Source of the DNA: an uncultured Dokdonia sp. | Lineage (GTDB): Bacteria > Bacteroidota > Bacteroidia > Flavobacteriales > Flavobacteriaceae | Direction: 5' to 3' | NCBI GenBank assembly: GCA_938002835.1 | Contig: CALKZS010000053.1 | Span: 1-49,777, forward strand | DNA length: 49,777 bases | Shown: one piece after another, positions 1-49,777 of the stretch | Layout: each line of letters begins with the position of its first letter | Position numbering within the stretch: the first letter of the stretch is position 1 | The notes under the pieces: model-generated | The model's database searches: none | The model's input: only the letters and a program-made list of their open reading frames with translations | Told to the model about the DNA's origin: nothing | Position numbers and translations under genes: made by a program

Positions 1-138
1 TTGAATTGGTATAAGGTTAAAGAGAGGCTTAAAAAAATGAACAATAAAGCAAATGCTTTTAAAGAGATGATACTCAGTACAAGGGCAATAGAAAACTTCC
101 TGAAGATTAATGATAATTATTTAGAGCTAATAACATAG
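1..138 (+). CDS. C-terminal end of an unidentified protein (partial)
   Basis: Frame 1 is open from the first base to a TAG at 136-138 and encodes about 45 residues, Lys/Asn-rich and helical-looking, ending ...NDNYLELIT. The start lies outside the window. I see no motif that identifies the family. It is read toward the convergent lipoprotein gene at 188-775, with 49 bp between the two stops. The codon usage resembles that of its neighbours. Confidence 0.5.
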   Translation: MNWYKVKERLKKMNNKANAFKEMILSTRAIENFLKINDNYLELIT

Positions 139-187
139 CTAGTATAAACTACAGTCAATATTTATAAAATGTTTAGATAATAAGTTG

Positions 188-775
188 TTAATTTATCCTT
201 TCAAAAGTTATTGTTCCGTCGCCAGTAACATTTAATTCGGAGCCATCAGGGAGTTCTGCATCATCGGGGATATTATCTTCAGCATCTATAGTAATAATTA
301 AAGTAGTTTCATCAAGTTGAGAGATGTTTCCTATACCTATTATAGATTCATCTGTAGTGTCATTGCCTACTGGTGAAAATGAAAGGCCTGTTGTGGTTAA
401 TTGGTTGCCTTCAAGGCTCCACATTCCACTTGATTCTGCATCTGGGATAGAGGTTATTTGTTCATCTATTATTTGTCCTAAAACAGAAGTTGTGATTGTA
501 ATATCATAAGTTCCATTAGTCATTAGAGTATTGTCTTCACTAAATATGATATTGTAATCAAAGTTAGATCCTTCTACATCACTTTGAGCATTAACAGGGA
601 GTCCTTCAAAAATAAAAGAGTTTGTTAAATCTGCTGTAAAATCTACCATACTCCATTCTCCAATAAGGAGATTTGTTTCATTTGATTCATCAGAATTATT
701 ATTATCGTCATTAGCACAAGATAATGCTATGAAACTTAATATAACAAGCGCGATAGTTGATGTAAATTTTTTCAT
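188..775 (-). CDS. Predicted lipoprotein, lipocalin-like
   Basis: This 195-residue protein starts with a Lys-containing signal peptide that ends in a lipobox (IALSC, Cys about residue 20). An acidic/Asn stretch (ANDDNNNSDESNE) follows directly; acid-rich segments after the lipid-bearing Cys act as surface-export signals in Bacteroidetes. The mature part contains LIGEWSMVDF, 'SEDNTLMTNGTYDI' and 'SGMWSLEGNQLTTTG' segments. These resemble the beta-strand pattern of small lipocalin-like domain proteins common in Flavobacteriia. Seen: the signal, the Cys and the strand-like repeats. Inferred: outer-membrane or surface location and the fold. No ligand or enzymatic role can be assigned. It appears monocistronic. 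Confidence 0.75.
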   Translation of the reverse strand: MKKFTSTIALVILSFIALSCANDDNNNSDESNETNLLIGEWSMVDFTADLTNSFIFEGLPVNAQSDVEGSNFDYNIIFSEDNTLMTNGTYDITITTSVLGQIIDEQITSIPDAESSGMWSLEGNQLTTTGLSFSPVGNDTTDESIIGIGNISQLDETTLIITIDAEDNIPDDAELPDGSELNVTGDGTITFERIN

Positions 776-906
776 ACTAATAATATATTTATTGTAAATG
801 TATTTTTTTTTTAATCATTGTAAGCATCTCTGTGTACGATACTTTTTTAAACGATATAGCTTGCGAAAAATTATAAAAAGTTATATTAAAAAACTGTTTT
901 CATAGG

Positions 907-937
907 TTTGCTCTTCAGAAGATAAGTAGTATATTTG
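907..937 (+). promoter_or_regulatory. Bacteroidetes sigma-A-type promoter of rplU-rpmA
   Basis: TTTG at 907-910 and TATATTTG at 930-937 are separated by 19 bp. This matches the Bacteroidetes -33 (TTTG) and -7 (TAnnTTTG) consensus. It implies a start near 943 and a leader of about 58 nt before the L21 ATG. Confidence 0.75.
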
Positions 938-1000
938 CACCCGCTTAAGCCATTTTGGTTTGAGTTATTATTAGTGTAATAACATATTTAATTAATCGCT

Positions 1001-1660
1001 ATGTACGCAATTGTAGAGATAGCAGGGCAGCAATTTAAAGTTGCAAAAGATCAAAAAGTCTTTGTTAACAGACTGTCTACAGAAGAAGGTAAAAGTGTAA
1101 ACTTTGACAAAGTTCTTTTAGTAGGCGAAGGAAGTAACATCACTTTAGGCGCCCCAGCTATAGACGGAGCTCAAGTAGGAGCAAAAGTCTTAAGACACCT
1201 TAAAGGTGACAAAGTAATCGTTTTCAAAAAGAAAAGACGTAAAGGATACCGTGTTAAAAACGGACACCGTCAATCTCTTACTGAAATCGTAATTGAAAGT
1301 ATCGCAACTTCTGGAGCTAAGAAAGCTGCTCCTAAAAAAGAAGTTAAAAAAGCTGAGCCTAAAGCTGCTGCTCCAAAAGTAGAGGCTAAAAAAGCTGCTC
1401 CAGCTAAAGCTGCAAAGCCAGACGATCTTAAAAAAGTTGAAGGTATCGGACCAAAAATCGCAGCTACTTTAGTAGAAGCAGGTGTTGATACATTTGCAAA
1501 ACTTGCAAAAACAGATGCTGCAAAGATATCTGAGATTATTGCAGGTGTTCGTGGAAACCACGTCACAGACACTTGGCCAGCACAGGCTCAAATGGCTGCA
1601 GATGGTAAGTGGGAAGAGCTTAAAAAATGGCAAGACGAATTAGACGGTGGTAAAGCATAA
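1001..1660 (+). CDS. rplU: 50S ribosomal protein L21 with C-terminal helix-hairpin-helix extension
   Basis: Residues 1-103 are a normal bacterial L21 (MYAIVEIAGQQFKVAKDQKV start, FKKKRRKGYRVKNGHRQ rRNA-binding region). The protein is 219 residues, about twice the usual length. After the core comes a low-complexity Lys/Ala/Pro linker (about residues 106-145). A helix-hairpin-helix-like segment follows (DDLKKVEGIGPKIAATLVEAG), then a tail with TWPAQAQMAADGKWEELKK. Extended L21 proteins of this type are known from Bacteroidetes; the tail's job is unknown to me. The linker is low complexity and also opens a long antisense ORF that I do not believe is a gene. rpmA follows after 41 bp in the classical L21-L27 order. 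Confidence 0.96.
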   Translation: MYAIVEIAGQQFKVAKDQKVFVNRLSTEEGKSVNFDKVLLVGEGSNITLGAPAIDGAQVGAKVLRHLKGDKVIVFKKKRRKGYRVKNGHRQSLTEIVIESIATSGAKKAAPKKEVKKAEPKAAAPKVEAKKAAPAKAAKPDDLKKVEGIGPKIAATLVEAGVDTFAKLAKTDAAKISEIIAGVRGNHVTDTWPAQAQMAADGKWEELKKWQDELDGGKA

Positions 1661-1701
1661 TCGCTTTAGTACTAAAGTATAACTTATAAAACCGAAACAA
1701 G

Positions 1702-1962
1702 ATGGCTCATAAAAAAGGAGTTGGTAGTTCTAAAAACGGTCGTGAATCAGCATCAAAACGCTTAGGTGTTAAGATCTTTGGAGGACAAGCTGCAATCGCA
1801 GGTAACATTATCGTACGTCAAAGAGGTAATACACATCACCCAGGTGAAAATGTGTATGGAGGAAAAGATCATACACTACACGCAAAAGTAGATGGTGTTG
1901 TAAAATTCCAAAAGAAAAAAGACAATAAATCATATGTTTCTGTTGTGCCTTTTGAAGCATAA
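1702..1962 (+). CDS. rpmA: 50S ribosomal protein L27
   Basis: The 86-residue protein begins [20 protein letters not shown] and carries the conserved GG..A..G.I..RQRG...H.G.NV..GKDHTL core. L27 lies near the peptidyl-transferase centre of the large subunit, with its N-terminus reaching toward the tRNA ends. There is no cleavable N-terminal extension of the Firmicute type, because the protein starts directly at MAHKK. It is co-transcribed with rplU from the promoter at 907-937, and a strong hairpin terminator follows 28 bp after the stop. Confidence 0.98.
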
Positions 1963-1990
1963 TCAAGTAATATAGATAGTCTCATATCTC

Positions 1991-2027
1991 AAAAAAGCCT
2001 CTAGCATTATAATGCTAGAGGCTTTTT
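1991..2027 (+). terminator. Rho-independent terminator of rplU-rpmA
   Basis: AAGCCTCTAGCATT and AATGCTAGAGGCTT form a long perfect stem followed by a T-run, 28 bp past the rpmA stop. Confidence 0.9.
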
Positions 2028-2094
2028 CTTATAAAAATGGTTTGATGTTATTTATGGGGTATAGTTATCGACGATAAATACTTTTATAAAATCA

Positions 2095-2647
2095 ATGGTT
2101 ATGAAAATAACATTACTATTTTTAACGCTCATTATCGTGAGTTCTTATACTCCCTTAGCTATTGCTCCAGATCTAGAAAATGGGAAAGTAATAAAAGACA
2201 AAAAAATTAAGCATAAACTCCCTAATAGACATACTTATGTATTTACAGATATTAAAGCTGTAGATGAGTTTTATCATTATGTAAATACTAAATTCCAGCT
2301 TGATCATCAGTAAGTAGAAGATAATGTTCCAGTAATTATAGATGGGAATAGGTATTATGTGTCTTTTTATGAAGCAGAGAAAACTACAAAAACAGTGAAT
2401 TTGATTCCTATCTTAATAGATGCAAAGAGAGAACAAAATGAGAGAGATCCTTTGTTTGAAGATGATTATAGAAGTAGATGAGGAACTTGGTATATTACTT
2501 CTTATGGTTACTGCATAAGACTTTTAAGACGGGCTCAATCCAGAATATGAGCACTATGGTCAAATAAAAAAGTTTGCCAAAGCGCTTAAAGATGAATACT
2601 ACAGAACATTAAATTATAACCAAGCTATATTAAACACTTTAAAATAA
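2095..2647 (+). pseudogene. Decayed secreted-protein gene (two stops and a frameshift)
   Basis: The intact start (ATG 2095, or the ATG at 2101) gives a hydrophobic signal-like N-terminus and 72 residues before TAA at 2311. The same frame continues with sensible protein (VEDNVPVIIDGNRYYVSFYE..., then LFEDDYRSR) to a TGA at 2479. Further downstream, from about 2528, frame +1 reads DGLNPEYEHYGQIKKFAKAL... and ends at TAA 2645-2647. Protein-like sequence runs across all three segments. The simplest reading is one former gene of about 180 residues with two nonsense mutations and one indel between about 2480 and 2528. The family is not recognised. A short intact 72-residue peptide is possible but less likely. 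Confidence 0.7.
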
Positions 2648-2658
2648 TAAATATGAAC

Positions 2659-3366
2659 TCATTTAGAGATCATCTTGTCTGTAGCTAGGTAGCTATTGTC
2701 TTTATTGTAATACCAAGAACGATCTTTTGGGAGTTTAACTCCGTTTACGGTTTCTAACCCAGAAAGTAAAATATATTCACCTGTAGTTTCATCTGGTCCT
2801 CCTTTAAAAAACTGATAAATTTCCATAGCATAGGTTTTTGGATCAAAATAGAATTGCCAGATATCTGATCCTACCTTTTCATCATAAGTAACACGTACTT
2901 TGATGTATTCTTTTCCTTTAAACGTAACACGCTCTGTCTTAGGATCTATATGAGTTCCTTGATCTTTGAGTTTCATAGGGAGTCCGTATAAATACGAGTA
3001 GTAATTACGGTATAGTAGTGTTCTTCCGCACAGTGAGTCCTTTGTCGTTGTTGTTACGATCTTTCCACTCTTATCGGTGAGCTTGCATTGATCTTCTGTG
3101 ATCTCACTTATAGTAATGCTCTCTCCTTGCGATACCGTTAGATTAAAATATTGTTTAGGTATATCTATCGTAATGATGCTTTTCCTAATAGGCTTATCTG
3201 GCATTTCTAATTCAAGAGTAAATTCCCCTTGAAAAGTAGGCCAGTTTCCATCAGGATCGTGATATGTAATCGATTTGTTAACGATATCTGATGCGCTAAG
3301 TTGTTGCGATAACGCTTTCGCGAAAGCGAAACAAATGAATATTCCAGTAATGATATTAGTATTCAT
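2659..3366 (-). CDS. Secreted protein, DUF6503-like
   Basis: The 235-residue protein has an N-terminal signal peptide (ITGIFICFAFAKALSQQ). The mature part runs DIVNKSITYHDPDGNWPTF..., contains a repeated-strand pattern, and has YRNYYSYLYGLPMKL and KVRVTYDEKVGSDIWQFYFDP segments. These resemble flavobacterial periplasmic proteins of the DUF6503 type, related to outer-membrane lipoprotein-sorting folds; I give this name from memory with moderate confidence. It follows the retropepsin-like gene by 9 bp and is probably co-transcribed with it. Its signal peptide residues AFAKA are encoded by one of the repeated palindromes (3314-3327). No catalytic function is evident. Confidence 0.75.
   Translation of the reverse strand: MNTNIITGIFICFAFAKALSQQLSASDIVNKSITYHDPDGNWPTFQGEFTLELEMPDKPIRKSIITIDIPKQYFNLTVSQGESITISEITEDQCKLTDKSGKIVTTTTKDSLCGRTLLYRNYYSYLYGLPMKLKDQGTHIDPKTERVTFKGKEYIKVRVTYDEKVGSDIWQFYFDPKTYAMEIYQFFKGGPDETTGEYILLSGLETVNGVKLPKDRSWYYNKDNSYLATDKMISK
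3314..3327. repeat. Palindrome copy 1 (GCTTTCGCGAAAGC)
   Basis: Exact 14-bp palindrome inside the signal-peptide region of the minus-strand secreted-protein gene, where it is read as Ala-Phe-Ala-Lys-Ala. The symmetry extends by one base on each side. Confidence 0.9.
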
Positions 3367-3375
3367 ATTATGTGT

Positions 3376-3813
3376 TTATTTTAAATAAAGACAGTTGTAC
3401 TGATAGTCAATAATTCCTTTTCCTTTATTGAGTATATCTGCTCCTAATATACCATCAACAGGTGTTGCATTGTGATTTTCTAGAGCAGTATTAACGTGTG
3501 TGAGATCAAACAGTACAATGTCTAATTTGTTATATTCCCATTTCTGAATCTTAATCGTGTTTTTGCGAGAGAGCTCGGTAGTCATATCTATTGCGCCAGC
3601 TCCGGCAGCAAGTACTTCGCTTTTTTCAGAAAGGAGTTTAAATTTTTCTGCAAATTTAAAATCTATACAAGAGCTAGAAGCTCCAGTGTCTAATATAAAA
3701 GAGCCTTCTATGCCATTTATTTTTGCTTTCATTTCTAAGTGATTAGTCACTGTGGGGAAAAGGCGCGTACGGTAATAATTCTTAGATAATAGAAACTCAC
3801 GAAGTGATGGCAT
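3376..3813 (-). CDS. Retropepsin-like aspartyl protease
   Basis: This 145-residue protein contains the clan AA active-site motif ILDTGASSSCID (about residues 40-51). Its C-terminal hydrophobic-Gly motif GILGADIL precedes a final GIIDYQYNCLYLK strand. That is a single retropepsin lobe, so an active enzyme would have to dimerise. There is no obvious signal peptide, and the N-terminus (MPSLREFLLSKNYYRTRL) may be short of a transmembrane segment. It is the first gene of a minus-strand pair with the secreted protein downstream (9 bp gap). Family knowledge predicts peptidase activity or a peptide-binding role; the substrate is unknown. Confidence 0.85.
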   Translation of the reverse strand: MPSLREFLLSKNYYRTRLFPTVTNHLEMKAKINGIEGSFILDTGASSSCIDFKFAEKFKLLSEKSEVLAAGAGAIDMTTELSRKNTIKIQKWEYNKLDIVLFDLTHVNTALENHNATPVDGILGADILNKGKGIIDYQYNCLYLK

Positions 3814-3887
3814 AATTTTATAATAAAATGAATGACAAAAGTACTATAATAATAAAACTTGATCTTAAGTGTCTAGAATAGGAGTTG

Positions 3888-3895
3888 TATTTTTG
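3888..3895 (+). promoter_or_regulatory. -7 box of tatD, almost abutting the ATG
   Basis: TATTTTTG ends 6 bp before the ATG at 3902, so transcription would begin at or within a few bases of the start codon. A TTG at 3859-3861 is too far away to be a normal -33 box, so the assignment is tentative. Confidence 0.45.
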
Positions 3896-3901
3896 TGAGC
3901 T

Positions 3902-4678
3902 ATGAAATTTACAGATACTCACACTCATTTATATAGCGAGTCTTTTGATGAAGATCAAGATATAATGATTCAACGTGCTATTGATGCAGGTGTAGATAGG
4001 TTTTTTATACCAGCGATAGATTCTGAATATACAGAGCGTATGTATGCTTTAGAAAAAGCATATCCAGATCATATGTATTTAATGATGGGATTGCATCCTA
4101 CTCACGTAAAAGAAAATTATGAAGAAGAGCTTGCTCACGTAGAAGCACAATTTGTTTCTAGAGATTTTTATGCAGTAGGAGAGATAGGTATAGATTTATA
4201 TTGGGATAAAAGCACACTAGGAATACAGCAAGATTCTTTTAGAAAGCAAATTAAACTTGCTAAAAAATATAAGAAACCTATCGTGATACATTGTAGGGAA
4301 GCTTTTGATGAGGTGTTTGAAGTTTTGGAAAGTGAAAAAGGAGATGATCTTTATGGAATTTTTCATTGTTTTACAGGAACTAAAGAGCAAGCAGAGCAAG
4401 CTATAAGTTATAATATGAAACTTGGAGTAGGAGGAGTTGCTACATTTAAAAATGGAAAAATTGATCAATTTTTAGATCAAATACCATTGCAACATATTGT
4501 TCTTGAGACAGATGCTCCATATTTAAGCCCTGTGCCTTACAGAGGTAAACGTAATGAGAGTAGTTATTTAGTCTTAGTGGCAGAAAAACTGGCAACTATT
4601 TATAAAAAAACATTGGATGAAATAGCTATAATTACCTCTCAAAATGCAGATGAAGTATTTTTTACTAAGCGTGCATAA
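3902..4678 (+). CDS. tatD: TatD-family metal-dependent deoxyribonuclease
   Basis: The 258-residue protein has every TatD landmark: DTHTHLY near the N-terminus, GEIGIDLYWDKS, KPIVIHCREAF, GIFHCFTGT and ETDAPYLSPVPYRGKRNE. The His, Asp and Glu residues in these motifs are the family's divalent-metal ligands. Members are 3'-5' DNases/hydrolases implicated in DNA repair or turnover. The length is normal. It heads a plus-strand run (tatD, acyltransferase, ansA) that I recall as conserved in Flavobacteriia. The -7 box just upstream suggests a very short or absent leader. Confidence 0.95.
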   Translation: MKFTDTHTHLYSESFDEDQDIMIQRAIDAGVDRFFIPAIDSEYTERMYALEKAYPDHMYLMMGLHPTHVKENYEEELAHVEAQFVSRDFYAVGEIGIDLYWDKSTLGIQQDSFRKQIKLAKKYKKPIVIHCREAFDEVFEVLESEKGDDLYGIFHCFTGTKEQAEQAISYNMKLGVGGVATFKNGKIDQFLDQIPLQHIVLETDAPYLSPVPYRGKRNESSYLVLVAEKLATIYKKTLDEIAIITSQNADEVFFTKRA

Positions 4679-4749
4679 TATCTCTTGTAAAATAGAGCTT
4701 ACGGGACATAAAATTTTTGTTCTTTTGTGTAAGAACTAACCTAACTATA

Positions 4750-5871
4750 TTGAATAAGTACGATCATATAAGACCTTATCACGATGATGAATTGCAAGCG
4801 GCTTTGTTGCACGCTTCTAGACATCCTATGTTTAAGGTGCTGCTGCAATTTACATTTCCTGATAAAACACAAGAGCAAATACTTGAGGTTTTAAAAAAAT
4901 GTCATTCTATTGCAGATTTTCAGAAGGATGTGATTTATAAATCTGTGTCTAGGTTGTTAGAAAAAAGTACAGAAGAATTTACACAAAGTGGTTTTGACAA
5001 ACTATCTTCAGATCAATCATATTTATACCTTTCTAATCATAGAGATATAGTACTGGACACATCATTACTTAATATGACACTCATAGATCATAATTTAGTA
5101 ACTACGGCATCTGCTATAGGAGATAATTTAGTGCAACGCGATTTTTTAATGGAGCTTTCAAGGTTAAATCGTAATTTTTTAGTGCTCCGAAGTCAGTCTC
5201 CTAGAGAGATGTTGTTGAGTTCAAAATTATTGTCACAATACATAAAACATTTGTTGGTTTCTAAAAGGTCAGTATGGTTGGCTCAGCGAGAAGGAAGAAC
5301 AAAAGATGGTCTGGATAAAACGCAACAAGGAGTTTTAAAAATGATTTCTATGGCTCGAGGTAAGAAGCCATTAATGGAGTATCTTAAAGAGTTAAATGTT
5401 ATAGCAGTCGCTATTTCTTATGAGTATGATCCTACAGACATTTTAAAAGTACCTGAGTTAATAGCAAAACAGGAAAACCTCCCATACATAAAAACCGAAA
5501 ACGAAGATTTTAATAGTATTCTTAAAGGTGCTTTAGGTAATAAACGAAATATACATATTGCGGCGGTCCCATTACCAAATGCTACATATAATGAGATAGA
5601 TCAAACGGCAATAAGTGATAATGATAAGTTGCAAGCTTTTGCGGCAGCGATAGATAAAAGTATATGGAAGAATTATAAGCTTTGGCCCACTAATTATATC
5701 GCATATGATTTATACCATAAGAGTGACACATACTCTACATATTATGACGAAAAAGAATTGCGTCATTTTGAACGTAGATTAGAGGTGAGGGTAAATACTA
5801 AAAATCAAAAAGAAGTAGATAGCTTTTTGTTAATGTATGCAAATCCAGTGATGCAATCTAATAAGGTATGA
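4750..5871 (+). CDS. PlsC-like glycerolipid acyltransferase
   Basis: The start is taken as TTG 4750 (MNKYDHIRPYHDDELQ). An in-frame TTG at 4717 would add 11 unlikely residues. The 373-residue protein has a block I motif NHRDIVLD (about residue 107) and a block III-like AQREGRTKDG, both typical of glycerol-3-phosphate and lysophosphatidate acyltransferases. The block I His and Asp are separated by five residues instead of the usual four (see findings). Family role: transfer of a fatty acyl group to a glycerolipid on the inner-membrane face. The stop overlaps the ansA start by 4 bp, suggesting translational coupling. Confidence 0.8.
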   Translation: MNKYDHIRPYHDDELQAALLHASRHPMFKVLLQFTFPDKTQEQILEVLKKCHSIADFQKDVIYKSVSRLLEKSTEEFTQSGFDKLSSDQSYLYLSNHRDIVLDTSLLNMTLIDHNLVTTASAIGDNLVQRDFLMELSRLNRNFLVLRSQSPREMLLSSKLLSQYIKHLLVSKRSVWLAQREGRTKDGLDKTQQGVLKMISMARGKKPLMEYLKELNVIAVAISYEYDPTDILKVPELIAKQENLPYIKTENEDFNSILKGALGNKRNIHIAAVPLPNATYNEIDQTAISDNDKLQAFAAAIDKSIWKNYKLWPTNYIAYDLYHKSDTYSTYYDEKELRHFERRLEVRVNTKNQKEVDSFLLMYANPVMQSNKV

Positions 5872-6890
5872 ATAAGTCACGTATCTTATTGATCTATACA
5901 GGAGGCACTATAGGTATGATAAAAAATTATGAGACGGGTGCACTCGTTTCTTTTAACTTTAATGAACTTTTAGAAAATATACCAGAACTTAGATTGCTAG
6001 ATTGTCATATAGATACGGCATCCTTAAAAACTCCTATAGACTCTTCAAATATGAATCCTCAGTATTGGGGAGAATTGTGTAGTATTATAGAGAAAGGATA
6101 TGAAAGCTATGATGGTTTTGTAGTACTTCACGGTAGTGATACAATGAGTTATACGGCTAGTGCGCTTAGTTTTATGTTAGAAAACCTATCAAAACCTGTA
6201 ATTTTTACAGGATCTCAGTTACCTATAGGAGATTTGCGCACAGATGCAAAAGAAAATTTAATTACAGCAGTACAAGTTGCAGCATTACAAAAAAGAAGTA
6301 AACCACTCATAAAAGAAGTGTGTCTTTATTTTGAATATAAATTGTATCGAGCAAACCGTACCACTAAGACAAGTGCAGAAAATTTTGAAGCATTTACCTC
6401 TCCTAACTATCCAGAATTACTCACATCTGGTGTACATCTTGCTATTAATGAAAGTAACTTATGGAGATCTAATAGAAAAGTACTTAAAGTACATTATAAC
6501 TTAACAACTGAAGTGTTACTGCTTAAGTTGTATCCGGGTATTTCTCAATGTTTGGTAGAGGAGATGTTATCTATAACTTGTGTGGAAGGAGTCGTTTTAG
6601 AAACTTTTGGCGCTGGAAATACGACAACTCAAAAATGGTTTTTAGATGTATTAAAAGTTACTTTAAAAAAAGGTATTCCAGTAGTTAATGTTACTCAATG
6701 TACCTCTGGTAGTGTAATAATGGGTAATTATGAAACAAGTGTTGCGCTTAAAAAAATGGGAGTTATTAATGGAGGAGATATTACGACAGAAGCTGCAATT
6801 ACAAAAATGATGTACTTGTTAGGGCAAAATTTAAGTTCTAAAGTGTTTAAAATAGTGTTTGAAACTTCATTGCGAGGTGAACTAACATAA
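5868..6890 (+). CDS. ansA: Type I L-asparaginase
   Basis: The 340-residue protein contains the N-terminal catalytic loop YTGGTIGM (about residues 10-17) and the second signature HGSDTMSYTASALSFML. It also has ITGSQLPIGDLRTDAKENL-type and QCTSGSV segments. These carry the two catalytic Thr residues and the Asp/Lys pair of the asparaginase/glutaminase family. There is no signal peptide, so it should be the cytoplasmic (type I) enzyme converting asparagine to aspartate and ammonia. ATGA overlap with the upstream acyltransferase points to an operon. The next feature downstream is tRNA-Ser after about 190 bp of AT-rich DNA without a recognisable gene. Confidence 0.95.
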   Translation: MNKSRILLIYTGGTIGMIKNYETGALVSFNFNELLENIPELRLLDCHIDTASLKTPIDSSNMNPQYWGELCSIIEKGYESYDGFVVLHGSDTMSYTASALSFMLENLSKPVIFTGSQLPIGDLRTDAKENLITAVQVAALQKRSKPLIKEVCLYFEYKLYRANRTTKTSAENFEAFTSPNYPELLTSGVHLAINESNLWRSNRKVLKVHYNLTTEVLLLKLYPGISQCLVEEMLSITCVEGVVLETFGAGNTTTQKWFLDVLKVTLKKGIPVVNVTQCTSGSVIMGNYETSVALKKMGVINGGDITTEAAITKMMYLLGQNLSSKVFKIVFETSLRGELT

Positions 6891-7081
6891 AATATCTCTT
6901 TAAAAGACATTTTTTTTGTTAATTCGCACACCTTATTAATACATTAGTGTTCCTTTATTGAAAAGCAAAAAGAATAATATAGTTGTTGAAATTAGGCAAT
7001 GAATTAATAGTATAGGGTTGAATTATAAAGTTTTTGCTTGCTAATATTAAATCATTATTAATATAATTTAAAATAAAACTT

Positions 7082-7166
7082 AGAGAGGTGGCCGAGTGGT
7101 CGAAGGCGCACGCCTGGAAAGTGTGTAAACGGAAACGTTTCGAGGGTTCGAATCCCTTCCTCTCTG
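7082..7166 (+). tRNA. tRNA-Ser (anticodon GGA)
   Basis: The acceptor stem AGAGAGG/CCTCTCT is perfect and is followed by discriminator G. The anticodon arm is CACGC-CTGGAAA-GTGTG, giving GGA, which reads UCC/UCU. A long variable arm (about 7125-7140) is typical of class II tRNA-Ser. The T arm GAGGG-TTCGAAT-CCCTT is present. CCA does not appear to be encoded: the bases after the discriminator are CAA. Confidence 0.97.
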
Positions 7167-7190
7167 CAAGAAGTCCTGCAAATGTTATTA

Positions 7191-7224
7191 AAAACCCTGT
7201 AGATTTTTAATTTACAGGATTTTT
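7191..7224 (+). terminator. Probable tRNA-Ser terminator
   Basis: CCTGTA and TACAGG, flanked by A-rich and T-rich arms (AAAA/TTTT), form a hairpin 25 bp after the tRNA. Confidence 0.6.
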
Positions 7225-7281
7225 AATTTTATCTAGTATCAGTGACATCATATAATATCAAATAAAAAGGGATTAATTAGA

Positions 7282-7302
7282 TGGAAATTTTCAAAATTTC
7301 CA
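7282..7302. repeat. 21-bp perfect AT-rich palindrome
   Basis: TGGAAATTTT and AAAATTTCCA flank a single central C in the gap between tRNA-Ser and the MITE. It could be an operator or a hairpin; no gene adjoins it closely. Confidence 0.6.
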
Positions 7303-7397
7303 CTGGATAATTGTAAATCTATATATAAGTAATGTTATTAAGTAAATGCTTTTGTGATTTAAGGTTTTAAAAATGTAATAAGATATTGTTAGTGCTA

Positions 7398-7610
7398 TTT
7401 AACGTGAGTTAGATATAACACTTAATGTATATCAATTAGTTATGAAATAAATCAACATACAAGTTTACTTTGATTATAAAAAATGAGTTTTAATTAACTA
7501 AAAACGTAAAAATCTGTGACTTATATTTCAATAAAAAACAAATAACGAAGACATAAAACACCTAATAATCAAATGATTATATTGTTTTCTTATATCGAAC
7601 TCACGTTAAA
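7398..7610. mobile_element. MITE-like element, 213 bp, with 21-bp terminal inverted repeats
   Basis: The left end reads TTTAACGTGAGTT then AGATATAA. The right end is the reverse complement with C instead of A at the one mismatch, so the two 21-bp ends agree at 20 positions. Both ends are flanked by TA (7396-7397 and 7611-7612), consistent with TA target duplication. The inside is AT-rich and noncoding. The outermost 59 bp of the right end match 49719-49777 at about 52 positions, so this is at least a two-copy element. The mobilising transposase is unknown; a TA-targeting enzyme is an inference. Confidence 0.75.
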
Positions 7611-7612
7611 TA

Positions 7613-7929
7613 AGTACTTGGAACGCCACCGTAATGATGGAAGTAATGATAATTCTAATTTTGTATTAGAATAGGCTTAGGGGCTTTAGTCCCTAATAAA
7701 CCAAACCTCTGCATTTCAGTACAGAGTTCTTTATTGATTTTAAACGTGTTGCGTTTTCTTCTTCCTAAAATGATGAAGAATATAATATCAAATAATGAAG
7801 GGTTTTTTATAGATATGATGTGATTTTTTTGAAATTCTTCAAGAATTTAACACCATTATAGATTTTAAATCCTTTTTTTTGCCACGCATATAATAAAATA
7901 TTTACAAACAAAATAAGACGTTTCGTGCT
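7613..7929. other. Gene-free stretch with small hairpins
   Basis: No credible ORF is seen between the MITE and the exbB promoter. Two short stem-loops occur: 7652-7672 (ATTCTAAT/ATTAGAAT) and 7678-7696 (TTAGGG/CCCTAA). A 15-bp sequence at 7781-7795 (TATAATATCAAATAA) repeats 7251-7265 exactly. GACGCC-like GC-richer bits at about 7621-7650 may be remnants of something older. A small RNA cannot be excluded, but I see no direct evidence for one. Confidence 0.35.
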
Positions 7930-7937
7930 TATATTTG
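7930..7937 (+). promoter_or_regulatory. -7 box upstream of exbB
   Basis: TATATTTG fits TAnnTTTG exactly. No clear TTTG is found at the expected -33 position, so only the -7 element is claimed. The leader to ATG 8003 would be about 60 nt. Confidence 0.5.
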
Positions 7938-8002
7938 TTACACATAACCTATTAATTACTATATTTAACCCTTTATTAATTTAAATTTTAAGACCAAGAG
8001 CA

Positions 8003-8800
8003 ATGAAAAAATTATTCTCTATTATGGCAATTGCCGCTGTTGTAGTATTAAGTACATTTACAGCAAATGCCAGAAACACACAAAATACCCTTCCAACTCA
8101 GATACAACAGATTGTTGCAAATGTAGAAGCGGGTTCATCTTTTCAAGACGAGGCAGAACCACAAGAAGAACTTTCTTTTACACAAGATTTAAAAAGACGT
8201 TTTATAGAAGGAGGTCCTGGATTTATGGGAATAGTTCTTTTATGTTTGATTTTAGGTCTTGCAATCGCCATTGAGCGTATTATATACTTAAATCTTGCAA
8301 CTACAAATACTAAAAAGCTCGCTCAAAATGTTGAGGATGCTCTTAATAGTGGTGGTGTAGAAGCTGCTAAAGAAGTATGTCGTAATACAAAAGGACCTGT
8401 TGCTTCTATTTATTATCAAGGTCTTGATCGTGTAGATGAAGGTATAGATGCTGCTGAAAAAGCTGTAGTATCATACGGAGGTGTCCAAATGGGACAACTT
8501 GAGAAAAATGTTTCTTGGTTATCATTATTTATTGCGCTTGCTCCTATGCTTGGGTTTATGGGTACTGTAATCGGGATGATTCAAGCCTTTGATAGAATTG
8601 AAGCTGCAGGAGATATGAATCCAGCACTTGTTGCAGGGGGTATTAAAGTAGCACTTCTTACTACAGTATTTGGACTTATCGTAGCTATTATACTTCAGAT
8701 ATTTTATAACTACATTATTTCAAAAATCGATAGTATCGTTAATGATATGGAAGATGCATCTATCACATTGATGGACTTGCTTGTTCGTTACAAGCGATAA
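8003..8800 (+). CDS. exbB: MotA/TolQ/ExbB proton channel family protein
   Basis: The 265-residue protein begins with a signal-like hydrophobic segment (MKKLFSIMAIAAVVVLSTFTANA) followed by a polar stretch. TM helices follow at about 75-95 (GIVLLCLILGLAIAIERIIY) and in the C-terminal half (WLSLFIALAPMLGFMGTVIGMI and GIKVALLTTVFGLIVAIIL). LGFMGTVIGMI is the conserved TM2 signature of ExbB/TolQ. With ExbD it forms an inner-membrane proton channel that energises TonB-dependent outer-membrane transport or TolA-like functions. The extra N-terminal leader is longer than in E. coli ExbB, which I regard as usual for Bacteroidetes. It is first in a four-gene run. Confidence 0.93.
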   Translation: MKKLFSIMAIAAVVVLSTFTANARNTQNTLPTQIQQIVANVEAGSSFQDEAEPQEELSFTQDLKRRFIEGGPGFMGIVLLCLILGLAIAIERIIYLNLATTNTKKLAQNVEDALNSGGVEAAKEVCRNTKGPVASIYYQGLDRVDEGIDAAEKAVVSYGGVQMGQLEKNVSWLSLFIALAPMLGFMGTVIGMIQAFDRIEAAGDMNPALVAGGIKVALLTTVFGLIVAIILQIFYNYIISKIDSIVNDMEDASITLMDLLVRYKR

Positions 8801-8833
8801 TAAAGTAGTTATTAATTAAGACAATATAATAAT

Positions 8834-9265
8834 ATGGCCTTACATAAAATTTTAAAAATAGTTGTCGCCCTCATTGGAGTTGTAGGTTTAATACTTGCAG
8901 GTATGATTTGGGCAGAGAACGATGCCATTAAAGTTGGAGAATCGCAAGGACTTGTAGATGCTATGATGACTATTACTTGGATAGTAGTAATAATAGCAAT
9001 AGTTCTTGTAGTCATCTTTGTACTAAAGGGATTGTTTTCTGGAAATGCAAAGAACACACTTATTGGTATAGGGGCATTTGTATTTGTACTTGCTATTTCT
9101 TACATCACAGCTAGTGGTGAAGAAACAGTTCTTAAAGATGGAGATATTCTATCTGAAACAGGAGCAAAAATGGTGAGCGCAGGTATAACTGCATTTTTTA
9201 TACTAGCAGCTGTTGCAATCATTTTAATGGTTGGATCAGGAGCAAAGAAAATTCTAACAAAATAA
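8834..9265 (+). CDS. Four-helix membrane protein of the ExbB/ExbD cluster
   Basis: The 143-residue protein has four predicted TM helices, at about residues 7-27, 44-68, 76-93 and 113-135. Short charged loops join them (IWAENDAIKVGESQG and SGEETVLKDGDILSETG). I recognise no family. It sits 33 bp after exbB and 3 bp before exbD, and a similar small membrane protein sits in this position in other Flavobacteriia as I recall. Location alone suggests an accessory subunit or assembly factor of the ExbBD complex; this is inference. No catalytic motif is visible. Confidence 0.75.
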   Translation: MALHKILKIVVALIGVVGLILAGMIWAENDAIKVGESQGLVDAMMTITWIVVIIAIVLVVIFVLKGLFSGNAKNTLIGIGAFVFVLAISYITASGEETVLKDGDILSETGAKMVSAGITAFFILAAVAIILMVGSGAKKILTK

Positions 9266-9268
9266 ATT

Positions 9269-9886
9269 ATGGCTAGGAGATCAGCACCAGAAATAAACGC
9301 AGGATCTATGGCAGATATCGCGTTCTTACTCTTAATTTTTTTCTTAGTAACAACTACTATTGAAAAAGATAGAGGTTTAGTTCGTGCATTACCGCCAGAC
9401 CAACCTCTAGACGACGTGAAACCTCCTGTCATAAAAGAGAAAAACCTTTTTGTTATTATCGTTAATAATAATGGAGAGCTTCTAGTAGAAGATAAGCCTA
9501 TGGAGATGAAAGATCTTCAGCCAGCGGCTATAGAATTCTTAGATAATGGAGGTTTTCCAAATGGACAAGAAGGGTATTGTAACTACTGTCAAGGTAAAAG
9601 AGATCCAAAATCTTCTGATAACCCAGACAAGGCTATTATAACTGTAAAAAGTTTACGTGAGTCTTCTTACGAATCTTTTGTTACAGTCCAGAATGAGCTT
9701 GTAGGAGCATATAATTTCTTACGTGATAGAGAATCTATGCGATTATACGGTTGGAAATTTACCGAGGTAAGTGCAAAGATAGAAGAAGGTACTTTTAAAG
9801 GTAACGAAGAGGATACAAAAGAAAAGATCAAAGTTATAAAATCAATGTATCCTCAGAAACTTTCTGAAATAGATCCAAAACAGTAA
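9269..9886 (+). CDS. exbD: Biopolymer transport protein ExbD/TolR (first copy)
   Basis: The 205-residue protein has the ExbD layout: short cytoplasmic N-terminus, one TM helix with the proton-carrying Asp (MADIAFLLLIFFLVTTTI, Asp about residue 16), then a periplasmic domain. It is longer than typical ExbD (about 140) and carries an inserted loop with two cysteines spaced CNYC (about residues 109-112), which might form a disulfide or bind metal. It starts 3 bp after the four-TM protein and is followed 15 bp later by a second ExbD, suggesting a mixed ExbD1/ExbD2 heteromer with ExbB. Confidence 0.9.
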   Translation: MARRSAPEINAGSMADIAFLLLIFFLVTTTIEKDRGLVRALPPDQPLDDVKPPVIKEKNLFVIIVNNNGELLVEDKPMEMKDLQPAAIEFLDNGGFPNGQEGYCNYCQGKRDPKSSDNPDKAIITVKSLRESSYESFVTVQNELVGAYNFLRDRESMRLYGWKFTEVSAKIEEGTFKGNEEDTKEKIKVIKSMYPQKLSEIDPKQ

Positions 9887-9901
9887 TAAAAATAAAAGAA
9901 T

Positions 9902-10372
9902 ATGTCAAAATTTAGAAAAGATGGTGGGAAAGAACTACCTGCTATTAGTACAGCATCTCTTCCAGATATTGTATTTATGTTATTATTCTTCTTTATGGTT
10001 GCTACTGTTTTACGTAAAAATGATGTGAAAGTAGCACAAATTTTACCTTCTGCAGATCAAACTGAGAAGCTTAAAAAAGATCGAACTGTATATATCTATG
10101 CTGGTAAGCCAGGAGAGGGATACAAGCAGTTTGGAACTGAAGGGAAAATTCAGATTGGAGATAAGTTTGTAAATGTAAATGAAGTACAAACTGCAATTCT
10201 AGAAGAACGTGAAAAACTTAGAGACGAGTTAAAAGATTATGTAATGGTAGCTTTTAAAGTCGATAAAGAAACTAACTCTGGTCTTGTATATGATGTTAAG
10301 CAGGAACTGCGTCAAGCAAACTTGCTTAAAGTAATTTATATTACTACTCAAACAGATGATGTTGTAAAATAG
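9902..10372 (+). CDS. exbD: Biopolymer transport protein ExbD/TolR (second copy)
   Basis: The 156-residue protein has the same topology as its neighbour: N-terminal TM with the key Asp (SLPDIVFMLLFFFMVATVL) and a periplasmic domain. It lacks the CNYC insert of the upstream copy. Paired, diverged exbD genes behind one exbB are common in Bacteroidetes and point to an asymmetrical complex. A terminator follows within 20 bp, closing the operon. Confidence 0.9.
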   Translation: MSKFRKDGGKELPAISTASLPDIVFMLLFFFMVATVLRKNDVKVAQILPSADQTEKLKKDRTVYIYAGKPGEGYKQFGTEGKIQIGDKFVNVNEVQTAILEEREKLRDELKDYVMVAFKVDKETNSGLVYDVKQELRQANLLKVIYITTQTDDVVK

Positions 10373-10391
10373 AGATTATCATAATTAATAT

Positions 10392-10428
10392 AAAAAACGT
10401 CTTAGTAATAAAACTAAGGCGTTTTTTT
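10392..10428 (+). terminator. Terminator of the exbB operon
   Basis: AAAAAACGTCTTAG pairs with CTAAGGCGTTTTTT (one G-T pair) around an A-rich loop, 20 bp past the second exbD stop, and ends in seven Ts. Confidence 0.85.
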
Positions 10429-10455
10429 ATGCTATATATCAATAGGTATTCGTTG

Positions 10456-10463
10456 TATATTTG
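10456..10463 (+). promoter_or_regulatory. -7 box of the PorT-like gene
   Basis: TATATTTG lies 18 bp before the GTG start at 10482 and directly behind the upstream terminator. No clear -33 TTTG. Confidence 0.5.
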
Positions 10464-10481
10464 TTTTTAAACTTATAATAA

Positions 10482-11180
10482 GTGTCTAAAATATTTCTCA
10501 TCACTTTGTGTCTATTGCCTTTTGCTTTATATGCTCAAGAGCTGGAAGATAATGATCTTAAAAGCATAGATTCTTTATACAGAGAAGATCAGTTTTATAT
10601 AGGTCTTTCTTTTAACTTACTTACTAATAAACCAGATAGCTTTACTCAAAATGGGTTGAGTGCTGGTTTACAATTAGGTTTTATACGTGATTTTCCCATA
10701 AATAAAAGGCGTAATAAAGCAATAGGAGTAGGATTAGGACTAGCTGTAGATACTTACAATCAAAATCTTTTTATAGACAAGCTAGACGATGGTTCTCTAG
10801 GATATTCTATATTAGATGATAATGCTGGAGAAGATGTTAATAGATTTACGGTATATAGTTTAGAGTTTCCCTTAGAATATCGATGGCGTACATCTACTCC
10901 GGAAAAGTATGCTTTCTGGCGTATATATGCAGGTGTAAAAGTAGGATATATATTGTCTTTTAACACCACTTTTGAAGACAGTGAAGGTAATGTTTCAGTA
11001 AAAGATCTTTCGGCTATTAATAGATTGCAATATGGCCCTAGCTTATCTTTTGGATATTCAAGTTTTAATTTCCAGGCGTATTATAGTATGAATTCTATTT
11101 TTAATGAGAATGCTACTATAGAAAATGAAACAGTTGATTTGCAAGTACTACGTTTAGGAATTATATTTTACTTTTTATAA
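10482..11180 (+). CDS. Outer-membrane beta-barrel protein, PorT-like
   Basis: The 232-residue protein starts at GTG and has a signal peptide ending FALYAQE. The mature protein alternates amphipathic strands (FYIGLSFNLLTNK, GLSAGLQLGFIRDFPI, YSLEFPLEYRWRT, FWRIYAGVKVGYIL). It ends in an aromatic C-terminus (LRLGIIFYFL), as outer-membrane barrels do. Size and pattern fit the PorT/porin family of Bacteroidetes, whose founding member is needed for the type IX secretion system. I cannot tell PorT from a generic 8-strand barrel without a search, so no symbol is given. It has its own promoter after the ExbB operon. Confidence 0.7.
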   Translation: MSKIFLITLCLLPFALYAQELEDNDLKSIDSLYREDQFYIGLSFNLLTNKPDSFTQNGLSAGLQLGFIRDFPINKRRNKAIGVGLGLAVDTYNQNLFIDKLDDGSLGYSILDDNAGEDVNRFTVYSLEFPLEYRWRTSTPEKYAFWRIYAGVKVGYILSFNTTFEDSEGNVSVKDLSAINRLQYGPSLSFGYSSFNFQAYYSMNSIFNENATIENETVDLQVLRLGIIFYFL

Positions 11181-11224
11181 TATTCTTTTTTAGAAACGAT
11201 TTTGAGCATATTAATCTCAGTGTT

Positions 11225-11830
11225 TTATAGCCAATAAGTGTATACAAGTATTTGTGGTACAGATCCTATGAGAAAGCCTATAATGAGTTCAGGGGTAGTA
11301 TGAGCTTTTATATCTAATCTTGAAGTTGCAGTTGCACCACAAGCAAAAATCGAAAAGGCTATCCAGATGAGTAGGTTAATCCCAAAATGCAAACTTAAAC
11401 CTATAATAAATACTGTAACGCCAGCAAGTCCCATCATATGTAAGCTTGCTTTAAATTTTAATATAGCAAGTAAAAAAGCAGCTACTGTAGCACCTAAAAT
11501 CCCTACAAAGAAAAAATATACTTCTGGAATATCATAACCATCAAAAATCATTTTAATTAACAAGAATGTAAAACCAGCAGAAAGAACTAAAGGCCATTTG
11601 CGCTGCCTAACATCTTTGAGATGAATAGTTTCGACAAGCTGTAAATTTTTAAGCATATAAAAACTTAATATAGGTATAACGACAGTCATAATTACTGTCG
11701 CAAAGAGTTTAGAATATATAAACTCTGTATTAAAAAATCGAGGCGAAATATAGAAATAAAATGATACCGCCAGAATAGGCATAAAAAGCGGATGAAAAAT
11801 ATAAGAAAAACTACGTATAAAGGCTTTCAT
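11225..11830 (-). CDS. PAP2-like integral membrane protein
   Basis: The 201-residue protein is hydrophobic with about six TM helices. Its C-terminal half contains KASLHMMGLAG and TSRLDIKAHTTPELIIGF, which resemble the second and third phosphatase motifs of PAP2 enzymes (PSGH and SR....H....D). The first His-bearing motif and the final Asp are altered (Glu instead of Asp). It may be a degenerate or divergent lipid phosphatase. Its ATG overlaps the rpoN stop by one base (TAATG), so the two are translationally coupled. Substrate unknown. Confidence 0.65.
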   Translation of the reverse strand: MKAFIRSFSYIFHPLFMPILAVSFYFYISPRFFNTEFIYSKLFATVIMTVVIPILSFYMLKNLQLVETIHLKDVRQRKWPLVLSAGFTFLLIKMIFDGYDIPEVYFFFVGILGATVAAFLLAILKFKASLHMMGLAGVTVFIIGLSLHFGINLLIWIAFSIFACGATATSRLDIKAHTTPELIIGFLIGSVPQILVYTYWL

Positions 11831-13275
11831 TATATTTCTTTACGTAAACGAGCAACAGGAAGATCTAGCTGTTCTCTATATTTTGCAACTGTTCTACGTG
11901 CAATAGGATATCCTTTTTCTTTGAGTAGTTTTGCAAGTTTTTCGTCTGTTAGTGGTTTTTTCTTGTTTTCTTCTTGAATAACTGTTTCAAGAATTTTCTT
12001 TATTTCTCTTGTAGAAACCTCTTCACCTTGATCATTGGTCATACTTTCAGAGAAAAACTCTTTAATTAACTTAGTTCCGTATGGAGTGTCTACATATTTG
12101 CTATTTGCAACACGAGAGACGGTAGATACATCCATACCTATTTCTTCGGCAATATCTTTTAAAATCATAGGTCTCAATGTGCGTTCATCTCCAGTAAGAA
12201 AGAATTCTTTCTGGTAGTTCATAATAGAACTCATTGTGACAAATAAAGTTTGCTGGCGCTGAATAATAGCTTCGATAAACCATTTTGCAGCATCTAATTT
12301 TTGCTTAATGAAGATAACAGCATCTTTCTGAGATTTTGTACGCTCTTTAGATTCCTTATACCCTTTAAGCATATTGCTATAGTCACGAGAGATTTTTAAT
12401 TCTGGTGCATTACGACCATTAAGGGATAGTTCTAATTGTCCGTCTATGATACGTATGGTAAAGTCTGGTACAACGTGCTCTACTATTTTTGTATTACTAG
12501 AATAAGAACCACCTGGTCTTGGGTTAAGATGTTCAATTTCATTAATAGCCTCCTTAAGTTCATTTTCGGTAATATGAAACTTAGCCATTAATTTTTTATA
12601 GTGCTTTTTAGAAAAATGGTCAAAAGACTTTTCTAAGATATTCATTGCGAGCGATACAGATTTTGTAGCTTGTTTTTTGTCAAGTTGTAATACTAGACAT
12701 TCTTGTAAATTTCGGGCCCCCACACCAGCGGGATCAAGATCTTGTACTTTGAAGAGCATTCCTTCTATAACGTCCTCTGTCGTATATACATTTTGAGTAA
12801 AAGCGAGATCATCCATAAGATCTACTAGAGATCTCCGTAAGTAACCAGCCTCATCTAGAGATCCTATAATAAACTCAGCTATCTCACGCTGCTCTGGACT
12901 TAAACGTACGGTGTTAAGTTGCGTTTTGAGATATTGATTAAAGGAAGTGCCAGAGGCATAGGGAACTTGCTTATCTTCATCATCTACGCTATAATTATTT
13001 GCGCTTAGTCTATATTCTGGAATTTCATCATCACTTAGATATTCATCTACATTAATTTCAGACTCTGGCGCTTCATCATAATCATCTGTATTGCTAAACT
13101 CTTCAAACTCATCTTTAACTTCATCTTTACCACTATCTAGGGCAGGATTTTCTTCTAGCTCCTGCTTTACTTTTTGCTCAAAGGCTTGCGTAGGGAGTTG
13201 TATAAGCTTCATCAACTGTATTTGCTGAGGAGATAGCTTTTGCGAAAGTTTAAAATTAAGTTGTTGTTTTAACAT
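11830..13275 (-). CDS. rpoN: RNA polymerase sigma-54 factor
   Basis: The start is ATG 13275 (MLKQQLNFKLSQKLSPQQIQLMKLIQLP). A TTG upstream at 13299 would add eight unlikely residues. The 481-residue protein has the Gln-rich activator-interacting region I, an acidic region II (about 50-105), the core-binding domain, and the C-terminal RpoN box ARRTVAKYR near residue 460. Sigma-54 directs transcription that depends on AAA+ enhancer-binding proteins; none is encoded in this window. I found no convincing -24/-12 promoter here. The downstream PAP2-like gene overlaps by one base. Confidence 0.97.
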   Translation of the reverse strand: MLKQQLNFKLSQKLSPQQIQLMKLIQLPTQAFEQKVKQELEENPALDSGKDEVKDEFEEFSNTDDYDEAPESEINVDEYLSDDEIPEYRLSANNYSVDDEDKQVPYASGTSFNQYLKTQLNTVRLSPEQREIAEFIIGSLDEAGYLRRSLVDLMDDLAFTQNVYTTEDVIEGMLFKVQDLDPAGVGARNLQECLVLQLDKKQATKSVSLAMNILEKSFDHFSKKHYKKLMAKFHITENELKEAINEIEHLNPRPGGSYSSNTKIVEHVVPDFTIRIIDGQLELSLNGRNAPELKISRDYSNMLKGYKESKERTKSQKDAVIFIKQKLDAAKWFIEAIIQRQQTLFVTMSSIMNYQKEFFLTGDERTLRPMILKDIAEEIGMDVSTVSRVANSKYVDTPYGTKLIKEFFSESMTNDQGEEVSTREIKKILETVIQEENKKKPLTDEKLAKLLKEKGYPIARRTVAKYREQLDLPVARLRKEI

Positions 13276-13453
13276 AAAAACGAAGTTACAAAAAAGCAAT
13301 AAATGATAATACTAAGAGATTGATTAAAACGCACACCTCTTTAATAGATTCTAAAGTATAGTTAGATGCTATAAAATTATTCATAAAGAACACTAAATGA
13401 GGTTTTTTAAGATACTTAATAATATTAATATGCTTTTTTAAAAAGACATAGTG

Positions 13454-14272
13454 TTATAAATTTTTCACTACTTTTCTTATAGCTACGAGATTACTCAATA
13501 GTCTTTCTAAATGTGCTAAGTCTAGCATATTTGCACCGTCACTTTTTGCAGTTGCAGGGTCAAAATGAGTTTCTATAAAAAGGCCGTCTACATTATTTAC
13601 AATACCTGCGCGAGCAATAGTTTCGATCATTTCTGGTCTTCCGCCAGTGACGCCACTAGATTGATTAGGTTGTTGTAATGAATGTGTGACATCGAGTACG
13701 GTAGGGGCATAGGCTCTCATTGTAGGGATTCCTCTAAAATCTACTATCATATCTTGATACCCAAACATTGTCCCACGATCTGTAATCCAAGCATTTTTAT
13801 TGTCGCTTTCGTGCACTTTTTTTACGGCGTGTTGCATTGCCTCTGGAGACATAAATTGTCCTTTTTTTAGATTTACAACCTTTCCAGTTTTTGCAGCAGC
13901 AACGACAAGTGCAGTTTGGCGTACTAAAAAAGCGGGTATTTGTAATATATCTACATATTGTGCTGCAAGCTCTGCATCAGAAACTTCGTGTATATCTGTA
14001 ACGGTAGGAACATCAAATTTTTCAGATATTTTAGCTAGAATTTCTAAAGCCTTTTCATCACCTATACCTGTAAAACTATCTAAGCGACTACGATTTGCCT
14101 TTCTAAAGCTACCTTTAAAAACATAAGGAATTTCTAATTTATTAGTTATTGAGACTACTTTTTCGGCAATGCGATAGGCCATTTCTTCACCTTCGATAGC
14201 GCAAGGCCCGCAAAGTAAAAAGAAATTATTTGCGTTAGTATGCTTGATTTTTGGAATGCTAGATAGTGTCAT
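13454..14272 (-). CDS. kdsA: 3-deoxy-8-phosphooctulonate synthase (KDO-8-P synthase)
   Basis: The 272-residue protein has FLLCGPCAIEGEE, YVFKGSFRKANRSR, GFIGT-like TGIGDEKAL, LKKGQFMSPEAM and the STGG-like SGVTGGRPEM segment of the DAHP/KDO synthase barrel. It condenses phosphoenolpyruvate with arabinose 5-phosphate to make KDO-8-P for lipopolysaccharide core. The length is normal. lpxK of the same pathway is encoded 4 kb away. A copy of the repeated palindrome, extended to 22 bp, lies about 17 bp upstream of the ATG and would form a hairpin in the leader if transcribed. Confidence 0.96.
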   Translation of the reverse strand: MTLSSIPKIKHTNANNFFLLCGPCAIEGEEMAYRIAEKVVSITNKLEIPYVFKGSFRKANRSRLDSFTGIGDEKALEILAKISEKFDVPTVTDIHEVSDAELAAQYVDILQIPAFLVRQTALVVAAAKTGKVVNLKKGQFMSPEAMQHAVKKVHESDNKNAWITDRGTMFGYQDMIVDFRGIPTMRAYAPTVLDVTHSLQQPNQSSGVTGGRPEMIETIARAGIVNNVDGLFIETHFDPATAKSDGANMLDLAHLERLLSNLVAIRKVVKNL

Positions 14273-14292
14273 AATATGATTGTTGTATGTAC

Positions 14293-14306
14293 GCTTTCGC
14301 GAAAGC
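14293..14306. repeat. Palindrome copy 2, upstream of kdsA
   Basis: Exact GCTTTCGCGAAAGC. Perfect symmetry extends four bases on each side (14289-14310, outer arms GTAC), the longest of the nine copies. It lies between kdsA and the flavin reductase gene. Confidence 0.9.
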
Positions 14307-14348
14307 GTACCCTAAAAAAACAAAGATACGCCTTATCCTACGTTTGTG

Positions 14349-14999
14349 TTATTTGTTGCGTATAGAAGTGATGGGGTGATCTGGTTTTGCATAAGAAAGT
14401 CTATCGAGAAGTTGCGGTTTTGAGTAGCTGTCTAAACCGTTTATAGTCACTCCCTTTGTGGCTTCTAGATTGATCCAACCATCATTTTCTAATGCACTTT
14501 CTGGTAGAAATACCTCATTTATAGCACCTACAATGAGCACAGTTCCATTTTCTTTAATCGCATATTCATTTACAAATTTGCAAGCAATTTTTATATGAGC
14601 TTGTGCTACAAATGGAGCTTTGCAGGAGTCTATATAATTTGCATCTAAACCTACAGCATCAAACTCTGAGATATGCTCATCATATCTGGCAGCGGTTTGA
14701 TGTGCGTTTTTGATAATATCTGTATGTATGTGATTTACAGTAAACTCTTTTGTCTGGTGTATATTCTTGTAGGTATGGCGTGGTACTGTTGTGGGGCGTG
14801 TAATAAAACCTATAAGAGAGGGATTGCTTCCTAAGTGTGTGACAGAGCTAAAAACAGCAAGATTTTCAATACCATCGGAGGAGATGGTACCTATTAAGTT
14901 GGCACTTTTATATCCAGTGACACTATTTATAAAATTTGCGCGATAGCGATTCTCCATCGCGTTAATGGCAGTCTTGTCAAAATGTAGTATCTTTTTCAT
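14349..14999 (-). CDS. Flavin reductase-like FMN-binding protein
   Basis: The 216-residue protein has RANFINSVTGYKSANLIGTIS, NLAVFSSVTHLGSNPSLIGF, TYKNIHQTKEFTVNHI and FVAQAHIKIACKF. This is the split-barrel flavin-reductase pattern (FMN-binding loop with SVTHLGSNP). Members reduce flavin with NAD(P)H or bind FMN; the exact substrate is not visible. Its ATG is only 19 bp from the ATG of the divergent methyltransferase. Confidence 0.85.
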   Translation of the reverse strand: MKKILHFDKTAINAMENRYRANFINSVTGYKSANLIGTISSDGIENLAVFSSVTHLGSNPSLIGFITRPTTVPRHTYKNIHQTKEFTVNHIHTDIIKNAHQTAARYDEHISEFDAVGLDANYIDSCKAPFVAQAHIKIACKFVNEYAIKENGTVLIVGAINEVFLPESALENDGWINLEATKGVTINGLDSYSKPQLLDRLSYAKPDHPITSIRNK

Positions 15000-15018
15000 C
15001 TATTCAAAAATACGGATA

Positions 15019-15822
15019 ATGAAAGAAGACTTAGATCTCTATTTTAAAACAAATAGAGAGACTTGGAATAAAAAAGTAGCTGTGCACTCAGCGAGTTCAT
15101 TTTATGATCTTCCTGGATTTATGTCTGGTAAAAGTTCGCTCAATGTATATGAATTAAAAGCGCTAGGTGATGTTTCTGGAAAGTCATTATTGCATTTGCA
15201 ATGTCATTTTGGTCAAGACACATTGAGTTGGTCTCGACTGGGGGCACATTGTACTGGTATTGATATAAGTGATGAGGCAATTGCACTTTCAAAAAAGCTT
15301 ACTAAAGATCTTAATCTCTCGGCACAATTTATATGCTGTAATGTATTAGATACTTCAAAATATATTGATGAGCAATTTGATATTGTATTTACAAGTTATG
15401 GAACCATAGGGTGGTTGCCAGATCTAAAACCCTGGGCAATAATGATTGCCGAACGTCTAAAGTCTGGTGGCTTTTTTTACATCATAGATTTTCATCCAAT
15501 CGTTTGGATGTTTGATTATACTACTGGAACTCCTTTAATGAAATACAGATATCATCAAAAAGAAGCTATTTATGATGAGTATAAAGGAACCTATGCAAAT
15601 GAGTCTTCTGATATCATAAGTAAAGAGTATGGATGGAATCACGGGATAGGAGCTATTATAACAGCTCTTGTAGAAGCGGGACTTCATATAGATTATCTAA
15701 ATGAATATGACGAAAGTCCGTATGATGTATTACCAGATCTTATACAAAATGAAAACGATCTTTATGTGACTAAAGATCGTTTGTATCCATTACTTTTTGA
15801 ACTAAAAGCGACTAAAGCTTAG
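15019..15822 (+). CDS. Class I SAM-dependent methyltransferase
   Basis: The start is ATG 15019 (MKEDLDLYFKTNRETWNKK), 267 residues. An in-frame ATG at 14965 would run into the divergent gene. Motif I is degenerate (LLHLQCHFGQDTLSWSRLGAHCTGIDISDEAI), with the acidic end of strand 2 (GIDIS) and motif IV (FDIVFTSYGTIGWL) present. Substrate unknown. Its stop overlaps the convergent msrA stop by 4 bp. The family assignment is firm; the role is not. Confidence 0.88.
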   Translation: MKEDLDLYFKTNRETWNKKVAVHSASSFYDLPGFMSGKSSLNVYELKALGDVSGKSLLHLQCHFGQDTLSWSRLGAHCTGIDISDEAIALSKKLTKDLNLSAQFICCNVLDTSKYIDEQFDIVFTSYGTIGWLPDLKPWAIMIAERLKSGGFFYIIDFHPIVWMFDYTTGTPLMKYRYHQKEAIYDEYKGTYANESSDIISKEYGWNHGIGAIITALVEAGLHIDYLNEYDESPYDVLPDLIQNENDLYVTKDRLYPLLFELKATKA

Positions 15823-16478
15823 TGTGCATTGTCTTTTAGTAATTCTGGAAATTTCTTTGCAAAACGTTTATATCTTGGGATAGAAACTCCTTGAATATAA
15901 GGATTATTAGGGTTGTTTTTTTCGTAATCCTGATGGTATGCCTCTGCAATCCAAAATTTTTGAAATGGGAGTACTTGAGTAACAATCTTGCCATTATAGG
16001 TAGATTTGTTAAGTTCTTCAATCTTTTTTTCTATAATCTCTTTCTCATTATCATTTTGATAAAATGCAATAGATCTATACTGTATTCCTGCATCTGGACC
16101 TTGTCTATTTGCTGTTGTTGGATCTTGCGAGCCAAAAAACACATCTACTAGTTGTTCAAAAGAAATCACTTCTGGATTATATATAACTTCTACAGCTTCT
16201 GCGTGTGTTGTTCTTCCGTAGCCTACTTGTTTGTAAGTTGGGTTTTCTTCTTTTCCTCCGCTATAACCGCTTATGGCTTCATCTACTCCTTTTACACTTT
16301 CAAAAATAGCTTCTACACACCAGAAACAACCACTAGCAAAGTAGGCTTTTTTCATTCCGTCTTTTTGAACAACTTCTATAGGATCTAACAGTGCTGTAGG
16401 TTCGGTAAGTGTTTTAGAGGTAAAATTATTACAGCCTGTGAGAATCATAAAGGCTGCGGCAAATGCTACAAATTTCAT
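15819..16478 (-). CDS. msrA: Peptide-methionine (S)-S-oxide reductase, lipoprotein form
   Basis: The 219-residue protein has an N-terminal lipobox (MILTGCNN, Cys about residue 16), then a linker, then the MsrA domain. The catalytic Cys is in ASGCFWCVEAIFE. GYSGGKEENPTYKQVGYGRTTHAEAV, QYRSIAFYQ and EAYHQDYE are also present. It reduces the S-epimer of oxidised methionine in proteins. The lipid anchor indicates an envelope location rather than the cytoplasm. It converges on the methyltransferase, the two stop codons sharing 4 bp, so neither gene has room for its own terminator between them. Confidence 0.95.
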   Translation of the reverse strand: MKFVAFAAAFMILTGCNNFTSKTLTEPTALLDPIEVVQKDGMKKAYFASGCFWCVEAIFESVKGVDEAISGYSGGKEENPTYKQVGYGRTTHAEAVEVIYNPEVISFEQLVDVFFGSQDPTTANRQGPDAGIQYRSIAFYQNDNEKEIIEKKIEELNKSTYNGKIVTQVLPFQKFWIAEAYHQDYEKNNPNNPYIQGVSIPRYKRFAKKFPELLKDNAH

Positions 16479-16555
16479 ACGTTTTATTTTTTTATATGTC
16501 GTAAAATTATAGATTCCTTATAGTTTTTGAAGATTTTTTAATATATAGTTTGCAT

Positions 16556-16585
16556 AAAAAAAGCCTTTCAATAAAGAAAGGCTTT
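16556..16585 (-). terminator. Terminator of the minus-strand coiled-coil gene
   Basis: AAAGCCTTTC and GAAAGGCTTT form a perfect 10-bp stem. On the minus strand it is followed by a run of T (the A-run at 16556-16562), 22 bp past the stop at 16608. Confidence 0.88.
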
Positions 16586-16607
16586 GGTATATCATTTTAA
16601 AAATGGA

Positions 16608-17387
16608 TTATAAATTCTTTAATAAATTTTCCATTTTTAATTGTTGCTCAGCTGCAAGTTCACTGTCTATAAGGATGCGTCCAGAATGCTCATCTGTAAT
16701 GATCTTTCTGCGTCCAGCAATCTCAACTTGTACTTGAGGTGGTATTGTAAAATAAGAACCTCCAGAAGCTCCACGTTCAATAGGTACAACAGCTAGGCCA
16801 TTACGAACACTAGATCTAATACGTTTGTATGCTTTTACAAGACGTTCTTCTATTTCTTGCTCGTATGAAGCACTCTTTTCTATAAGAGTTTGCTCTTCCT
16901 TTTCAGTTTCGGCAAGAATAGCATCTAGTTCACCTTTTTTGTGCTTAAGGTGAGTTTCACGTTCACTTAGGCGCTCTTTGGTCTGTGTGATCACTTCGCC
17001 TTTTTGTTCTATTTGAGCTTTAAACTCACGAATGTTCTTTTCTGCAAGTTGAATCTCAAGTTCTTGAAACTCTACTTCTTTACTCAGTGCATTAAACTCA
17101 CGATTGTTACGTACGTTTTTCTGCTGCTCAGAGTATTTTTTTATTGAAGCTTTAGAATCGTCTATCTGTATTTTTTTTGCTTTGATAGAATCTTCAACTA
17201 ACTGAAGATCGCTTTCTAGCTTTTCAATACGTTTATTTAGACCTGCTACTTCATCTTCTAGGTCTTCTACCTCTAGAGGTAGTTCTCCACGTACATTGCG
17301 TATCTCGTCTACACGTGAATCTATAAGTTGTAAATCGTAAAGCGCGCGTAGTTTTTCTTCTACTGTTGCTTCTTTCTTCTTTGCCAT
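16608..17387 (-). CDS. Coiled-coil protein with degenerate C4 zinc ribbon
   Basis: The 259-residue protein is a long Lys/Glu-rich coiled coil (about residues 30-180). A C-terminal domain reads ERGASGGSYFTIPPQVQVEI...RKIITDEHSGRILIDSEL. This layout is the 'zinc ribbon domain' family (zf-RING_7 type), which as I recall normally has CxxC...CxxC at these positions. Here they are S/S and D/S: the protein has no cysteine at all. It lies 3 bp downstream of the Nif3-family gene, a pairing seen in many bacteria. Metal binding is probably lost, and the remaining function is unknown. Confidence 0.85.
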   Translation of the reverse strand: MAKKKEATVEEKLRALYDLQLIDSRVDEIRNVRGELPLEVEDLEDEVAGLNKRIEKLESDLQLVEDSIKAKKIQIDDSKASIKKYSEQQKNVRNNREFNALSKEVEFQELEIQLAEKNIREFKAQIEQKGEVITQTKERLSERETHLKHKKGELDAILAETEKEEQTLIEKSASYEQEIEERLVKAYKRIRSSVRNGLAVVPIERGASGGSYFTIPPQVQVEIAGRRKIITDEHSGRILIDSELAAEQQLKMENLLKNL

Positions 17388-17390
17388 ACG

Positions 17391-18485
17391 TTAAAAATAG
17401 TTGATAGGATTGGTATTTTCCTCAGATAAAATGATTGCAAAAGTACTAATTTTTTCGGTAAGATACTCTGCTATTAAATTTTTAGTATATCGTTCACTTT
17501 CATAATGCCCTACATCAAGTAAAAGCAACTTGTTTTCGGCTTGATAATAATCGTGATATTTTAGATCTGCAGTAATTAAAGCGTCTGCTCCCTGTGCTTT
17601 TGCAGCACTAATAGCAAAGGCCCCGCTTCCTCCTAAAACAGCTACTGTTTTTATAGCTTTACGTAAAAGTGCAGAATGACGAATGTTGCCTGTTTTAAAT
17701 GTTTCTTTTGCAAAGGCAAGAAATTCATCTTCATTCATCTCATTTTCGAGTGTTCCTATCATTCCCATTCCCACAGTTTGAAGCTTGTTTTCTAGTTGGG
17801 TAACTTCATAAGCTACCTCTTCATAAGGATGATGGGTAAAGAGTGCTTTTAAAATAGCAGATTGTTGTTGTTTTTCAAAAGTGATATTGATCTGAGTTTC
17901 TGGCTCAATATGTCTCAAACCAGGTTGTCCAATGACAGGATTTGATGCTTTATTACCTTTAAAAGTTCCTAGGCCTTCTGTAGAGAAGCTACATTCTTCA
18001 TACGCACCTATATTTCCTGCTCCAGCATTAAAAAGCGCTTCTCGAAGTTTACTTGCTTTATCATTAGGGACATACGTGGTGAGCTTGAAAATATGATTTT
18101 TCTTAGGTATTAGTATGGAGGTGTTTTGAAGTTTTAATGCTTTACTCATTCCATAATTTACCCCGTGCGCTACATTATCTAAAGCGGTATGTATGGCATA
18201 AATAGCAATATCACTTTTAATCGCTTTTTGAACAGAGCGTTCAACATAGTTGCTATTAGTAATTCTCTTGAGACCTGAAAATATAATGGGGTGAAAACAA
18301 ACAATGAGATTGCAATTTTTTACAATAGCTTCGTCAACTACATTTTCTAAAGCATCGTGAGCAACTAAGATATTGCTTACCTCTTGATGATAGTTGCCTA
18401 CTAGTAATCCTACATTATCAAAATCTTCTGCATAGGCAAGGGGTGCCCACGAATTTAAAATAGCACTAATATCTTTTACTGTCAT
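17391..18485 (-). CDS. Nif3/YbgI-family dinuclear-metal protein
   Basis: The 364-residue protein has the family's two-lobed layout with a central insert (about 125-240, PII-like). Motifs: YAEDFDNVGLLVG, CFHPIIFSGLKR, YAIHTALDNVAHGVN and LLDVGHYESERY. The HTALDN Asp and the GHYESE His/Glu are the expected ligands. The first His of the usual HHP pair is Phe here (see findings). These proteins form toroidal hexamers; the GTP cyclohydrolase 1 type 2 label often attached is not supported by this sequence. It is encoded directly upstream of the zinc-ribbon-type gene. Confidence 0.9.
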   Translation of the reverse strand: MTVKDISAILNSWAPLAYAEDFDNVGLLVGNYHQEVSNILVAHDALENVVDEAIVKNCNLIVCFHPIIFSGLKRITNSNYVERSVQKAIKSDIAIYAIHTALDNVAHGVNYGMSKALKLQNTSILIPKKNHIFKLTTYVPNDKASKLREALFNAGAGNIGAYEECSFSTEGLGTFKGNKASNPVIGQPGLRHIEPETQINITFEKQQQSAILKALFTHHPYEEVAYEVTQLENKLQTVGMGMIGTLENEMNEDEFLAFAKETFKTGNIRHSALLRKAIKTVAVLGGSGAFAISAAKAQGADALITADLKYHDYYQAENKLLLLDVGHYESERYTKNLIAEYLTEKISTFAIILSEENTNPINYF

Positions 18486-18596
18486 ATGGTAAAGATAAAA
18501 TATAGTAGGTAATTTTGAGGTTGTTTAGTCTTTGCGATCATTCTTTTTTATTCTTTTGAAGATTAAGAGTCATATATAAAATCATACCTTCGTTTT

Positions 18597-19604
18597 ATGA
18601 AGAAATTCCGTTTACTACTTTTTCCATTTGCTGGATTGTACTATTTGGTCACTTTTATACGTAACAAGTGTTATGATAAAGGGATATTATCTTCTAAGTT
18701 ATATGATATACCTGTACTATGTATAGGTAATTTAAGTACTGGAGGTACAGGAAAGTCTCCAATGACTGAGTATGTTGTGCGATTATTAAAAGATGATTAT
18801 AGCCTTGCAACACTCAGTAGAGGTTACGGTAGAAAAACAAAAGGATATATTGATGTAACACAAGATGCACTAGCGACTCAAGTAGGTGATGAGCCCTTGC
18901 AGTTTGCTCAAAAATTTAAAGAAATACAAGTAGCTGTGTGTGAAAGCAGACAACAAGGTATAGATACTTTGCTTTCAAAGTCAGTTTCTCCAGAAGTAAT
19001 TATATTAGATGATGCATACCAACACCTAAAGGTGAAAGCAGGTTTTTATATCTTACTTACTTCATATAATGATCTATATTGTAATGATTTTTTACTGCCT
19101 GCCGGAAATTTAAGGGAACCTCGTCACGGATCTCATAGAGCAAATGCGGTTGTAGTCACAAAGTGCCCTGAAGATCTCTCTATAGACAATCAGCAAAAGA
19201 TAGCGCAACAATTAAAACTTGTTAAAAATCAATCATTATACTTTACCAAAATTGTCTATGATAAAATGTTACATTCTAAAGATAGAATGGTGTCTATTGA
19301 TGCTTTACAAGAAAAGAAAATAACTGTAGTTACTGGAATTGCAAAGCCAGCCCCTTTTCTGACTTATCTTAAAGATCAAGACGTAATTTTTGAGCATAAA
19401 TCATATTCAGATCATCATAATTTTACAGATAGAGAGGTTATAGAACTTAATGCATTAGATTGTATCATAACTACAGAAAAAGATTATGTAAGATTACAAC
19501 TCTTGATTACAAATGCAGAACTGTATTATATTCCTATAAGAATAGATTTTATTTCAAATAAAAACAAATTTGATCTAGCTGTTACTCAATTTGTAAAGGA
19601 GTGA
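18597..19604 (+). CDS. lpxK: Tetraacyldisaccharide 4'-kinase
   Basis: The 335-residue protein has an N-terminal membrane-associating segment and a Walker A (GNLSTGGTGKSPM, about residues 42-54). LSRGYGRKTKGY, VILDDAYQHLKV (Walker B region, DD.fQh) and LLPAGNLREP follow. LpxK phosphorylates the lipid A disaccharide at the 4' position on the inner leaflet. TACCTTCG sits just before the ATG and is a weak -7 candidate. It is convergent with the histidine kinase gene, with 34 bp between the stops containing one repeated palindrome that would fold as a two-way terminator hairpin. Confidence 0.95.
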   Translation: MKKFRLLLFPFAGLYYLVTFIRNKCYDKGILSSKLYDIPVLCIGNLSTGGTGKSPMTEYVVRLLKDDYSLATLSRGYGRKTKGYIDVTQDALATQVGDEPLQFAQKFKEIQVAVCESRQQGIDTLLSKSVSPEVIILDDAYQHLKVKAGFYILLTSYNDLYCNDFLLPAGNLREPRHGSHRANAVVVTKCPEDLSIDNQQKIAQQLKLVKNQSLYFTKIVYDKMLHSKDRMVSIDALQEKKITVVTGIAKPAPFLTYLKDQDVIFEHKSYSDHHNFTDREVIELNALDCIITTEKDYVRLQLLITNAELYYIPIRIDFISNKNKFDLAVTQFVKE

Positions 19605-19618
19605 TATTTCCTGATTAC

Positions 19619-19632
19619 GCTTTCGCGAAAGC
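19619..19632. repeat. Palindrome copy 3, between convergent lpxK and histidine kinase
   Basis: Exact GCTTTCGCGAAAGC, with symmetry extending by TAC/GTA to 19616-19635. It is the only hairpin in the 34-bp gap between two stops and may serve both genes as a terminator. No T-run follows on either strand, so that is tentative. Confidence 0.9.
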
Positions 19633-19638
19633 GTATAG

Positions 19639-21858
19639 CTATTCTATGATACCAGTATTTTTTAGACCACTATAAATCTTCTGAAAAAATTCTTCAACCT
19701 TATATGGTTTTGGAATAACATCATTAAATCCTACTTGATAAAATTCGTCAAGATTTTCTTCTATAGTCACCGCCGTAAGTGCAAGAATAGCAATATCTGT
19801 ATTAAACTCTCTTATGAGTTTTGTAGCTTCCATACCACTTATTCCGGGCATATGGATATCCATTAGAATAAGGTCAAATTTTTCTATTCGTATTTTTTCT
19901 ATAGCAATCTCCCCATTATTTGCGGTGTCGCAAGTAATGTTGTTTTTTTCTAAAATCTTGCGAGTAATCATCTGGTTTATCTTATTGTCTTCTACAACAA
20001 GGATGTGTTTGCTTTTTAGTGCATCGTAATTTATCTTTTGTATTGGATTCTCTACATTATTTTCATTGATATCTTTAGGTAGGAGCTTATATCTTACATC
20101 AAATTTGAAAGTAGTTCCTTTTCCTAAAATGCTTTCTAGTGAGATTTTACTATTGAGCAGGTCAAGTAAGTTCTTTACAATAGATAACCCTAAACCAGTA
20201 CCGCCAAATTTTCTATTAATAGCTACAGAGCCTTGTGTAAAACTTTGAAAAATGGTCTTCTGTTTTTTCTTTGAAATACCTTCTCCATTATCTTCTATTT
20301 CAAAATGCAAAAGGATGTCGTCATCACCTTGAGATATTTTTTGTACACGAATTACTACTTTCCCATCACGGGTAAACTTGATTGCATTACCTATAAGATT
20401 GATGAGTATTTGTGATATCATAAGAGGATCTCCTATTAAATGAAGAGGGATTTCTTGATCAAACTCAAGATTGAGTTTATTGCCTTTGTCCTTTGCAGAT
20501 TTGTCTAAAGCAACTAACACATCATCTATACGTTTTTTAATATTGAATTCGGTTTGTTCTACCTCTACTTTATTTGCTTCTAATTTGTTTAAATCTAAAA
20601 TGTTATTGATAAGCGAGAGTAAATATTCTCCTGAAAATTTTAAAGAATCTAAATGTTTTTTTTGTTCTTCAGTAGGATTTTCAGAGAGTAGTAAATGTGT
20701 GAGTCCTGTAACTGCATACATAGGTGTGCGTAACTCGTGAGTAATGGTAGATAGGAATTGAGCTTTTACATTAGATGCCTTTTCTGCATTATCACGTGCT
20801 ACAATCAATTCTACATTTTTAGCCTGTAATAGTTCATTTGCTTTTGCTCTTGCTTTATTGTTCTTGTATAGAGATAATACAAGTAAGAGTAGAATAATTA
20901 ATAAAGAAGCTGTTAGAAATATAGCAAATTTGATTATTTGAGAAGAAGAAGCGGTATCTATTTCTCTTTTAATATCATTATTAAGGGAGGTGGTAACTTT
21001 TTCTAATGAGTTATTTTTTTGGGTGACAATTAATGAATGATTATTTCCAGTAGTATTTTTGAATTTGTAATATTTTACTAAATAATCGTTTGCCTCTTTA
21101 TATTTTTTTTGACTTTGGGCTATATTGCTTTTTGCTAGTAATATTGTGTTTTCAATACTTGGATGTTTATTATCTTTAATAAAGGCTTCAACCTTTTGTA
21201 TAGTACTTTCTGACTCTTCTAATCTATTTTCTATAGAAAGGCTTATTGCTTTATTTGCTTGAATCTGAGCTTTAATAAGATTATTATTATCTATAGTCGC
21301 TTCATTTATGGCTTGATTATATACAGTTATAGCTTCAGAATTGTTGCCCTTATTTTTCAAGATATCTCCTTTTAAAAAAAAAAGCTCTGCTTTAAGATCT
21401 GGTCTTTGTAAATTAGAAAGTGAAGACAAACCTAGCTCTATATGTTTAAAGGCGTTCTGAGGTTGTTCTTTTAAAAGGTCTAATTTTACTTGAGTTAAAT
21501 ATGATTGAGCTAGAAGCTCTGGGCTATTAGAATTAATTTGTGTTGTGATAGCTTTTGTGGTTTCAATTTGGGAGTTATTATAGTCCTTTAATTGAAAATA
21601 TAATTTTGAAAGTGTTCCTGTGGTGAGCGCAATGCGTTTTTTGTGGTCTATATGTTCTGCTAATTCCCTAGAACGATTTAGGACAATAATTGCCTCGTCA
21701 TATTTCAAGTTTGCTATAGCTACAACTGCTCTCTTGAGAAGCGAGTCTATTTTATTATTTGTGATTGTTTCTTCTGGTGTTTCTTTTTTTTGAGCAGTGC
21801 TTATTGTTGGATAAGCAAATAAGAAAACAAGTAAAAAACATACTAGCTTTGACTTCAT
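19639..21858 (-). CDS. TPR-containing hybrid sensor histidine kinase
   Basis: The 739-residue protein starts with a signal peptide (FAYPTISTAQKK). TPR-like repeats (about 40-290), probably periplasmic, follow. A TM helix (about 308-330), a short coiled coil, HisKA with phospho-His in STITHELRTPM (His about 375), and HATPase with DNGEGIS and FGGTGLGLSIVKNLL come next. A receiver domain with Asp in DLILMDIHMPG (about 665) ends the protein. It should sense an envelope signal and pass phosphate His to Asp within itself, with output through an unlinked partner. It is 35 bp downstream of gap in a lipA-gap-kinase run. No response-regulator gene adjoins. Confidence 0.93.
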   Translation of the reverse strand: MKSKLVCFLLVFLFAYPTISTAQKKETPEETITNNKIDSLLKRAVVAIANLKYDEAIIVLNRSRELAEHIDHKKRIALTTGTLSKLYFQLKDYNNSQIETTKAITTQINSNSPELLAQSYLTQVKLDLLKEQPQNAFKHIELGLSSLSNLQRPDLKAELFFLKGDILKNKGNNSEAITVYNQAINEATIDNNNLIKAQIQANKAISLSIENRLEESESTIQKVEAFIKDNKHPSIENTILLAKSNIAQSQKKYKEANDYLVKYYKFKNTTGNNHSLIVTQKNNSLEKVTTSLNNDIKREIDTASSSQIIKFAIFLTASLLIILLLLVLSLYKNNKARAKANELLQAKNVELIVARDNAEKASNVKAQFLSTITHELRTPMYAVTGLTHLLLSENPTEEQKKHLDSLKFSGEYLLSLINNILDLNKLEANKVEVEQTEFNIKKRIDDVLVALDKSAKDKGNKLNLEFDQEIPLHLIGDPLMISQILINLIGNAIKFTRDGKVVIRVQKISQGDDDILLHFEIEDNGEGISKKKQKTIFQSFTQGSVAINRKFGGTGLGLSIVKNLLDLLNSKISLESILGKGTTFKFDVRYKLLPKDINENNVENPIQKINYDALKSKHILVVEDNKINQMITRKILEKNNITCDTANNGEIAIEKIRIEKFDLILMDIHMPGISGMEATKLIREFNTDIAILALTAVTIEENLDEFYQVGFNDVIPKPYKVEEFFQKIYSGLKNTGIIE

Positions 21859-21893
21859 TTGGTGGGCATCGATGAGCTAATATAGATGTTTTT

Positions 21894-22889
21894 TTAAGAA
21901 ATTTTTAATATTAAGTCTATTAATCTATTAGAATATCCCATCTCATTATCATACCAGCCTATGATTTTTACCATTTTTCCGATAACCGATGTCATTTGAG
22001 AATCAAAAGTACAAGAATGCGTATTTCCTACAATATCAATAGAGACAATAGGATCTTCTGTGTATGAAACAATACCTTTTAATGATGTTTGGGATGCTTT
22101 TTTCATAGCTTCATTTACAGCACTAATAGTTACTTCATCTTTTACATTAAAGGTAATATCTGTAAGAGAGCCATTAGGTACGGGTACACGTATCCCACAG
22201 CCGCCAATAACATTAGAAAGATGAGGGAATATTTTTGTGAGTGCCTTTGCCGCTCCTGTGGTGGTAGGTATAATGCTTTGACTAGCAGCACGAGATCTTC
22301 GTAAATCACGATGAGGTTGATCGTGTAAACTTTGATCTGTAGTGTAAGAGTGAATCGTTGTAATATATGCTTGTTCTATACCACATAGCTCATCTATCAC
22401 TTGAATCATAGGAGCTGCATTGTTTGTTGTGCAAGAAGCATTAGAAATAATGGTTTCGCTACCTTCAAGTAGGTGGTCATTAACGCCTAGAACTATCATT
22501 GGTATTTCTTCATCTATTGGAGGAACGCTTAGGATAACTTTTTTTGCTCCAGCATTGAGATGAAATTCAAGGTTTTTTCGATCTTTAAACTTACCAGTAC
22601 TTTCTATCACTATATCTGGAGTTGTATGAGCCCAAGGAATATCTTTTATGTCACTATTATTATATAAAGGAATAGCGATATCATTTATAATAATATGATG
22701 AGGATCAAATGTGATATTGTCATTACACACTCCGTGTATGCTGTCATATTTTAGTAGGTGTGACAATGTGTGAGCGTCTGCAAGATCATTAATGGCTACA
22801 ACTTCTAGTTTTGGGTGTTGTTGTATACATCTAAAAACGGTACGACCTATACGGCCAAAACCATTGATCCCAATTGTAATCTTGCTCAT
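21894..22889 (-). CDS. gap: Glyceraldehyde-3-phosphate dehydrogenase
   Basis: The 331-residue protein has the NAD-binding N-terminus (INGFGRIGRTVFRC) and the catalytic Cys in ISNASCTTNNAAP. The phosphate-binding TGAAKA and the C-terminal WYDNEMGYSNR follow. The second Cys of the textbook SCTTNC motif is Asn, which does not affect the catalytic Cys. It oxidises glyceraldehyde 3-phosphate in glycolysis, or runs in reverse in gluconeogenesis. It lies 9 bp after lipA and 35 bp before the hybrid kinase on the same strand, so the three may be one transcript. Confidence 0.95.
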   Translation of the reverse strand: MSKITIGINGFGRIGRTVFRCIQQHPKLEVVAINDLADAHTLSHLLKYDSIHGVCNDNITFDPHHIIINDIAIPLYNNSDIKDIPWAHTTPDIVIESTGKFKDRKNLEFHLNAGAKKVILSVPPIDEEIPMIVLGVNDHLLEGSETIISNASCTTNNAAPMIQVIDELCGIEQAYITTIHSYTTDQSLHDQPHRDLRRSRAASQSIIPTTTGAAKALTKIFPHLSNVIGGCGIRVPVPNGSLTDITFNVKDEVTISAVNEAMKKASQTSLKGIVSYTEDPIVSIDIVGNTHSCTFDSQMTSVIGKMVKIIGWYDNEMGYSNRLIDLILKIS

Positions 22890-22898
22890 AGCTATTTA

Positions 22899-23774
22899 TT
22901 AGGTAAGGTGCTTTTGAGCTTTGTAAGAAGACCTTACAAGTGCTCCACTCTCAACGTGACGGAATCCCATCTCAAGACCTATTTTTTCATACTTCTGAAA
23001 CTGGTCAGGAGTAATAAATTGTTTTACAGGTAAATGGCGTTTTGAAGGTTGTAAATATTGTCCTATAGTAACTATATCAAGATTTACAGATCTCAAATCT
23101 TCTAATGTTTTAATAACCTCTGCTTCAGTTTCTCCAAGTCCTAACATTATTCCAGACTTTGTTCTGTTAATTCCAGAGTCTTTAAGATATTTAAGAACAC
23201 CAAGACTACGTTCATATTTTGCTTGTATGCGTACTTCTCTTGTTAGTCTTTTGACTGTTTCCATATTATGAGAGACAACCTCTGGAGCTACTTTTATAAT
23301 TCTATCAATGAGATCTTCTCTTCCTTGAAAATCAGGAATAAGTGTTTCTAAAGTAGTGGTGGGGTTCATACGTCTTATAGCTTGAACCGTTTCTGCCCAA
23401 ATAATAGTACCCATATCTTTAAGGTCATCACGATCTACAGAAGTAATTACTGCGTGTTTAATGTTCATTAATTTTATAGATCTAGCTACCTTTTCAGGTT
23501 CTTCCCAGTCTATATCTTCTGGCCTTCCGGTTTTTACACCACAAAAACCACAAGAACGCGTACATACATTGCCTAAAATCATAAAAGTGGCAGTTCCTTC
23601 ACTCCAGCATTCTCCCATATTTGGACAGCTTCCAGAAGTGCATATAGTATTTAAACTATACTTATCCACGAGACTTCTAAGGTCTGTGTATTTTTTTCCA
23701 GTAGGAAGTTTTACGCGCAGCCATTTTGGTTTTGCAACTCTCTTAGGTTTTGTAGTCGTGATTTGTTCTTGCAT
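22899..23774 (-). CDS. lipA: Lipoyl synthase (radical SAM)
   Basis: The 291-residue protein carries an auxiliary-cluster [12 protein letters not shown] motif and the radical-SAM C-x3-C-x2-C as CTRSCGFC. It also has SVDRDDL and [10 protein letters not shown]. It inserts two sulfur atoms into octanoyl groups of 2-oxoacid dehydrogenases and the glycine cleavage H protein. The final RSSYKA is the conserved C-terminal Ser ligand region. A repeated palindrome lies about 54 bp upstream of the ATG. Confidence 0.97.
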
Positions 23775-23827
23775 ATGATTATTTCAAGAGTAACAAAGAT
23801 AGTGAAACTATGTGTTTTGAATGGTAC

Positions 23828-23841
23828 GCTTTCGCGAAAGC
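23828..23841. repeat. Palindrome copy 4, upstream of lipA
   Basis: Exact GCTTTCGCGAAAGC in the intergenic region between lipA and birA. Symmetry reaches ACGC...GCGT (23826-23843). Confidence 0.9.
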
Positions 23842-23940
23842 GTGACGCATTTATAGATAATACTGTTAATAAATCTGACGATTATATTTATAGATGACTA
23901 CTTATCTTAAAATATCGTTGTTTTAAAAAGAAAAATGAGG

Positions 23941-24678
23941 TTAGTAAAGAAGTTGTATTTCTTTAAGATCATATTTATTTATTACGCCATCTTCTTCTAA
24001 TAAAATGAGTTTGCCGTTATTTGTGACACCTTTTATAATACCTACAAAGCGGTTTTTTTCTGGTGTTATAAATGTCGCGGGCTTATCTTTTTTAAAAAGG
24101 CAAGCTTCATATGCATTTTTTATTTCTGAAAACTTTGCATCTAATAGTAGTTGTACATAATGATGAAACTGATTGAGTAGCATTGTTAAGATCTCTTCTA
24201 AATCAAAGTGAATCCCAGTTTCGGTTTTTATAGAAGTTGCTCTAGGTAGTTCTTCCCATTCAGTTTGGTTTACATTAAGACCTACGCCGATGATCATAGC
24301 GTCTAATTTGTTCTTTTTTATGACACTCTCTATTAGAATGCCACATATTTTATTTTTATCTGTCAATATGTCGTTAGGCCATTTCACACTTACTTTTTTA
24401 ATATGCAATTTTATAAGTACGTCTTTTACAGCAAGTGAAGCCGCCATAAGAGCAAAAAATTGTTGATCTATGGTGATGCGTTTTATCTTTCGATACACAC
24501 TGAATGTTAGGTTCTTACCTTTTTTTGTCCTCCAGAGAGTTCCCATTTGACCTTTACCTGTAGTTTGTTCTAAAGCCCAAACAACAATGTCTTCTTGCGC
24601 ATTTTCTTTCTTAGAAATACGACGTAAATATTCATTTGTAGAATCAATGGTATGAAGTTTGTCTATGCGCATATGCAA
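23941..24678 (-). CDS. birA: Biotin--[acetyl-CoA-carboxylase] ligase
   Basis: The 245-residue protein has IDSTNEYLRR, EQTTGKGQMGTLWRTKKGKNL (the biotinyl-AMP loop, GKGQ.G..W instead of GRGRRGR.W), SVKWPNDIL, KICGILIES and GVGLNVN. There is no DNA-binding N-terminal domain, so it is a ligase only, not a biotin repressor. It attaches biotin to the carboxyl carrier protein of acetyl-CoA carboxylase, whose alpha subunit gene is at 46.6 kb. The start is ATG 24678; ATG 24672 is equally plausible. Confidence 0.93.
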   Translation of the reverse strand: MHMRIDKLHTIDSTNEYLRRISKKENAQEDIVVWALEQTTGKGQMGTLWRTKKGKNLTFSVYRKIKRITIDQQFFALMAASLAVKDVLIKLHIKKVSVKWPNDILTDKNKICGILIESVIKKNKLDAMIIGVGLNVNQTEWEELPRATSIKTETGIHFDLEEILTMLLNQFHHYVQLLLDAKFSEIKNAYEACLFKKDKPATFITPEKNRFVGIIKGVTNNGKLILLEEDGVINKYDLKEIQLLY

Positions 24679-24754
24679 AACAAGGGATTAAACTTATGTT
24701 AAGACCGTAGAGTAACGTAAATTTGTAATAACTTTGTGTAAATAAAAGGATTTA

Positions 24755-25126
24755 ATGGCAAAAACGGAAAAGAACACCGATCAATTAATAGCTAAAATTG
24801 TAGAAGGAATTGAGGAAGTGAAAGGGCATAATATTGATATTCTTGACCTTAGAGAGATAGAAAACACTGTTTGTGATTATTTTGTAATTTGTGATGGAAC
24901 CTCCAATACACAAGTTAGTGCCATTGTAAACTCTATTCAAAAGACTGCTAGTAAAGCATTGCAAGAAAAACCTTGGCACGTTGAAGGTCTTGATAATTCA
25001 GAGTGGGTGCTTATGGATTATGTAAATGTTGTAGTGCACGTTTTTCAAAAACACATTAGAGAGTTTTATGATATAGAAAGCCTATGGGGAGATGCAAAAA
25101 TCACTACAATCCCATCCAACTACTAA
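24755..25126 (+). CDS. rsfS: Ribosomal silencing factor RsfS
   Basis: The 123-residue protein matches RsfS/Iojap: IVEGIEEVKGHNIDILDLREI, YFVICDGTSNTQV, KPWHVEG..NSEWVLMDY-type and VVVHVFQ....FYDIESLW. It binds L14 on the 50S subunit and blocks subunit joining under starvation. ftsH begins 11 bp after its stop, so they form one operon. TAACTTTG at 24729-24736 is a candidate -7 box, 18 bp before the ATG. Confidence 0.95.
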   Translation: MAKTEKNTDQLIAKIVEGIEEVKGHNIDILDLREIENTVCDYFVICDGTSNTQVSAIVNSIQKTASKALQEKPWHVEGLDNSEWVLMDYVNVVVHVFQKHIREFYDIESLWGDAKITTIPSNY

Positions 25127-25137
25127 AAACATTGTGA

Positions 25138-27108
25138 ATGTCTACAGAAAAGAAAAAAAATACAAATTCTACACCTTCTAATAAACCTAAATTTAGTTCT
25201 TACTGGATTTATGGTCTTATTGTAATTATATTTATCGCTATCAGTATGTTGTCAGGCAGCACTGGTATAGGAGAAGGAAAGAAAACATCAATCTATCAAT
25301 TTGAAGAATATCTTAAAGATGGGGATGTAGAAAGAGTTGAAGTCGTAAATAAGAACTCTGTTAAGATATATCTCACAAAAGAGGCAGAGGCAAAAGAAGT
25401 ACACAATAAGAACAAAAACACAGGGTTTTTAGCCCCTTCTGCATCTGCGCCAGATTATCGTTTTGAAATTGGAGATCTTCAAAATTTTGAAAATGACATT
25501 AATAAAATTATTGATGAAAATAATTTGGAAACCCAGATAACTTATGAAACAGAAGGTGATATGTGGGGTGTTGTTGCAAGTTTTCTTCCCTTTATATTAA
25601 TTATTGGACTCTGGATTTTTATTATGCGCCGTATGTCTGGAGGAGGAGCTGGAGGTCCTGGAGGTCAGATTTTTAATATAGGTAAATCTAAAGCAAAGCT
25701 CTTTGACGAAAAAACAGATATTAAAACTACATTTAAAGATGTAGCTGGATTAGAGGGAGCAAAAGAAGAGATACAAGAAATAGTAGATTTTTTAAAGAAT
25801 CCTGAAAAGTATACTAGTTTAGGAGGTAAAATTCCTAAAGGAGCATTACTTGTGGGTCAACCAGGAACAGGTAAGACATTGCTTGCAAAGGCAGTGGCAG
25901 GAGAGGCAAAAGTTCCGTTTTTCTCATTGTCTGGATCAGATTTTGTAGAAATGTTCGTAGGGGTAGGAGCATCACGTGTGAGAGATTTGTTTAAGCAAGC
26001 AAAAGAAAAATCTCCAGCGATTATTTTTATAGATGAGATAGATGCTATAGGTCGTGCTCGTGGTAAAAATAATTTTTCTGGTTCTAATGATGAGCGTGAG
26101 AATACCTTAAACCAACTTCTTACAGAGATGGATGGTTTTGGAACAAATACAAACGTAATAGTACTTGCGGCTACTAACAGAGCAGATGTTCTTGATAAAG
26201 CATTAATGAGAGCAGGTCGTTTTGATAGACAGATTTATGTAGACCTCCCTGATGTGAGAGAGCGTAAAGAGATTTTTGAAGTTCACTTACGTCCTTTGAA
26301 AAAAGTAGAAGAAGAGTTAGATGTAGATTTTCTTGCAAAACAAACACCAGGATTCTCAGGAGCAGATATTGCAAATATGTGTAATGAAGCAGCTCTTATT
26401 GCTGCCAGAAAAGGGCATAAAGCAGTTAAGAAACAAGATTTTCTAGATGCTGTAGACCGTATCGTTGGAGGTCTTGAAAAGAAAAATAAAATTATCACTC
26501 CTGATGAGAAAAAAGCAATTGCTTTTCACGAGGCGGGTCACGCTACAGTGAGCTGGATGCTAGAACACGCAGCACCATTAGTAAAAGTGACAATAGTACC
26601 TAGAGGTCAGTCTTTAGGAGCAGCTTGGTATCTTCCTGAAGAACGTCTTATTGTAAGACCAGAACAAATGCTCGATGAGATGTGTGCAGCCTTAGGTGGT
26701 AGAGCTGCAGAAAAAGTTATTTTTAACAAAATATCTACAGGAGCTTTGAGCGATCTTGAAAAAGTAACTAAACAAGCCAGAATGATGGTAACGGTTTATG
26801 GACTTAATGATGAGGTTGGAAATCTTACTTATTATGACAGTACGGGACAATCTGAAAATGGTTTTACAAAACCATATAGTGAGCGCACAGCTGAGTTAAT
26901 TGATAAAGAAATTTCTAAGATTATAGAAAAGCAATATCAACGAGCTATAGCTATTCTTACTAAAGAAAAGGATAAACTTACACAACTAGCACAATTGCTT
27001 TTAGATAAAGAAGTGATTTTTAAAGACAATCTTATAGATGTTTTTGGAGAACGCCCTTTTGGAAAAAAGGAAACCACTTTAGAAGAAGGTACAGAAGAAA
27101 TAGTTTAA
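25138..27108 (+). CDS. ftsH: ATP-dependent zinc metalloprotease FtsH
   Basis: The 656-residue protein has two TM helices (about 23-41 and 141-163) bracketing a periplasmic domain. An AAA+ module with Walker A GQPGTGKT and Walker B IIFIDEIDAIG follows, then the arginine-finger region NRADVLDKALMRAGRFDRQIY. The protease site is HEAGH. The Walker A second residue is Gln in place of the usual Pro, which should be tolerated. It degrades membrane and soluble substrates from the cytoplasmic side as a hexamer. It is co-transcribed with rsfS and ended by a strong terminator 30 bp later. Confidence 0.97.
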   Translation: MSTEKKKNTNSTPSNKPKFSSYWIYGLIVIIFIAISMLSGSTGIGEGKKTSIYQFEEYLKDGDVERVEVVNKNSVKIYLTKEAEAKEVHNKNKNTGFLAPSASAPDYRFEIGDLQNFENDINKIIDENNLETQITYETEGDMWGVVASFLPFILIIGLWIFIMRRMSGGGAGGPGGQIFNIGKSKAKLFDEKTDIKTTFKDVAGLEGAKEEIQEIVDFLKNPEKYTSLGGKIPKGALLVGQPGTGKTLLAKAVAGEAKVPFFSLSGSDFVEMFVGVGASRVRDLFKQAKEKSPAIIFIDEIDAIGRARGKNNFSGSNDERENTLNQLLTEMDGFGTNTNVIVLAATNRADVLDKALMRAGRFDRQIYVDLPDVRERKEIFEVHLRPLKKVEEELDVDFLAKQTPGFSGADIANMCNEAALIAARKGHKAVKKQDFLDAVDRIVGGLEKKNKIITPDEKKAIAFHEAGHATVSWMLEHAAPLVKVTIVPRGQSLGAAWYLPEERLIVRPEQMLDEMCAALGGRAAEKVIFNKISTGALSDLEKVTKQARMMVTVYGLNDEVGNLTYYDSTGQSENGFTKPYSERTAELIDKEISKIIEKQYQRAIAILTKEKDKLTQLAQLLLDKEVIFKDNLIDVFGERPFGKKETTLEEGTEEIV

Positions 27109-27137
27109 AAGATACATCTCTATTTATAATAGATATT

Positions 27138-27178
27138 AAAAAAACTTGATTGAGCATATGGTTCAATCAAGTTTTTTT
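27138..27178 (+). terminator. Terminator of rsfS-ftsH
   Basis: ACTTGATTGA and TCAATCAAGT form a perfect stem flanked by A and T runs, 30 bp past the ftsH stop. Confidence 0.92.
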
Positions 27179-27211
27179 ATATTTGAGTAGCCTTATAAGC
27201 AAAAAACATTA

Positions 27212-27826
27212 ATGAGTCTCTTTAGAAAAATATTTAAATCATCTTCTAAGTCAGACGACCCATTTGAGAATAAAGAAAATGAACAACGCAGTAAGTATAT
27301 GCCAGAGGTAGATACTCCTGCAGATGAGCGTTTTACAAGAAACTTTATAATAAATGGTGGTCGCTTTCTTTATGCTCTCAATATGGATGAAGTTCACGAT
27401 AACTTTGACAACATCCTGTTAGAGAATGATTGGTATGAAAAAGATGTTTTTTGTATGGATGATGGACTCAAACAGACTTTTAATAATTATAATTTGAAAT
27501 TTGGAGCAAAAAAAGAGTCTGCATTCTTTCTTGCAACTTGTGAAAGTTTAGTTGCAAACGATGGATCATTACTTATTTGTTCAAATCAATTAAAAGAATT
27601 AAAACTACACGATTTGCCTCAGAATATTATAATTTATGGAACAACAAGTCAAATAGTAAATAATATAGGAGAAGGATTACGTCTTATTAAAAACCGTAAT
27701 TCTGGAAGTATCCCTACAAATATTACTACTATTAAAAATTTTGAGTCTAAAGACGATAGTAAAGACTTTATGACCTACGGAAGCAGTACAAAAAACTTGT
27801 ACTTATTGCTGCTAGAAGATCTATAA
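27212..27826 (+). CDS. LUD-domain protein
   Basis: The 204-residue protein ends in a region (about 90-170) typical of LUD/YkgG proteins: AFFLATCESLVANDGSLLI, then IIYGTTSQIVNNIGEGL. Relatives in lactate utilisation carry LUD with other subunits, but here the protein stands alone ahead of phospholipid genes. I know single-LUD proteins next to cdsA in other Flavobacteriia; their role is unknown. It lies one base before cdsA and is probably co-transcribed with it. Confidence 0.8.
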   Translation: MSLFRKIFKSSSKSDDPFENKENEQRSKYMPEVDTPADERFTRNFIINGGRFLYALNMDEVHDNFDNILLENDWYEKDVFCMDDGLKQTFNNYNLKFGAKKESAFFLATCESLVANDGSLLICSNQLKELKLHDLPQNIIIYGTTSQIVNNIGEGLRLIKNRNSGSIPTNITTIKNFESKDDSKDFMTYGSSTKNLYLLLLEDL

Positions 27827-27827
27827 T

Positions 27828-28631
27828 ATGCGCGAAGTCGTAATACGAGCCCTTTTTGGATTACTATATGTAGCATTATTGTTACTAGCTATATTTTCAT
27901 TAGAAAATATATACATAATTGTTTTTTTTACATTAGGAACTATTGTGTTATATGAGTTTTTGAAACTTATAAAAGTATCTTCTATATTGCCTTATGTTTT
28001 ACTAATAGCCTCTACTATTATATTCTGTTATTTTAAAATAGATAGAATGATTACTATCATATACCTTACACTTATAATAGCAGTAAATTTATACCTCGTT
28101 AAAAACTTAATACGCCCATCAGAGCGATATATTACAATCTCTCAAAAATATGTATATACAATATTCTATATTTCAGGAGGTGTGGTGTTTACTATTTTAC
28201 TGCCTTCATATAAAGGAGAATATACGTCACTATTAGTAGCTAGTGTTTTTGCACTTATATGGATTAATGATACGTTTGCATTTATAGTAGGAAAGAGTAT
28301 AGGAAAGCATAAATTGCTAGAGCGTATCTCTCCTAAAAAAACCGTAGAAGGGTTTGTAGGAGGGTTAGTTTTTTGTTGTATTGCCAGTGTGTTGTTTTAT
28401 TTCTTTACAGATTTATTAAGTCTAGGTTTGTGGATTACTGTAGCAGTAGTTACATCTATTTTTGGTACATTAGGAGATCTTATACAATCACAACTTAAGA
28501 GGCAAGCGGGAGTTAAAGATAGTGGTAAAATTATGCCAGGGCACGGAGGGATGTATGATAGATTAGATAGTATTGTTTTTGCTGCCCCATTTATATATTT
28601 ATTTTTAATAGTATTAGACTATGTTCCATAA
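27828..28631 (+). CDS. cdsA: Phosphatidate cytidylyltransferase
   Basis: The 267-residue protein has about eight TM helices. The C-terminal signature includes GDLIQSQLKRQAGVKDSGKIMPGHGGMYDRLDS (key residues LKR, KDSG, PGHGG, DR.DS), typical of CdsA. It makes CDP-diacylglycerol from phosphatidate and CTP at the inner membrane. Its 3' end overlaps the next gene by 11 bp, and that gene (psd) acts further down the same pathway. Confidence 0.95.
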   Translation: MREVVIRALFGLLYVALLLLAIFSLENIYIIVFFTLGTIVLYEFLKLIKVSSILPYVLLIASTIIFCYFKIDRMITIIYLTLIIAVNLYLVKNLIRPSERYITISQKYVYTIFYISGGVVFTILLPSYKGEYTSLLVASVFALIWINDTFAFIVGKSIGKHKLLERISPKKTVEGFVGGLVFCCIASVLFYFFTDLLSLGLWITVAVVTSIFGTLGDLIQSQLKRQAGVKDSGKIMPGHGGMYDRLDSIVFAAPFIYLFLIVLDYVP

Positions 28632-29271
28632 AGAAGGATATAAAATTATTGTAATCACAATGCTACTAAGTGCAATTGTGTTATTAACAACAGAATATTT
28701 TGTTGGGCGTAATTGGCTGTTTTATGTAGTAACTGCCATTGTTATCTTCTTTTTAGTGATGGTGTTACAGTTTTTTAGAAATCCAGAACGAAAAGCTCAT
28801 AATGATATAAATGTACTTACATCTCCAGTAGATGGCAAAGTAGTCGTTATAGAGGAGGTATATGAGGCAGAATATTTTAAAGATAAAAGACTTCAAGTGT
28901 CCATCTTTATGTCACCTATAAATGTACACGTAACACGATATCCTGGAGCAGGCAAAATTGCTTTTAGTAAGTATCACCCAGGAAAATACTTAGTGGCTTG
29001 GCATCCTAAATCAAGTACAGAAAACGAGCGCACAACAGTAGTTGTAACAACAGAAAAATTTGGAGATATACTATATAGGCAAATTGCAGGAGCGCTTGCA
29101 AAACGAATTATTAATTATGCAGAAAAAGGAGCAGTAATATCTCAAGGAGATGATAGTGGTTTCATTCGTTTTGGTTCTAGAGTAGATTTATATTTGCCAT
29201 TAGGTACTAAGCTTAATGTTAAGTTAGAAGACAAAGTAAAAGGAGCAGAATCTATAATAGCATCATTGTAA
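28621..29271 (+). CDS. psd: Phosphatidylserine decarboxylase family protein
   Basis: The 216-residue protein has N-terminal TM segments, FRNPERKA, SPVDGKVV, IFMSPINVHVTRYP, and the self-cleavage site FGSRVDLYLP. Cleavage between Gly and Ser makes the pyruvoyl group of the alpha chain. This short form is the type known in many Bacteroidetes. It makes phosphatidylethanolamine, the main membrane lipid. The start overlaps cdsA by 11 bp; its stop directly abuts the acyl-CoA-binding protein gene. Confidence 0.94.
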   Translation: MFHKEGYKIIVITMLLSAIVLLTTEYFVGRNWLFYVVTAIVIFFLVMVLQFFRNPERKAHNDINVLTSPVDGKVVVIEEVYEAEYFKDKRLQVSIFMSPINVHVTRYPGAGKIAFSKYHPGKYLVAWHPKSSTENERTTVVVTTEKFGDILYRQIAGALAKRIINYAEKGAVISQGDDSGFIRFGSRVDLYLPLGTKLNVKLEDKVKGAESIIASL

Positions 29272-29535
29272 ATGAAAGAAAAGGTTCTCCATACAAAATT
29301 TAAGGAGGCTTTTGATAAGGTAAGTGCCACTACGCAAGATTTTCCGCCAGATGTGTTACTACAGTTCTATGCACTATATAAACAGGCAGCACAAAAAAAT
29401 AGTTTTAACAATATAGAAGGTGAGCATCAACTTGTTAGTGCTTTTAAACTTAATGCATTACTACAAGTAAAACACCTTACAGAAGATCAAGCAAAAGAAG
29501 AATACATAAAGCTTGCAGAAAAGTATCTTAAATAA
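29272..29535 (+). CDS. Acyl-CoA-binding protein
   Basis: The 87-residue protein matches the four-helix ACBP family: FKEAFDKVSATT, DVLLQFYALYKQA, and KWEAW-like/LLQVKHLTEDQAKEEYIKLAEK. It holds long-chain acyl-CoA esters. The start abuts the psd stop with no gap, so it is translated as part of the LUD-cdsA-psd run. That context suggests a link between acyl-CoA handling and phospholipid synthesis (inference). Confidence 0.9.
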   Translation: MKEKVLHTKFKEAFDKVSATTQDFPPDVLLQFYALYKQAAQKNSFNNIEGEHQLVSAFKLNALLQVKHLTEDQAKEEYIKLAEKYLK

Positions 29536-29547
29536 GGATATCAAATG

Positions 29548-29579
29548 AAAAGAGACAGATTTAGAAATCTGCCTCTTTT
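29548..29579. terminator. Bidirectional terminator between acbP and valS
   Basis: AAAAGAG-A-CAGATTT and AAATCTG-C-CTCTTTT form a stem with one mismatch, A-run on one side and T-run on the other, lying between two convergent genes. Confidence 0.85.
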
Positions 29580-29609
29580 ATTAGTCTGTAATTAGTAAAT
29601 ACACTTTTT

Positions 29610-32243
29610 TTATTTCAAACTTGATAATCGCTTTTCTAAAGCTTCAATTTTAGCCTCAGCATCTGCCATTTTTTGACGTTCTATCGCAACTACTTTTTCT
29701 GGAGCATTGTTTACAAAACGCTCGTTAGAAAGTTTGCCACTTACAGACTTTAAAAACCCTTTAGTGTATTTAAGTTCTTCTTCAATTTTGGCAACTTCGG
29801 CTTCTACGTCTATAGCTCCAGCAAGTGGGATAAAATATTCATTAGATTTTACCCTAAAAGAAAGAGCTCCTTCTAAAGGTTCTTTTATTAAAGTGATCTC
29901 ACTTACATTACCTAGCTTAGAAATAATGCCATCATATTCTGACGATATTTCTTTATTACCTAAAACGTGTAATTCTATTTGATCTTTAAATGCAATATTC
30001 TTGCTCTTACGTATCGTTCTTATGCCAGAAATCACTTGAGAAGCATATTCAAAATCTGATATAATATTTGTATCTGCATTTCCTCCAGAGGGCCATTTAT
30101 TTATAATTAACGCCTCCTTTGGTGTGCGACCTGTAATGGTTTGCCAGATCTCTTCAGAAGCAAATGGAATAAATGGATGCAAAATTCTTAAGTTGTTTTC
30201 AAATGCTTCAATGACTGCATCATATGTCTTACGATCTATGGGTTGTTGGTATGCAGGTTTTATAATCTCTAGCAACCAGCCACAGAAGTCATTCCATACC
30301 AGTTTGTAACTAGCCATTAACGCATCAGAAATGCGATATTTTGAAAAGTGATCTTCTATCTCTTTTAGTGTTTCATTAAAGCGATGCGTATACCAGGAAA
30401 TCCCTTGCGCACTGTATGCTGGTTGCGGTATGTTTTCATCTATTTCCCATCCTTGGATCAGGCTAAAGGCACTCAGATTCTTTTTAATAAATCCTTTTCC
30501 TTGTTTTAAAAGATCTTCGTCAAACATTAGGTCATTACCTGCAGCACTACTCAATAGAAGCCCTACGCGCACACCATCTGCACCATATTCTTCTATTAAT
30601 TTTAAAGCATCTGGTGAGTTACCTAAAGATTTTGACATCTTGCGACGTTGCTTGTCGCGCACTAACCCGGTAAGATATACATTTTCAAATGGACGTTTAT
30701 CTGTATATTCATACCCAGCAGTAATCATACGTGCTACCCAGAAAAATAAAATATCTGGACCTGTTACAAGATCATTAGTTGGGTAGTAATAGTTAAATTC
30801 TTCATTTTCTGGGTTGCGCACTCCGTCAAAAACACTCATAGGCCATAGCCAAGAGGAGAACCAAGTATCTAAGGCATCTTCATCTTGATGTAAATCTGCA
30901 GCAGTAAGGGAATTGTTTCCAGTACGCTTTCGCGAAAGCGTAATAGCATCCTCTATATTCTCTGCTACCACAAAATCTTCTTTACCATCGCCAAAATAGT
31001 AAGCAGGAATTTGCTGTCCACACCATAACTGGCGAGAGATATTCCAGTCACGAATGTTTTCCATCCAGTGACGATAGGTGTTTTCAAATTTTTTAGGAAA
31101 TAACTTTACATCACCTGTCTCAAGAACAGACTTTATGGCAGGTTTTACTAGTTCTTCCATTTTAAGGAACCATTGGTCAGAAAGGCGAGGTTCTATAACG
31201 GCCTTTGTCCGTTCTGAAGTTCCTATTTTATTAAAGTGATTTTCTGTTTTTACTAAAACAGCGAGCTCTTCAAGTTCTTTTTTAATGTTTTTACGACATT
31301 CAAAACGATCTTGACCTTCATAGTGCAATCCAAAACTATTGAGAGAGGCGTCTTCATTAAAGATGTCTATCACTTCAAGCTTGTGTTTATCTCCAAGAGC
31401 TTTATCATTTTCATCGTGAGCAGGCGTTACTTTAAGGCAACCTGTCCCAAATTCTAGGTCGACATACTCGTCTTCTATAATAGGGATCACACGACCACAA
31501 ATAGGAACAATGGCTTTTTTGCCTTTAAGATGTGTAAAGCGATCGTCTTTTGGGTTAATACAGATAGCTGTATCGCCAAAAATAGTTTCTGGACGTGTTG
31601 TGGCTATGGTTAATACATCATCACTTCCTTCTATCTTATAGTTGATATAATAAAGAAGACCCTGGCGTTCTTCGTGTATTACTTCTTCGTCAGACAGTGT
31701 TGTTTTTGCTTCAGGATCCCAATTTACCATACGGTAACCACGATAAATTAATCCTTTGTTATATAAATCTACAAAGGTTTTTATAACAGACTCACTCATA
31801 TGTGGGTCCATTGTAAAAGCAGTACGATCCCAGTCACAAGAAGCGCCTAATTTTTTTAGCTGTTCTAAGATAACACCGCCATATTCTTCTTTCCATTCCC
31901 AAGCGTGTTTTAGAAATTCTTCACGGGTGAGATCAGATTTATTGATTCCTTGTTCTTTAAGACGGGCAACTACTTTTGCTTCGGTAGCGATAGATGCGTG
32001 ATCTGTACCAGGAACCCAACACGCATTTTTACCCAATAGACGAGCACGACGTATTAGTACATCTTGTATAGTGTTATTGAGCATATGTCCCATATGCAAG
32101 ACTCCTGTTACATTAGGTGGTGGTATTACAATGGTGTATGGCTCTCTGTCATCTGGTGTAGAATGGAAAAAATTATGTTCCATCCAGTAGTTGTACCACT
32201 TTTCTTCTACTGTAGAAGTGTCATATTCTGAAGCAATGTTCAT
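29610..32243 (-). CDS. valS: Valyl-tRNA synthetase
   Basis: The start is ATG 32243 (MNIASEYDTSTVEEKW), 877 residues. A TTG 33 bases further upstream would add 11 doubtful residues. It has the HIGH-type motif HMGHMLN in PPNVTGVLHMGHML, WVPGTDHASIATEAKV (editing/insert region) and KMSKSLGN. A C-terminal coiled coil (EVAKIEEELKYTKGFLKSV) is typical of ValRS. It carries one in-frame palindrome copy (30926-30939), read as LSRKR between GPDIL-region motifs and AADLHQDE. Confidence 0.97.
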   Translation of the reverse strand: MNIASEYDTSTVEEKWYNYWMEHNFFHSTPDDREPYTIVIPPPNVTGVLHMGHMLNNTIQDVLIRRARLLGKNACWVPGTDHASIATEAKVVARLKEQGINKSDLTREEFLKHAWEWKEEYGGVILEQLKKLGASCDWDRTAFTMDPHMSESVIKTFVDLYNKGLIYRGYRMVNWDPEAKTTLSDEEVIHEERQGLLYYINYKIEGSDDVLTIATTRPETIFGDTAICINPKDDRFTHLKGKKAIVPICGRVIPIIEDEYVDLEFGTGCLKVTPAHDENDKALGDKHKLEVIDIFNEDASLNSFGLHYEGQDRFECRKNIKKELEELAVLVKTENHFNKIGTSERTKAVIEPRLSDQWFLKMEELVKPAIKSVLETGDVKLFPKKFENTYRHWMENIRDWNISRQLWCGQQIPAYYFGDGKEDFVVAENIEDAITLSRKRTGNNSLTAADLHQDEDALDTWFSSWLWPMSVFDGVRNPENEEFNYYYPTNDLVTGPDILFFWVARMITAGYEYTDKRPFENVYLTGLVRDKQRRKMSKSLGNSPDALKLIEEYGADGVRVGLLLSSAAGNDLMFDEDLLKQGKGFIKKNLSAFSLIQGWEIDENIPQPAYSAQGISWYTHRFNETLKEIEDHFSKYRISDALMASYKLVWNDFCGWLLEIIKPAYQQPIDRKTYDAVIEAFENNLRILHPFIPFASEEIWQTITGRTPKEALIINKWPSGGNADTNIISDFEYASQVISGIRTIRKSKNIAFKDQIELHVLGNKEISSEYDGIISKLGNVSEITLIKEPLEGALSFRVKSNEYFIPLAGAIDVEAEVAKIEEELKYTKGFLKSVSGKLSNERFVNNAPEKVVAIERQKMADAEAKIEALEKRLSSLK
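30926..30939. repeat. Palindrome copy 5, inside valS
   Basis: Exact GCTTTCGCGAAAGC within valS (minus strand). The gene reads it as Leu-Ser-Arg-Lys-Arg, a different frame from the Ala-Phe-Ala-Lys-Ala copies. Symmetry reaches GTAC (5 positions) on the left and GTAA on the right, so it ends at TAC/GTA. Confidence 0.9.
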
Positions 32244-32367
32244 AGTTTGGTCTAATTGTTGTCTTAAAGTAGGCAAAAGTAGGGATAACAGCAGGATAAT
32301 TAAATAGTCTAAAGATTCTTTTTAAAACGTATATATGAAAGAACAAAGTGTTAATAATCAGATCATT

Positions 32368-32399
32368 TTTGGTAGGCGGTTAATTTCTACCTATTTTTG
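32368..32399 (+). promoter_or_regulatory. Promoter of the DUF1573 gene
   Basis: TTTG at 32368-32371 and TATTTTTG at 32392-32399 are 20 bp apart, close to the Bacteroidetes -33/-7 spacing, 22 bp upstream of the ATG. Confidence 0.6.
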
Positions 32400-32421
32400 A
32401 TTACCCTCAAATATTAAAATT

Positions 32422-32808
32422 ATGAAAAAACTAATCGTATTATTTGTTGCTACACTCTTTGCAGTTAGTATTCAAGCCCAAAACAAGAAAGCAAAAATCA
32501 CTTTTGATTCAGATGTTGTAGACTATGGTGAGGTACAATACGGCTCAGATGGCGTGCGTAAGTTTACATTTACAAATACAGGTAATGACGTGCTTATTGT
32601 AGCTCGTGTATATTCTACTTGTGGTTGTACTATCGCAAAAAAACCAGAAAATCCTATTCAGCCAGGAGAAAAAGGTGAGATAGAAGTAAAGTATGATACA
32701 AAAAGGCCAGGTCCTATCCGTAAGACTATTACGGTATATTCAAATGCTTCTGAAGTACCACAGAGTTTAAAAATTAAAGGAAAGGTATTACCAGAAGTTG
32801 GTGAGTAA
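32422..32808 (+). CDS. Secreted DUF1573-family protein
   Basis: The 128-residue protein has a signal peptide (MKKLIVLFVATLFAVSIQAQ). One DUF1573 domain follows: FDSDVVDYGEVQYGSDGVRKFTF, NTGNDVLIVARVYSTCGCTIAKKP, EIEVKYDTKRPGPIRKTITVYSN. The fold is an Ig-like/MSP-like beta sandwich, and the STCGCT motif is the family's hallmark. It is periplasmic or outer-membrane associated; the function in these bacteria is not established. It has its own promoter and terminator. Confidence 0.92.
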   Translation: MKKLIVLFVATLFAVSIQAQNKKAKITFDSDVVDYGEVQYGSDGVRKFTFTNTGNDVLIVARVYSTCGCTIAKKPENPIQPGEKGEIEVKYDTKRPGPIRKTITVYSNASEVPQSLKIKGKVLPEVGE

Positions 32809-32828
32809 ACAATACTTTAATAAAAAAT

Positions 32829-32859
32829 AAAAAGACCGCTTATTACAAGCGGTCTTTTT
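32829..32859 (+). terminator. Terminator of the DUF1573 gene
   Basis: AAAAAGACCGCTT and AAGCGGTCTTTTT form a perfect 13-bp stem, 20 bp past the stop. Confidence 0.92.
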
Positions 32860-33005
32860 ATTTTTTATAATTCAAGTACGAGTATGTTGTAACGTTTATA
32901 TATAAACGATGATTCAGAAAATGTATTTTCAATGTAATTAGCAATCATTTTTACCTGTTAACTAACTCAAAGTAGTAGTATACTCATTAAAATAGTTTTA
33001 AAAAG

Positions 33006-33042
33006 GTAATATAATTTAGTTTTAAAAACTAAATTATATTAC
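33006..33042. repeat. 37-bp near-perfect palindrome upstream of the lipoprotein array
   Basis: Two 17-base arms (GTAATATAATTTAGTTT and its exact reverse complement) surround TAA. The T and A of that centre also pair, giving 18 bp around one base. It ends 32 bp before the ATG at 33075. It may be a terminator-like hairpin, an operator, or an insertion scar. Confidence 0.8.
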
Positions 33043-33074
33043 AAAGTTGTTTTGTAAAAAAATCAATAAGTACA

Positions 33075-34097
33075 ATGAGAATAATCTATTTGCTTAAAAA
33101 TTATGTTTATTTAGTGCTTCTAATTTTTATCTTTATAAGCTGTGGTTATACAGAAACCGAAGATGATAAGTTTCCTGATATGCCAGTTTTTCCTGAGCAT
33201 AGTAACCCTGAAGTATCAATAGAGCCTTTAACTAGGACAATAGATGTTTTGTATGATTATGATGAGCAGAATTTTATTGCATCCATAAAGTATTTATACA
33301 AAGAAAGTAGATCAAGAATGTATGTTGTTAAAATGGATCATACTCTTAAAGTGTTAGATTCTATAGAAACTGATGATCTTTTTGAAATGGTAAAAGACGG
33401 GAGTTTTTATATTAAAAACGATAAAGGAAAAATACTTAAATATAGTTCTTTTGATGCTAAGCCTTTAGTAATAGAGGAACATCCTTTTAATGGTATTACC
33501 TATAAAGAAAGAGTAGAAAAAGAATTAAGGGAAGGGAAATATGCAAGAGGTACATATCCAGATAGTCTGTCGTCTAAAATATGGGAGATTGTAGATTCTA
33601 TAAGTTATCATAAATCATTTCAAGAGTTTGATAAACAGCAATTAACAGGTTTGCAATGTGTGATTGACTTCTATTCAGAATCAAAAAGAGTTTTGGTTTA
33701 TGAAGATGAAGAATATCTTAGTAGCCCTCAACCTTCTTCTAATGACTATGGAATTACTGCTAATAGTATATTATATGATTTTAAAGCTTGTGAGGTGAAA
33801 ACTAAATCTAATGCGGTTGAGAATGAAGGTTTAACTATTACAGATAAAGTAGTAAGAGCAAATGGTAGTTCAGGAGGAAATCATTTTGTGCCAGGTAGCT
33901 TTTACCCTATAGGTTTGCAGTATTATGAGTTAGAGATTGAAGGAGTAAAAACCCAATTTAAAATAATGGCAGACCCTATAGGAGAGAGACAACTTTTTTT
34001 AAGGCATATTCTTGATTCAGATATCTATTTAATAGACGTTGTAGATGCAATTCAATGGAATGTAAGAGAACCTACTTATATTGTTAATATAAAATAA
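33075..34097 (+). CDS. Paralogous lipoprotein 1 of 3 (unknown family)
   Basis: The 340-residue protein has a hydrophobic N-terminus ending in a lipobox (FIFISCGY, Cys about residue 23), then acidic residues (TETEDD). Shared features with the next two genes: PDMPVFPEHSNPE near the N-terminus; KDGSFYI and LKYSSFDAKP mid-protein; EHPFNG; TYPDSLS; VDSIS; a Cys in GLQCV and one in FKACE; then a C-terminal core SGGNHFVPGSFYP-x-GLQYYELEIEGVKT and DIYLIDVVD. The two conserved Cys could form a disulfide. I recognise no known family; no enzyme motif is visible. The acidic stretch may act as a surface-export signal. Confidence 0.8.
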   Translation: MRIIYLLKNYVYLVLLIFIFISCGYTETEDDKFPDMPVFPEHSNPEVSIEPLTRTIDVLYDYDEQNFIASIKYLYKESRSRMYVVKMDHTLKVLDSIETDDLFEMVKDGSFYIKNDKGKILKYSSFDAKPLVIEEHPFNGITYKERVEKELREGKYARGTYPDSLSSKIWEIVDSISYHKSFQEFDKQQLTGLQCVIDFYSESKRVLVYEDEEYLSSPQPSSNDYGITANSILYDFKACEVKTKSNAVENEGLTITDKVVRANGSSGGNHFVPGSFYPIGLQYYELEIEGVKTQFKIMADPIGERQLFLRHILDSDIYLIDVVDAIQWNVREPTYIVNIK

Positions 34098-34138
34098 ATT
34101 TTCTTTTTATTCTTACTTTGTTTAAAGAAAATTAGCTA

Positions 34139-35215
34139 ATGATAATTTATATGATGAAAAAGCATTTGTATTTAGTATTTCTCTTTTCTGTTTTTATTAG
34201 CTGTGATTATGTGGTTATTGAAAATAAAAACGAAGAAGAAGGCAAGGGAGATAAAAAGCCTTCAGACTTTCCTGTTTTTCCTGAGCATAGCAATCCTGAG
34301 ATTGAAATAATTTCTATGGGTTATAAAATAGGAGATTTGTATAAAAATACTGATAGTACATTTCTTGCTTTGGGTAAAATTTCTGACAATAATACTCATA
34401 AAAGCTATGTTTTTGAATTAGATCATAATATGGTTAAACTAGATTCTGTAAGTGCAAGAGGAGTATTTAAAATACTTGAAGATGGTAGTTTTTTTACTAA
34501 TGGTTATGACGGAGAAATGTTCAAATATCAAACCATAAAATCAACACCTATAAACATTATTTTGCACCCTTTTAATGCTAGAAAATATAGAGATGAGACT
34601 GAAAGAGCAATTTATATAGAATCTTTTGATAAAAATGGTTTTCCAGATATCTCAATTTATAAATCAGAGCATAGAGTAGATTCTCTAAGTTTTATAAGGA
34701 CTACTTCAGAATTTAAAAAGCAAGTTCTTAAAAATTTAAAATGTATTTCATATATAAGAAGCAATCTTAGTCCGCCAATACTTTTTTTTAATGATAATAA
34801 AATGTACATAGGCAATGATTATCTTAGTACGTACCCTTATGATTTTGGACTTGGAGAAGAAGTACCACATAAATTATTAAAAAAAGTAGATAGTTGTGAA
34901 CTTAATTTGATGAAAAGTTTTCAAATAGACTATAATACAAACATATCACTTGTTGATGATTATGTAACAGGTTATGGAAGTGCCGGAGGTAATCATTTTT
35001 CGCCAGGAACTCGATATGAAAAAGGGCTGCAATATTTTAATTTAGAAGTAAACGGGGTTACTACGTCATTTAGAGTTTATGCTCCTCGTTTATCAACCTT
35101 GAATATAAAATCTCGTAATATTCCTCATACAGATATATGTATTATTGATGTTGTTAGAACAACAAATGAGTATCCAGAAGAATTAAACTCTTATATTGCT
35201 CGTATTAAAAAATAA
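34139..35215 (+). CDS. Paralogous lipoprotein 2 of 3 (unknown family)
   Basis: The 358-residue protein has a lipobox FISCDY (Cys about residue 23). It follows copy 1 by 41 bp. ATG 34139 is used; the ATGs at 34151 and 34154 would give a more typical short signal peptide. It repeats FPVFPEHSNPEIEI, DLYKNTDSTFL, LEDGSFF, LKCIS, DSCEL and the C-terminal SAGGNHFSPGTRYEKGLQYFNLEVNGVTTSF core, then DICIIDVV. The post-Cys region is longer and more acidic (ENKNEEEGKGDKK). By eye it is closest to copy 3, sharing YKN-S/T-D and YAP segments. The role is unknown. Confidence 0.8.
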   Translation: MIIYMMKKHLYLVFLFSVFISCDYVVIENKNEEEGKGDKKPSDFPVFPEHSNPEIEIISMGYKIGDLYKNTDSTFLALGKISDNNTHKSYVFELDHNMVKLDSVSARGVFKILEDGSFFTNGYDGEMFKYQTIKSTPINIILHPFNARKYRDETERAIYIESFDKNGFPDISIYKSEHRVDSLSFIRTTSEFKKQVLKNLKCISYIRSNLSPPILFFNDNKMYIGNDYLSTYPYDFGLGEEVPHKLLKKVDSCELNLMKSFQIDYNTNISLVDDYVTGYGSAGGNHFSPGTRYEKGLQYFNLEVNGVTTSFRVYAPRLSTLNIKSRNIPHTDICIIDVVRTTNEYPEELNSYIARIKK

Positions 35216-35279
35216 CCTCATAAAACCAGTGTGTTAACTCTTTAATAAGAGCAATCTCTATATCTGTTTTGTAATAACT

Positions 35280-35293
35280 GCTTTCGCGAAAGC
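35280..35293. repeat. Palindrome copy 6, between lipoproteins 2 and 3
   Basis: Exact GCTTTCGCGAAAGC, flanked by ACT and AAA, so no extended symmetry. Located 64 bp past the stop of copy 2 and 49 bp before the start of copy 3. Confidence 0.9.
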
Positions 35294-35342
35294 AAAAAGA
35301 AAAACCTAAGATTGAGTTATACTCTTTTATGAAAAATTCAAA

Positions 35343-36362
35343 ATGAAAGTTAGTCTAAAAGTATATGTAATTTTACAATTATGCAGCTTAATGATATTGA
35401 GCTGCAGTAATATAAAAACTGAAGAAGATAAACATCCAGATATGCCCTTTTTTCCTAAGCATACAAACTCTGAAATTGAAATAACTTCTCTAGGATACCA
35501 TATAGATTCTTTGTACAAGAACTCTGATAATACATTTATCACTTATGGTTCTAACAATCATTCTATATCTGTATTAGAAATGGATAATAATTTTAATATA
35601 AGAGATTCTATAAACACATATGGATTATTTGAAACATTAGAAGATGGTAGTTTTTATGTAAATGGGAAAGGAAGGTATAAAGCATTAAAGTATAATGAGA
35701 TTACTGCAAAACCTATAGGAATTGAAGAACATCCTTTTGACGGAAGTCAATATCAAGAGAACCAGGCAACTAAAATCTATAATGAATATTATGATAGAGG
35801 TTTTCCAGATTCCTTATTCTATACAATAAGTGATAAAGTAGATTCTATTAGTTTTAAAATAGCTGCTCGTGAGTTTAAGAAACAAGTTTTTGAAGGATTG
35901 CAATGTGTTGTAAAGACAAAGTATATGAATCCTATATATGTTTATAAAGACAAAGAATATGTTCATAGTACTTATCCAGATAGAGGAAGTAGTGATTTTA
36001 GATTTTGGGAAGATGCTCCTAAAGTATTGATGTCTAAAGTAGCAGATTGCAAGTCTATGAAAAGTGTTCAAACTGTTACTGATAAAAATTTTACTCTTTT
36101 TGAAAAAGCTGTGACTGGTAGTGGAAGTAGAGGAGGTAATCATTTTGTACCAGGTAGTTTTTATCCTAAAGGATTACAATATTTCAATATGGAAATAGAA
36201 GGCGTTACTACATCATTTAAAGTATATGCTCCTTATCTATCGTCTGTAAACATAAGTACTCGTCGTATTGTCAATACTAACATTTTTATTATTGACATTA
36301 TTAATGGTGATAACAAACATTTTCAACCAAAACATTCCTACATAGCACGATTAAAAAAATAA
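35343..36362 (+). CDS. Paralogous lipoprotein 3 of 3 (unknown family)
   Basis: The 339-residue protein has a lipobox ILSCSN (Cys about residue 21), then KTEEDKHPDMP. It shares PDMPFFPKHTNSE, IDSLYKNSDNTF, LEDGSFYV, LKYNEITAKP, EHPFDG, GLQCVV, VADCK and SRGGNHFVPGSFYPKGLQYFNMEIEGVTTSFKVYAP with its neighbours. The 127 bp upstream contain a palindrome copy and could hold a separate promoter. Three tandem, diverged copies suggest duplication followed by divergence, as seen in variable surface lipoproteins (inference). No function can be given. Confidence 0.8.
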   Translation: MKVSLKVYVILQLCSLMILSCSNIKTEEDKHPDMPFFPKHTNSEIEITSLGYHIDSLYKNSDNTFITYGSNNHSISVLEMDNNFNIRDSINTYGLFETLEDGSFYVNGKGRYKALKYNEITAKPIGIEEHPFDGSQYQENQATKIYNEYYDRGFPDSLFYTISDKVDSISFKIAAREFKKQVFEGLQCVVKTKYMNPIYVYKDKEYVHSTYPDRGSSDFRFWEDAPKVLMSKVADCKSMKSVQTVTDKNFTLFEKAVTGSGSRGGNHFVPGSFYPKGLQYFNMEIEGVTTSFKVYAPYLSSVNISTRRIVNTNIFIIDIINGDNKHFQPKHSYIARLKK

Positions 36363-36435
36363 AACAAAGCTTTCGTTATTTCTTTCTTTAGGATCAATAA
36401 TTATTTCTGCATTTTTGTAGAAATACAAATACACA

Positions 36436-37626
36436 ATGCCTGATATATCAAAAAAAGGACTTGCAATGCCGCAATCTCCTATACGAAAACTCGTTCCTTT
36501 TGCAGAAGCTGCAAAAGAAAGAGGGATACAAATACACCAGCTTAATATAGGACAACCAGATATTAAGACACCTGCTGTAGCATTAGATGCAGTAAAGAAT
36601 ATTGATATGGATGTGTTAGCATACAGCCATAGCGCAGGATTTCAATCATATAGAGAAAAATTAGCAGCTTATTATAACAAGCACGATATTCACGTAAATG
36701 AAGATGAAATTATTATCTCAACGGGAGGTTCTGAAGCACTATTATTTGCAATGGGAAGTGTGACAGATCCAGGAGATGAGATTATTATACCAGAACCTTT
36801 TTATGCAAATTATAATGGGTTTGCAACAGCAAGTGGAGTGACTGTAGTACCAGTAATCTCTAACTTAGAAACTGGATTTGCATTACCACCCATTTCAGAT
36901 TTTGAAAAGCTTATTTCAGATAAAACAAAAGCGATTGTAATATGTAATCCAGGAAATCCTACGGGATATCTATATTCTGAAGAAGAGATCAAACAGCTTG
37001 CAGATCTTGTAAAGAAACACGACCTCTTTTTAATTGCAGATGAGGTGTATAGAGAGTTTGCATATGATGGTCACATACATCACTCTGTGATGAAACAGCG
37101 TGATATAGATGCGCATACCATAATGATAGACTCTGTTTCTAAGCGTTTTTCTATGTGTGGAGCTCGTATAGGATGCATTGTAAGTCGCAATAAAGAATTA
37201 ATGAGTACAGCAATGAAGTTTGCACAAGCTCGTCTAAGCCCGCCTACATTTGCTCAGATAGCATCAGAAGCAGCTCTTGAGACACCACAATCTTATTTTG
37301 ACGATGTGATTGATGAGTATGTATCACGTAGAAATACATTAGTAGAAGGCTTGAAAGATATTCCTGGTGTAAAAGTAGCCACTCCTAAGGGAGCGTTTTA
37401 CTGTATCGTAGAGCTTCCTGTTACTAATGCAGATGCGTTTGCACAATGGCTATTAGAATCTTTTGATTATAATGGAAAAACCATAATGGTAGCACCAGCA
37501 GCAGGATTTTATAGTACTAAAGGAGTAGGACTTAATCAAGTACGCATTGCATATGTATTAGAAGACTCATTACTTAAAGAAGCAGTAGAAATATTAAAAG
37601 TGGCGCTTTCTAAATATAATTCATAA
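36436..37626 (+). CDS. Class I/II pyridoxal-phosphate aminotransferase
   Basis: The 396-residue protein has the fold-type I pattern: LNIGQPDIKTP, STGGSEALLFAMGSV, ICNPGNPTG, IADEVYREF, and the PLP Lys in SVSKRFSMCGARIG. This places it with aspartate/aromatic aminotransferases; the exact amino acid is not decided by sequence alone. It shares one base with murB (TAATG overlap) and is probably translated together with it, an arrangement without obvious metabolic link except that amino acids feed peptidoglycan. Confidence 0.9.
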   Translation: MPDISKKGLAMPQSPIRKLVPFAEAAKERGIQIHQLNIGQPDIKTPAVALDAVKNIDMDVLAYSHSAGFQSYREKLAAYYNKHDIHVNEDEIIISTGGSEALLFAMGSVTDPGDEIIIPEPFYANYNGFATASGVTVVPVISNLETGFALPPISDFEKLISDKTKAIVICNPGNPTGYLYSEEEIKQLADLVKKHDLFLIADEVYREFAYDGHIHHSVMKQRDIDAHTIMIDSVSKRFSMCGARIGCIVSRNKELMSTAMKFAQARLSPPTFAQIASEAALETPQSYFDDVIDEYVSRRNTLVEGLKDIPGVKVATPKGAFYCIVELPVTNADAFAQWLLESFDYNGKTIMVAPAAGFYSTKGVGLNQVRIAYVLEDSLLKEAVEILKVALSKYNS

Positions 37627-38645
37627 TGCATATACAAGAAAACGTATCACTAAAACAATATAATACCTTTGGTATAGATGTAAAAGCGGCCTTTTTTGCA
37701 AGTATCTCAACAGTGCAAGAACTTATAGAATTGCTTTCTAACAATAAATATCCAGATCCTTTTATTATAGGTGGAGGTAGTAATATGTTACTTACCCAAG
37801 ATATAAAAAGGCTTGTAATTCATCTCAATATTAAAGGCAAAGAAATAGTAGATGCTTCGTTTTCAGATACAGAAGTATTACTCAAAGTAGCGGGAGGCGA
37901 GAACTGGCACGATTTTGTGCTTTATTGTGTAGGTAATAATTTAGGAGGAGTAGAAAACCTATCGCTCATTCCAGGAAATGTTGGGACATCACCCATTCAG
38001 AATATTGGAGCATATGGTGTAGAGCTCAAAGATATTTTTTATGAGTGTGAAGTTCTTCATAGAACCACTCAAGAAACCAGAATTTTTTCTATAGAGGAAT
38101 GTGCTTTTGGATATAGAGATTCTGTGTTTAAAAACAAACTAAAGAATGAGTATGTGATCACTTCGGTTACCTTTAGACTTACTAAAAAAGATCATAAGAT
38201 TATGATAGATTATGGCGCTATTGTAGATACGCTTTCGCGAAAGCATATAGAAAACCCAACTCTTAAAGATGTATCAGATGCTGTTATTGAGATCCGTCAG
38301 TCTAAATTGCCAGACCCTAAGAAAATAGGTAATAGTGGTAGTTTTTTTAAAAATCCAATAATTTCACAAAAAGAGTTTGATGCCCTAAGAGCAGCTCATC
38401 CAATAGCACCATATTATCCAATAGGATCTGATCAAATTAAAGTGCCAGCAGGCTGGCTTATAGAGCAAGCAGGGTTTAAAGGAAAACGATACGGTAATGC
38501 AGGGGTGCACGATAAACAAGCTTTAGTACTGGTGAATTACGGGAATGCATCAGGTCAAGAAATATGGAATCTAGCTATAAAAATACAATCAGAAGTAAAA
38601 GAAAAATATAACATTACTATAGAACCCGAAGTTAATGTTCTTTAA
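37626..38645 (+). CDS. murB: UDP-N-acetylenolpyruvoylglucosamine reductase
   Basis: The 339-residue protein has the FAD-binding IIGGGSNMLLT, LSLIPGNVGTSPIQNIGAYGVEL, CAFGYRDSVFKN, and catalytic Ser in IGNSGSFFKNP. EPEVNVL is at the C-terminus. MurB reduces the enolpyruvyl group to UDP-N-acetylmuramic acid in the cytoplasm. The presence of YRDSVFK makes it a type I (E. coli-like) enzyme. It carries a palindrome copy (38231-38244), read as TLSRKH between IVD and ENPT, a region just before the IEIRQSKLPDP motif. Confidence 0.96.
   Translation: MHIQENVSLKQYNTFGIDVKAAFFASISTVQELIELLSNNKYPDPFIIGGGSNMLLTQDIKRLVIHLNIKGKEIVDASFSDTEVLLKVAGGENWHDFVLYCVGNNLGGVENLSLIPGNVGTSPIQNIGAYGVELKDIFYECEVLHRTTQETRIFSIEECAFGYRDSVFKNKLKNEYVITSVTFRLTKKDHKIMIDYGAIVDTLSRKHIENPTLKDVSDAVIEIRQSKLPDPKKIGNSGSFFKNPIISQKEFDALRAAHPIAPYYPIGSDQIKVPAGWLIEQAGFKGKRYGNAGVHDKQALVLVNYGNASGQEIWNLAIKIQSEVKEKYNITIEPEVNVL
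38231..38244. repeat. Palindrome copy 7, inside murB
   Basis: Exact GCTTTCGCGAAAGC; read as Leu-Ser-Arg-Lys. TAC lies to the left and ATA to the right, so symmetry stops at the core. Confidence 0.9.
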
Positions 38646-38810
38646 AGCTTATTACTATTTTTATAATATTAAGTTGTAAGAAGTATACTAATACATTTTA
38701 AGAAGAGTTTATATCAACAACTTTTGATATCTAATCTTTAGACCTTAACTTTAAGTGCTAAAAGGCATACGTATATTTAAATAAATGTTAATTTAAAACC
38801 ATCCCCTTTT

Positions 38811-39368
38811 TTGAAGACTTTTGTCGAAAAACACATTGTAGAACTGCTAAAAGCTGGAGATGATAGAGCTATGGGTTTACTCTATGATCATTATGCAGAT
38901 GCATTATATGGGATTGCAATTAAAGTAACTCACGATGAAGAGCTTGCGCAAGATGTTTTACAAGAATCTTTTGTAAAAATTTGGAAAAATGCGCATAAGT
39001 ATGATGTGAAAAAAGCGAGATTATTTACTTGGCTTTTTAGGGTTGTGCAAAATACAGCAATAGATAAAGTACGTAGTAGGCAAAGAAAACAATCTAAAGA
39101 AGTCCAAACAGACAGTTCTAACGTATATCACTTAAAGACTACTTCTCTTGCTATAGAACATATAGATGTAAAAGACCATACAGAAAGTCTTGAGCCAAAA
39201 TATAAGGAGGTAATCGATGCGTTGTTTTTTCAAGGAATGACGCAACAAGAGGCAAGTGATGAATTGAATATACCGTTAGGAACTGTAAAGTCTAGGTTAA
39301 AAATAGGCCTGCGAGAACTACGTAAGGTTTTCGGAGGGTTTATAATAATTTTAAGTACGATGCTATGA
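38811..39368 (+). CDS. ECF sigma factor (RpoE/SigK-like)
   Basis: The 185-residue protein starts at TTG 38811 (MKTFVEKHIVELLKAGDDRA). It has region 2 (YADALYGIAIKVTHDEELAQDVLQESFVKIWKNA, TWLFRVVQNTAIDKVRSRQRK) and region 4 (EVIDALFFQGMTQQEASDELNIPLGTVKSRLKIGLRELRK). The adjoining gene, overlapping by 4 bp, encodes an RskA-type anti-sigma, so this is a sigma/anti-sigma pair responding to an envelope signal. I found no obvious self-promoter in the 165 bp upstream. Confidence 0.93.
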   Translation: MKTFVEKHIVELLKAGDDRAMGLLYDHYADALYGIAIKVTHDEELAQDVLQESFVKIWKNAHKYDVKKARLFTWLFRVVQNTAIDKVRSRQRKQSKEVQTDSSNVYHLKTTSLAIEHIDVKDHTESLEPKYKEVIDALFFQGMTQQEASDELNIPLGTVKSRLKIGLRELRKVFGGFIIILSTML

Positions 39369-40153
39369 GTGATAGAGTATCACAATTTTTGGGAGGAGAT
39401 TTATTAGAGAGTTACCTTATGGGTACCACTTCTCCTATTGAATCACAGGAGGTAGAATACTACATTGATAAATACCCTGAGGTACAAAAAGTATATAAGG
39501 AGTTACAAGAAAACTTAGAGAATTATGCTATATCATATGCGGTTCAAACTCCTAAAGAATTAAGAACAAAAGTATTAAAACAAACAGAGACTACTAGGAG
39601 AAGAGTGGTGCCACTACTTTCTATAGCAGCGTGTACTATTGCAGTAGTTTTTGGTGTTGTGGCATTTCTAATTTATAAACAAAACCAAGTGTTGCTAGAA
39701 GATAGGCAGTTTACTTCTAATTTACTTGAAAATCTTAATAACGACATTGTTTCAAACAGGGAAATGTTGCAATCTGTTGAGGAGCAATTTATGATACTTA
39801 ATAATACAGCAACTCAAAAATATATCCTTACAGGTAATTCGGTAGGTCGTAAGTTAGAGGCTGTCGCATATGTAAATCAATTAGAGAAAAAATCATATGT
39901 ACACGTAGCAAGTTTGCCAGAACTTCCAGATGAGCAAGTATACCAGATGTGGGCACAAGTAGATGGAAAGTTAGTACCTCTTGATATTTTAAAACTTACA
40001 AAAGACAACCTTGTAGAGATCCCTTATGAGGAGCGTATGGCGAGCCTTAATGTAACTATAGAACCTAAAGGAGGAAGTAAAGAAGCTACAATTTCTAAAG
40101 AAGTTGCTACAATAAATTTCAATAAAGAAAACGAATTGCAAGATCAGCAATAG
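39365..40153 (+). CDS. RskA-family anti-sigma factor
   Basis: The 262-residue protein has a cytoplasmic N-terminal part (ESYLMGTTSPIESQEVEYYIDKYP, anti-sigma type). A TM helix (about 80-102, LLSIAACTIAVVFGVVAFLIY) and an extracytoplasmic C-terminal domain follow. The latter has the RskA signature YVHVASLPELPDEQVYQMWAQVDGKLVPL. The zinc HxxxCxxC motif of ZAS proteins is not seen. It should hold the upstream sigma at the membrane until proteolysis. Start and sigma stop overlap (ATGA). Confidence 0.9.
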   Translation: MSDRVSQFLGGDLLESYLMGTTSPIESQEVEYYIDKYPEVQKVYKELQENLENYAISYAVQTPKELRTKVLKQTETTRRRVVPLLSIAACTIAVVFGVVAFLIYKQNQVLLEDRQFTSNLLENLNNDIVSNREMLQSVEEQFMILNNTATQKYILTGNSVGRKLEAVAYVNQLEKKSYVHVASLPELPDEQVYQMWAQVDGKLVPLDILKLTKDNLVEIPYEERMASLNVTIEPKGGSKEATISKEVATINFNKENELQDQQ

Positions 40154-40178
40154 TCTCATCTATCTATTTCTCTTTTTG

Positions 40179-40186
40179 TATCTTTG
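40179..40186 (+). promoter_or_regulatory. -7 box of the small membrane protein
   Basis: TATCTTTG lies 15 bp before the ATG at 40202. No -33 TTTG is visible. Confidence 0.5.
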
Positions 40187-40201
40187 CACAAAATTATTGT
40201 G

Positions 40202-40399
40202 ATGGAGTTACTTTTAATTACACTAGCACTTTTAGCCCTTTCTGTAGGAGGTATTGCTATCAAACTATGGGCAAAAAAAGACGGAAAATTTGCAGGTACT
40301 TGTGCCAGCCAGAGTCCATTTTTAAATAAAGAAGGAGAAGCTTGCAGTATGTGTGGCAAACTTCCAGAAGAGATGGGAGATTGCTCTCAAGAGAAGTAA
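40202..40399 (+). CDS. Small Cys-containing membrane protein
   Basis: The start is ATG 40202, giving 65 residues. A TTG at 40184 would add six and would overlap the -7 box. Residues 1-22 are a TM helix (LLLITLALLALSVGGIAIKL). The short soluble part has four cysteines as TCASQ, CSMCG and DCSQ. The pattern could bind a metal or form disulfides; I cannot assign a family. Similar short proteins next to a glycosyltransferase are known to me in Flavobacteriia. It ends 12 bp before that gene. Confidence 0.7.
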   Translation: MELLLITLALLALSVGGIAIKLWAKKDGKFAGTCASQSPFLNKEGEACSMCGKLPEEMGDCSQEK

Positions 40400-40411
40400 A
40401 GCTGCTCTATA

Positions 40412-41530
40412 TTGGATCAATTTTTAACGCTACTTTTTTATATTTTTATAGGAGTCACATTGATTAATGTGACTTTTTATGTGTTTTATATGTTTTTTGC
40501 TTTTGCAAAAGATAACTCTCAACCTTCTCATCATTCGTACCCACCAGTCTCAGTGATCATTTGCTCAAAAAATGAAGCTAAAAATCTCAAAAAAAATATT
40601 CCAAAAATATTATCACAAGACTATTCTTTGTTTGAAGTAATCTTAATTAATGATGCATCATATGACGAGACAGGAGATATCATAGAGGCATTTGCTTTAG
40701 AAAATAAAAATGTAGAAGAAGTACACGTAGTAAATAATGAAGCCTTCTGGGGAAGTAAAAAGTATGCCTTGACATTGGGAATAAAAAAAGCAAAATATAA
40801 TAACTTGGTATTTACAGATGCAGACTGTTTTCCGGCTTCAAACCAATGGCTTAGGCATATGGCAAGTCAATTTGGAAATAAGAAAGAACTTGTGTTAGGC
40901 TATGGAGCTTATGAAAAAATAAAGGGTTCTTGGCTCAATAAAATCATACGATTTGAGACAGTAATGACTGCGCTGCAATACTTTTCTTGGGCAAAGGTAG
41001 GAAAGGCATATATGGGAGTAGGAAGAAATCTCGCATATACATCTTCTTTGTTTTTTGCACATAATGGGTTTATAAAACATATGAAAATACGTAGTGGTGA
41101 TGACGATCTATTTGTAAATGAAGTAGCAACAAGGCGCAATGTTGCCATACAATACCACCCAGAAAGTTATACATACTCAGAGCCTAAAAAAAAAATAAGT
41201 GATTGGTATATTCAAAAGCGTAGGCACATAAGCACAGCTCATCATTATAAAAAGATACATAAATTCTTTTTAAGCATATTTTATGTTTCACAATTGTTTT
41301 TTTTTCTATTGCTTGTGCTTGTCTTAATAAGTAATTTTTTATGGCAGTATGTTCTTTTTATAATAAGTATTAGATATTTAATTACTTGGTTAGTTGTTGG
41401 AGTAAGCGCTTCAAAGCTTAAAGAAAAAGATCTTGTGATGTTGTATCCTTTACACGAGATAACGCTAGTTTTTATACAATTAGGTATCTTTATATCTAAT
41501 CAGTTAATAAAACCTAATAGGTGGAAATAA
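40412..41530 (+). CDS. Family 2 glycosyltransferase, membrane-bound
   Basis: The 372-residue protein starts at TTG 40412 (MDQFLTLLFY). It has an N-terminal TM helix, then the GT-A domain: SVIICSKNEAKNLKKNIP, LINDASYDETGDII, FTDADCFP (metal-binding DAD). SGDDDLFVNE and KRRHIST follow, where ED..L/QxxRW is expected. Two to three TM helices occupy the C-terminal third. It should add sugar to a lipid or polysaccharide at the membrane; donor and acceptor are unknown. The next gene starts within its last codons. Confidence 0.88.
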   Translation: MDQFLTLLFYIFIGVTLINVTFYVFYMFFAFAKDNSQPSHHSYPPVSVIICSKNEAKNLKKNIPKILSQDYSLFEVILINDASYDETGDIIEAFALENKNVEEVHVVNNEAFWGSKKYALTLGIKKAKYNNLVFTDADCFPASNQWLRHMASQFGNKKELVLGYGAYEKIKGSWLNKIIRFETVMTALQYFSWAKVGKAYMGVGRNLAYTSSLFFAHNGFIKHMKIRSGDDDLFVNEVATRRNVAIQYHPESYTYSEPKKKISDWYIQKRRHISTAHHYKKIHKFFLSIFYVSQLFFFLLLVLVLISNFLWQYVLFIISIRYLITWLVVGVSASKLKEKDLVMLYPLHEITLVFIQLGIFISNQLIKPNRWK

Positions 41531-42090
41531 CTCCAGACAAGATTTTAGAAGAAATACAACGTGCAAAAAAAGGTGCTCAAAGTGCCTATAGCTTTTTGCT
41601 TAATACATACTGGAATGAAGTCTATGGGTATTTATTAAAGCGCACTAAAAATGAATATGATGCCGAAGACATCACTATCCAAACATTTTCTAGAGCTTTT
41701 TCTAAAATAGACACCTATAATGAAGATTTTAAGTTTAATACCTGGTTAATTACGATTGCAAAAAATATACATATTGATGTTTTGCGTAAACGGAAAGCAT
41801 CAATGCGCTCTTATTTTGCAGAACGTGATGAAGAAAAAGTACGTACAGTATTAGACGATAACCTTTCTCCAGAAGATGCGCTTATAAAAAAGCAAAATCT
41901 AGCACAACTCCTCAAATACATAAAACAACTAAAGCCTCATTATCAACAAATGATAAATTTGAGGTATTTCCAAGAGATGAGTTATCAAGAAATGGCAGAG
42001 TACATAGATGAACCTATGAGTAATGTAAAAGTAAAACTTCTTAGAGCAAGGCGATTGTTGTCTGATGTCATTCAAAAAGTAGATCGATGA
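41521..42090 (+). CDS. ECF sigma factor, second copy, no adjacent anti-sigma
   Basis: The 189-residue protein starts at GTG 41521, overlapping the glycosyltransferase end by 10 bp. It has region 2 (YGYLLKRTKNEYDAEDITIQTFSRAFSKI, TWLITIAKNIHIDVLRKRK) and region 4 (PHYQQMINLRYFQEMSYQEMAEYIDEPMSNVKVKLLRARRLL). Its stop overlaps the Nramp start by 4 bp (ATGA). No anti-sigma gene adjoins. The chain glycosyltransferase-sigma-transporter suggests co-expression rather than a regulatory pair. Confidence 0.92.
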   Translation: MEITPDKILEEIQRAKKGAQSAYSFLLNTYWNEVYGYLLKRTKNEYDAEDITIQTFSRAFSKIDTYNEDFKFNTWLITIAKNIHIDVLRKRKASMRSYFAERDEEKVRTVLDDNLSPEDALIKKQNLAQLLKYIKQLKPHYQQMINLRYFQEMSYQEMAEYIDEPMSNVKVKLLRARRLLSDVIQKVDR

Positions 42091-43322
42091 CAGCGATTCC
42101 TTTTAAAAAATTAGGCCCAGGACTTTTATTTGCAGGAGCTGCTATAGGAGTTTCTCATTTAGTACAAAGCACTCGTGCTGGAGCAGATTTTGGCTTTGGC
42201 TTACTATGGGCTTTAATACTTGTTAATATTATTAAATATCCTTTTTTCCAGTTTGGACCTCGATATGCTGCAGCAACAGGTAAGAGCTTGCTGTATGGAT
42301 ATAAAAAACTAGGAAAACCAGTATTACTTGCTTACTTTATACTTACTATAGGGACAATGTTTACCATACAGACTGCAGTTACTATTGTAACAGCTGGACT
42401 AGCAATACAGCTCTTTGGGGTTACTCAAGATATTGCAGTTTGGAGTGTAGCGATCACGATAATGTGTGCTATTATACTTGCAGTAGGGAAATATCGAGTT
42501 CTAGATAAGTTGATGAAAATTATTATCATATGCTTAACAGTAAGTACACTTATAGCAATTTTTTTTGCGCTTAGAGGGAGTGTCGCAACTTTAGGTTCTG
42601 GAAACTCAATTAGTTTATCACAGATAGTACCTACAGACGCTTTGTCTATTGCTTTTTTAATTGCATTTATGGGATGGATGCCAGCACCTCTTGATATTTC
42701 TATTTGGCATTCTTTATGGACACTAGAAAAAGCAGAAAGAGGGGAAGAAGCCATTAAAAATTCAATTTTTGATTTTAATGTAGGATATGTAGGAACCCTT
42801 GTTTTAGGAATTTGTTTTATGACATTAGGAGCTCTGGTAATGTTTGGAACAGGCAAAACGTTTTCAAGTAAAGGAGGTGTTTTTGCAGGACAACTTATTA
42901 ATATGTATACATCAAATCTAGGAAGTTGGGCCACTATTATTATTGGGATAGCAGCATTTACAACAATGTTTAGTACTACATTAACAACTCTTGATGCGTC
43001 ACCTCGAGCAATGAAAGCTACAACAGATTTGCTGGGCTTTGGTTTTAAAAAACGAGGGTACTTATTCTGGCTCACAATACTTATTGTGGGTACCTGTTGT
43101 ATTCTTTTTTTCTTGATAAGTGAGATGGAGCTTTTGGTAAAGATTGCGACTATTTTATCATTTCTTACAGCTCCTTTTTATGCAATATGCAATTATCTAG
43201 TGTTTAAAGACCCAGAACTTCCAGAAGAGGCTAAGCTTTCAAAATCATTACAAGGGCTAAGTATTTTTAGTATTGTTGCTCTTATATTGTTTAGTATCTG
43301 GTATGTGATTACCTTGTTTTAA
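42087..43322 (+). CDS. Nramp-superfamily membrane transporter
   Basis: The 411-residue protein has about 11 TM helices. GPGLLFAGAAIGVSHLVQSTRAGADFG (TM1) and FLIAFMGWMPAPLDISIW (TM6) locate the two broken helices of the Nramp fold. The canonical DPGN of TM1 is absent (AAIGVSH) and the TM6 MPH-type motif is MPA. The substrate may therefore not be Mn/Fe. Start ATG overlaps the sigma gene. Relatives with this TM1 occur in Bacteroidetes and are usually annotated simply as Nramp. Confidence 0.85.
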   Translation: MTAIPFKKLGPGLLFAGAAIGVSHLVQSTRAGADFGFGLLWALILVNIIKYPFFQFGPRYAAATGKSLLYGYKKLGKPVLLAYFILTIGTMFTIQTAVTIVTAGLAIQLFGVTQDIAVWSVAITIMCAIILAVGKYRVLDKLMKIIIICLTVSTLIAIFFALRGSVATLGSGNSISLSQIVPTDALSIAFLIAFMGWMPAPLDISIWHSLWTLEKAERGEEAIKNSIFDFNVGYVGTLVLGICFMTLGALVMFGTGKTFSSKGGVFAGQLINMYTSNLGSWATIIIGIAAFTTMFSTTLTTLDASPRAMKATTDLLGFGFKKRGYLFWLTILIVGTCCILFFLISEMELLVKIATILSFLTAPFYAICNYLVFKDPELPEEAKLSKSLQGLSIFSIVALILFSIWYVITLF

Positions 43323-43336
43323 TTTGTTTTTGTTAC

Positions 43337-43350
43337 GCTTTCGCGAAAGC
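43337..43350. repeat. Palindrome copy 8, between Nramp and tgt genes
   Basis: Exact GCTTTCGCGAAAGC, 15 bp past the Nramp stop; could also be part of a terminator. TTAC precedes and AGAA follows. Confidence 0.9.
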
Positions 43351-43416
43351 AGAAAAATCCGAAAATCTACTTTAATTTTCTAATAATCTAGAGGGCTTAA
43401 ACTTATTGGTTTAAGC

Positions 43417-43424
43417 TATCTTTG
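43417..43424 (+). promoter_or_regulatory. -7 box abutting the tgt start
   Basis: TATCTTTG ends 6 bp before ATG 43431, so the transcript should begin at or next to the start codon. There is no clear -33 TTTG. Confidence 0.55.
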
Positions 43425-43430
43425 CCGCCT

Positions 43431-44561
43431 ATGCGATTTGATTTACTTACAACAGACCCTGCGTCACAAGCAAGAGCGGGAAAACTCACTACAGACCACG
43501 GTGTGATTGAAACACCTATATTTATGCCAGTAGGAACTGTGGCTTCTGTTAAAGGGGTTCACCAGCGAGAACTAAGAGAAGATATCAATCCAGATATTAT
43601 CTTAGGAAACACCTATCATTTGTATTTACGTCCTAAGATGGAAATTCTACAAAAAGCTGGAGGATTACATAAGTTTATGAACTGGGATAGACCTATTCTT
43701 ACTGATAGTGGTGGTTATCAAGTGTATTCACTTTCTGGAAGACGTAAGATTAAAGAAGAAGGAGTGCGTTTTAAATCTCACATAGATGGATCAATGCATT
43801 TATTTACACCAGAAAACGTGATGGAAATACAGCGTCAAATAGGAGCAGATATAATGATGGCTTTTGATGAGTGTACACCCTATCCTTGTGATTATAGATA
43901 TGCAAAGCGATCTATGCATATGACACACCGCTGGTTAGATCGTTGTATCAATCATTTTAATAAAGTACCTGCCTTATACGGTCACGAGCAAGTACTGTTT
44001 CCTATAGTACAGGGAAGTGTTTATAAGGATTTAAGAGCTCAGAGTGCAGAGTATATAGCAAATACAAACTCTTTTGGAAATGCAATAGGCGGTCTTTCTG
44101 TAGGAGAACCCGCAGAAGAGCTCTATGCAATGACAGAGGTAGTAACCGCCATTTTACCTAAAGAAAAACCGAGATATTTGATGGGAGTAGGAACTCCTAT
44201 AAATATTCTTGAAAATATTGCGTTAGGGATAGATATGTTTGATTGTGTAATGCCCACGCGCAATGCTCGTAACGGAATGTTATTTACAGCCCAAGGAAGT
44301 ATTAATATTAAAAATGTAAAATGGGAAGACGATTTTTCTCCCATAGATGAAATGGGTATTACTTGGGTAGATACAGAGTATAGCAAAGCTTATTTACGTC
44401 ACTTATTTAAGTGCAAAGAGCTACTAGGAATGCAAATTGCGACTATACATAACTTAGGATTTTATATGTGGTTAGTGAGAGAAGCTCGCAAGCATATCAT
44501 AGCAGGAGACTTTGCAGTCTGGAAAGAAAAAATGGTAAAACAAATGGATAAACGTCTATAA
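43431..44561 (+). CDS. tgt: tRNA-guanine transglycosylase
   Basis: The start is ATG 43431 (MRFDLLTTDPASQ), 376 residues. A TTG nine bases earlier lies inside the -7 box. It has ETPIFMPVGTVASVKGV, NTYHLYLRP, LTDSGGYQVYSL (catalytic Asp), IVQGSVYKDLR, GGLSVGEP and YLMGVGTP. The second catalytic Asp is in FDCVMPTRNARNG. The usual C-terminal CxCxxC...H zinc site is replaced: I see only CK (FKCKELLG) and H (TIHNLGFY). It inserts preQ1 into GUN anticodons. The LptF/G-type permease follows directly. Confidence 0.94.
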   Translation: MRFDLLTTDPASQARAGKLTTDHGVIETPIFMPVGTVASVKGVHQRELREDINPDIILGNTYHLYLRPKMEILQKAGGLHKFMNWDRPILTDSGGYQVYSLSGRRKIKEEGVRFKSHIDGSMHLFTPENVMEIQRQIGADIMMAFDECTPYPCDYRYAKRSMHMTHRWLDRCINHFNKVPALYGHEQVLFPIVQGSVYKDLRAQSAEYIANTNSFGNAIGGLSVGEPAEELYAMTEVVTAILPKEKPRYLMGVGTPINILENIALGIDMFDCVMPTRNARNGMLFTAQGSINIKNVKWEDDFSPIDEMGITWVDTEYSKAYLRHLFKCKELLGMQIATIHNLGFYMWLVREARKHIIAGDFAVWKEKMVKQMDKRL

Positions 44562-45638
44562 TTGAAAATACTTGATTGGTATATCGTAAAACGTTACATC
44601 GGGACTTTTATCACGATGCTAGCGCTGTTTGTTCCTATTGGGATTATTGTCAATCTTGCAGAGAAGATTGATAAAATCTTATTGAACGAGGTGCCTTTTA
44701 GTGAGGTTGCGCTATACTACCTCAACTTTACCATTTACTTTGCAAACCTGTTATTTCCTTTGTTTTTATTCTTATCGGTAATTTGGTTTACTTCAAAGCT
44801 CGCAAATAACACAGAAGTAATTGCTTTTTTAAGTAGTGGAGTTTCTTTTACAAGGTTTTTACGTCCATATCTAATAGGCGCTACTGTTGTTTGTATAGGA
44901 GCATTTGTTCTAGGGACATATCTCGCGCCTAGAGCAAATAAAGGATATAATGAGTTTATTTTTGAATATCTCAAAAAAGGAAAAAAAGATAGAGAAACAC
45001 AAGATGTATATAGACAGATAGATGAAGGAGATTATATATATGTAAGTAATTTTACGCCAAGTACAAAAACAGGAAGTAATTTTACTTGGGAGCATTTTGA
45101 AGGCAATACAATGACCTATAAAATGAGTGCTAGTAGAATAAAGTTTAATCCTAAAGACACAACATACACGCTCAATAAATTTAAGATGCGTGAGATAGGT
45201 CCATATGGTGATATACTGCATAGCAAAACAAAGTTAGACACTGTTTTTAATTTTGATATAGATGATCTAACCCCAGTAGAGTATATAGCAGAGACACTTA
45301 ATACTCCAGAACTTAAAGAATTTATTGCAAAAGAAAGATCAAGAGGCTCTTCATATATAAGTCGTTATGAAGTAACACTTCAAAAAAGATATAGTTTGCC
45401 TGTTGCTGCATATATACTAACTATTATTGCAGTAGCGGTAAGTGCAATGAAACGTCGGGGTGGTATGGGTATTAATCTTGCTTTTGGTATTATACTAGCA
45501 TTTATTTTTATCTTTTTTGATAAAGTATTTGGTACGCTAGCAGAGCAGTCAGATTTTCCTCCATTAATTGCAGTATGGACACCTAATATTCTTTTTGCAA
45601 TTTTAGCTGCATATCTACTTAAAAATGCAAAACGATAG
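44562..45638 (+). CDS. LptF/LptG-family permease
   Basis: The 358-residue protein starts at TTG 44562 (MKILDWYIVKRYIGTFI), immediately after the tgt stop. It has the YjgP/YjgQ layout: TM helices in the N-terminal third (about 12-120), a large periplasmic beta-jellyroll region (about 130-270), then three TM helices at the C-terminus. LptF/G move lipopolysaccharide out of the inner membrane with LptB. No lptB or second permease gene is here. I do not call F or G from sequence alone. Confidence 0.9.
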   Translation: MKILDWYIVKRYIGTFITMLALFVPIGIIVNLAEKIDKILLNEVPFSEVALYYLNFTIYFANLLFPLFLFLSVIWFTSKLANNTEVIAFLSSGVSFTRFLRPYLIGATVVCIGAFVLGTYLAPRANKGYNEFIFEYLKKGKKDRETQDVYRQIDEGDYIYVSNFTPSTKTGSNFTWEHFEGNTMTYKMSASRIKFNPKDTTYTLNKFKMREIGPYGDILHSKTKLDTVFNFDIDDLTPVEYIAETLNTPELKEFIAKERSRGSSYISRYEVTLQKRYSLPVAAYILTIIAVAVSAMKRRGGMGINLAFGIILAFIFIFFDKVFGTLAEQSDFPPLIAVWTPNILFAILAAYLLKNAKR

Positions 45639-46530
45639 CCTTAAGTCATACTTACATTTTCACCTCATCGTTTTTATTTGGGGATTTACAGCGGTACTTG
45701 GCGCACTTATTACAATCGATGCGCTTCCGTTAGTTTGGTTTAGAATGGGACTTGCTAGCATCTTTATTTTTATATATGTAAAAGTACGTGGCATCTCATT
45801 ATCGCTTTCTCCCAAAACTTTGTTTGGTTTTTTTATTGCAGGACTTATAATCGCTGTTCACTGGCTCACTTTTTTCGGAGCGATTAAAGTATCTAATGTG
45901 TCTATTACACTTGCTATGATGAGTACAGGCGCTTTTTTTACAGCATTGCTAGAGCCTATTTTTTATAAACGAAAACTCATTTGGTATGAACTCCTTTTTG
46001 GAGCCATTGTCGTTGCGGCTTTATATCTCATTTTTGAAGTAGAGACTACGTACCGCACAGGGATTTTTATGGCGCTAGCTTCTGCGTTTCTTTCGGCAGT
46101 ATTTACGTTAATTAACGGAAAATTTGTAACAAAGCACCACCCTACTAAAATTTCGTTTTATGAACTCTTATTTGGGACGTTATGTGTGACGATGTATCTC
46201 GCTTTCGCGAAAGCGGACACCTTTTTCTCTCCACAGTTTTTTAATCTCCCAACAATGGATTGGGTATACATAGGAGTACTGGCAACCGCTTGTACGGCAT
46301 ATGCATTTATAGCTGCCGTATCTGTAATGAAACATCTAAGTCCATATACCGTGATGCTTACTATAAATTTAGAACCAGTGTATGGAATTTTATTAGCTTT
46401 TTTAGTTCTAGGAGATGCAGAGCGTATGAGCACAGAATTTTATTATGGAGCATTGCTTATACTAGTGGTTGTAATAGCTAACGGCATTTTAAAAAATAGT
46501 AAACGCTTCAAGACTAAAAAAGAGGTTTGA
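45625..46530 (+). CDS. EamA/DMT-superfamily transporter
   Basis: The 301-residue protein has ten predicted TM helices in two EamA halves (HLIVFIWGFTAVLGALITIDALPLVWFR; GIFMALASAFLSAVFTLING). It starts 14 bp inside the permease gene, so translational coupling is likely. Substrate unknown; members carry amino acids, nucleotide sugars or other metabolites. It encodes a palindrome copy (46201-46214) read as LAFAKAD in a loop between TM helices. Confidence 0.9.
   Translation: MQNDSLKSYLHFHLIVFIWGFTAVLGALITIDALPLVWFRMGLASIFIFIYVKVRGISLSLSPKTLFGFFIAGLIIAVHWLTFFGAIKVSNVSITLAMMSTGAFFTALLEPIFYKRKLIWYELLFGAIVVAALYLIFEVETTYRTGIFMALASAFLSAVFTLINGKFVTKHHPTKISFYELLFGTLCVTMYLAFAKADTFFSPQFFNLPTMDWVYIGVLATACTAYAFIAAVSVMKHLSPYTVMLTINLEPVYGILLAFLVLGDAERMSTEFYYGALLILVVVIANGILKNSKRFKTKKEV
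46201..46214. repeat. Palindrome copy 9, inside the EamA gene
   Basis: Exact GCTTTCGCGAAAGC; read as Ala-Phe-Ala-Lys-Ala, as in copy 1. Symmetry extends by one base on each side (CGC...GCG). Confidence 0.9.
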
Positions 46531-46555
46531 TGGTATGATAAAACCATTATATTTG
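46526..46555 (+). promoter_or_regulatory. Promoter of accA
   Basis: TTTG at 46526-46529 and TATATTTG at 46548-46555 with 18 bp between them. The -33 box overlaps the EamA stop codon. The leader is about 50 nt. Confidence 0.7.
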
Positions 46556-46609
46556 TAGACTGAACCTAACTGAAATTATTGCGTTACTAGACGCTTTAAA
46601 ACCTTATAG

Positions 46610-47563
46610 ATGGAATATTTAGATTTTGAATTACCCATTAAAGAGCTAGAAGAACAACTAGAAAAATGTGCACTTATTGGTCAAGAAAGTGAAGTTGATG
46701 TGACCCAAACGTGTAAACAAATCGAAAAAAAACTAGCCGATACTAAGAAGGATATTTATAAAAATTTGACGGCTTGGCAACGAGTACAGTTATCTAGACA
46801 TCCTAATCGTCCATATACATTAGATTATATAAACGCTATTTGTGGTGACACCTTTGTAGAAATGCACGGAGATCGAACTGTAAAAGACGATAAAGCAATG
46901 ATAGGTGGCCTAGGAAAGATAGAGGATCAATCATTTATGTTTGTTGGGCAACAAAAAGGATATAATACAAAAACACGCCAGTACCGTAACTTCGGTATGG
47001 CAAATCCTGAAGGATATCGTAAGGCACTGCGTCTTATGAAAAGTGCCGAAAAATTTAATATACCAGTAGTTACTATTGTTGATACTCCAGGAGCATATCC
47101 AGGTTTTGAAGCCGAAGAGCGTGGACAAGGAGAAGCCATTGCTCGCAATATTCTTGAGATGACACGTCTTAAAGTGCCTATTATTGTTGTAATCATTGGT
47201 GAAGGCGCTAGTGGTGGAGCTCTAGGAATAGGTGTAGGTGATAAAGTATTGATGCTAGAAAATACGTGGTACTCTGTAATCTCTCCAGAATCTTGTTCTT
47301 CTATTCTATGGAGAAGCTGGGAGTTTAAAGAGCAAGCCGCAGATGCATTAAAGCTCACTGCAAAAGATATGAAAAAGCAAAAGCTTATAGACGAGATTGT
47401 AAAAGAACCTCTTGGTGGTGCTCACGCAAATCGTGAAGAAACTTTTAATACAGTAAAAAAATCTATACTCAAAGCTTTTGATGAATTTAAGAACTTATCA
47501 AAAGAAGAACTTGTAGAACAACGTATGGATAAATATGCACAAATGGGAGTCTTCAAAGGCTAA
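46610..47563 (+). CDS. accA: Acetyl-CoA carboxylase carboxyltransferase subunit alpha
   Basis: The 317-residue protein has [35 protein letters not shown], the FVEMHGDR segment, [50 protein letters not shown] and the [15 protein letters not shown] crotonase-fold region. It transfers the carboxyl group from biotin to acetyl-CoA in fatty-acid synthesis, together with AccD. The biotin ligase that charges the partner is at 24 kb. It has its own promoter and terminator. Confidence 0.97.
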
Positions 47564-47588
47564 ACACCCATTTTTCACTTGATCGCAT

Positions 47589-47618
47589 AATCCGCAATTT
47601 TTAGTTGCGGATTTTTTT
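47589..47618 (+). terminator. Terminator of accA
   Basis: AATCCGCAA and TTGCGGATT form a perfect 9-bp stem with a T-run, 26 bp past the stop. Confidence 0.9.
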
Positions 47619-47731
47619 ATACAAATCAACAATATAAACAAGTTGTTAACAGTTCAATTGTTGATTACCTGTTAGCTTTCGCTTTTATCAAAGTAAACCT
47701 TTCTTATAACTATTTATCTATTTTCGTAACT

Positions 47732-49285
47732 ATGGAACAACCTAAGCCCACACCGGCATATAATATATCTAAAGGTCAAGTAGTTAACCTTCAAAAAGGT
47801 AAAATACCACCTCAAGCACTTGATCTTGAGGTAGTTGTGCTTGGAGCGCTTATGATTGATAAAAAAGGTGTTGATGAGGTAATTGATATTTTATCACCTG
47901 AGGTATTCTATAAAGATCAACATAAACATATTTTTGAAGCTATACGTATTCTCTTTGAAGAAGGCCAGCCTGTAGACTTATTAACTGTTTCAGAGCAGCT
48001 TAAAAAAATGGCAAAGCTCACGCAAGCTGGAGGAGATTATTATTTGATACAACTTACTCAAAAAGTAGCTTCTTCTGCTCATATTGAGTATCACGCTCGT
48101 ATTATTCTACAGAAGTATATACAACGATCTCTCATTAAGATTTCTAACGAAATTATTGAAGATGCATATGATGAGACTACAGATGTTTTTGATTTATTAG
48201 ATCAAGCAGAAAGTAAGTTGTATGAAGTAACTCAAGGTAATGTAAAGCGTAGTTCTGAGAGTGCTCAAAACCTCGTGATTCAGGCTAAAAAGAAAATAGA
48301 AGAGATCTCAAATAAAGAAGGTCTTTCTGGTATTCCTACTGGTTTTCATAAGGTAGATGCGCTTACCTCTGGATGGCAACCTTCAGATTTAATAATTGTA
48401 GCAGCGCGTCCTGGTATGGGTAAAACGGCAATGACCCTTACAATGGCTCGTAATATGGCAGTAGATCAAAATGTGCCTGTTGCCTTCTTCTCTTTAGAGA
48501 TGAGTTCTGTACAGCTTATAACTCGTTTGATATCTTCGGAAACAGGCTTATCTAGTGAAAAGCTAAGAACAGGTAAATTAGAAAAGCACGAGTGGGAACA
48601 ACTTAACGTAAAGGTAAAAAGCTTAGAAAAAGCACCACTTTTTATAGATGATACTCCATCACTTTCAATCTTTGACTTACGAGCAAAAGCAAGACGTCTA
48701 GCATCACAGTTTGGAATTAAAATTATAATGATTGATTACCTTCAATTAATGACAGCAGGCTCTACTCAAAAAGGAGGAGGTAACCGTGAGCAAGAAATCT
48801 CAATGATCTCTCGTAACCTTAAAGCACTGGCAAAAGAGCTTGCGGTACCTGTAATTGCACTCTCGCAACTATCACGTGCTGTAGAAACACGTGGAGGTAG
48901 TAAAAGACCTCTACTGTCTGACCTTCGTGAGTCTGGAGCAATTGAGCAAGATGCAGATATTGTATCGTTTATTTATCGTCCAGAATATTATAAAATAGAG
49001 GAGTGGGATGATGAAGAGCGTAGCCCAACAGAAGGACAAGGAGAATTTATTGTGGCAAAACACCGTAATGGTGGTTTAGATAACATACGTCTTAAATTTA
49101 TTGGGCATTTAGGTAAGTTTGATAATCTAGATGATTTTACTACGCCTTATGAGTTTGCAAGTAGTATGAATGCTGCTGCAAATGATGATACTTTTAATCC
49201 TAACGCTTTACCAAGTGCAGATGATGCCTTTGGAGGTCCAGCACCAGGATTGCCAAGTGAAGATGAAGATGATGTTCCTTTTTAG
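47732..49285 (+). CDS. dnaB: Replicative DNA helicase DnaB
   Basis: The 517-residue protein has the N-terminal domain (PPQALDLEVVVLGALMIDKKGV, AGGDYYLIQLTQ). The RecA-like motor has Walker A ARPGMGKTAM and Walker B IKIIMIDYLQLM; SQLSRAVE and SDLRESGAIEQDADIV are also present. There is no intein. The Ser/Asp/Glu-rich tail (about 470-517) is typical of Bacteroidetes DnaB. It unwinds DNA at the replication fork as a hexamer. No initiator or primase gene is nearby, so no origin is claimed. Confidence 0.97.
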   Translation: MEQPKPTPAYNISKGQVVNLQKGKIPPQALDLEVVVLGALMIDKKGVDEVIDILSPEVFYKDQHKHIFEAIRILFEEGQPVDLLTVSEQLKKMAKLTQAGGDYYLIQLTQKVASSAHIEYHARIILQKYIQRSLIKISNEIIEDAYDETTDVFDLLDQAESKLYEVTQGNVKRSSESAQNLVIQAKKKIEEISNKEGLSGIPTGFHKVDALTSGWQPSDLIIVAARPGMGKTAMTLTMARNMAVDQNVPVAFFSLEMSSVQLITRLISSETGLSSEKLRTGKLEKHEWEQLNVKVKSLEKAPLFIDDTPSLSIFDLRAKARRLASQFGIKIIMIDYLQLMTAGSTQKGGGNREQEISMISRNLKALAKELAVPVIALSQLSRAVETRGGSKRPLLSDLRESGAIEQDADIVSFIYRPEYYKIEEWDDEERSPTEGQGEFIVAKHRNGGLDNIRLKFIGHLGKFDNLDDFTTPYEFASSMNAAANDDTFNPNALPSADDAFGGPAPGLPSEDEDDVPF

Positions 49286-49423
49286 GAATACAGTCTTAAA
49301 AAACCTAGTAGTTTAAAGATAAAATAAAACTTATAACTCCTTAGACACAGCCATCCGAAAGTCGATATTTAACAATAGCCTGAGAATCCCTTATTTTTGG
49401 TTTGTAGACTAAAAATAATTTTT

Positions 49424-49719
49424 ATGGGACTCTTCAAGCGCACTAAAAATACAAATAAACCACTACTACGTCAAATTCTAGATTTAGTTCCTCGTTGGAT
49501 GCTCACACGTTGTTGTGAAAAACACAATGGTGACAAGTGCTGTAGCAGATATAAGACTTATGATCAATTTGTAGCTTTAACTTTCGGACAGCTCAATAAG
49601 TGTTTTACATTAACTGACATTTCTGCTGGTATAGGAGTCTCTCAGACCTTTATATCAGATTTAGGTCTTTCTCAAAGTCCAGCACGTTCTACAATGAGTG
49701 ATGGCAATAAGAAGCGTAG
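49424..49719 (+). pseudogene. IS4-family (DUF4372-type) transposase, N-terminal fragment
   Basis: From ATG 49424 the sequence reads MGLFKRTKNTNKPLLRQILDLVPRWM, then YDQFVALTFGQLNKCFTLTDI, VSQTFISDLGLSQSPARSTMSDGNKKR. This is the N-terminal domain of IS4-type (DUF4372) transposases, which run to about 380 residues. A stop appears after about 99 residues, made by the first bases of another element (49719 on). No catalytic DDE region is present in the window. The 138 bp upstream probably include this IS's left end; I could not fix its boundary. Confidence 0.8.
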
Positions 49720-49777
49720 TTAACGTGAGTTCGATATAAGAAAACAAGATAATTATTTGATTATCAAGCATTTTATG
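49719..49777. mobile_element. End of a MITE-like element interrupting the IS4 transposase (continues beyond window)
   Basis: Bases 49720-49731 (TTAACGTGAGTT), then CGATATAAG and the rest to the edge, align with the inward-read right end of the element at 7398-7610 at about 52 of 59 positions. A TA directly precedes it (49717-49718), as at 7396-7397. Only one end is inside the window, so the length and whether it is a MITE or a full element are not known. Confidence 0.7.

What the first reader, a model, noticed from the sequence alone, without database searches (positions are those of the whole stretch)
3314..46214. Perfect 14-bp palindrome GCTTTCGCGAAAGC repeated nine times across the window
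Seen: exact copies start at 3314, 14293, 19619, 23828, 30926, 35280, 38231, 43337 and 46201, about one per 5.5 kb. In random DNA a given 14-mer is expected about 0.0002 times in 50 kb, and this GC-richer word should be rarer still in an AT-rich genome. Spacing is about 2.9-11 kb. Five copies are intergenic, four are in genes. Established parallel: the cyanobacterial HIP1 sequence is a similarly over-represented palindrome. Inference: a genome-wide signal (DNA uptake, chromosome organisation, nucleoid-protein or methylation site) is maintained, or it spreads by an unknown process.
Basis: partly seen in the sequence, partly recalled or inferred. Interest (0 to 1): 0.8.

Follow-up and report, generated by a model that had tools for sequence, protein, structure and literature searches.

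The report
Genome-wide 14-bp palindrome, uptake-signal-like
Marine bacteria of the genera Dokdonia and Nonlabens carry the same 14-letter DNA palindrome hundreds of times, rather evenly spread and often kept letter-perfect in place, which looks most like a 'self' tag for DNA exchange of a kind not known to us from their phylum.

Summary
Nine exact copies lie at the stated places; the genome holds 610, reversed control 0. All 18 Dokdonia and 23 Nonlabens genomes held carry 288-905 copies, one genome of a third genus 408; the other 391 of 397 sampled family genomes carry 0-19. The word is the core of a symmetric footprint of about 50 bp with C-poor, T/G-rich left flanks that differ by genus. Close pairs are avoided, no trend along sampled chromosomes is visible, and copies sit in genes and between them. 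Many are identical at orthologous positions with flanks about 70% identical. Alleles without the word mostly have the same length, so it is not a mobile insert. A sister lineage shows near-match relics. Copper-efflux islands in other genera and temperate phages carry it. Best explanation (0.5): a DNA-uptake-sequence-like self tag kept by transformation and recombination. Main rival: the site of an abundant chromosome-binding protein. No receptor was found; a pilus-type ATPase is below cut-off in 6 of 9 rich genomes. Ten library searches found no paper on it.

The parts
3314..3327 (.). palindrome copy 1, inside ORF 2659-3366(-), frame AFAKA
   Evidence: no NCBIfam hit for the ORF at 1e-10
14293..14306 (.). 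palindrome copy 2, intergenic between 13454-14272(-) DAHP synthase family and 14349-14999(-) flavin reductase family; here the symmetry runs on to GTACGCTTTCGCGAAAGCGTAC
19619..19632 (.). palindrome copy 3, between convergent LpxK-family 18597-19604(+) and histidine-kinase-like 19639-21858(-)
23828..23841 (.). palindrome copy 4, intergenic between radical-SAM 22899-23774(-) and biotin/lipoate ligase family 23941-24678(-)
30926..30939 (.). palindrome copy 5, inside valS-like gene (name recalled, no family search made) 29610-32276(-), frame TLSRKR; also present in Dokdonia G206 and Nonlabens G010, G242, G394, and two bases away in another frame in G190
35280..35293 (.). palindrome copy 6, intergenic between ORFs 34139-35215(+) and 35343-36362(+)
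38231..38244 (.). palindrome copy 7, inside murB 37626-38645(+), frame TLSRKH; absent at the aligned position in G206, G242, G394 and G190
43337..43350 (.). palindrome copy 8, intergenic between Nramp family 42087-43322(+) and TGT family 43422-44561(+)
46201..46214 (.). palindrome copy 9, inside EamA-family gene 45625-46530(+), frame AFAKA; perfect in G190, one mismatch in G206 (weakly aligned flanks, 0.57 and 0.51)

Best explanation
The palindrome is a self-recognition tag for DNA exchange, working like the DNA uptake sequences of Neisseriaceae and Pasteurellaceae. Proposed mechanism: a surface or periplasmic DNA receptor of the competence machinery binds a symmetric site of about 50 bp centred on GCTTTCGCGAAAGC; fragments with the site are taken up preferentially; homologous recombination then restores or installs the site in the recipient, so perfect copies accumulate in tolerant positions of the shared genome and are renewed in place. 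Shown: abundance, clade restriction, footprint, avoidance of close pairs, frequent in-place retention of the DNA word, alleles mostly of equal length, and near-match relics in a sister lineage. Inferred: the receptor, preferential uptake, and renewal by recombination.
For: (1) Density and range: 478-905 copies per genome at least 90% complete (13 Dokdonia, 20 Nonlabens). (2) Stringency: 1-mismatch copies are 8 against 107 perfect in G397, 7/84 in G413, 2/24 in G242, 0/9 in the window; allowing one mismatch adds 21% for kingDUS (PMC3630211, passages). Over-representation falls 145-562-fold from none to one mismatch in G190, G413 and G397 (rough); 82-92-fold for known uptake words (PMC1939737, section 5). 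(3) Gaps under 1 kb are 4 of 106 (24.8 expected), 5 of 83 (16.2) and 0 of 99 (12.6). (4) Retention: within Nonlabens at about 71% flank identity 12 of 22 G413 sites are perfect in G242 and 12 of 14 the other way, control 14-mers 3/176 and 2/112; Nonlabens sites perfect in some Dokdonia 8 of 14, control 0/176 (sites of related query genomes are counted apart). DUS are likewise highly conserved in permissive core regions and absent from recently acquired genes (PMC2397512, passages). (5) Genus dialects in the flanks with a common core. (6) Backbone: Dokdonia genomes of 4 Mb or more have about the same count (mean 794, n=4) as smaller ones (779, n=9) at lower density (162 vs 238 per Mb, p=0.003); a 30-kb gap in G413 holds a Wadjet-type cluster. 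(7) In-gene copies prefer one frame (AFAKA, 108 of 191). (8) Riemerella columbina, placed by its authors in Flavobacteriaceae, prefers its own DNA in transformation, motif unknown (PMC7965970, section 16).
Against: No receptor and no competence test; ComEC was not searched. The secretion/pilus ATPase family PF00437 is over cut-off in only 3 of 9 rich genomes (G000, G413, G242) and in 2 of 21 others (G217, G329), so a type IV pilus is not the common factor. Known uptake words are not palindromes (PMC1939737, passages). Stringency is not uniform: in G206 1-mismatch copies are 11 against 24 perfect and in G190 18 against 62; genome-wide, matches with 1-2 mismatches number 207 against 610 perfect in G000 and 324 against 408 in G190 (controls 21 and 48). 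In the one Dokdonia pair aligned, 1 of 7 G206 sites is perfect in the window and 1 of 4 the other way. Divergence between G010 and G242 falls only in the nearest 25 bp of copies. Metal islands and phages carry copies, so it is not confined to the core. Count and size correlate weakly, not significantly (rho 0.40, p 0.18 Dokdonia; 0.19, p 0.42 Nonlabens). Several patterns would also fit a chromosome-binding protein.
Confidence: 0.5

Rival explanations
1. The palindrome is the binding site of an abundant, lineage-specific chromosome protein (nucleoid-associated, nucleoid-occlusion, condensin-loader or ParB/Noc-like) that organises the chromosome; copies are kept by selection for even coverage.
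For: Dyad symmetry with largely independent half-site flanks out to about -18 is what a homodimer needs; close pairs are avoided and no trend is visible along G190 or G397 samples; temperate phages and metal islands carry it; 1-2-mismatch forms are not rare in G000 and G190.
Against: The site is far more exact than needed to find it (28 bits in the core against about 12.3 bits for 610 sites in 3.1 Mb), and 1-mismatch sites are few in G397, G413 and G242, whereas selection on one of about 700 copies should be weak. Large Dokdonia genomes have no more copies than small ones. No protein is identified.
Confidence: 0.27
2. HIP1-like: a highly iterated palindrome kept through DNA methylation, repair or recombination in the cell, independent of uptake.
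For: Palindromic, genome-wide, in genes and between genes, like cyanobacterial HIP1 (PMC4390886, abstract start and passages).
Against: Length 14 with flanks of about 18 on each side is unlike a methyltransferase site (recalled); TCGCGA is not enriched outside the full site (1.05-1.18), although TTCGCGAA and GCGAAAGC are somewhat (1.2-3.5). Methylation was not measured.
Confidence: 0.1
3. A spreading or mobile short element (MITE/REP-like insertion, homing-like copying).
For: Many identical copies and restriction to a clade; occurrence on islands and phages. Alleles without the word differ in length more often (26 of 63) than control windows do (39 of 243).
Against: 37 of the 63 alleles have no net length change in 44 bp and only one shows a gain of 14-20 bp; 44-89% of copies in G397, G413 and G190 are in ORFs; positions are shared between genera.
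Confidence: 0.05
4. An RNA or transcription signal (terminator, processing hairpin, promoter element).
For: Enriched between genes in G397 and G413 (56% and 36% of copies).
Against: The T-rich flank lies before and the A-rich flank after the palindrome, the reverse of an intrinsic terminator; flanks do not covary significantly in the positive sense beyond position 2; types of intergenic region roughly follow the background, and 55 of 62 G190 copies are in ORFs.
Confidence: 0.04

Closest known systems
DNA uptake sequences (DUS) of Neisseriaceae, with dialects
   Same: Hundreds to thousands of near-perfect copies, kept in permissive positions, often all-or-none at orthologous sites, lineage dialects, some in coding sequence
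   Different: Palindromic 14-mer with symmetric flanks instead of an oriented 10-12-mer; about 1 per 3.6-8 kb; no ComP-type receptor looked for or known; no pilus ATPase common to all rich genomes; different phylum; some islands and phages carry it; uptake not tested
Uptake signal sequences (USS) of Pasteurellaceae
   Same: Short invariant core plus weaker flanking positions; even spacing (reported by others, PMC1939737, passages)
   Different: USS core is 9 bp, not palindromic, with weaker T-rich blocks on one side (consensus quoted in PMC1939737)
HIP1 (GCGATCGC) of cyanobacteria
   Same: Over-represented palindrome across genomes of a clade
   Different: 8 bp, linked to methyltransferases of inner words (PMC4390886); here the inner hexamer is not enriched outside the full site
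Noc-binding sites / parS (ParB family)
   Same: 14-16-bp palindromes with TTTC...GAAA halves (recalled)
   Different: Known sites number tens, not hundreds, and the half-site spacing differs (recalled); no paralogue tested here

Membership tests
DNA uptake sequence (DUS/USS) | DNA carrying the word is taken up preferentially | not testable with these tools
   needs transformation assays
DNA uptake sequence (DUS/USS) | genomic over-representation with steep fall at one mismatch | tested here: met
   1-mismatch/perfect 8/107 (G397), 7/84 (G413), 2/24 (G242), 0/9 (window), but 18/62 (G190) and 11/24 (G206)
DNA uptake sequence (DUS/USS) | even spacing along the genome | tested here: met
   few short gaps in all three lineages; G413 CV alone is not below exponential (0.95, p 0.37), and contigs C7 and C10 of G000 are not significant alone (p 0.09, 0.06)
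DNA uptake sequence (DUS/USS) | core-genome location, absence from recent acquisitions | tested here: inconclusive
   large Dokdonia genomes have no more copies; one 30-kb gap with a Wadjet-type cluster; but copper-efflux regions and temperate phages carry copies
DNA uptake sequence (DUS/USS) | cognate receptor / pilus-type uptake machine | tested here: inconclusive
   PF00437 over cut-off in 3 of 9 rich genomes; ComEC, pilins and other uptake genes not searched
DNA uptake sequence (DUS/USS) | non-palindromic, oriented word | tested here: not met
   perfect 14-bp palindrome; a feature of known examples rather than of the mechanism, so the claim made is 'works like', not 'is a member of' those families
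HIP1 | sequence GCGATCGC and cyanobacterial host | tested here: not met
   different word; rich genomes are Flavobacteriaceae
REP/BIME, MITE or other mobile repeat | insertion leaving a longer occupied allele | tested here: not met
   one of 63 alleles shows a 14-20 bp step
Intrinsic terminator | hairpin followed by a T run | tested here: not met
   T before, A after
Chi site | oriented word skewed with replication | tested here: not met
   a palindrome has no orientation
ParB/Noc binding site | bound by a ParB-family protein | not tested
   no family search spent on it

The most novel reading that the evidence does not exclude
An undescribed self-recognition DNA tag system in Bacteroidota: a palindromic, dimer-read uptake or exchange signal with a 50-bp footprint, shared across at least three genera so that they form one exchange community, gained and lost as a system, and imprinting its mark on resident phages and on islands exported to other genera.
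Probability: 0.42. Interest if true: 0.87.

Novelty: new variant of a known kind. Interest (0 to 1): 0.76.

Why it matters
The well-studied uptake sequences come from two proteobacterial families (recalled; PMC1939737 and PMC3630211 treat these). A third, unrelated, palindromic example in marine Bacteroidota would help to test whether such tags evolve by molecular drive or for recognition of kin, would point to an unknown DNA receptor in a group where 6 of 9 rich genomes lack a pilus-type ATPase over cut-off, and would give a marker for DNA moved out of these genera, such as copper-efflux islands. If the rival is right, it reveals a chromosome-binding protein with about 700 near-invariant sites.

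Tried and rejected
Insertion or mobile repeat: rejected on length, though alleles without the word vary in length more often than controls. Terminator or hairpin: rejected on polarity and lack of significant positive covariation beyond position 2. Methylation-type short core: TCGCGA not enriched, longer inner words somewhat. Replichore or terminus signal: no visible trend in 24 G190 and 27 G397 stretches, no formal test. Type IV pilus as common factor: not supported. Local recombination footprint between G010 and G242: divergence 0.082 within 25 bp, 0.120 at 51-100 bp, about 0.10 farther out and 0.068 beyond 6 kb; inconclusive. The first conservation table, and the length test, include loci fetched because they hold the word, without them, is the one relied on for retention. 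Rows dropped: alignments under 300 bp, over 97% identity, flank identity under 0.55 or 0.6. Local alignment is itself helped by a shared word, which favours retained sites somewhat.
Full report
CHECK. The window holds nine exact copies of GCTTTCGCGAAAGC at the stated starts, one 2-mismatch copy at 13236 and no 1-mismatch copy. The genome (G000, 3,098,044 bases, 196 contigs) holds 610; the word read backwards occurs 0 times; base composition predicts 0.003. In the window all nine TCGCGA words lie in these copies.

WHO HAS IT. Among 397 genomes drawn from the family, 80 have at least one copy; six have hundreds: G000 610 and G206 857 (one genus), G010 578, G242 664, G394 609 (a second), G190 408 (a third); the other 391 have 0-19. 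All 18 Dokdonia genomes (369-905) and all 23 Nonlabens genomes (288-857) held are rich. No second genome of G190's genus appeared among the 40 genomes. A tree of ValS, FtsH and DnaB (30 genomes, 26 with ValS) groups Dokdonia with G190 and G144 (96.5/97) and G190 with G144 (94.1/96); where Nonlabens attaches is unresolved (neighbouring support 57/46). A single origin is possible but not shown. Other families of the order were touched only by 15 genomes (0 copies), and everything beyond only by the capped scan.

A LINEAGE THAT SEEMS TO HAVE LOST IT. G144 and G329 (one genus; G144 is sister to G190 in the tree) have only 9 and 6 perfect copies but 86 and 74 with up to two mismatches, against 20 and 10 for the control; seven other genera (G201 with 4 perfect copies; G001, G100, G029, G014, G005, G217 with none) have 6-24 against controls of 8-21. 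In valS both G144 and G329 carry a 2-mismatch form where G190 has its copy. That is the one G190 site that could be aligned and could be chance. The pattern fits decay after loss of whatever keeps the word exact.

SHAPE. Beyond the 14-mer, intergenic copies of Dokdonia (51) and Nonlabens (35) show a 5' flank poor in C and rich in T and G out to about -18, mirrored on the other side; -1 is C in 0.84 and 0.97 of half-sites, -3 is T in 0.83 and 0.80, and -2 differs by genus (A 0.75 in Dokdonia, T 0.80 in Nonlabens). Left and right flanks vary independently apart from weak association at -1 and -2. So it is a two-fold site of about 50 bp, not a long hairpin.

PLACEMENT. In 400 kb of G397, 60 of 107 copies are outside ORFs that cover 91%; in G413 30 of 84 (90%); in G190 7 of 62 (88%, no enrichment) (a simple ORF caller). 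Intergenic types roughly follow the background. In-gene copies prefer the frame AFAKA (108 of 191). Gaps below 1 kb are rare in all three lineages, with gamma shapes 2.2-2.4, and no trend along G190 or G397 samples is visible.

EXACTNESS. 1-mismatch copies are 7-8% of perfect ones in G397, G413 and G242, none in the window, but 29% in G190 and 46% in G206 samples. Genome-wide, copies with one or two mismatches number 207 beside 610 perfect in G000 (control 21), 213 beside 899 in G397 (17), 138 beside 762 in G413 (16), 102 beside 664 in G242 (11) and 324 beside 408 in G190 (48).

MAINTENANCE. With loci not chosen for holding the word, G010 and G242 share 18 of 19 sites; G413 sites are perfect in G242 in 12 of 22 and G242 sites in G413 in 12 of 14, at about 71% flank identity (control 3/176 and 2/112); Nonlabens sites are perfect in some Dokdonia in 8 of 14 and the reverse in 4 of 6 (control 0/176 and 0/152) (sites of related query genomes are counted apart and are not independent). 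Against this, in the one Dokdonia pair that aligned, 1 of 7 and 1 of 4 are shared. Missing alleles are mostly wholly different; of 63, 37 have no net length change, 26 do (39 of 243 control windows do), and one is a 14-20 bp step. In valS the word sits in frame TLSRKR in Dokdonia and Nonlabens but two bases away in frame AFAKA in G190, while the 28 other genomes compared there lack it: the same tolerant place seems to have been used at least twice.

SPREAD TO OTHER DNA. Genes were searched by family in three cluster loci: L245 and L253 hold CusA-, CusC-, CusB-, multicopper-oxidase- or P-type-ATPase-like genes, and the 933-bp pair of L245 lies in its CusC-like gene; L249 holds a beta-lactamase-fold and a cyclase-like gene instead. 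Of 36 cluster copies scored, 25 have flanks scoring over 5 (mean of the rich clade 10.1); those of L249 do not. I read the metal clusters as DNA from a rich donor (inference). Fifteen viral records chosen for good flanks or several copies hold 2-7 copies each in 12-40 kb; L199 has transposition genes of the Mu-like kind and L177 an integrase, so at least two lineages look temperate.

MECHANISM. A word this exact, on so many tolerant positions, is hard to keep by selection on single sites. Renewal from the gene pool by biased uptake and recombination explains exactness, in-place retention, all-or-none alleles, avoidance of close pairs, dialects, and decay in a sister lineage. The published account of DUS lists a similar set: conservation in permissive core regions, absence from recently acquired genes, spacing tied to recombination tracts, and new DUS replacing unlike sequence (PMC2397512, passages). 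The step not shown is uptake. A nucleoid-type binder remains a real rival, since symmetry and even coverage suit it well.

PRINT. No paper of the held library contains the 14-mer; ten contain TTTCGCGAAA, none by title on this subject; searches joining Dokdonia or Nonlabens with palindromes, uptake or repeats gave nothing on it in their listings (passages of one paper). Subscription papers and preprints were not searched.

CHANGES ON CHECKING. After re-reading the calls I corrected the statements on inner words, allele lengths, near-match counts, cluster genes and the amount of G190 fetched; none moved the odds enough to change them.

Noticed in passing
Nonlabens G413, G242, G010 site lists: Neighbour distances of 4.2-4.6 kb are in excess (19 seen, 6.1 expected from a gamma fit); found after the fact and not seen in Dokdonia (9 seen, 8.2 expected).
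   Followed up: partly
L349 1244-7296 (G413:C4 about 301-307 kb): Wadjet-like defence cluster (JetD, SbcC-like, DUF3375) inside a 30-kb stretch without the palindrome.
   Followed up: partly
G413:C4:336408-337520: The one PF00437 ATPase of G413 over cut-off lies in another long palindrome-free gap (332469-352822), so it may be a recent import.
   Followed up: no
L329 5125-19980 (G397): A giant ORF of 4951 aa in a stretch with one palindrome copy in 20 kb.
   Followed up: no
G076 and G287 (genus g77), G051: 16, 19 and 17 perfect copies, between rich and empty genomes; whether clustered imports or relics was not determined.
   Followed up: no
L245, L247, L248, L250, L056: A pair of palindrome copies 933 bp apart is shared by several genera and, in L245, lies in a CusC-like gene of a copper/silver-efflux-type region; a possible marker of transfer out of the rich clade.
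   Followed up: partly
G190 samples (477 kb): TCCGGA occurs 269 times in G190 samples, many more than in the Dokdonia (18) or Nonlabens (16) samples, though near its Markov expectation.
   Followed up: no
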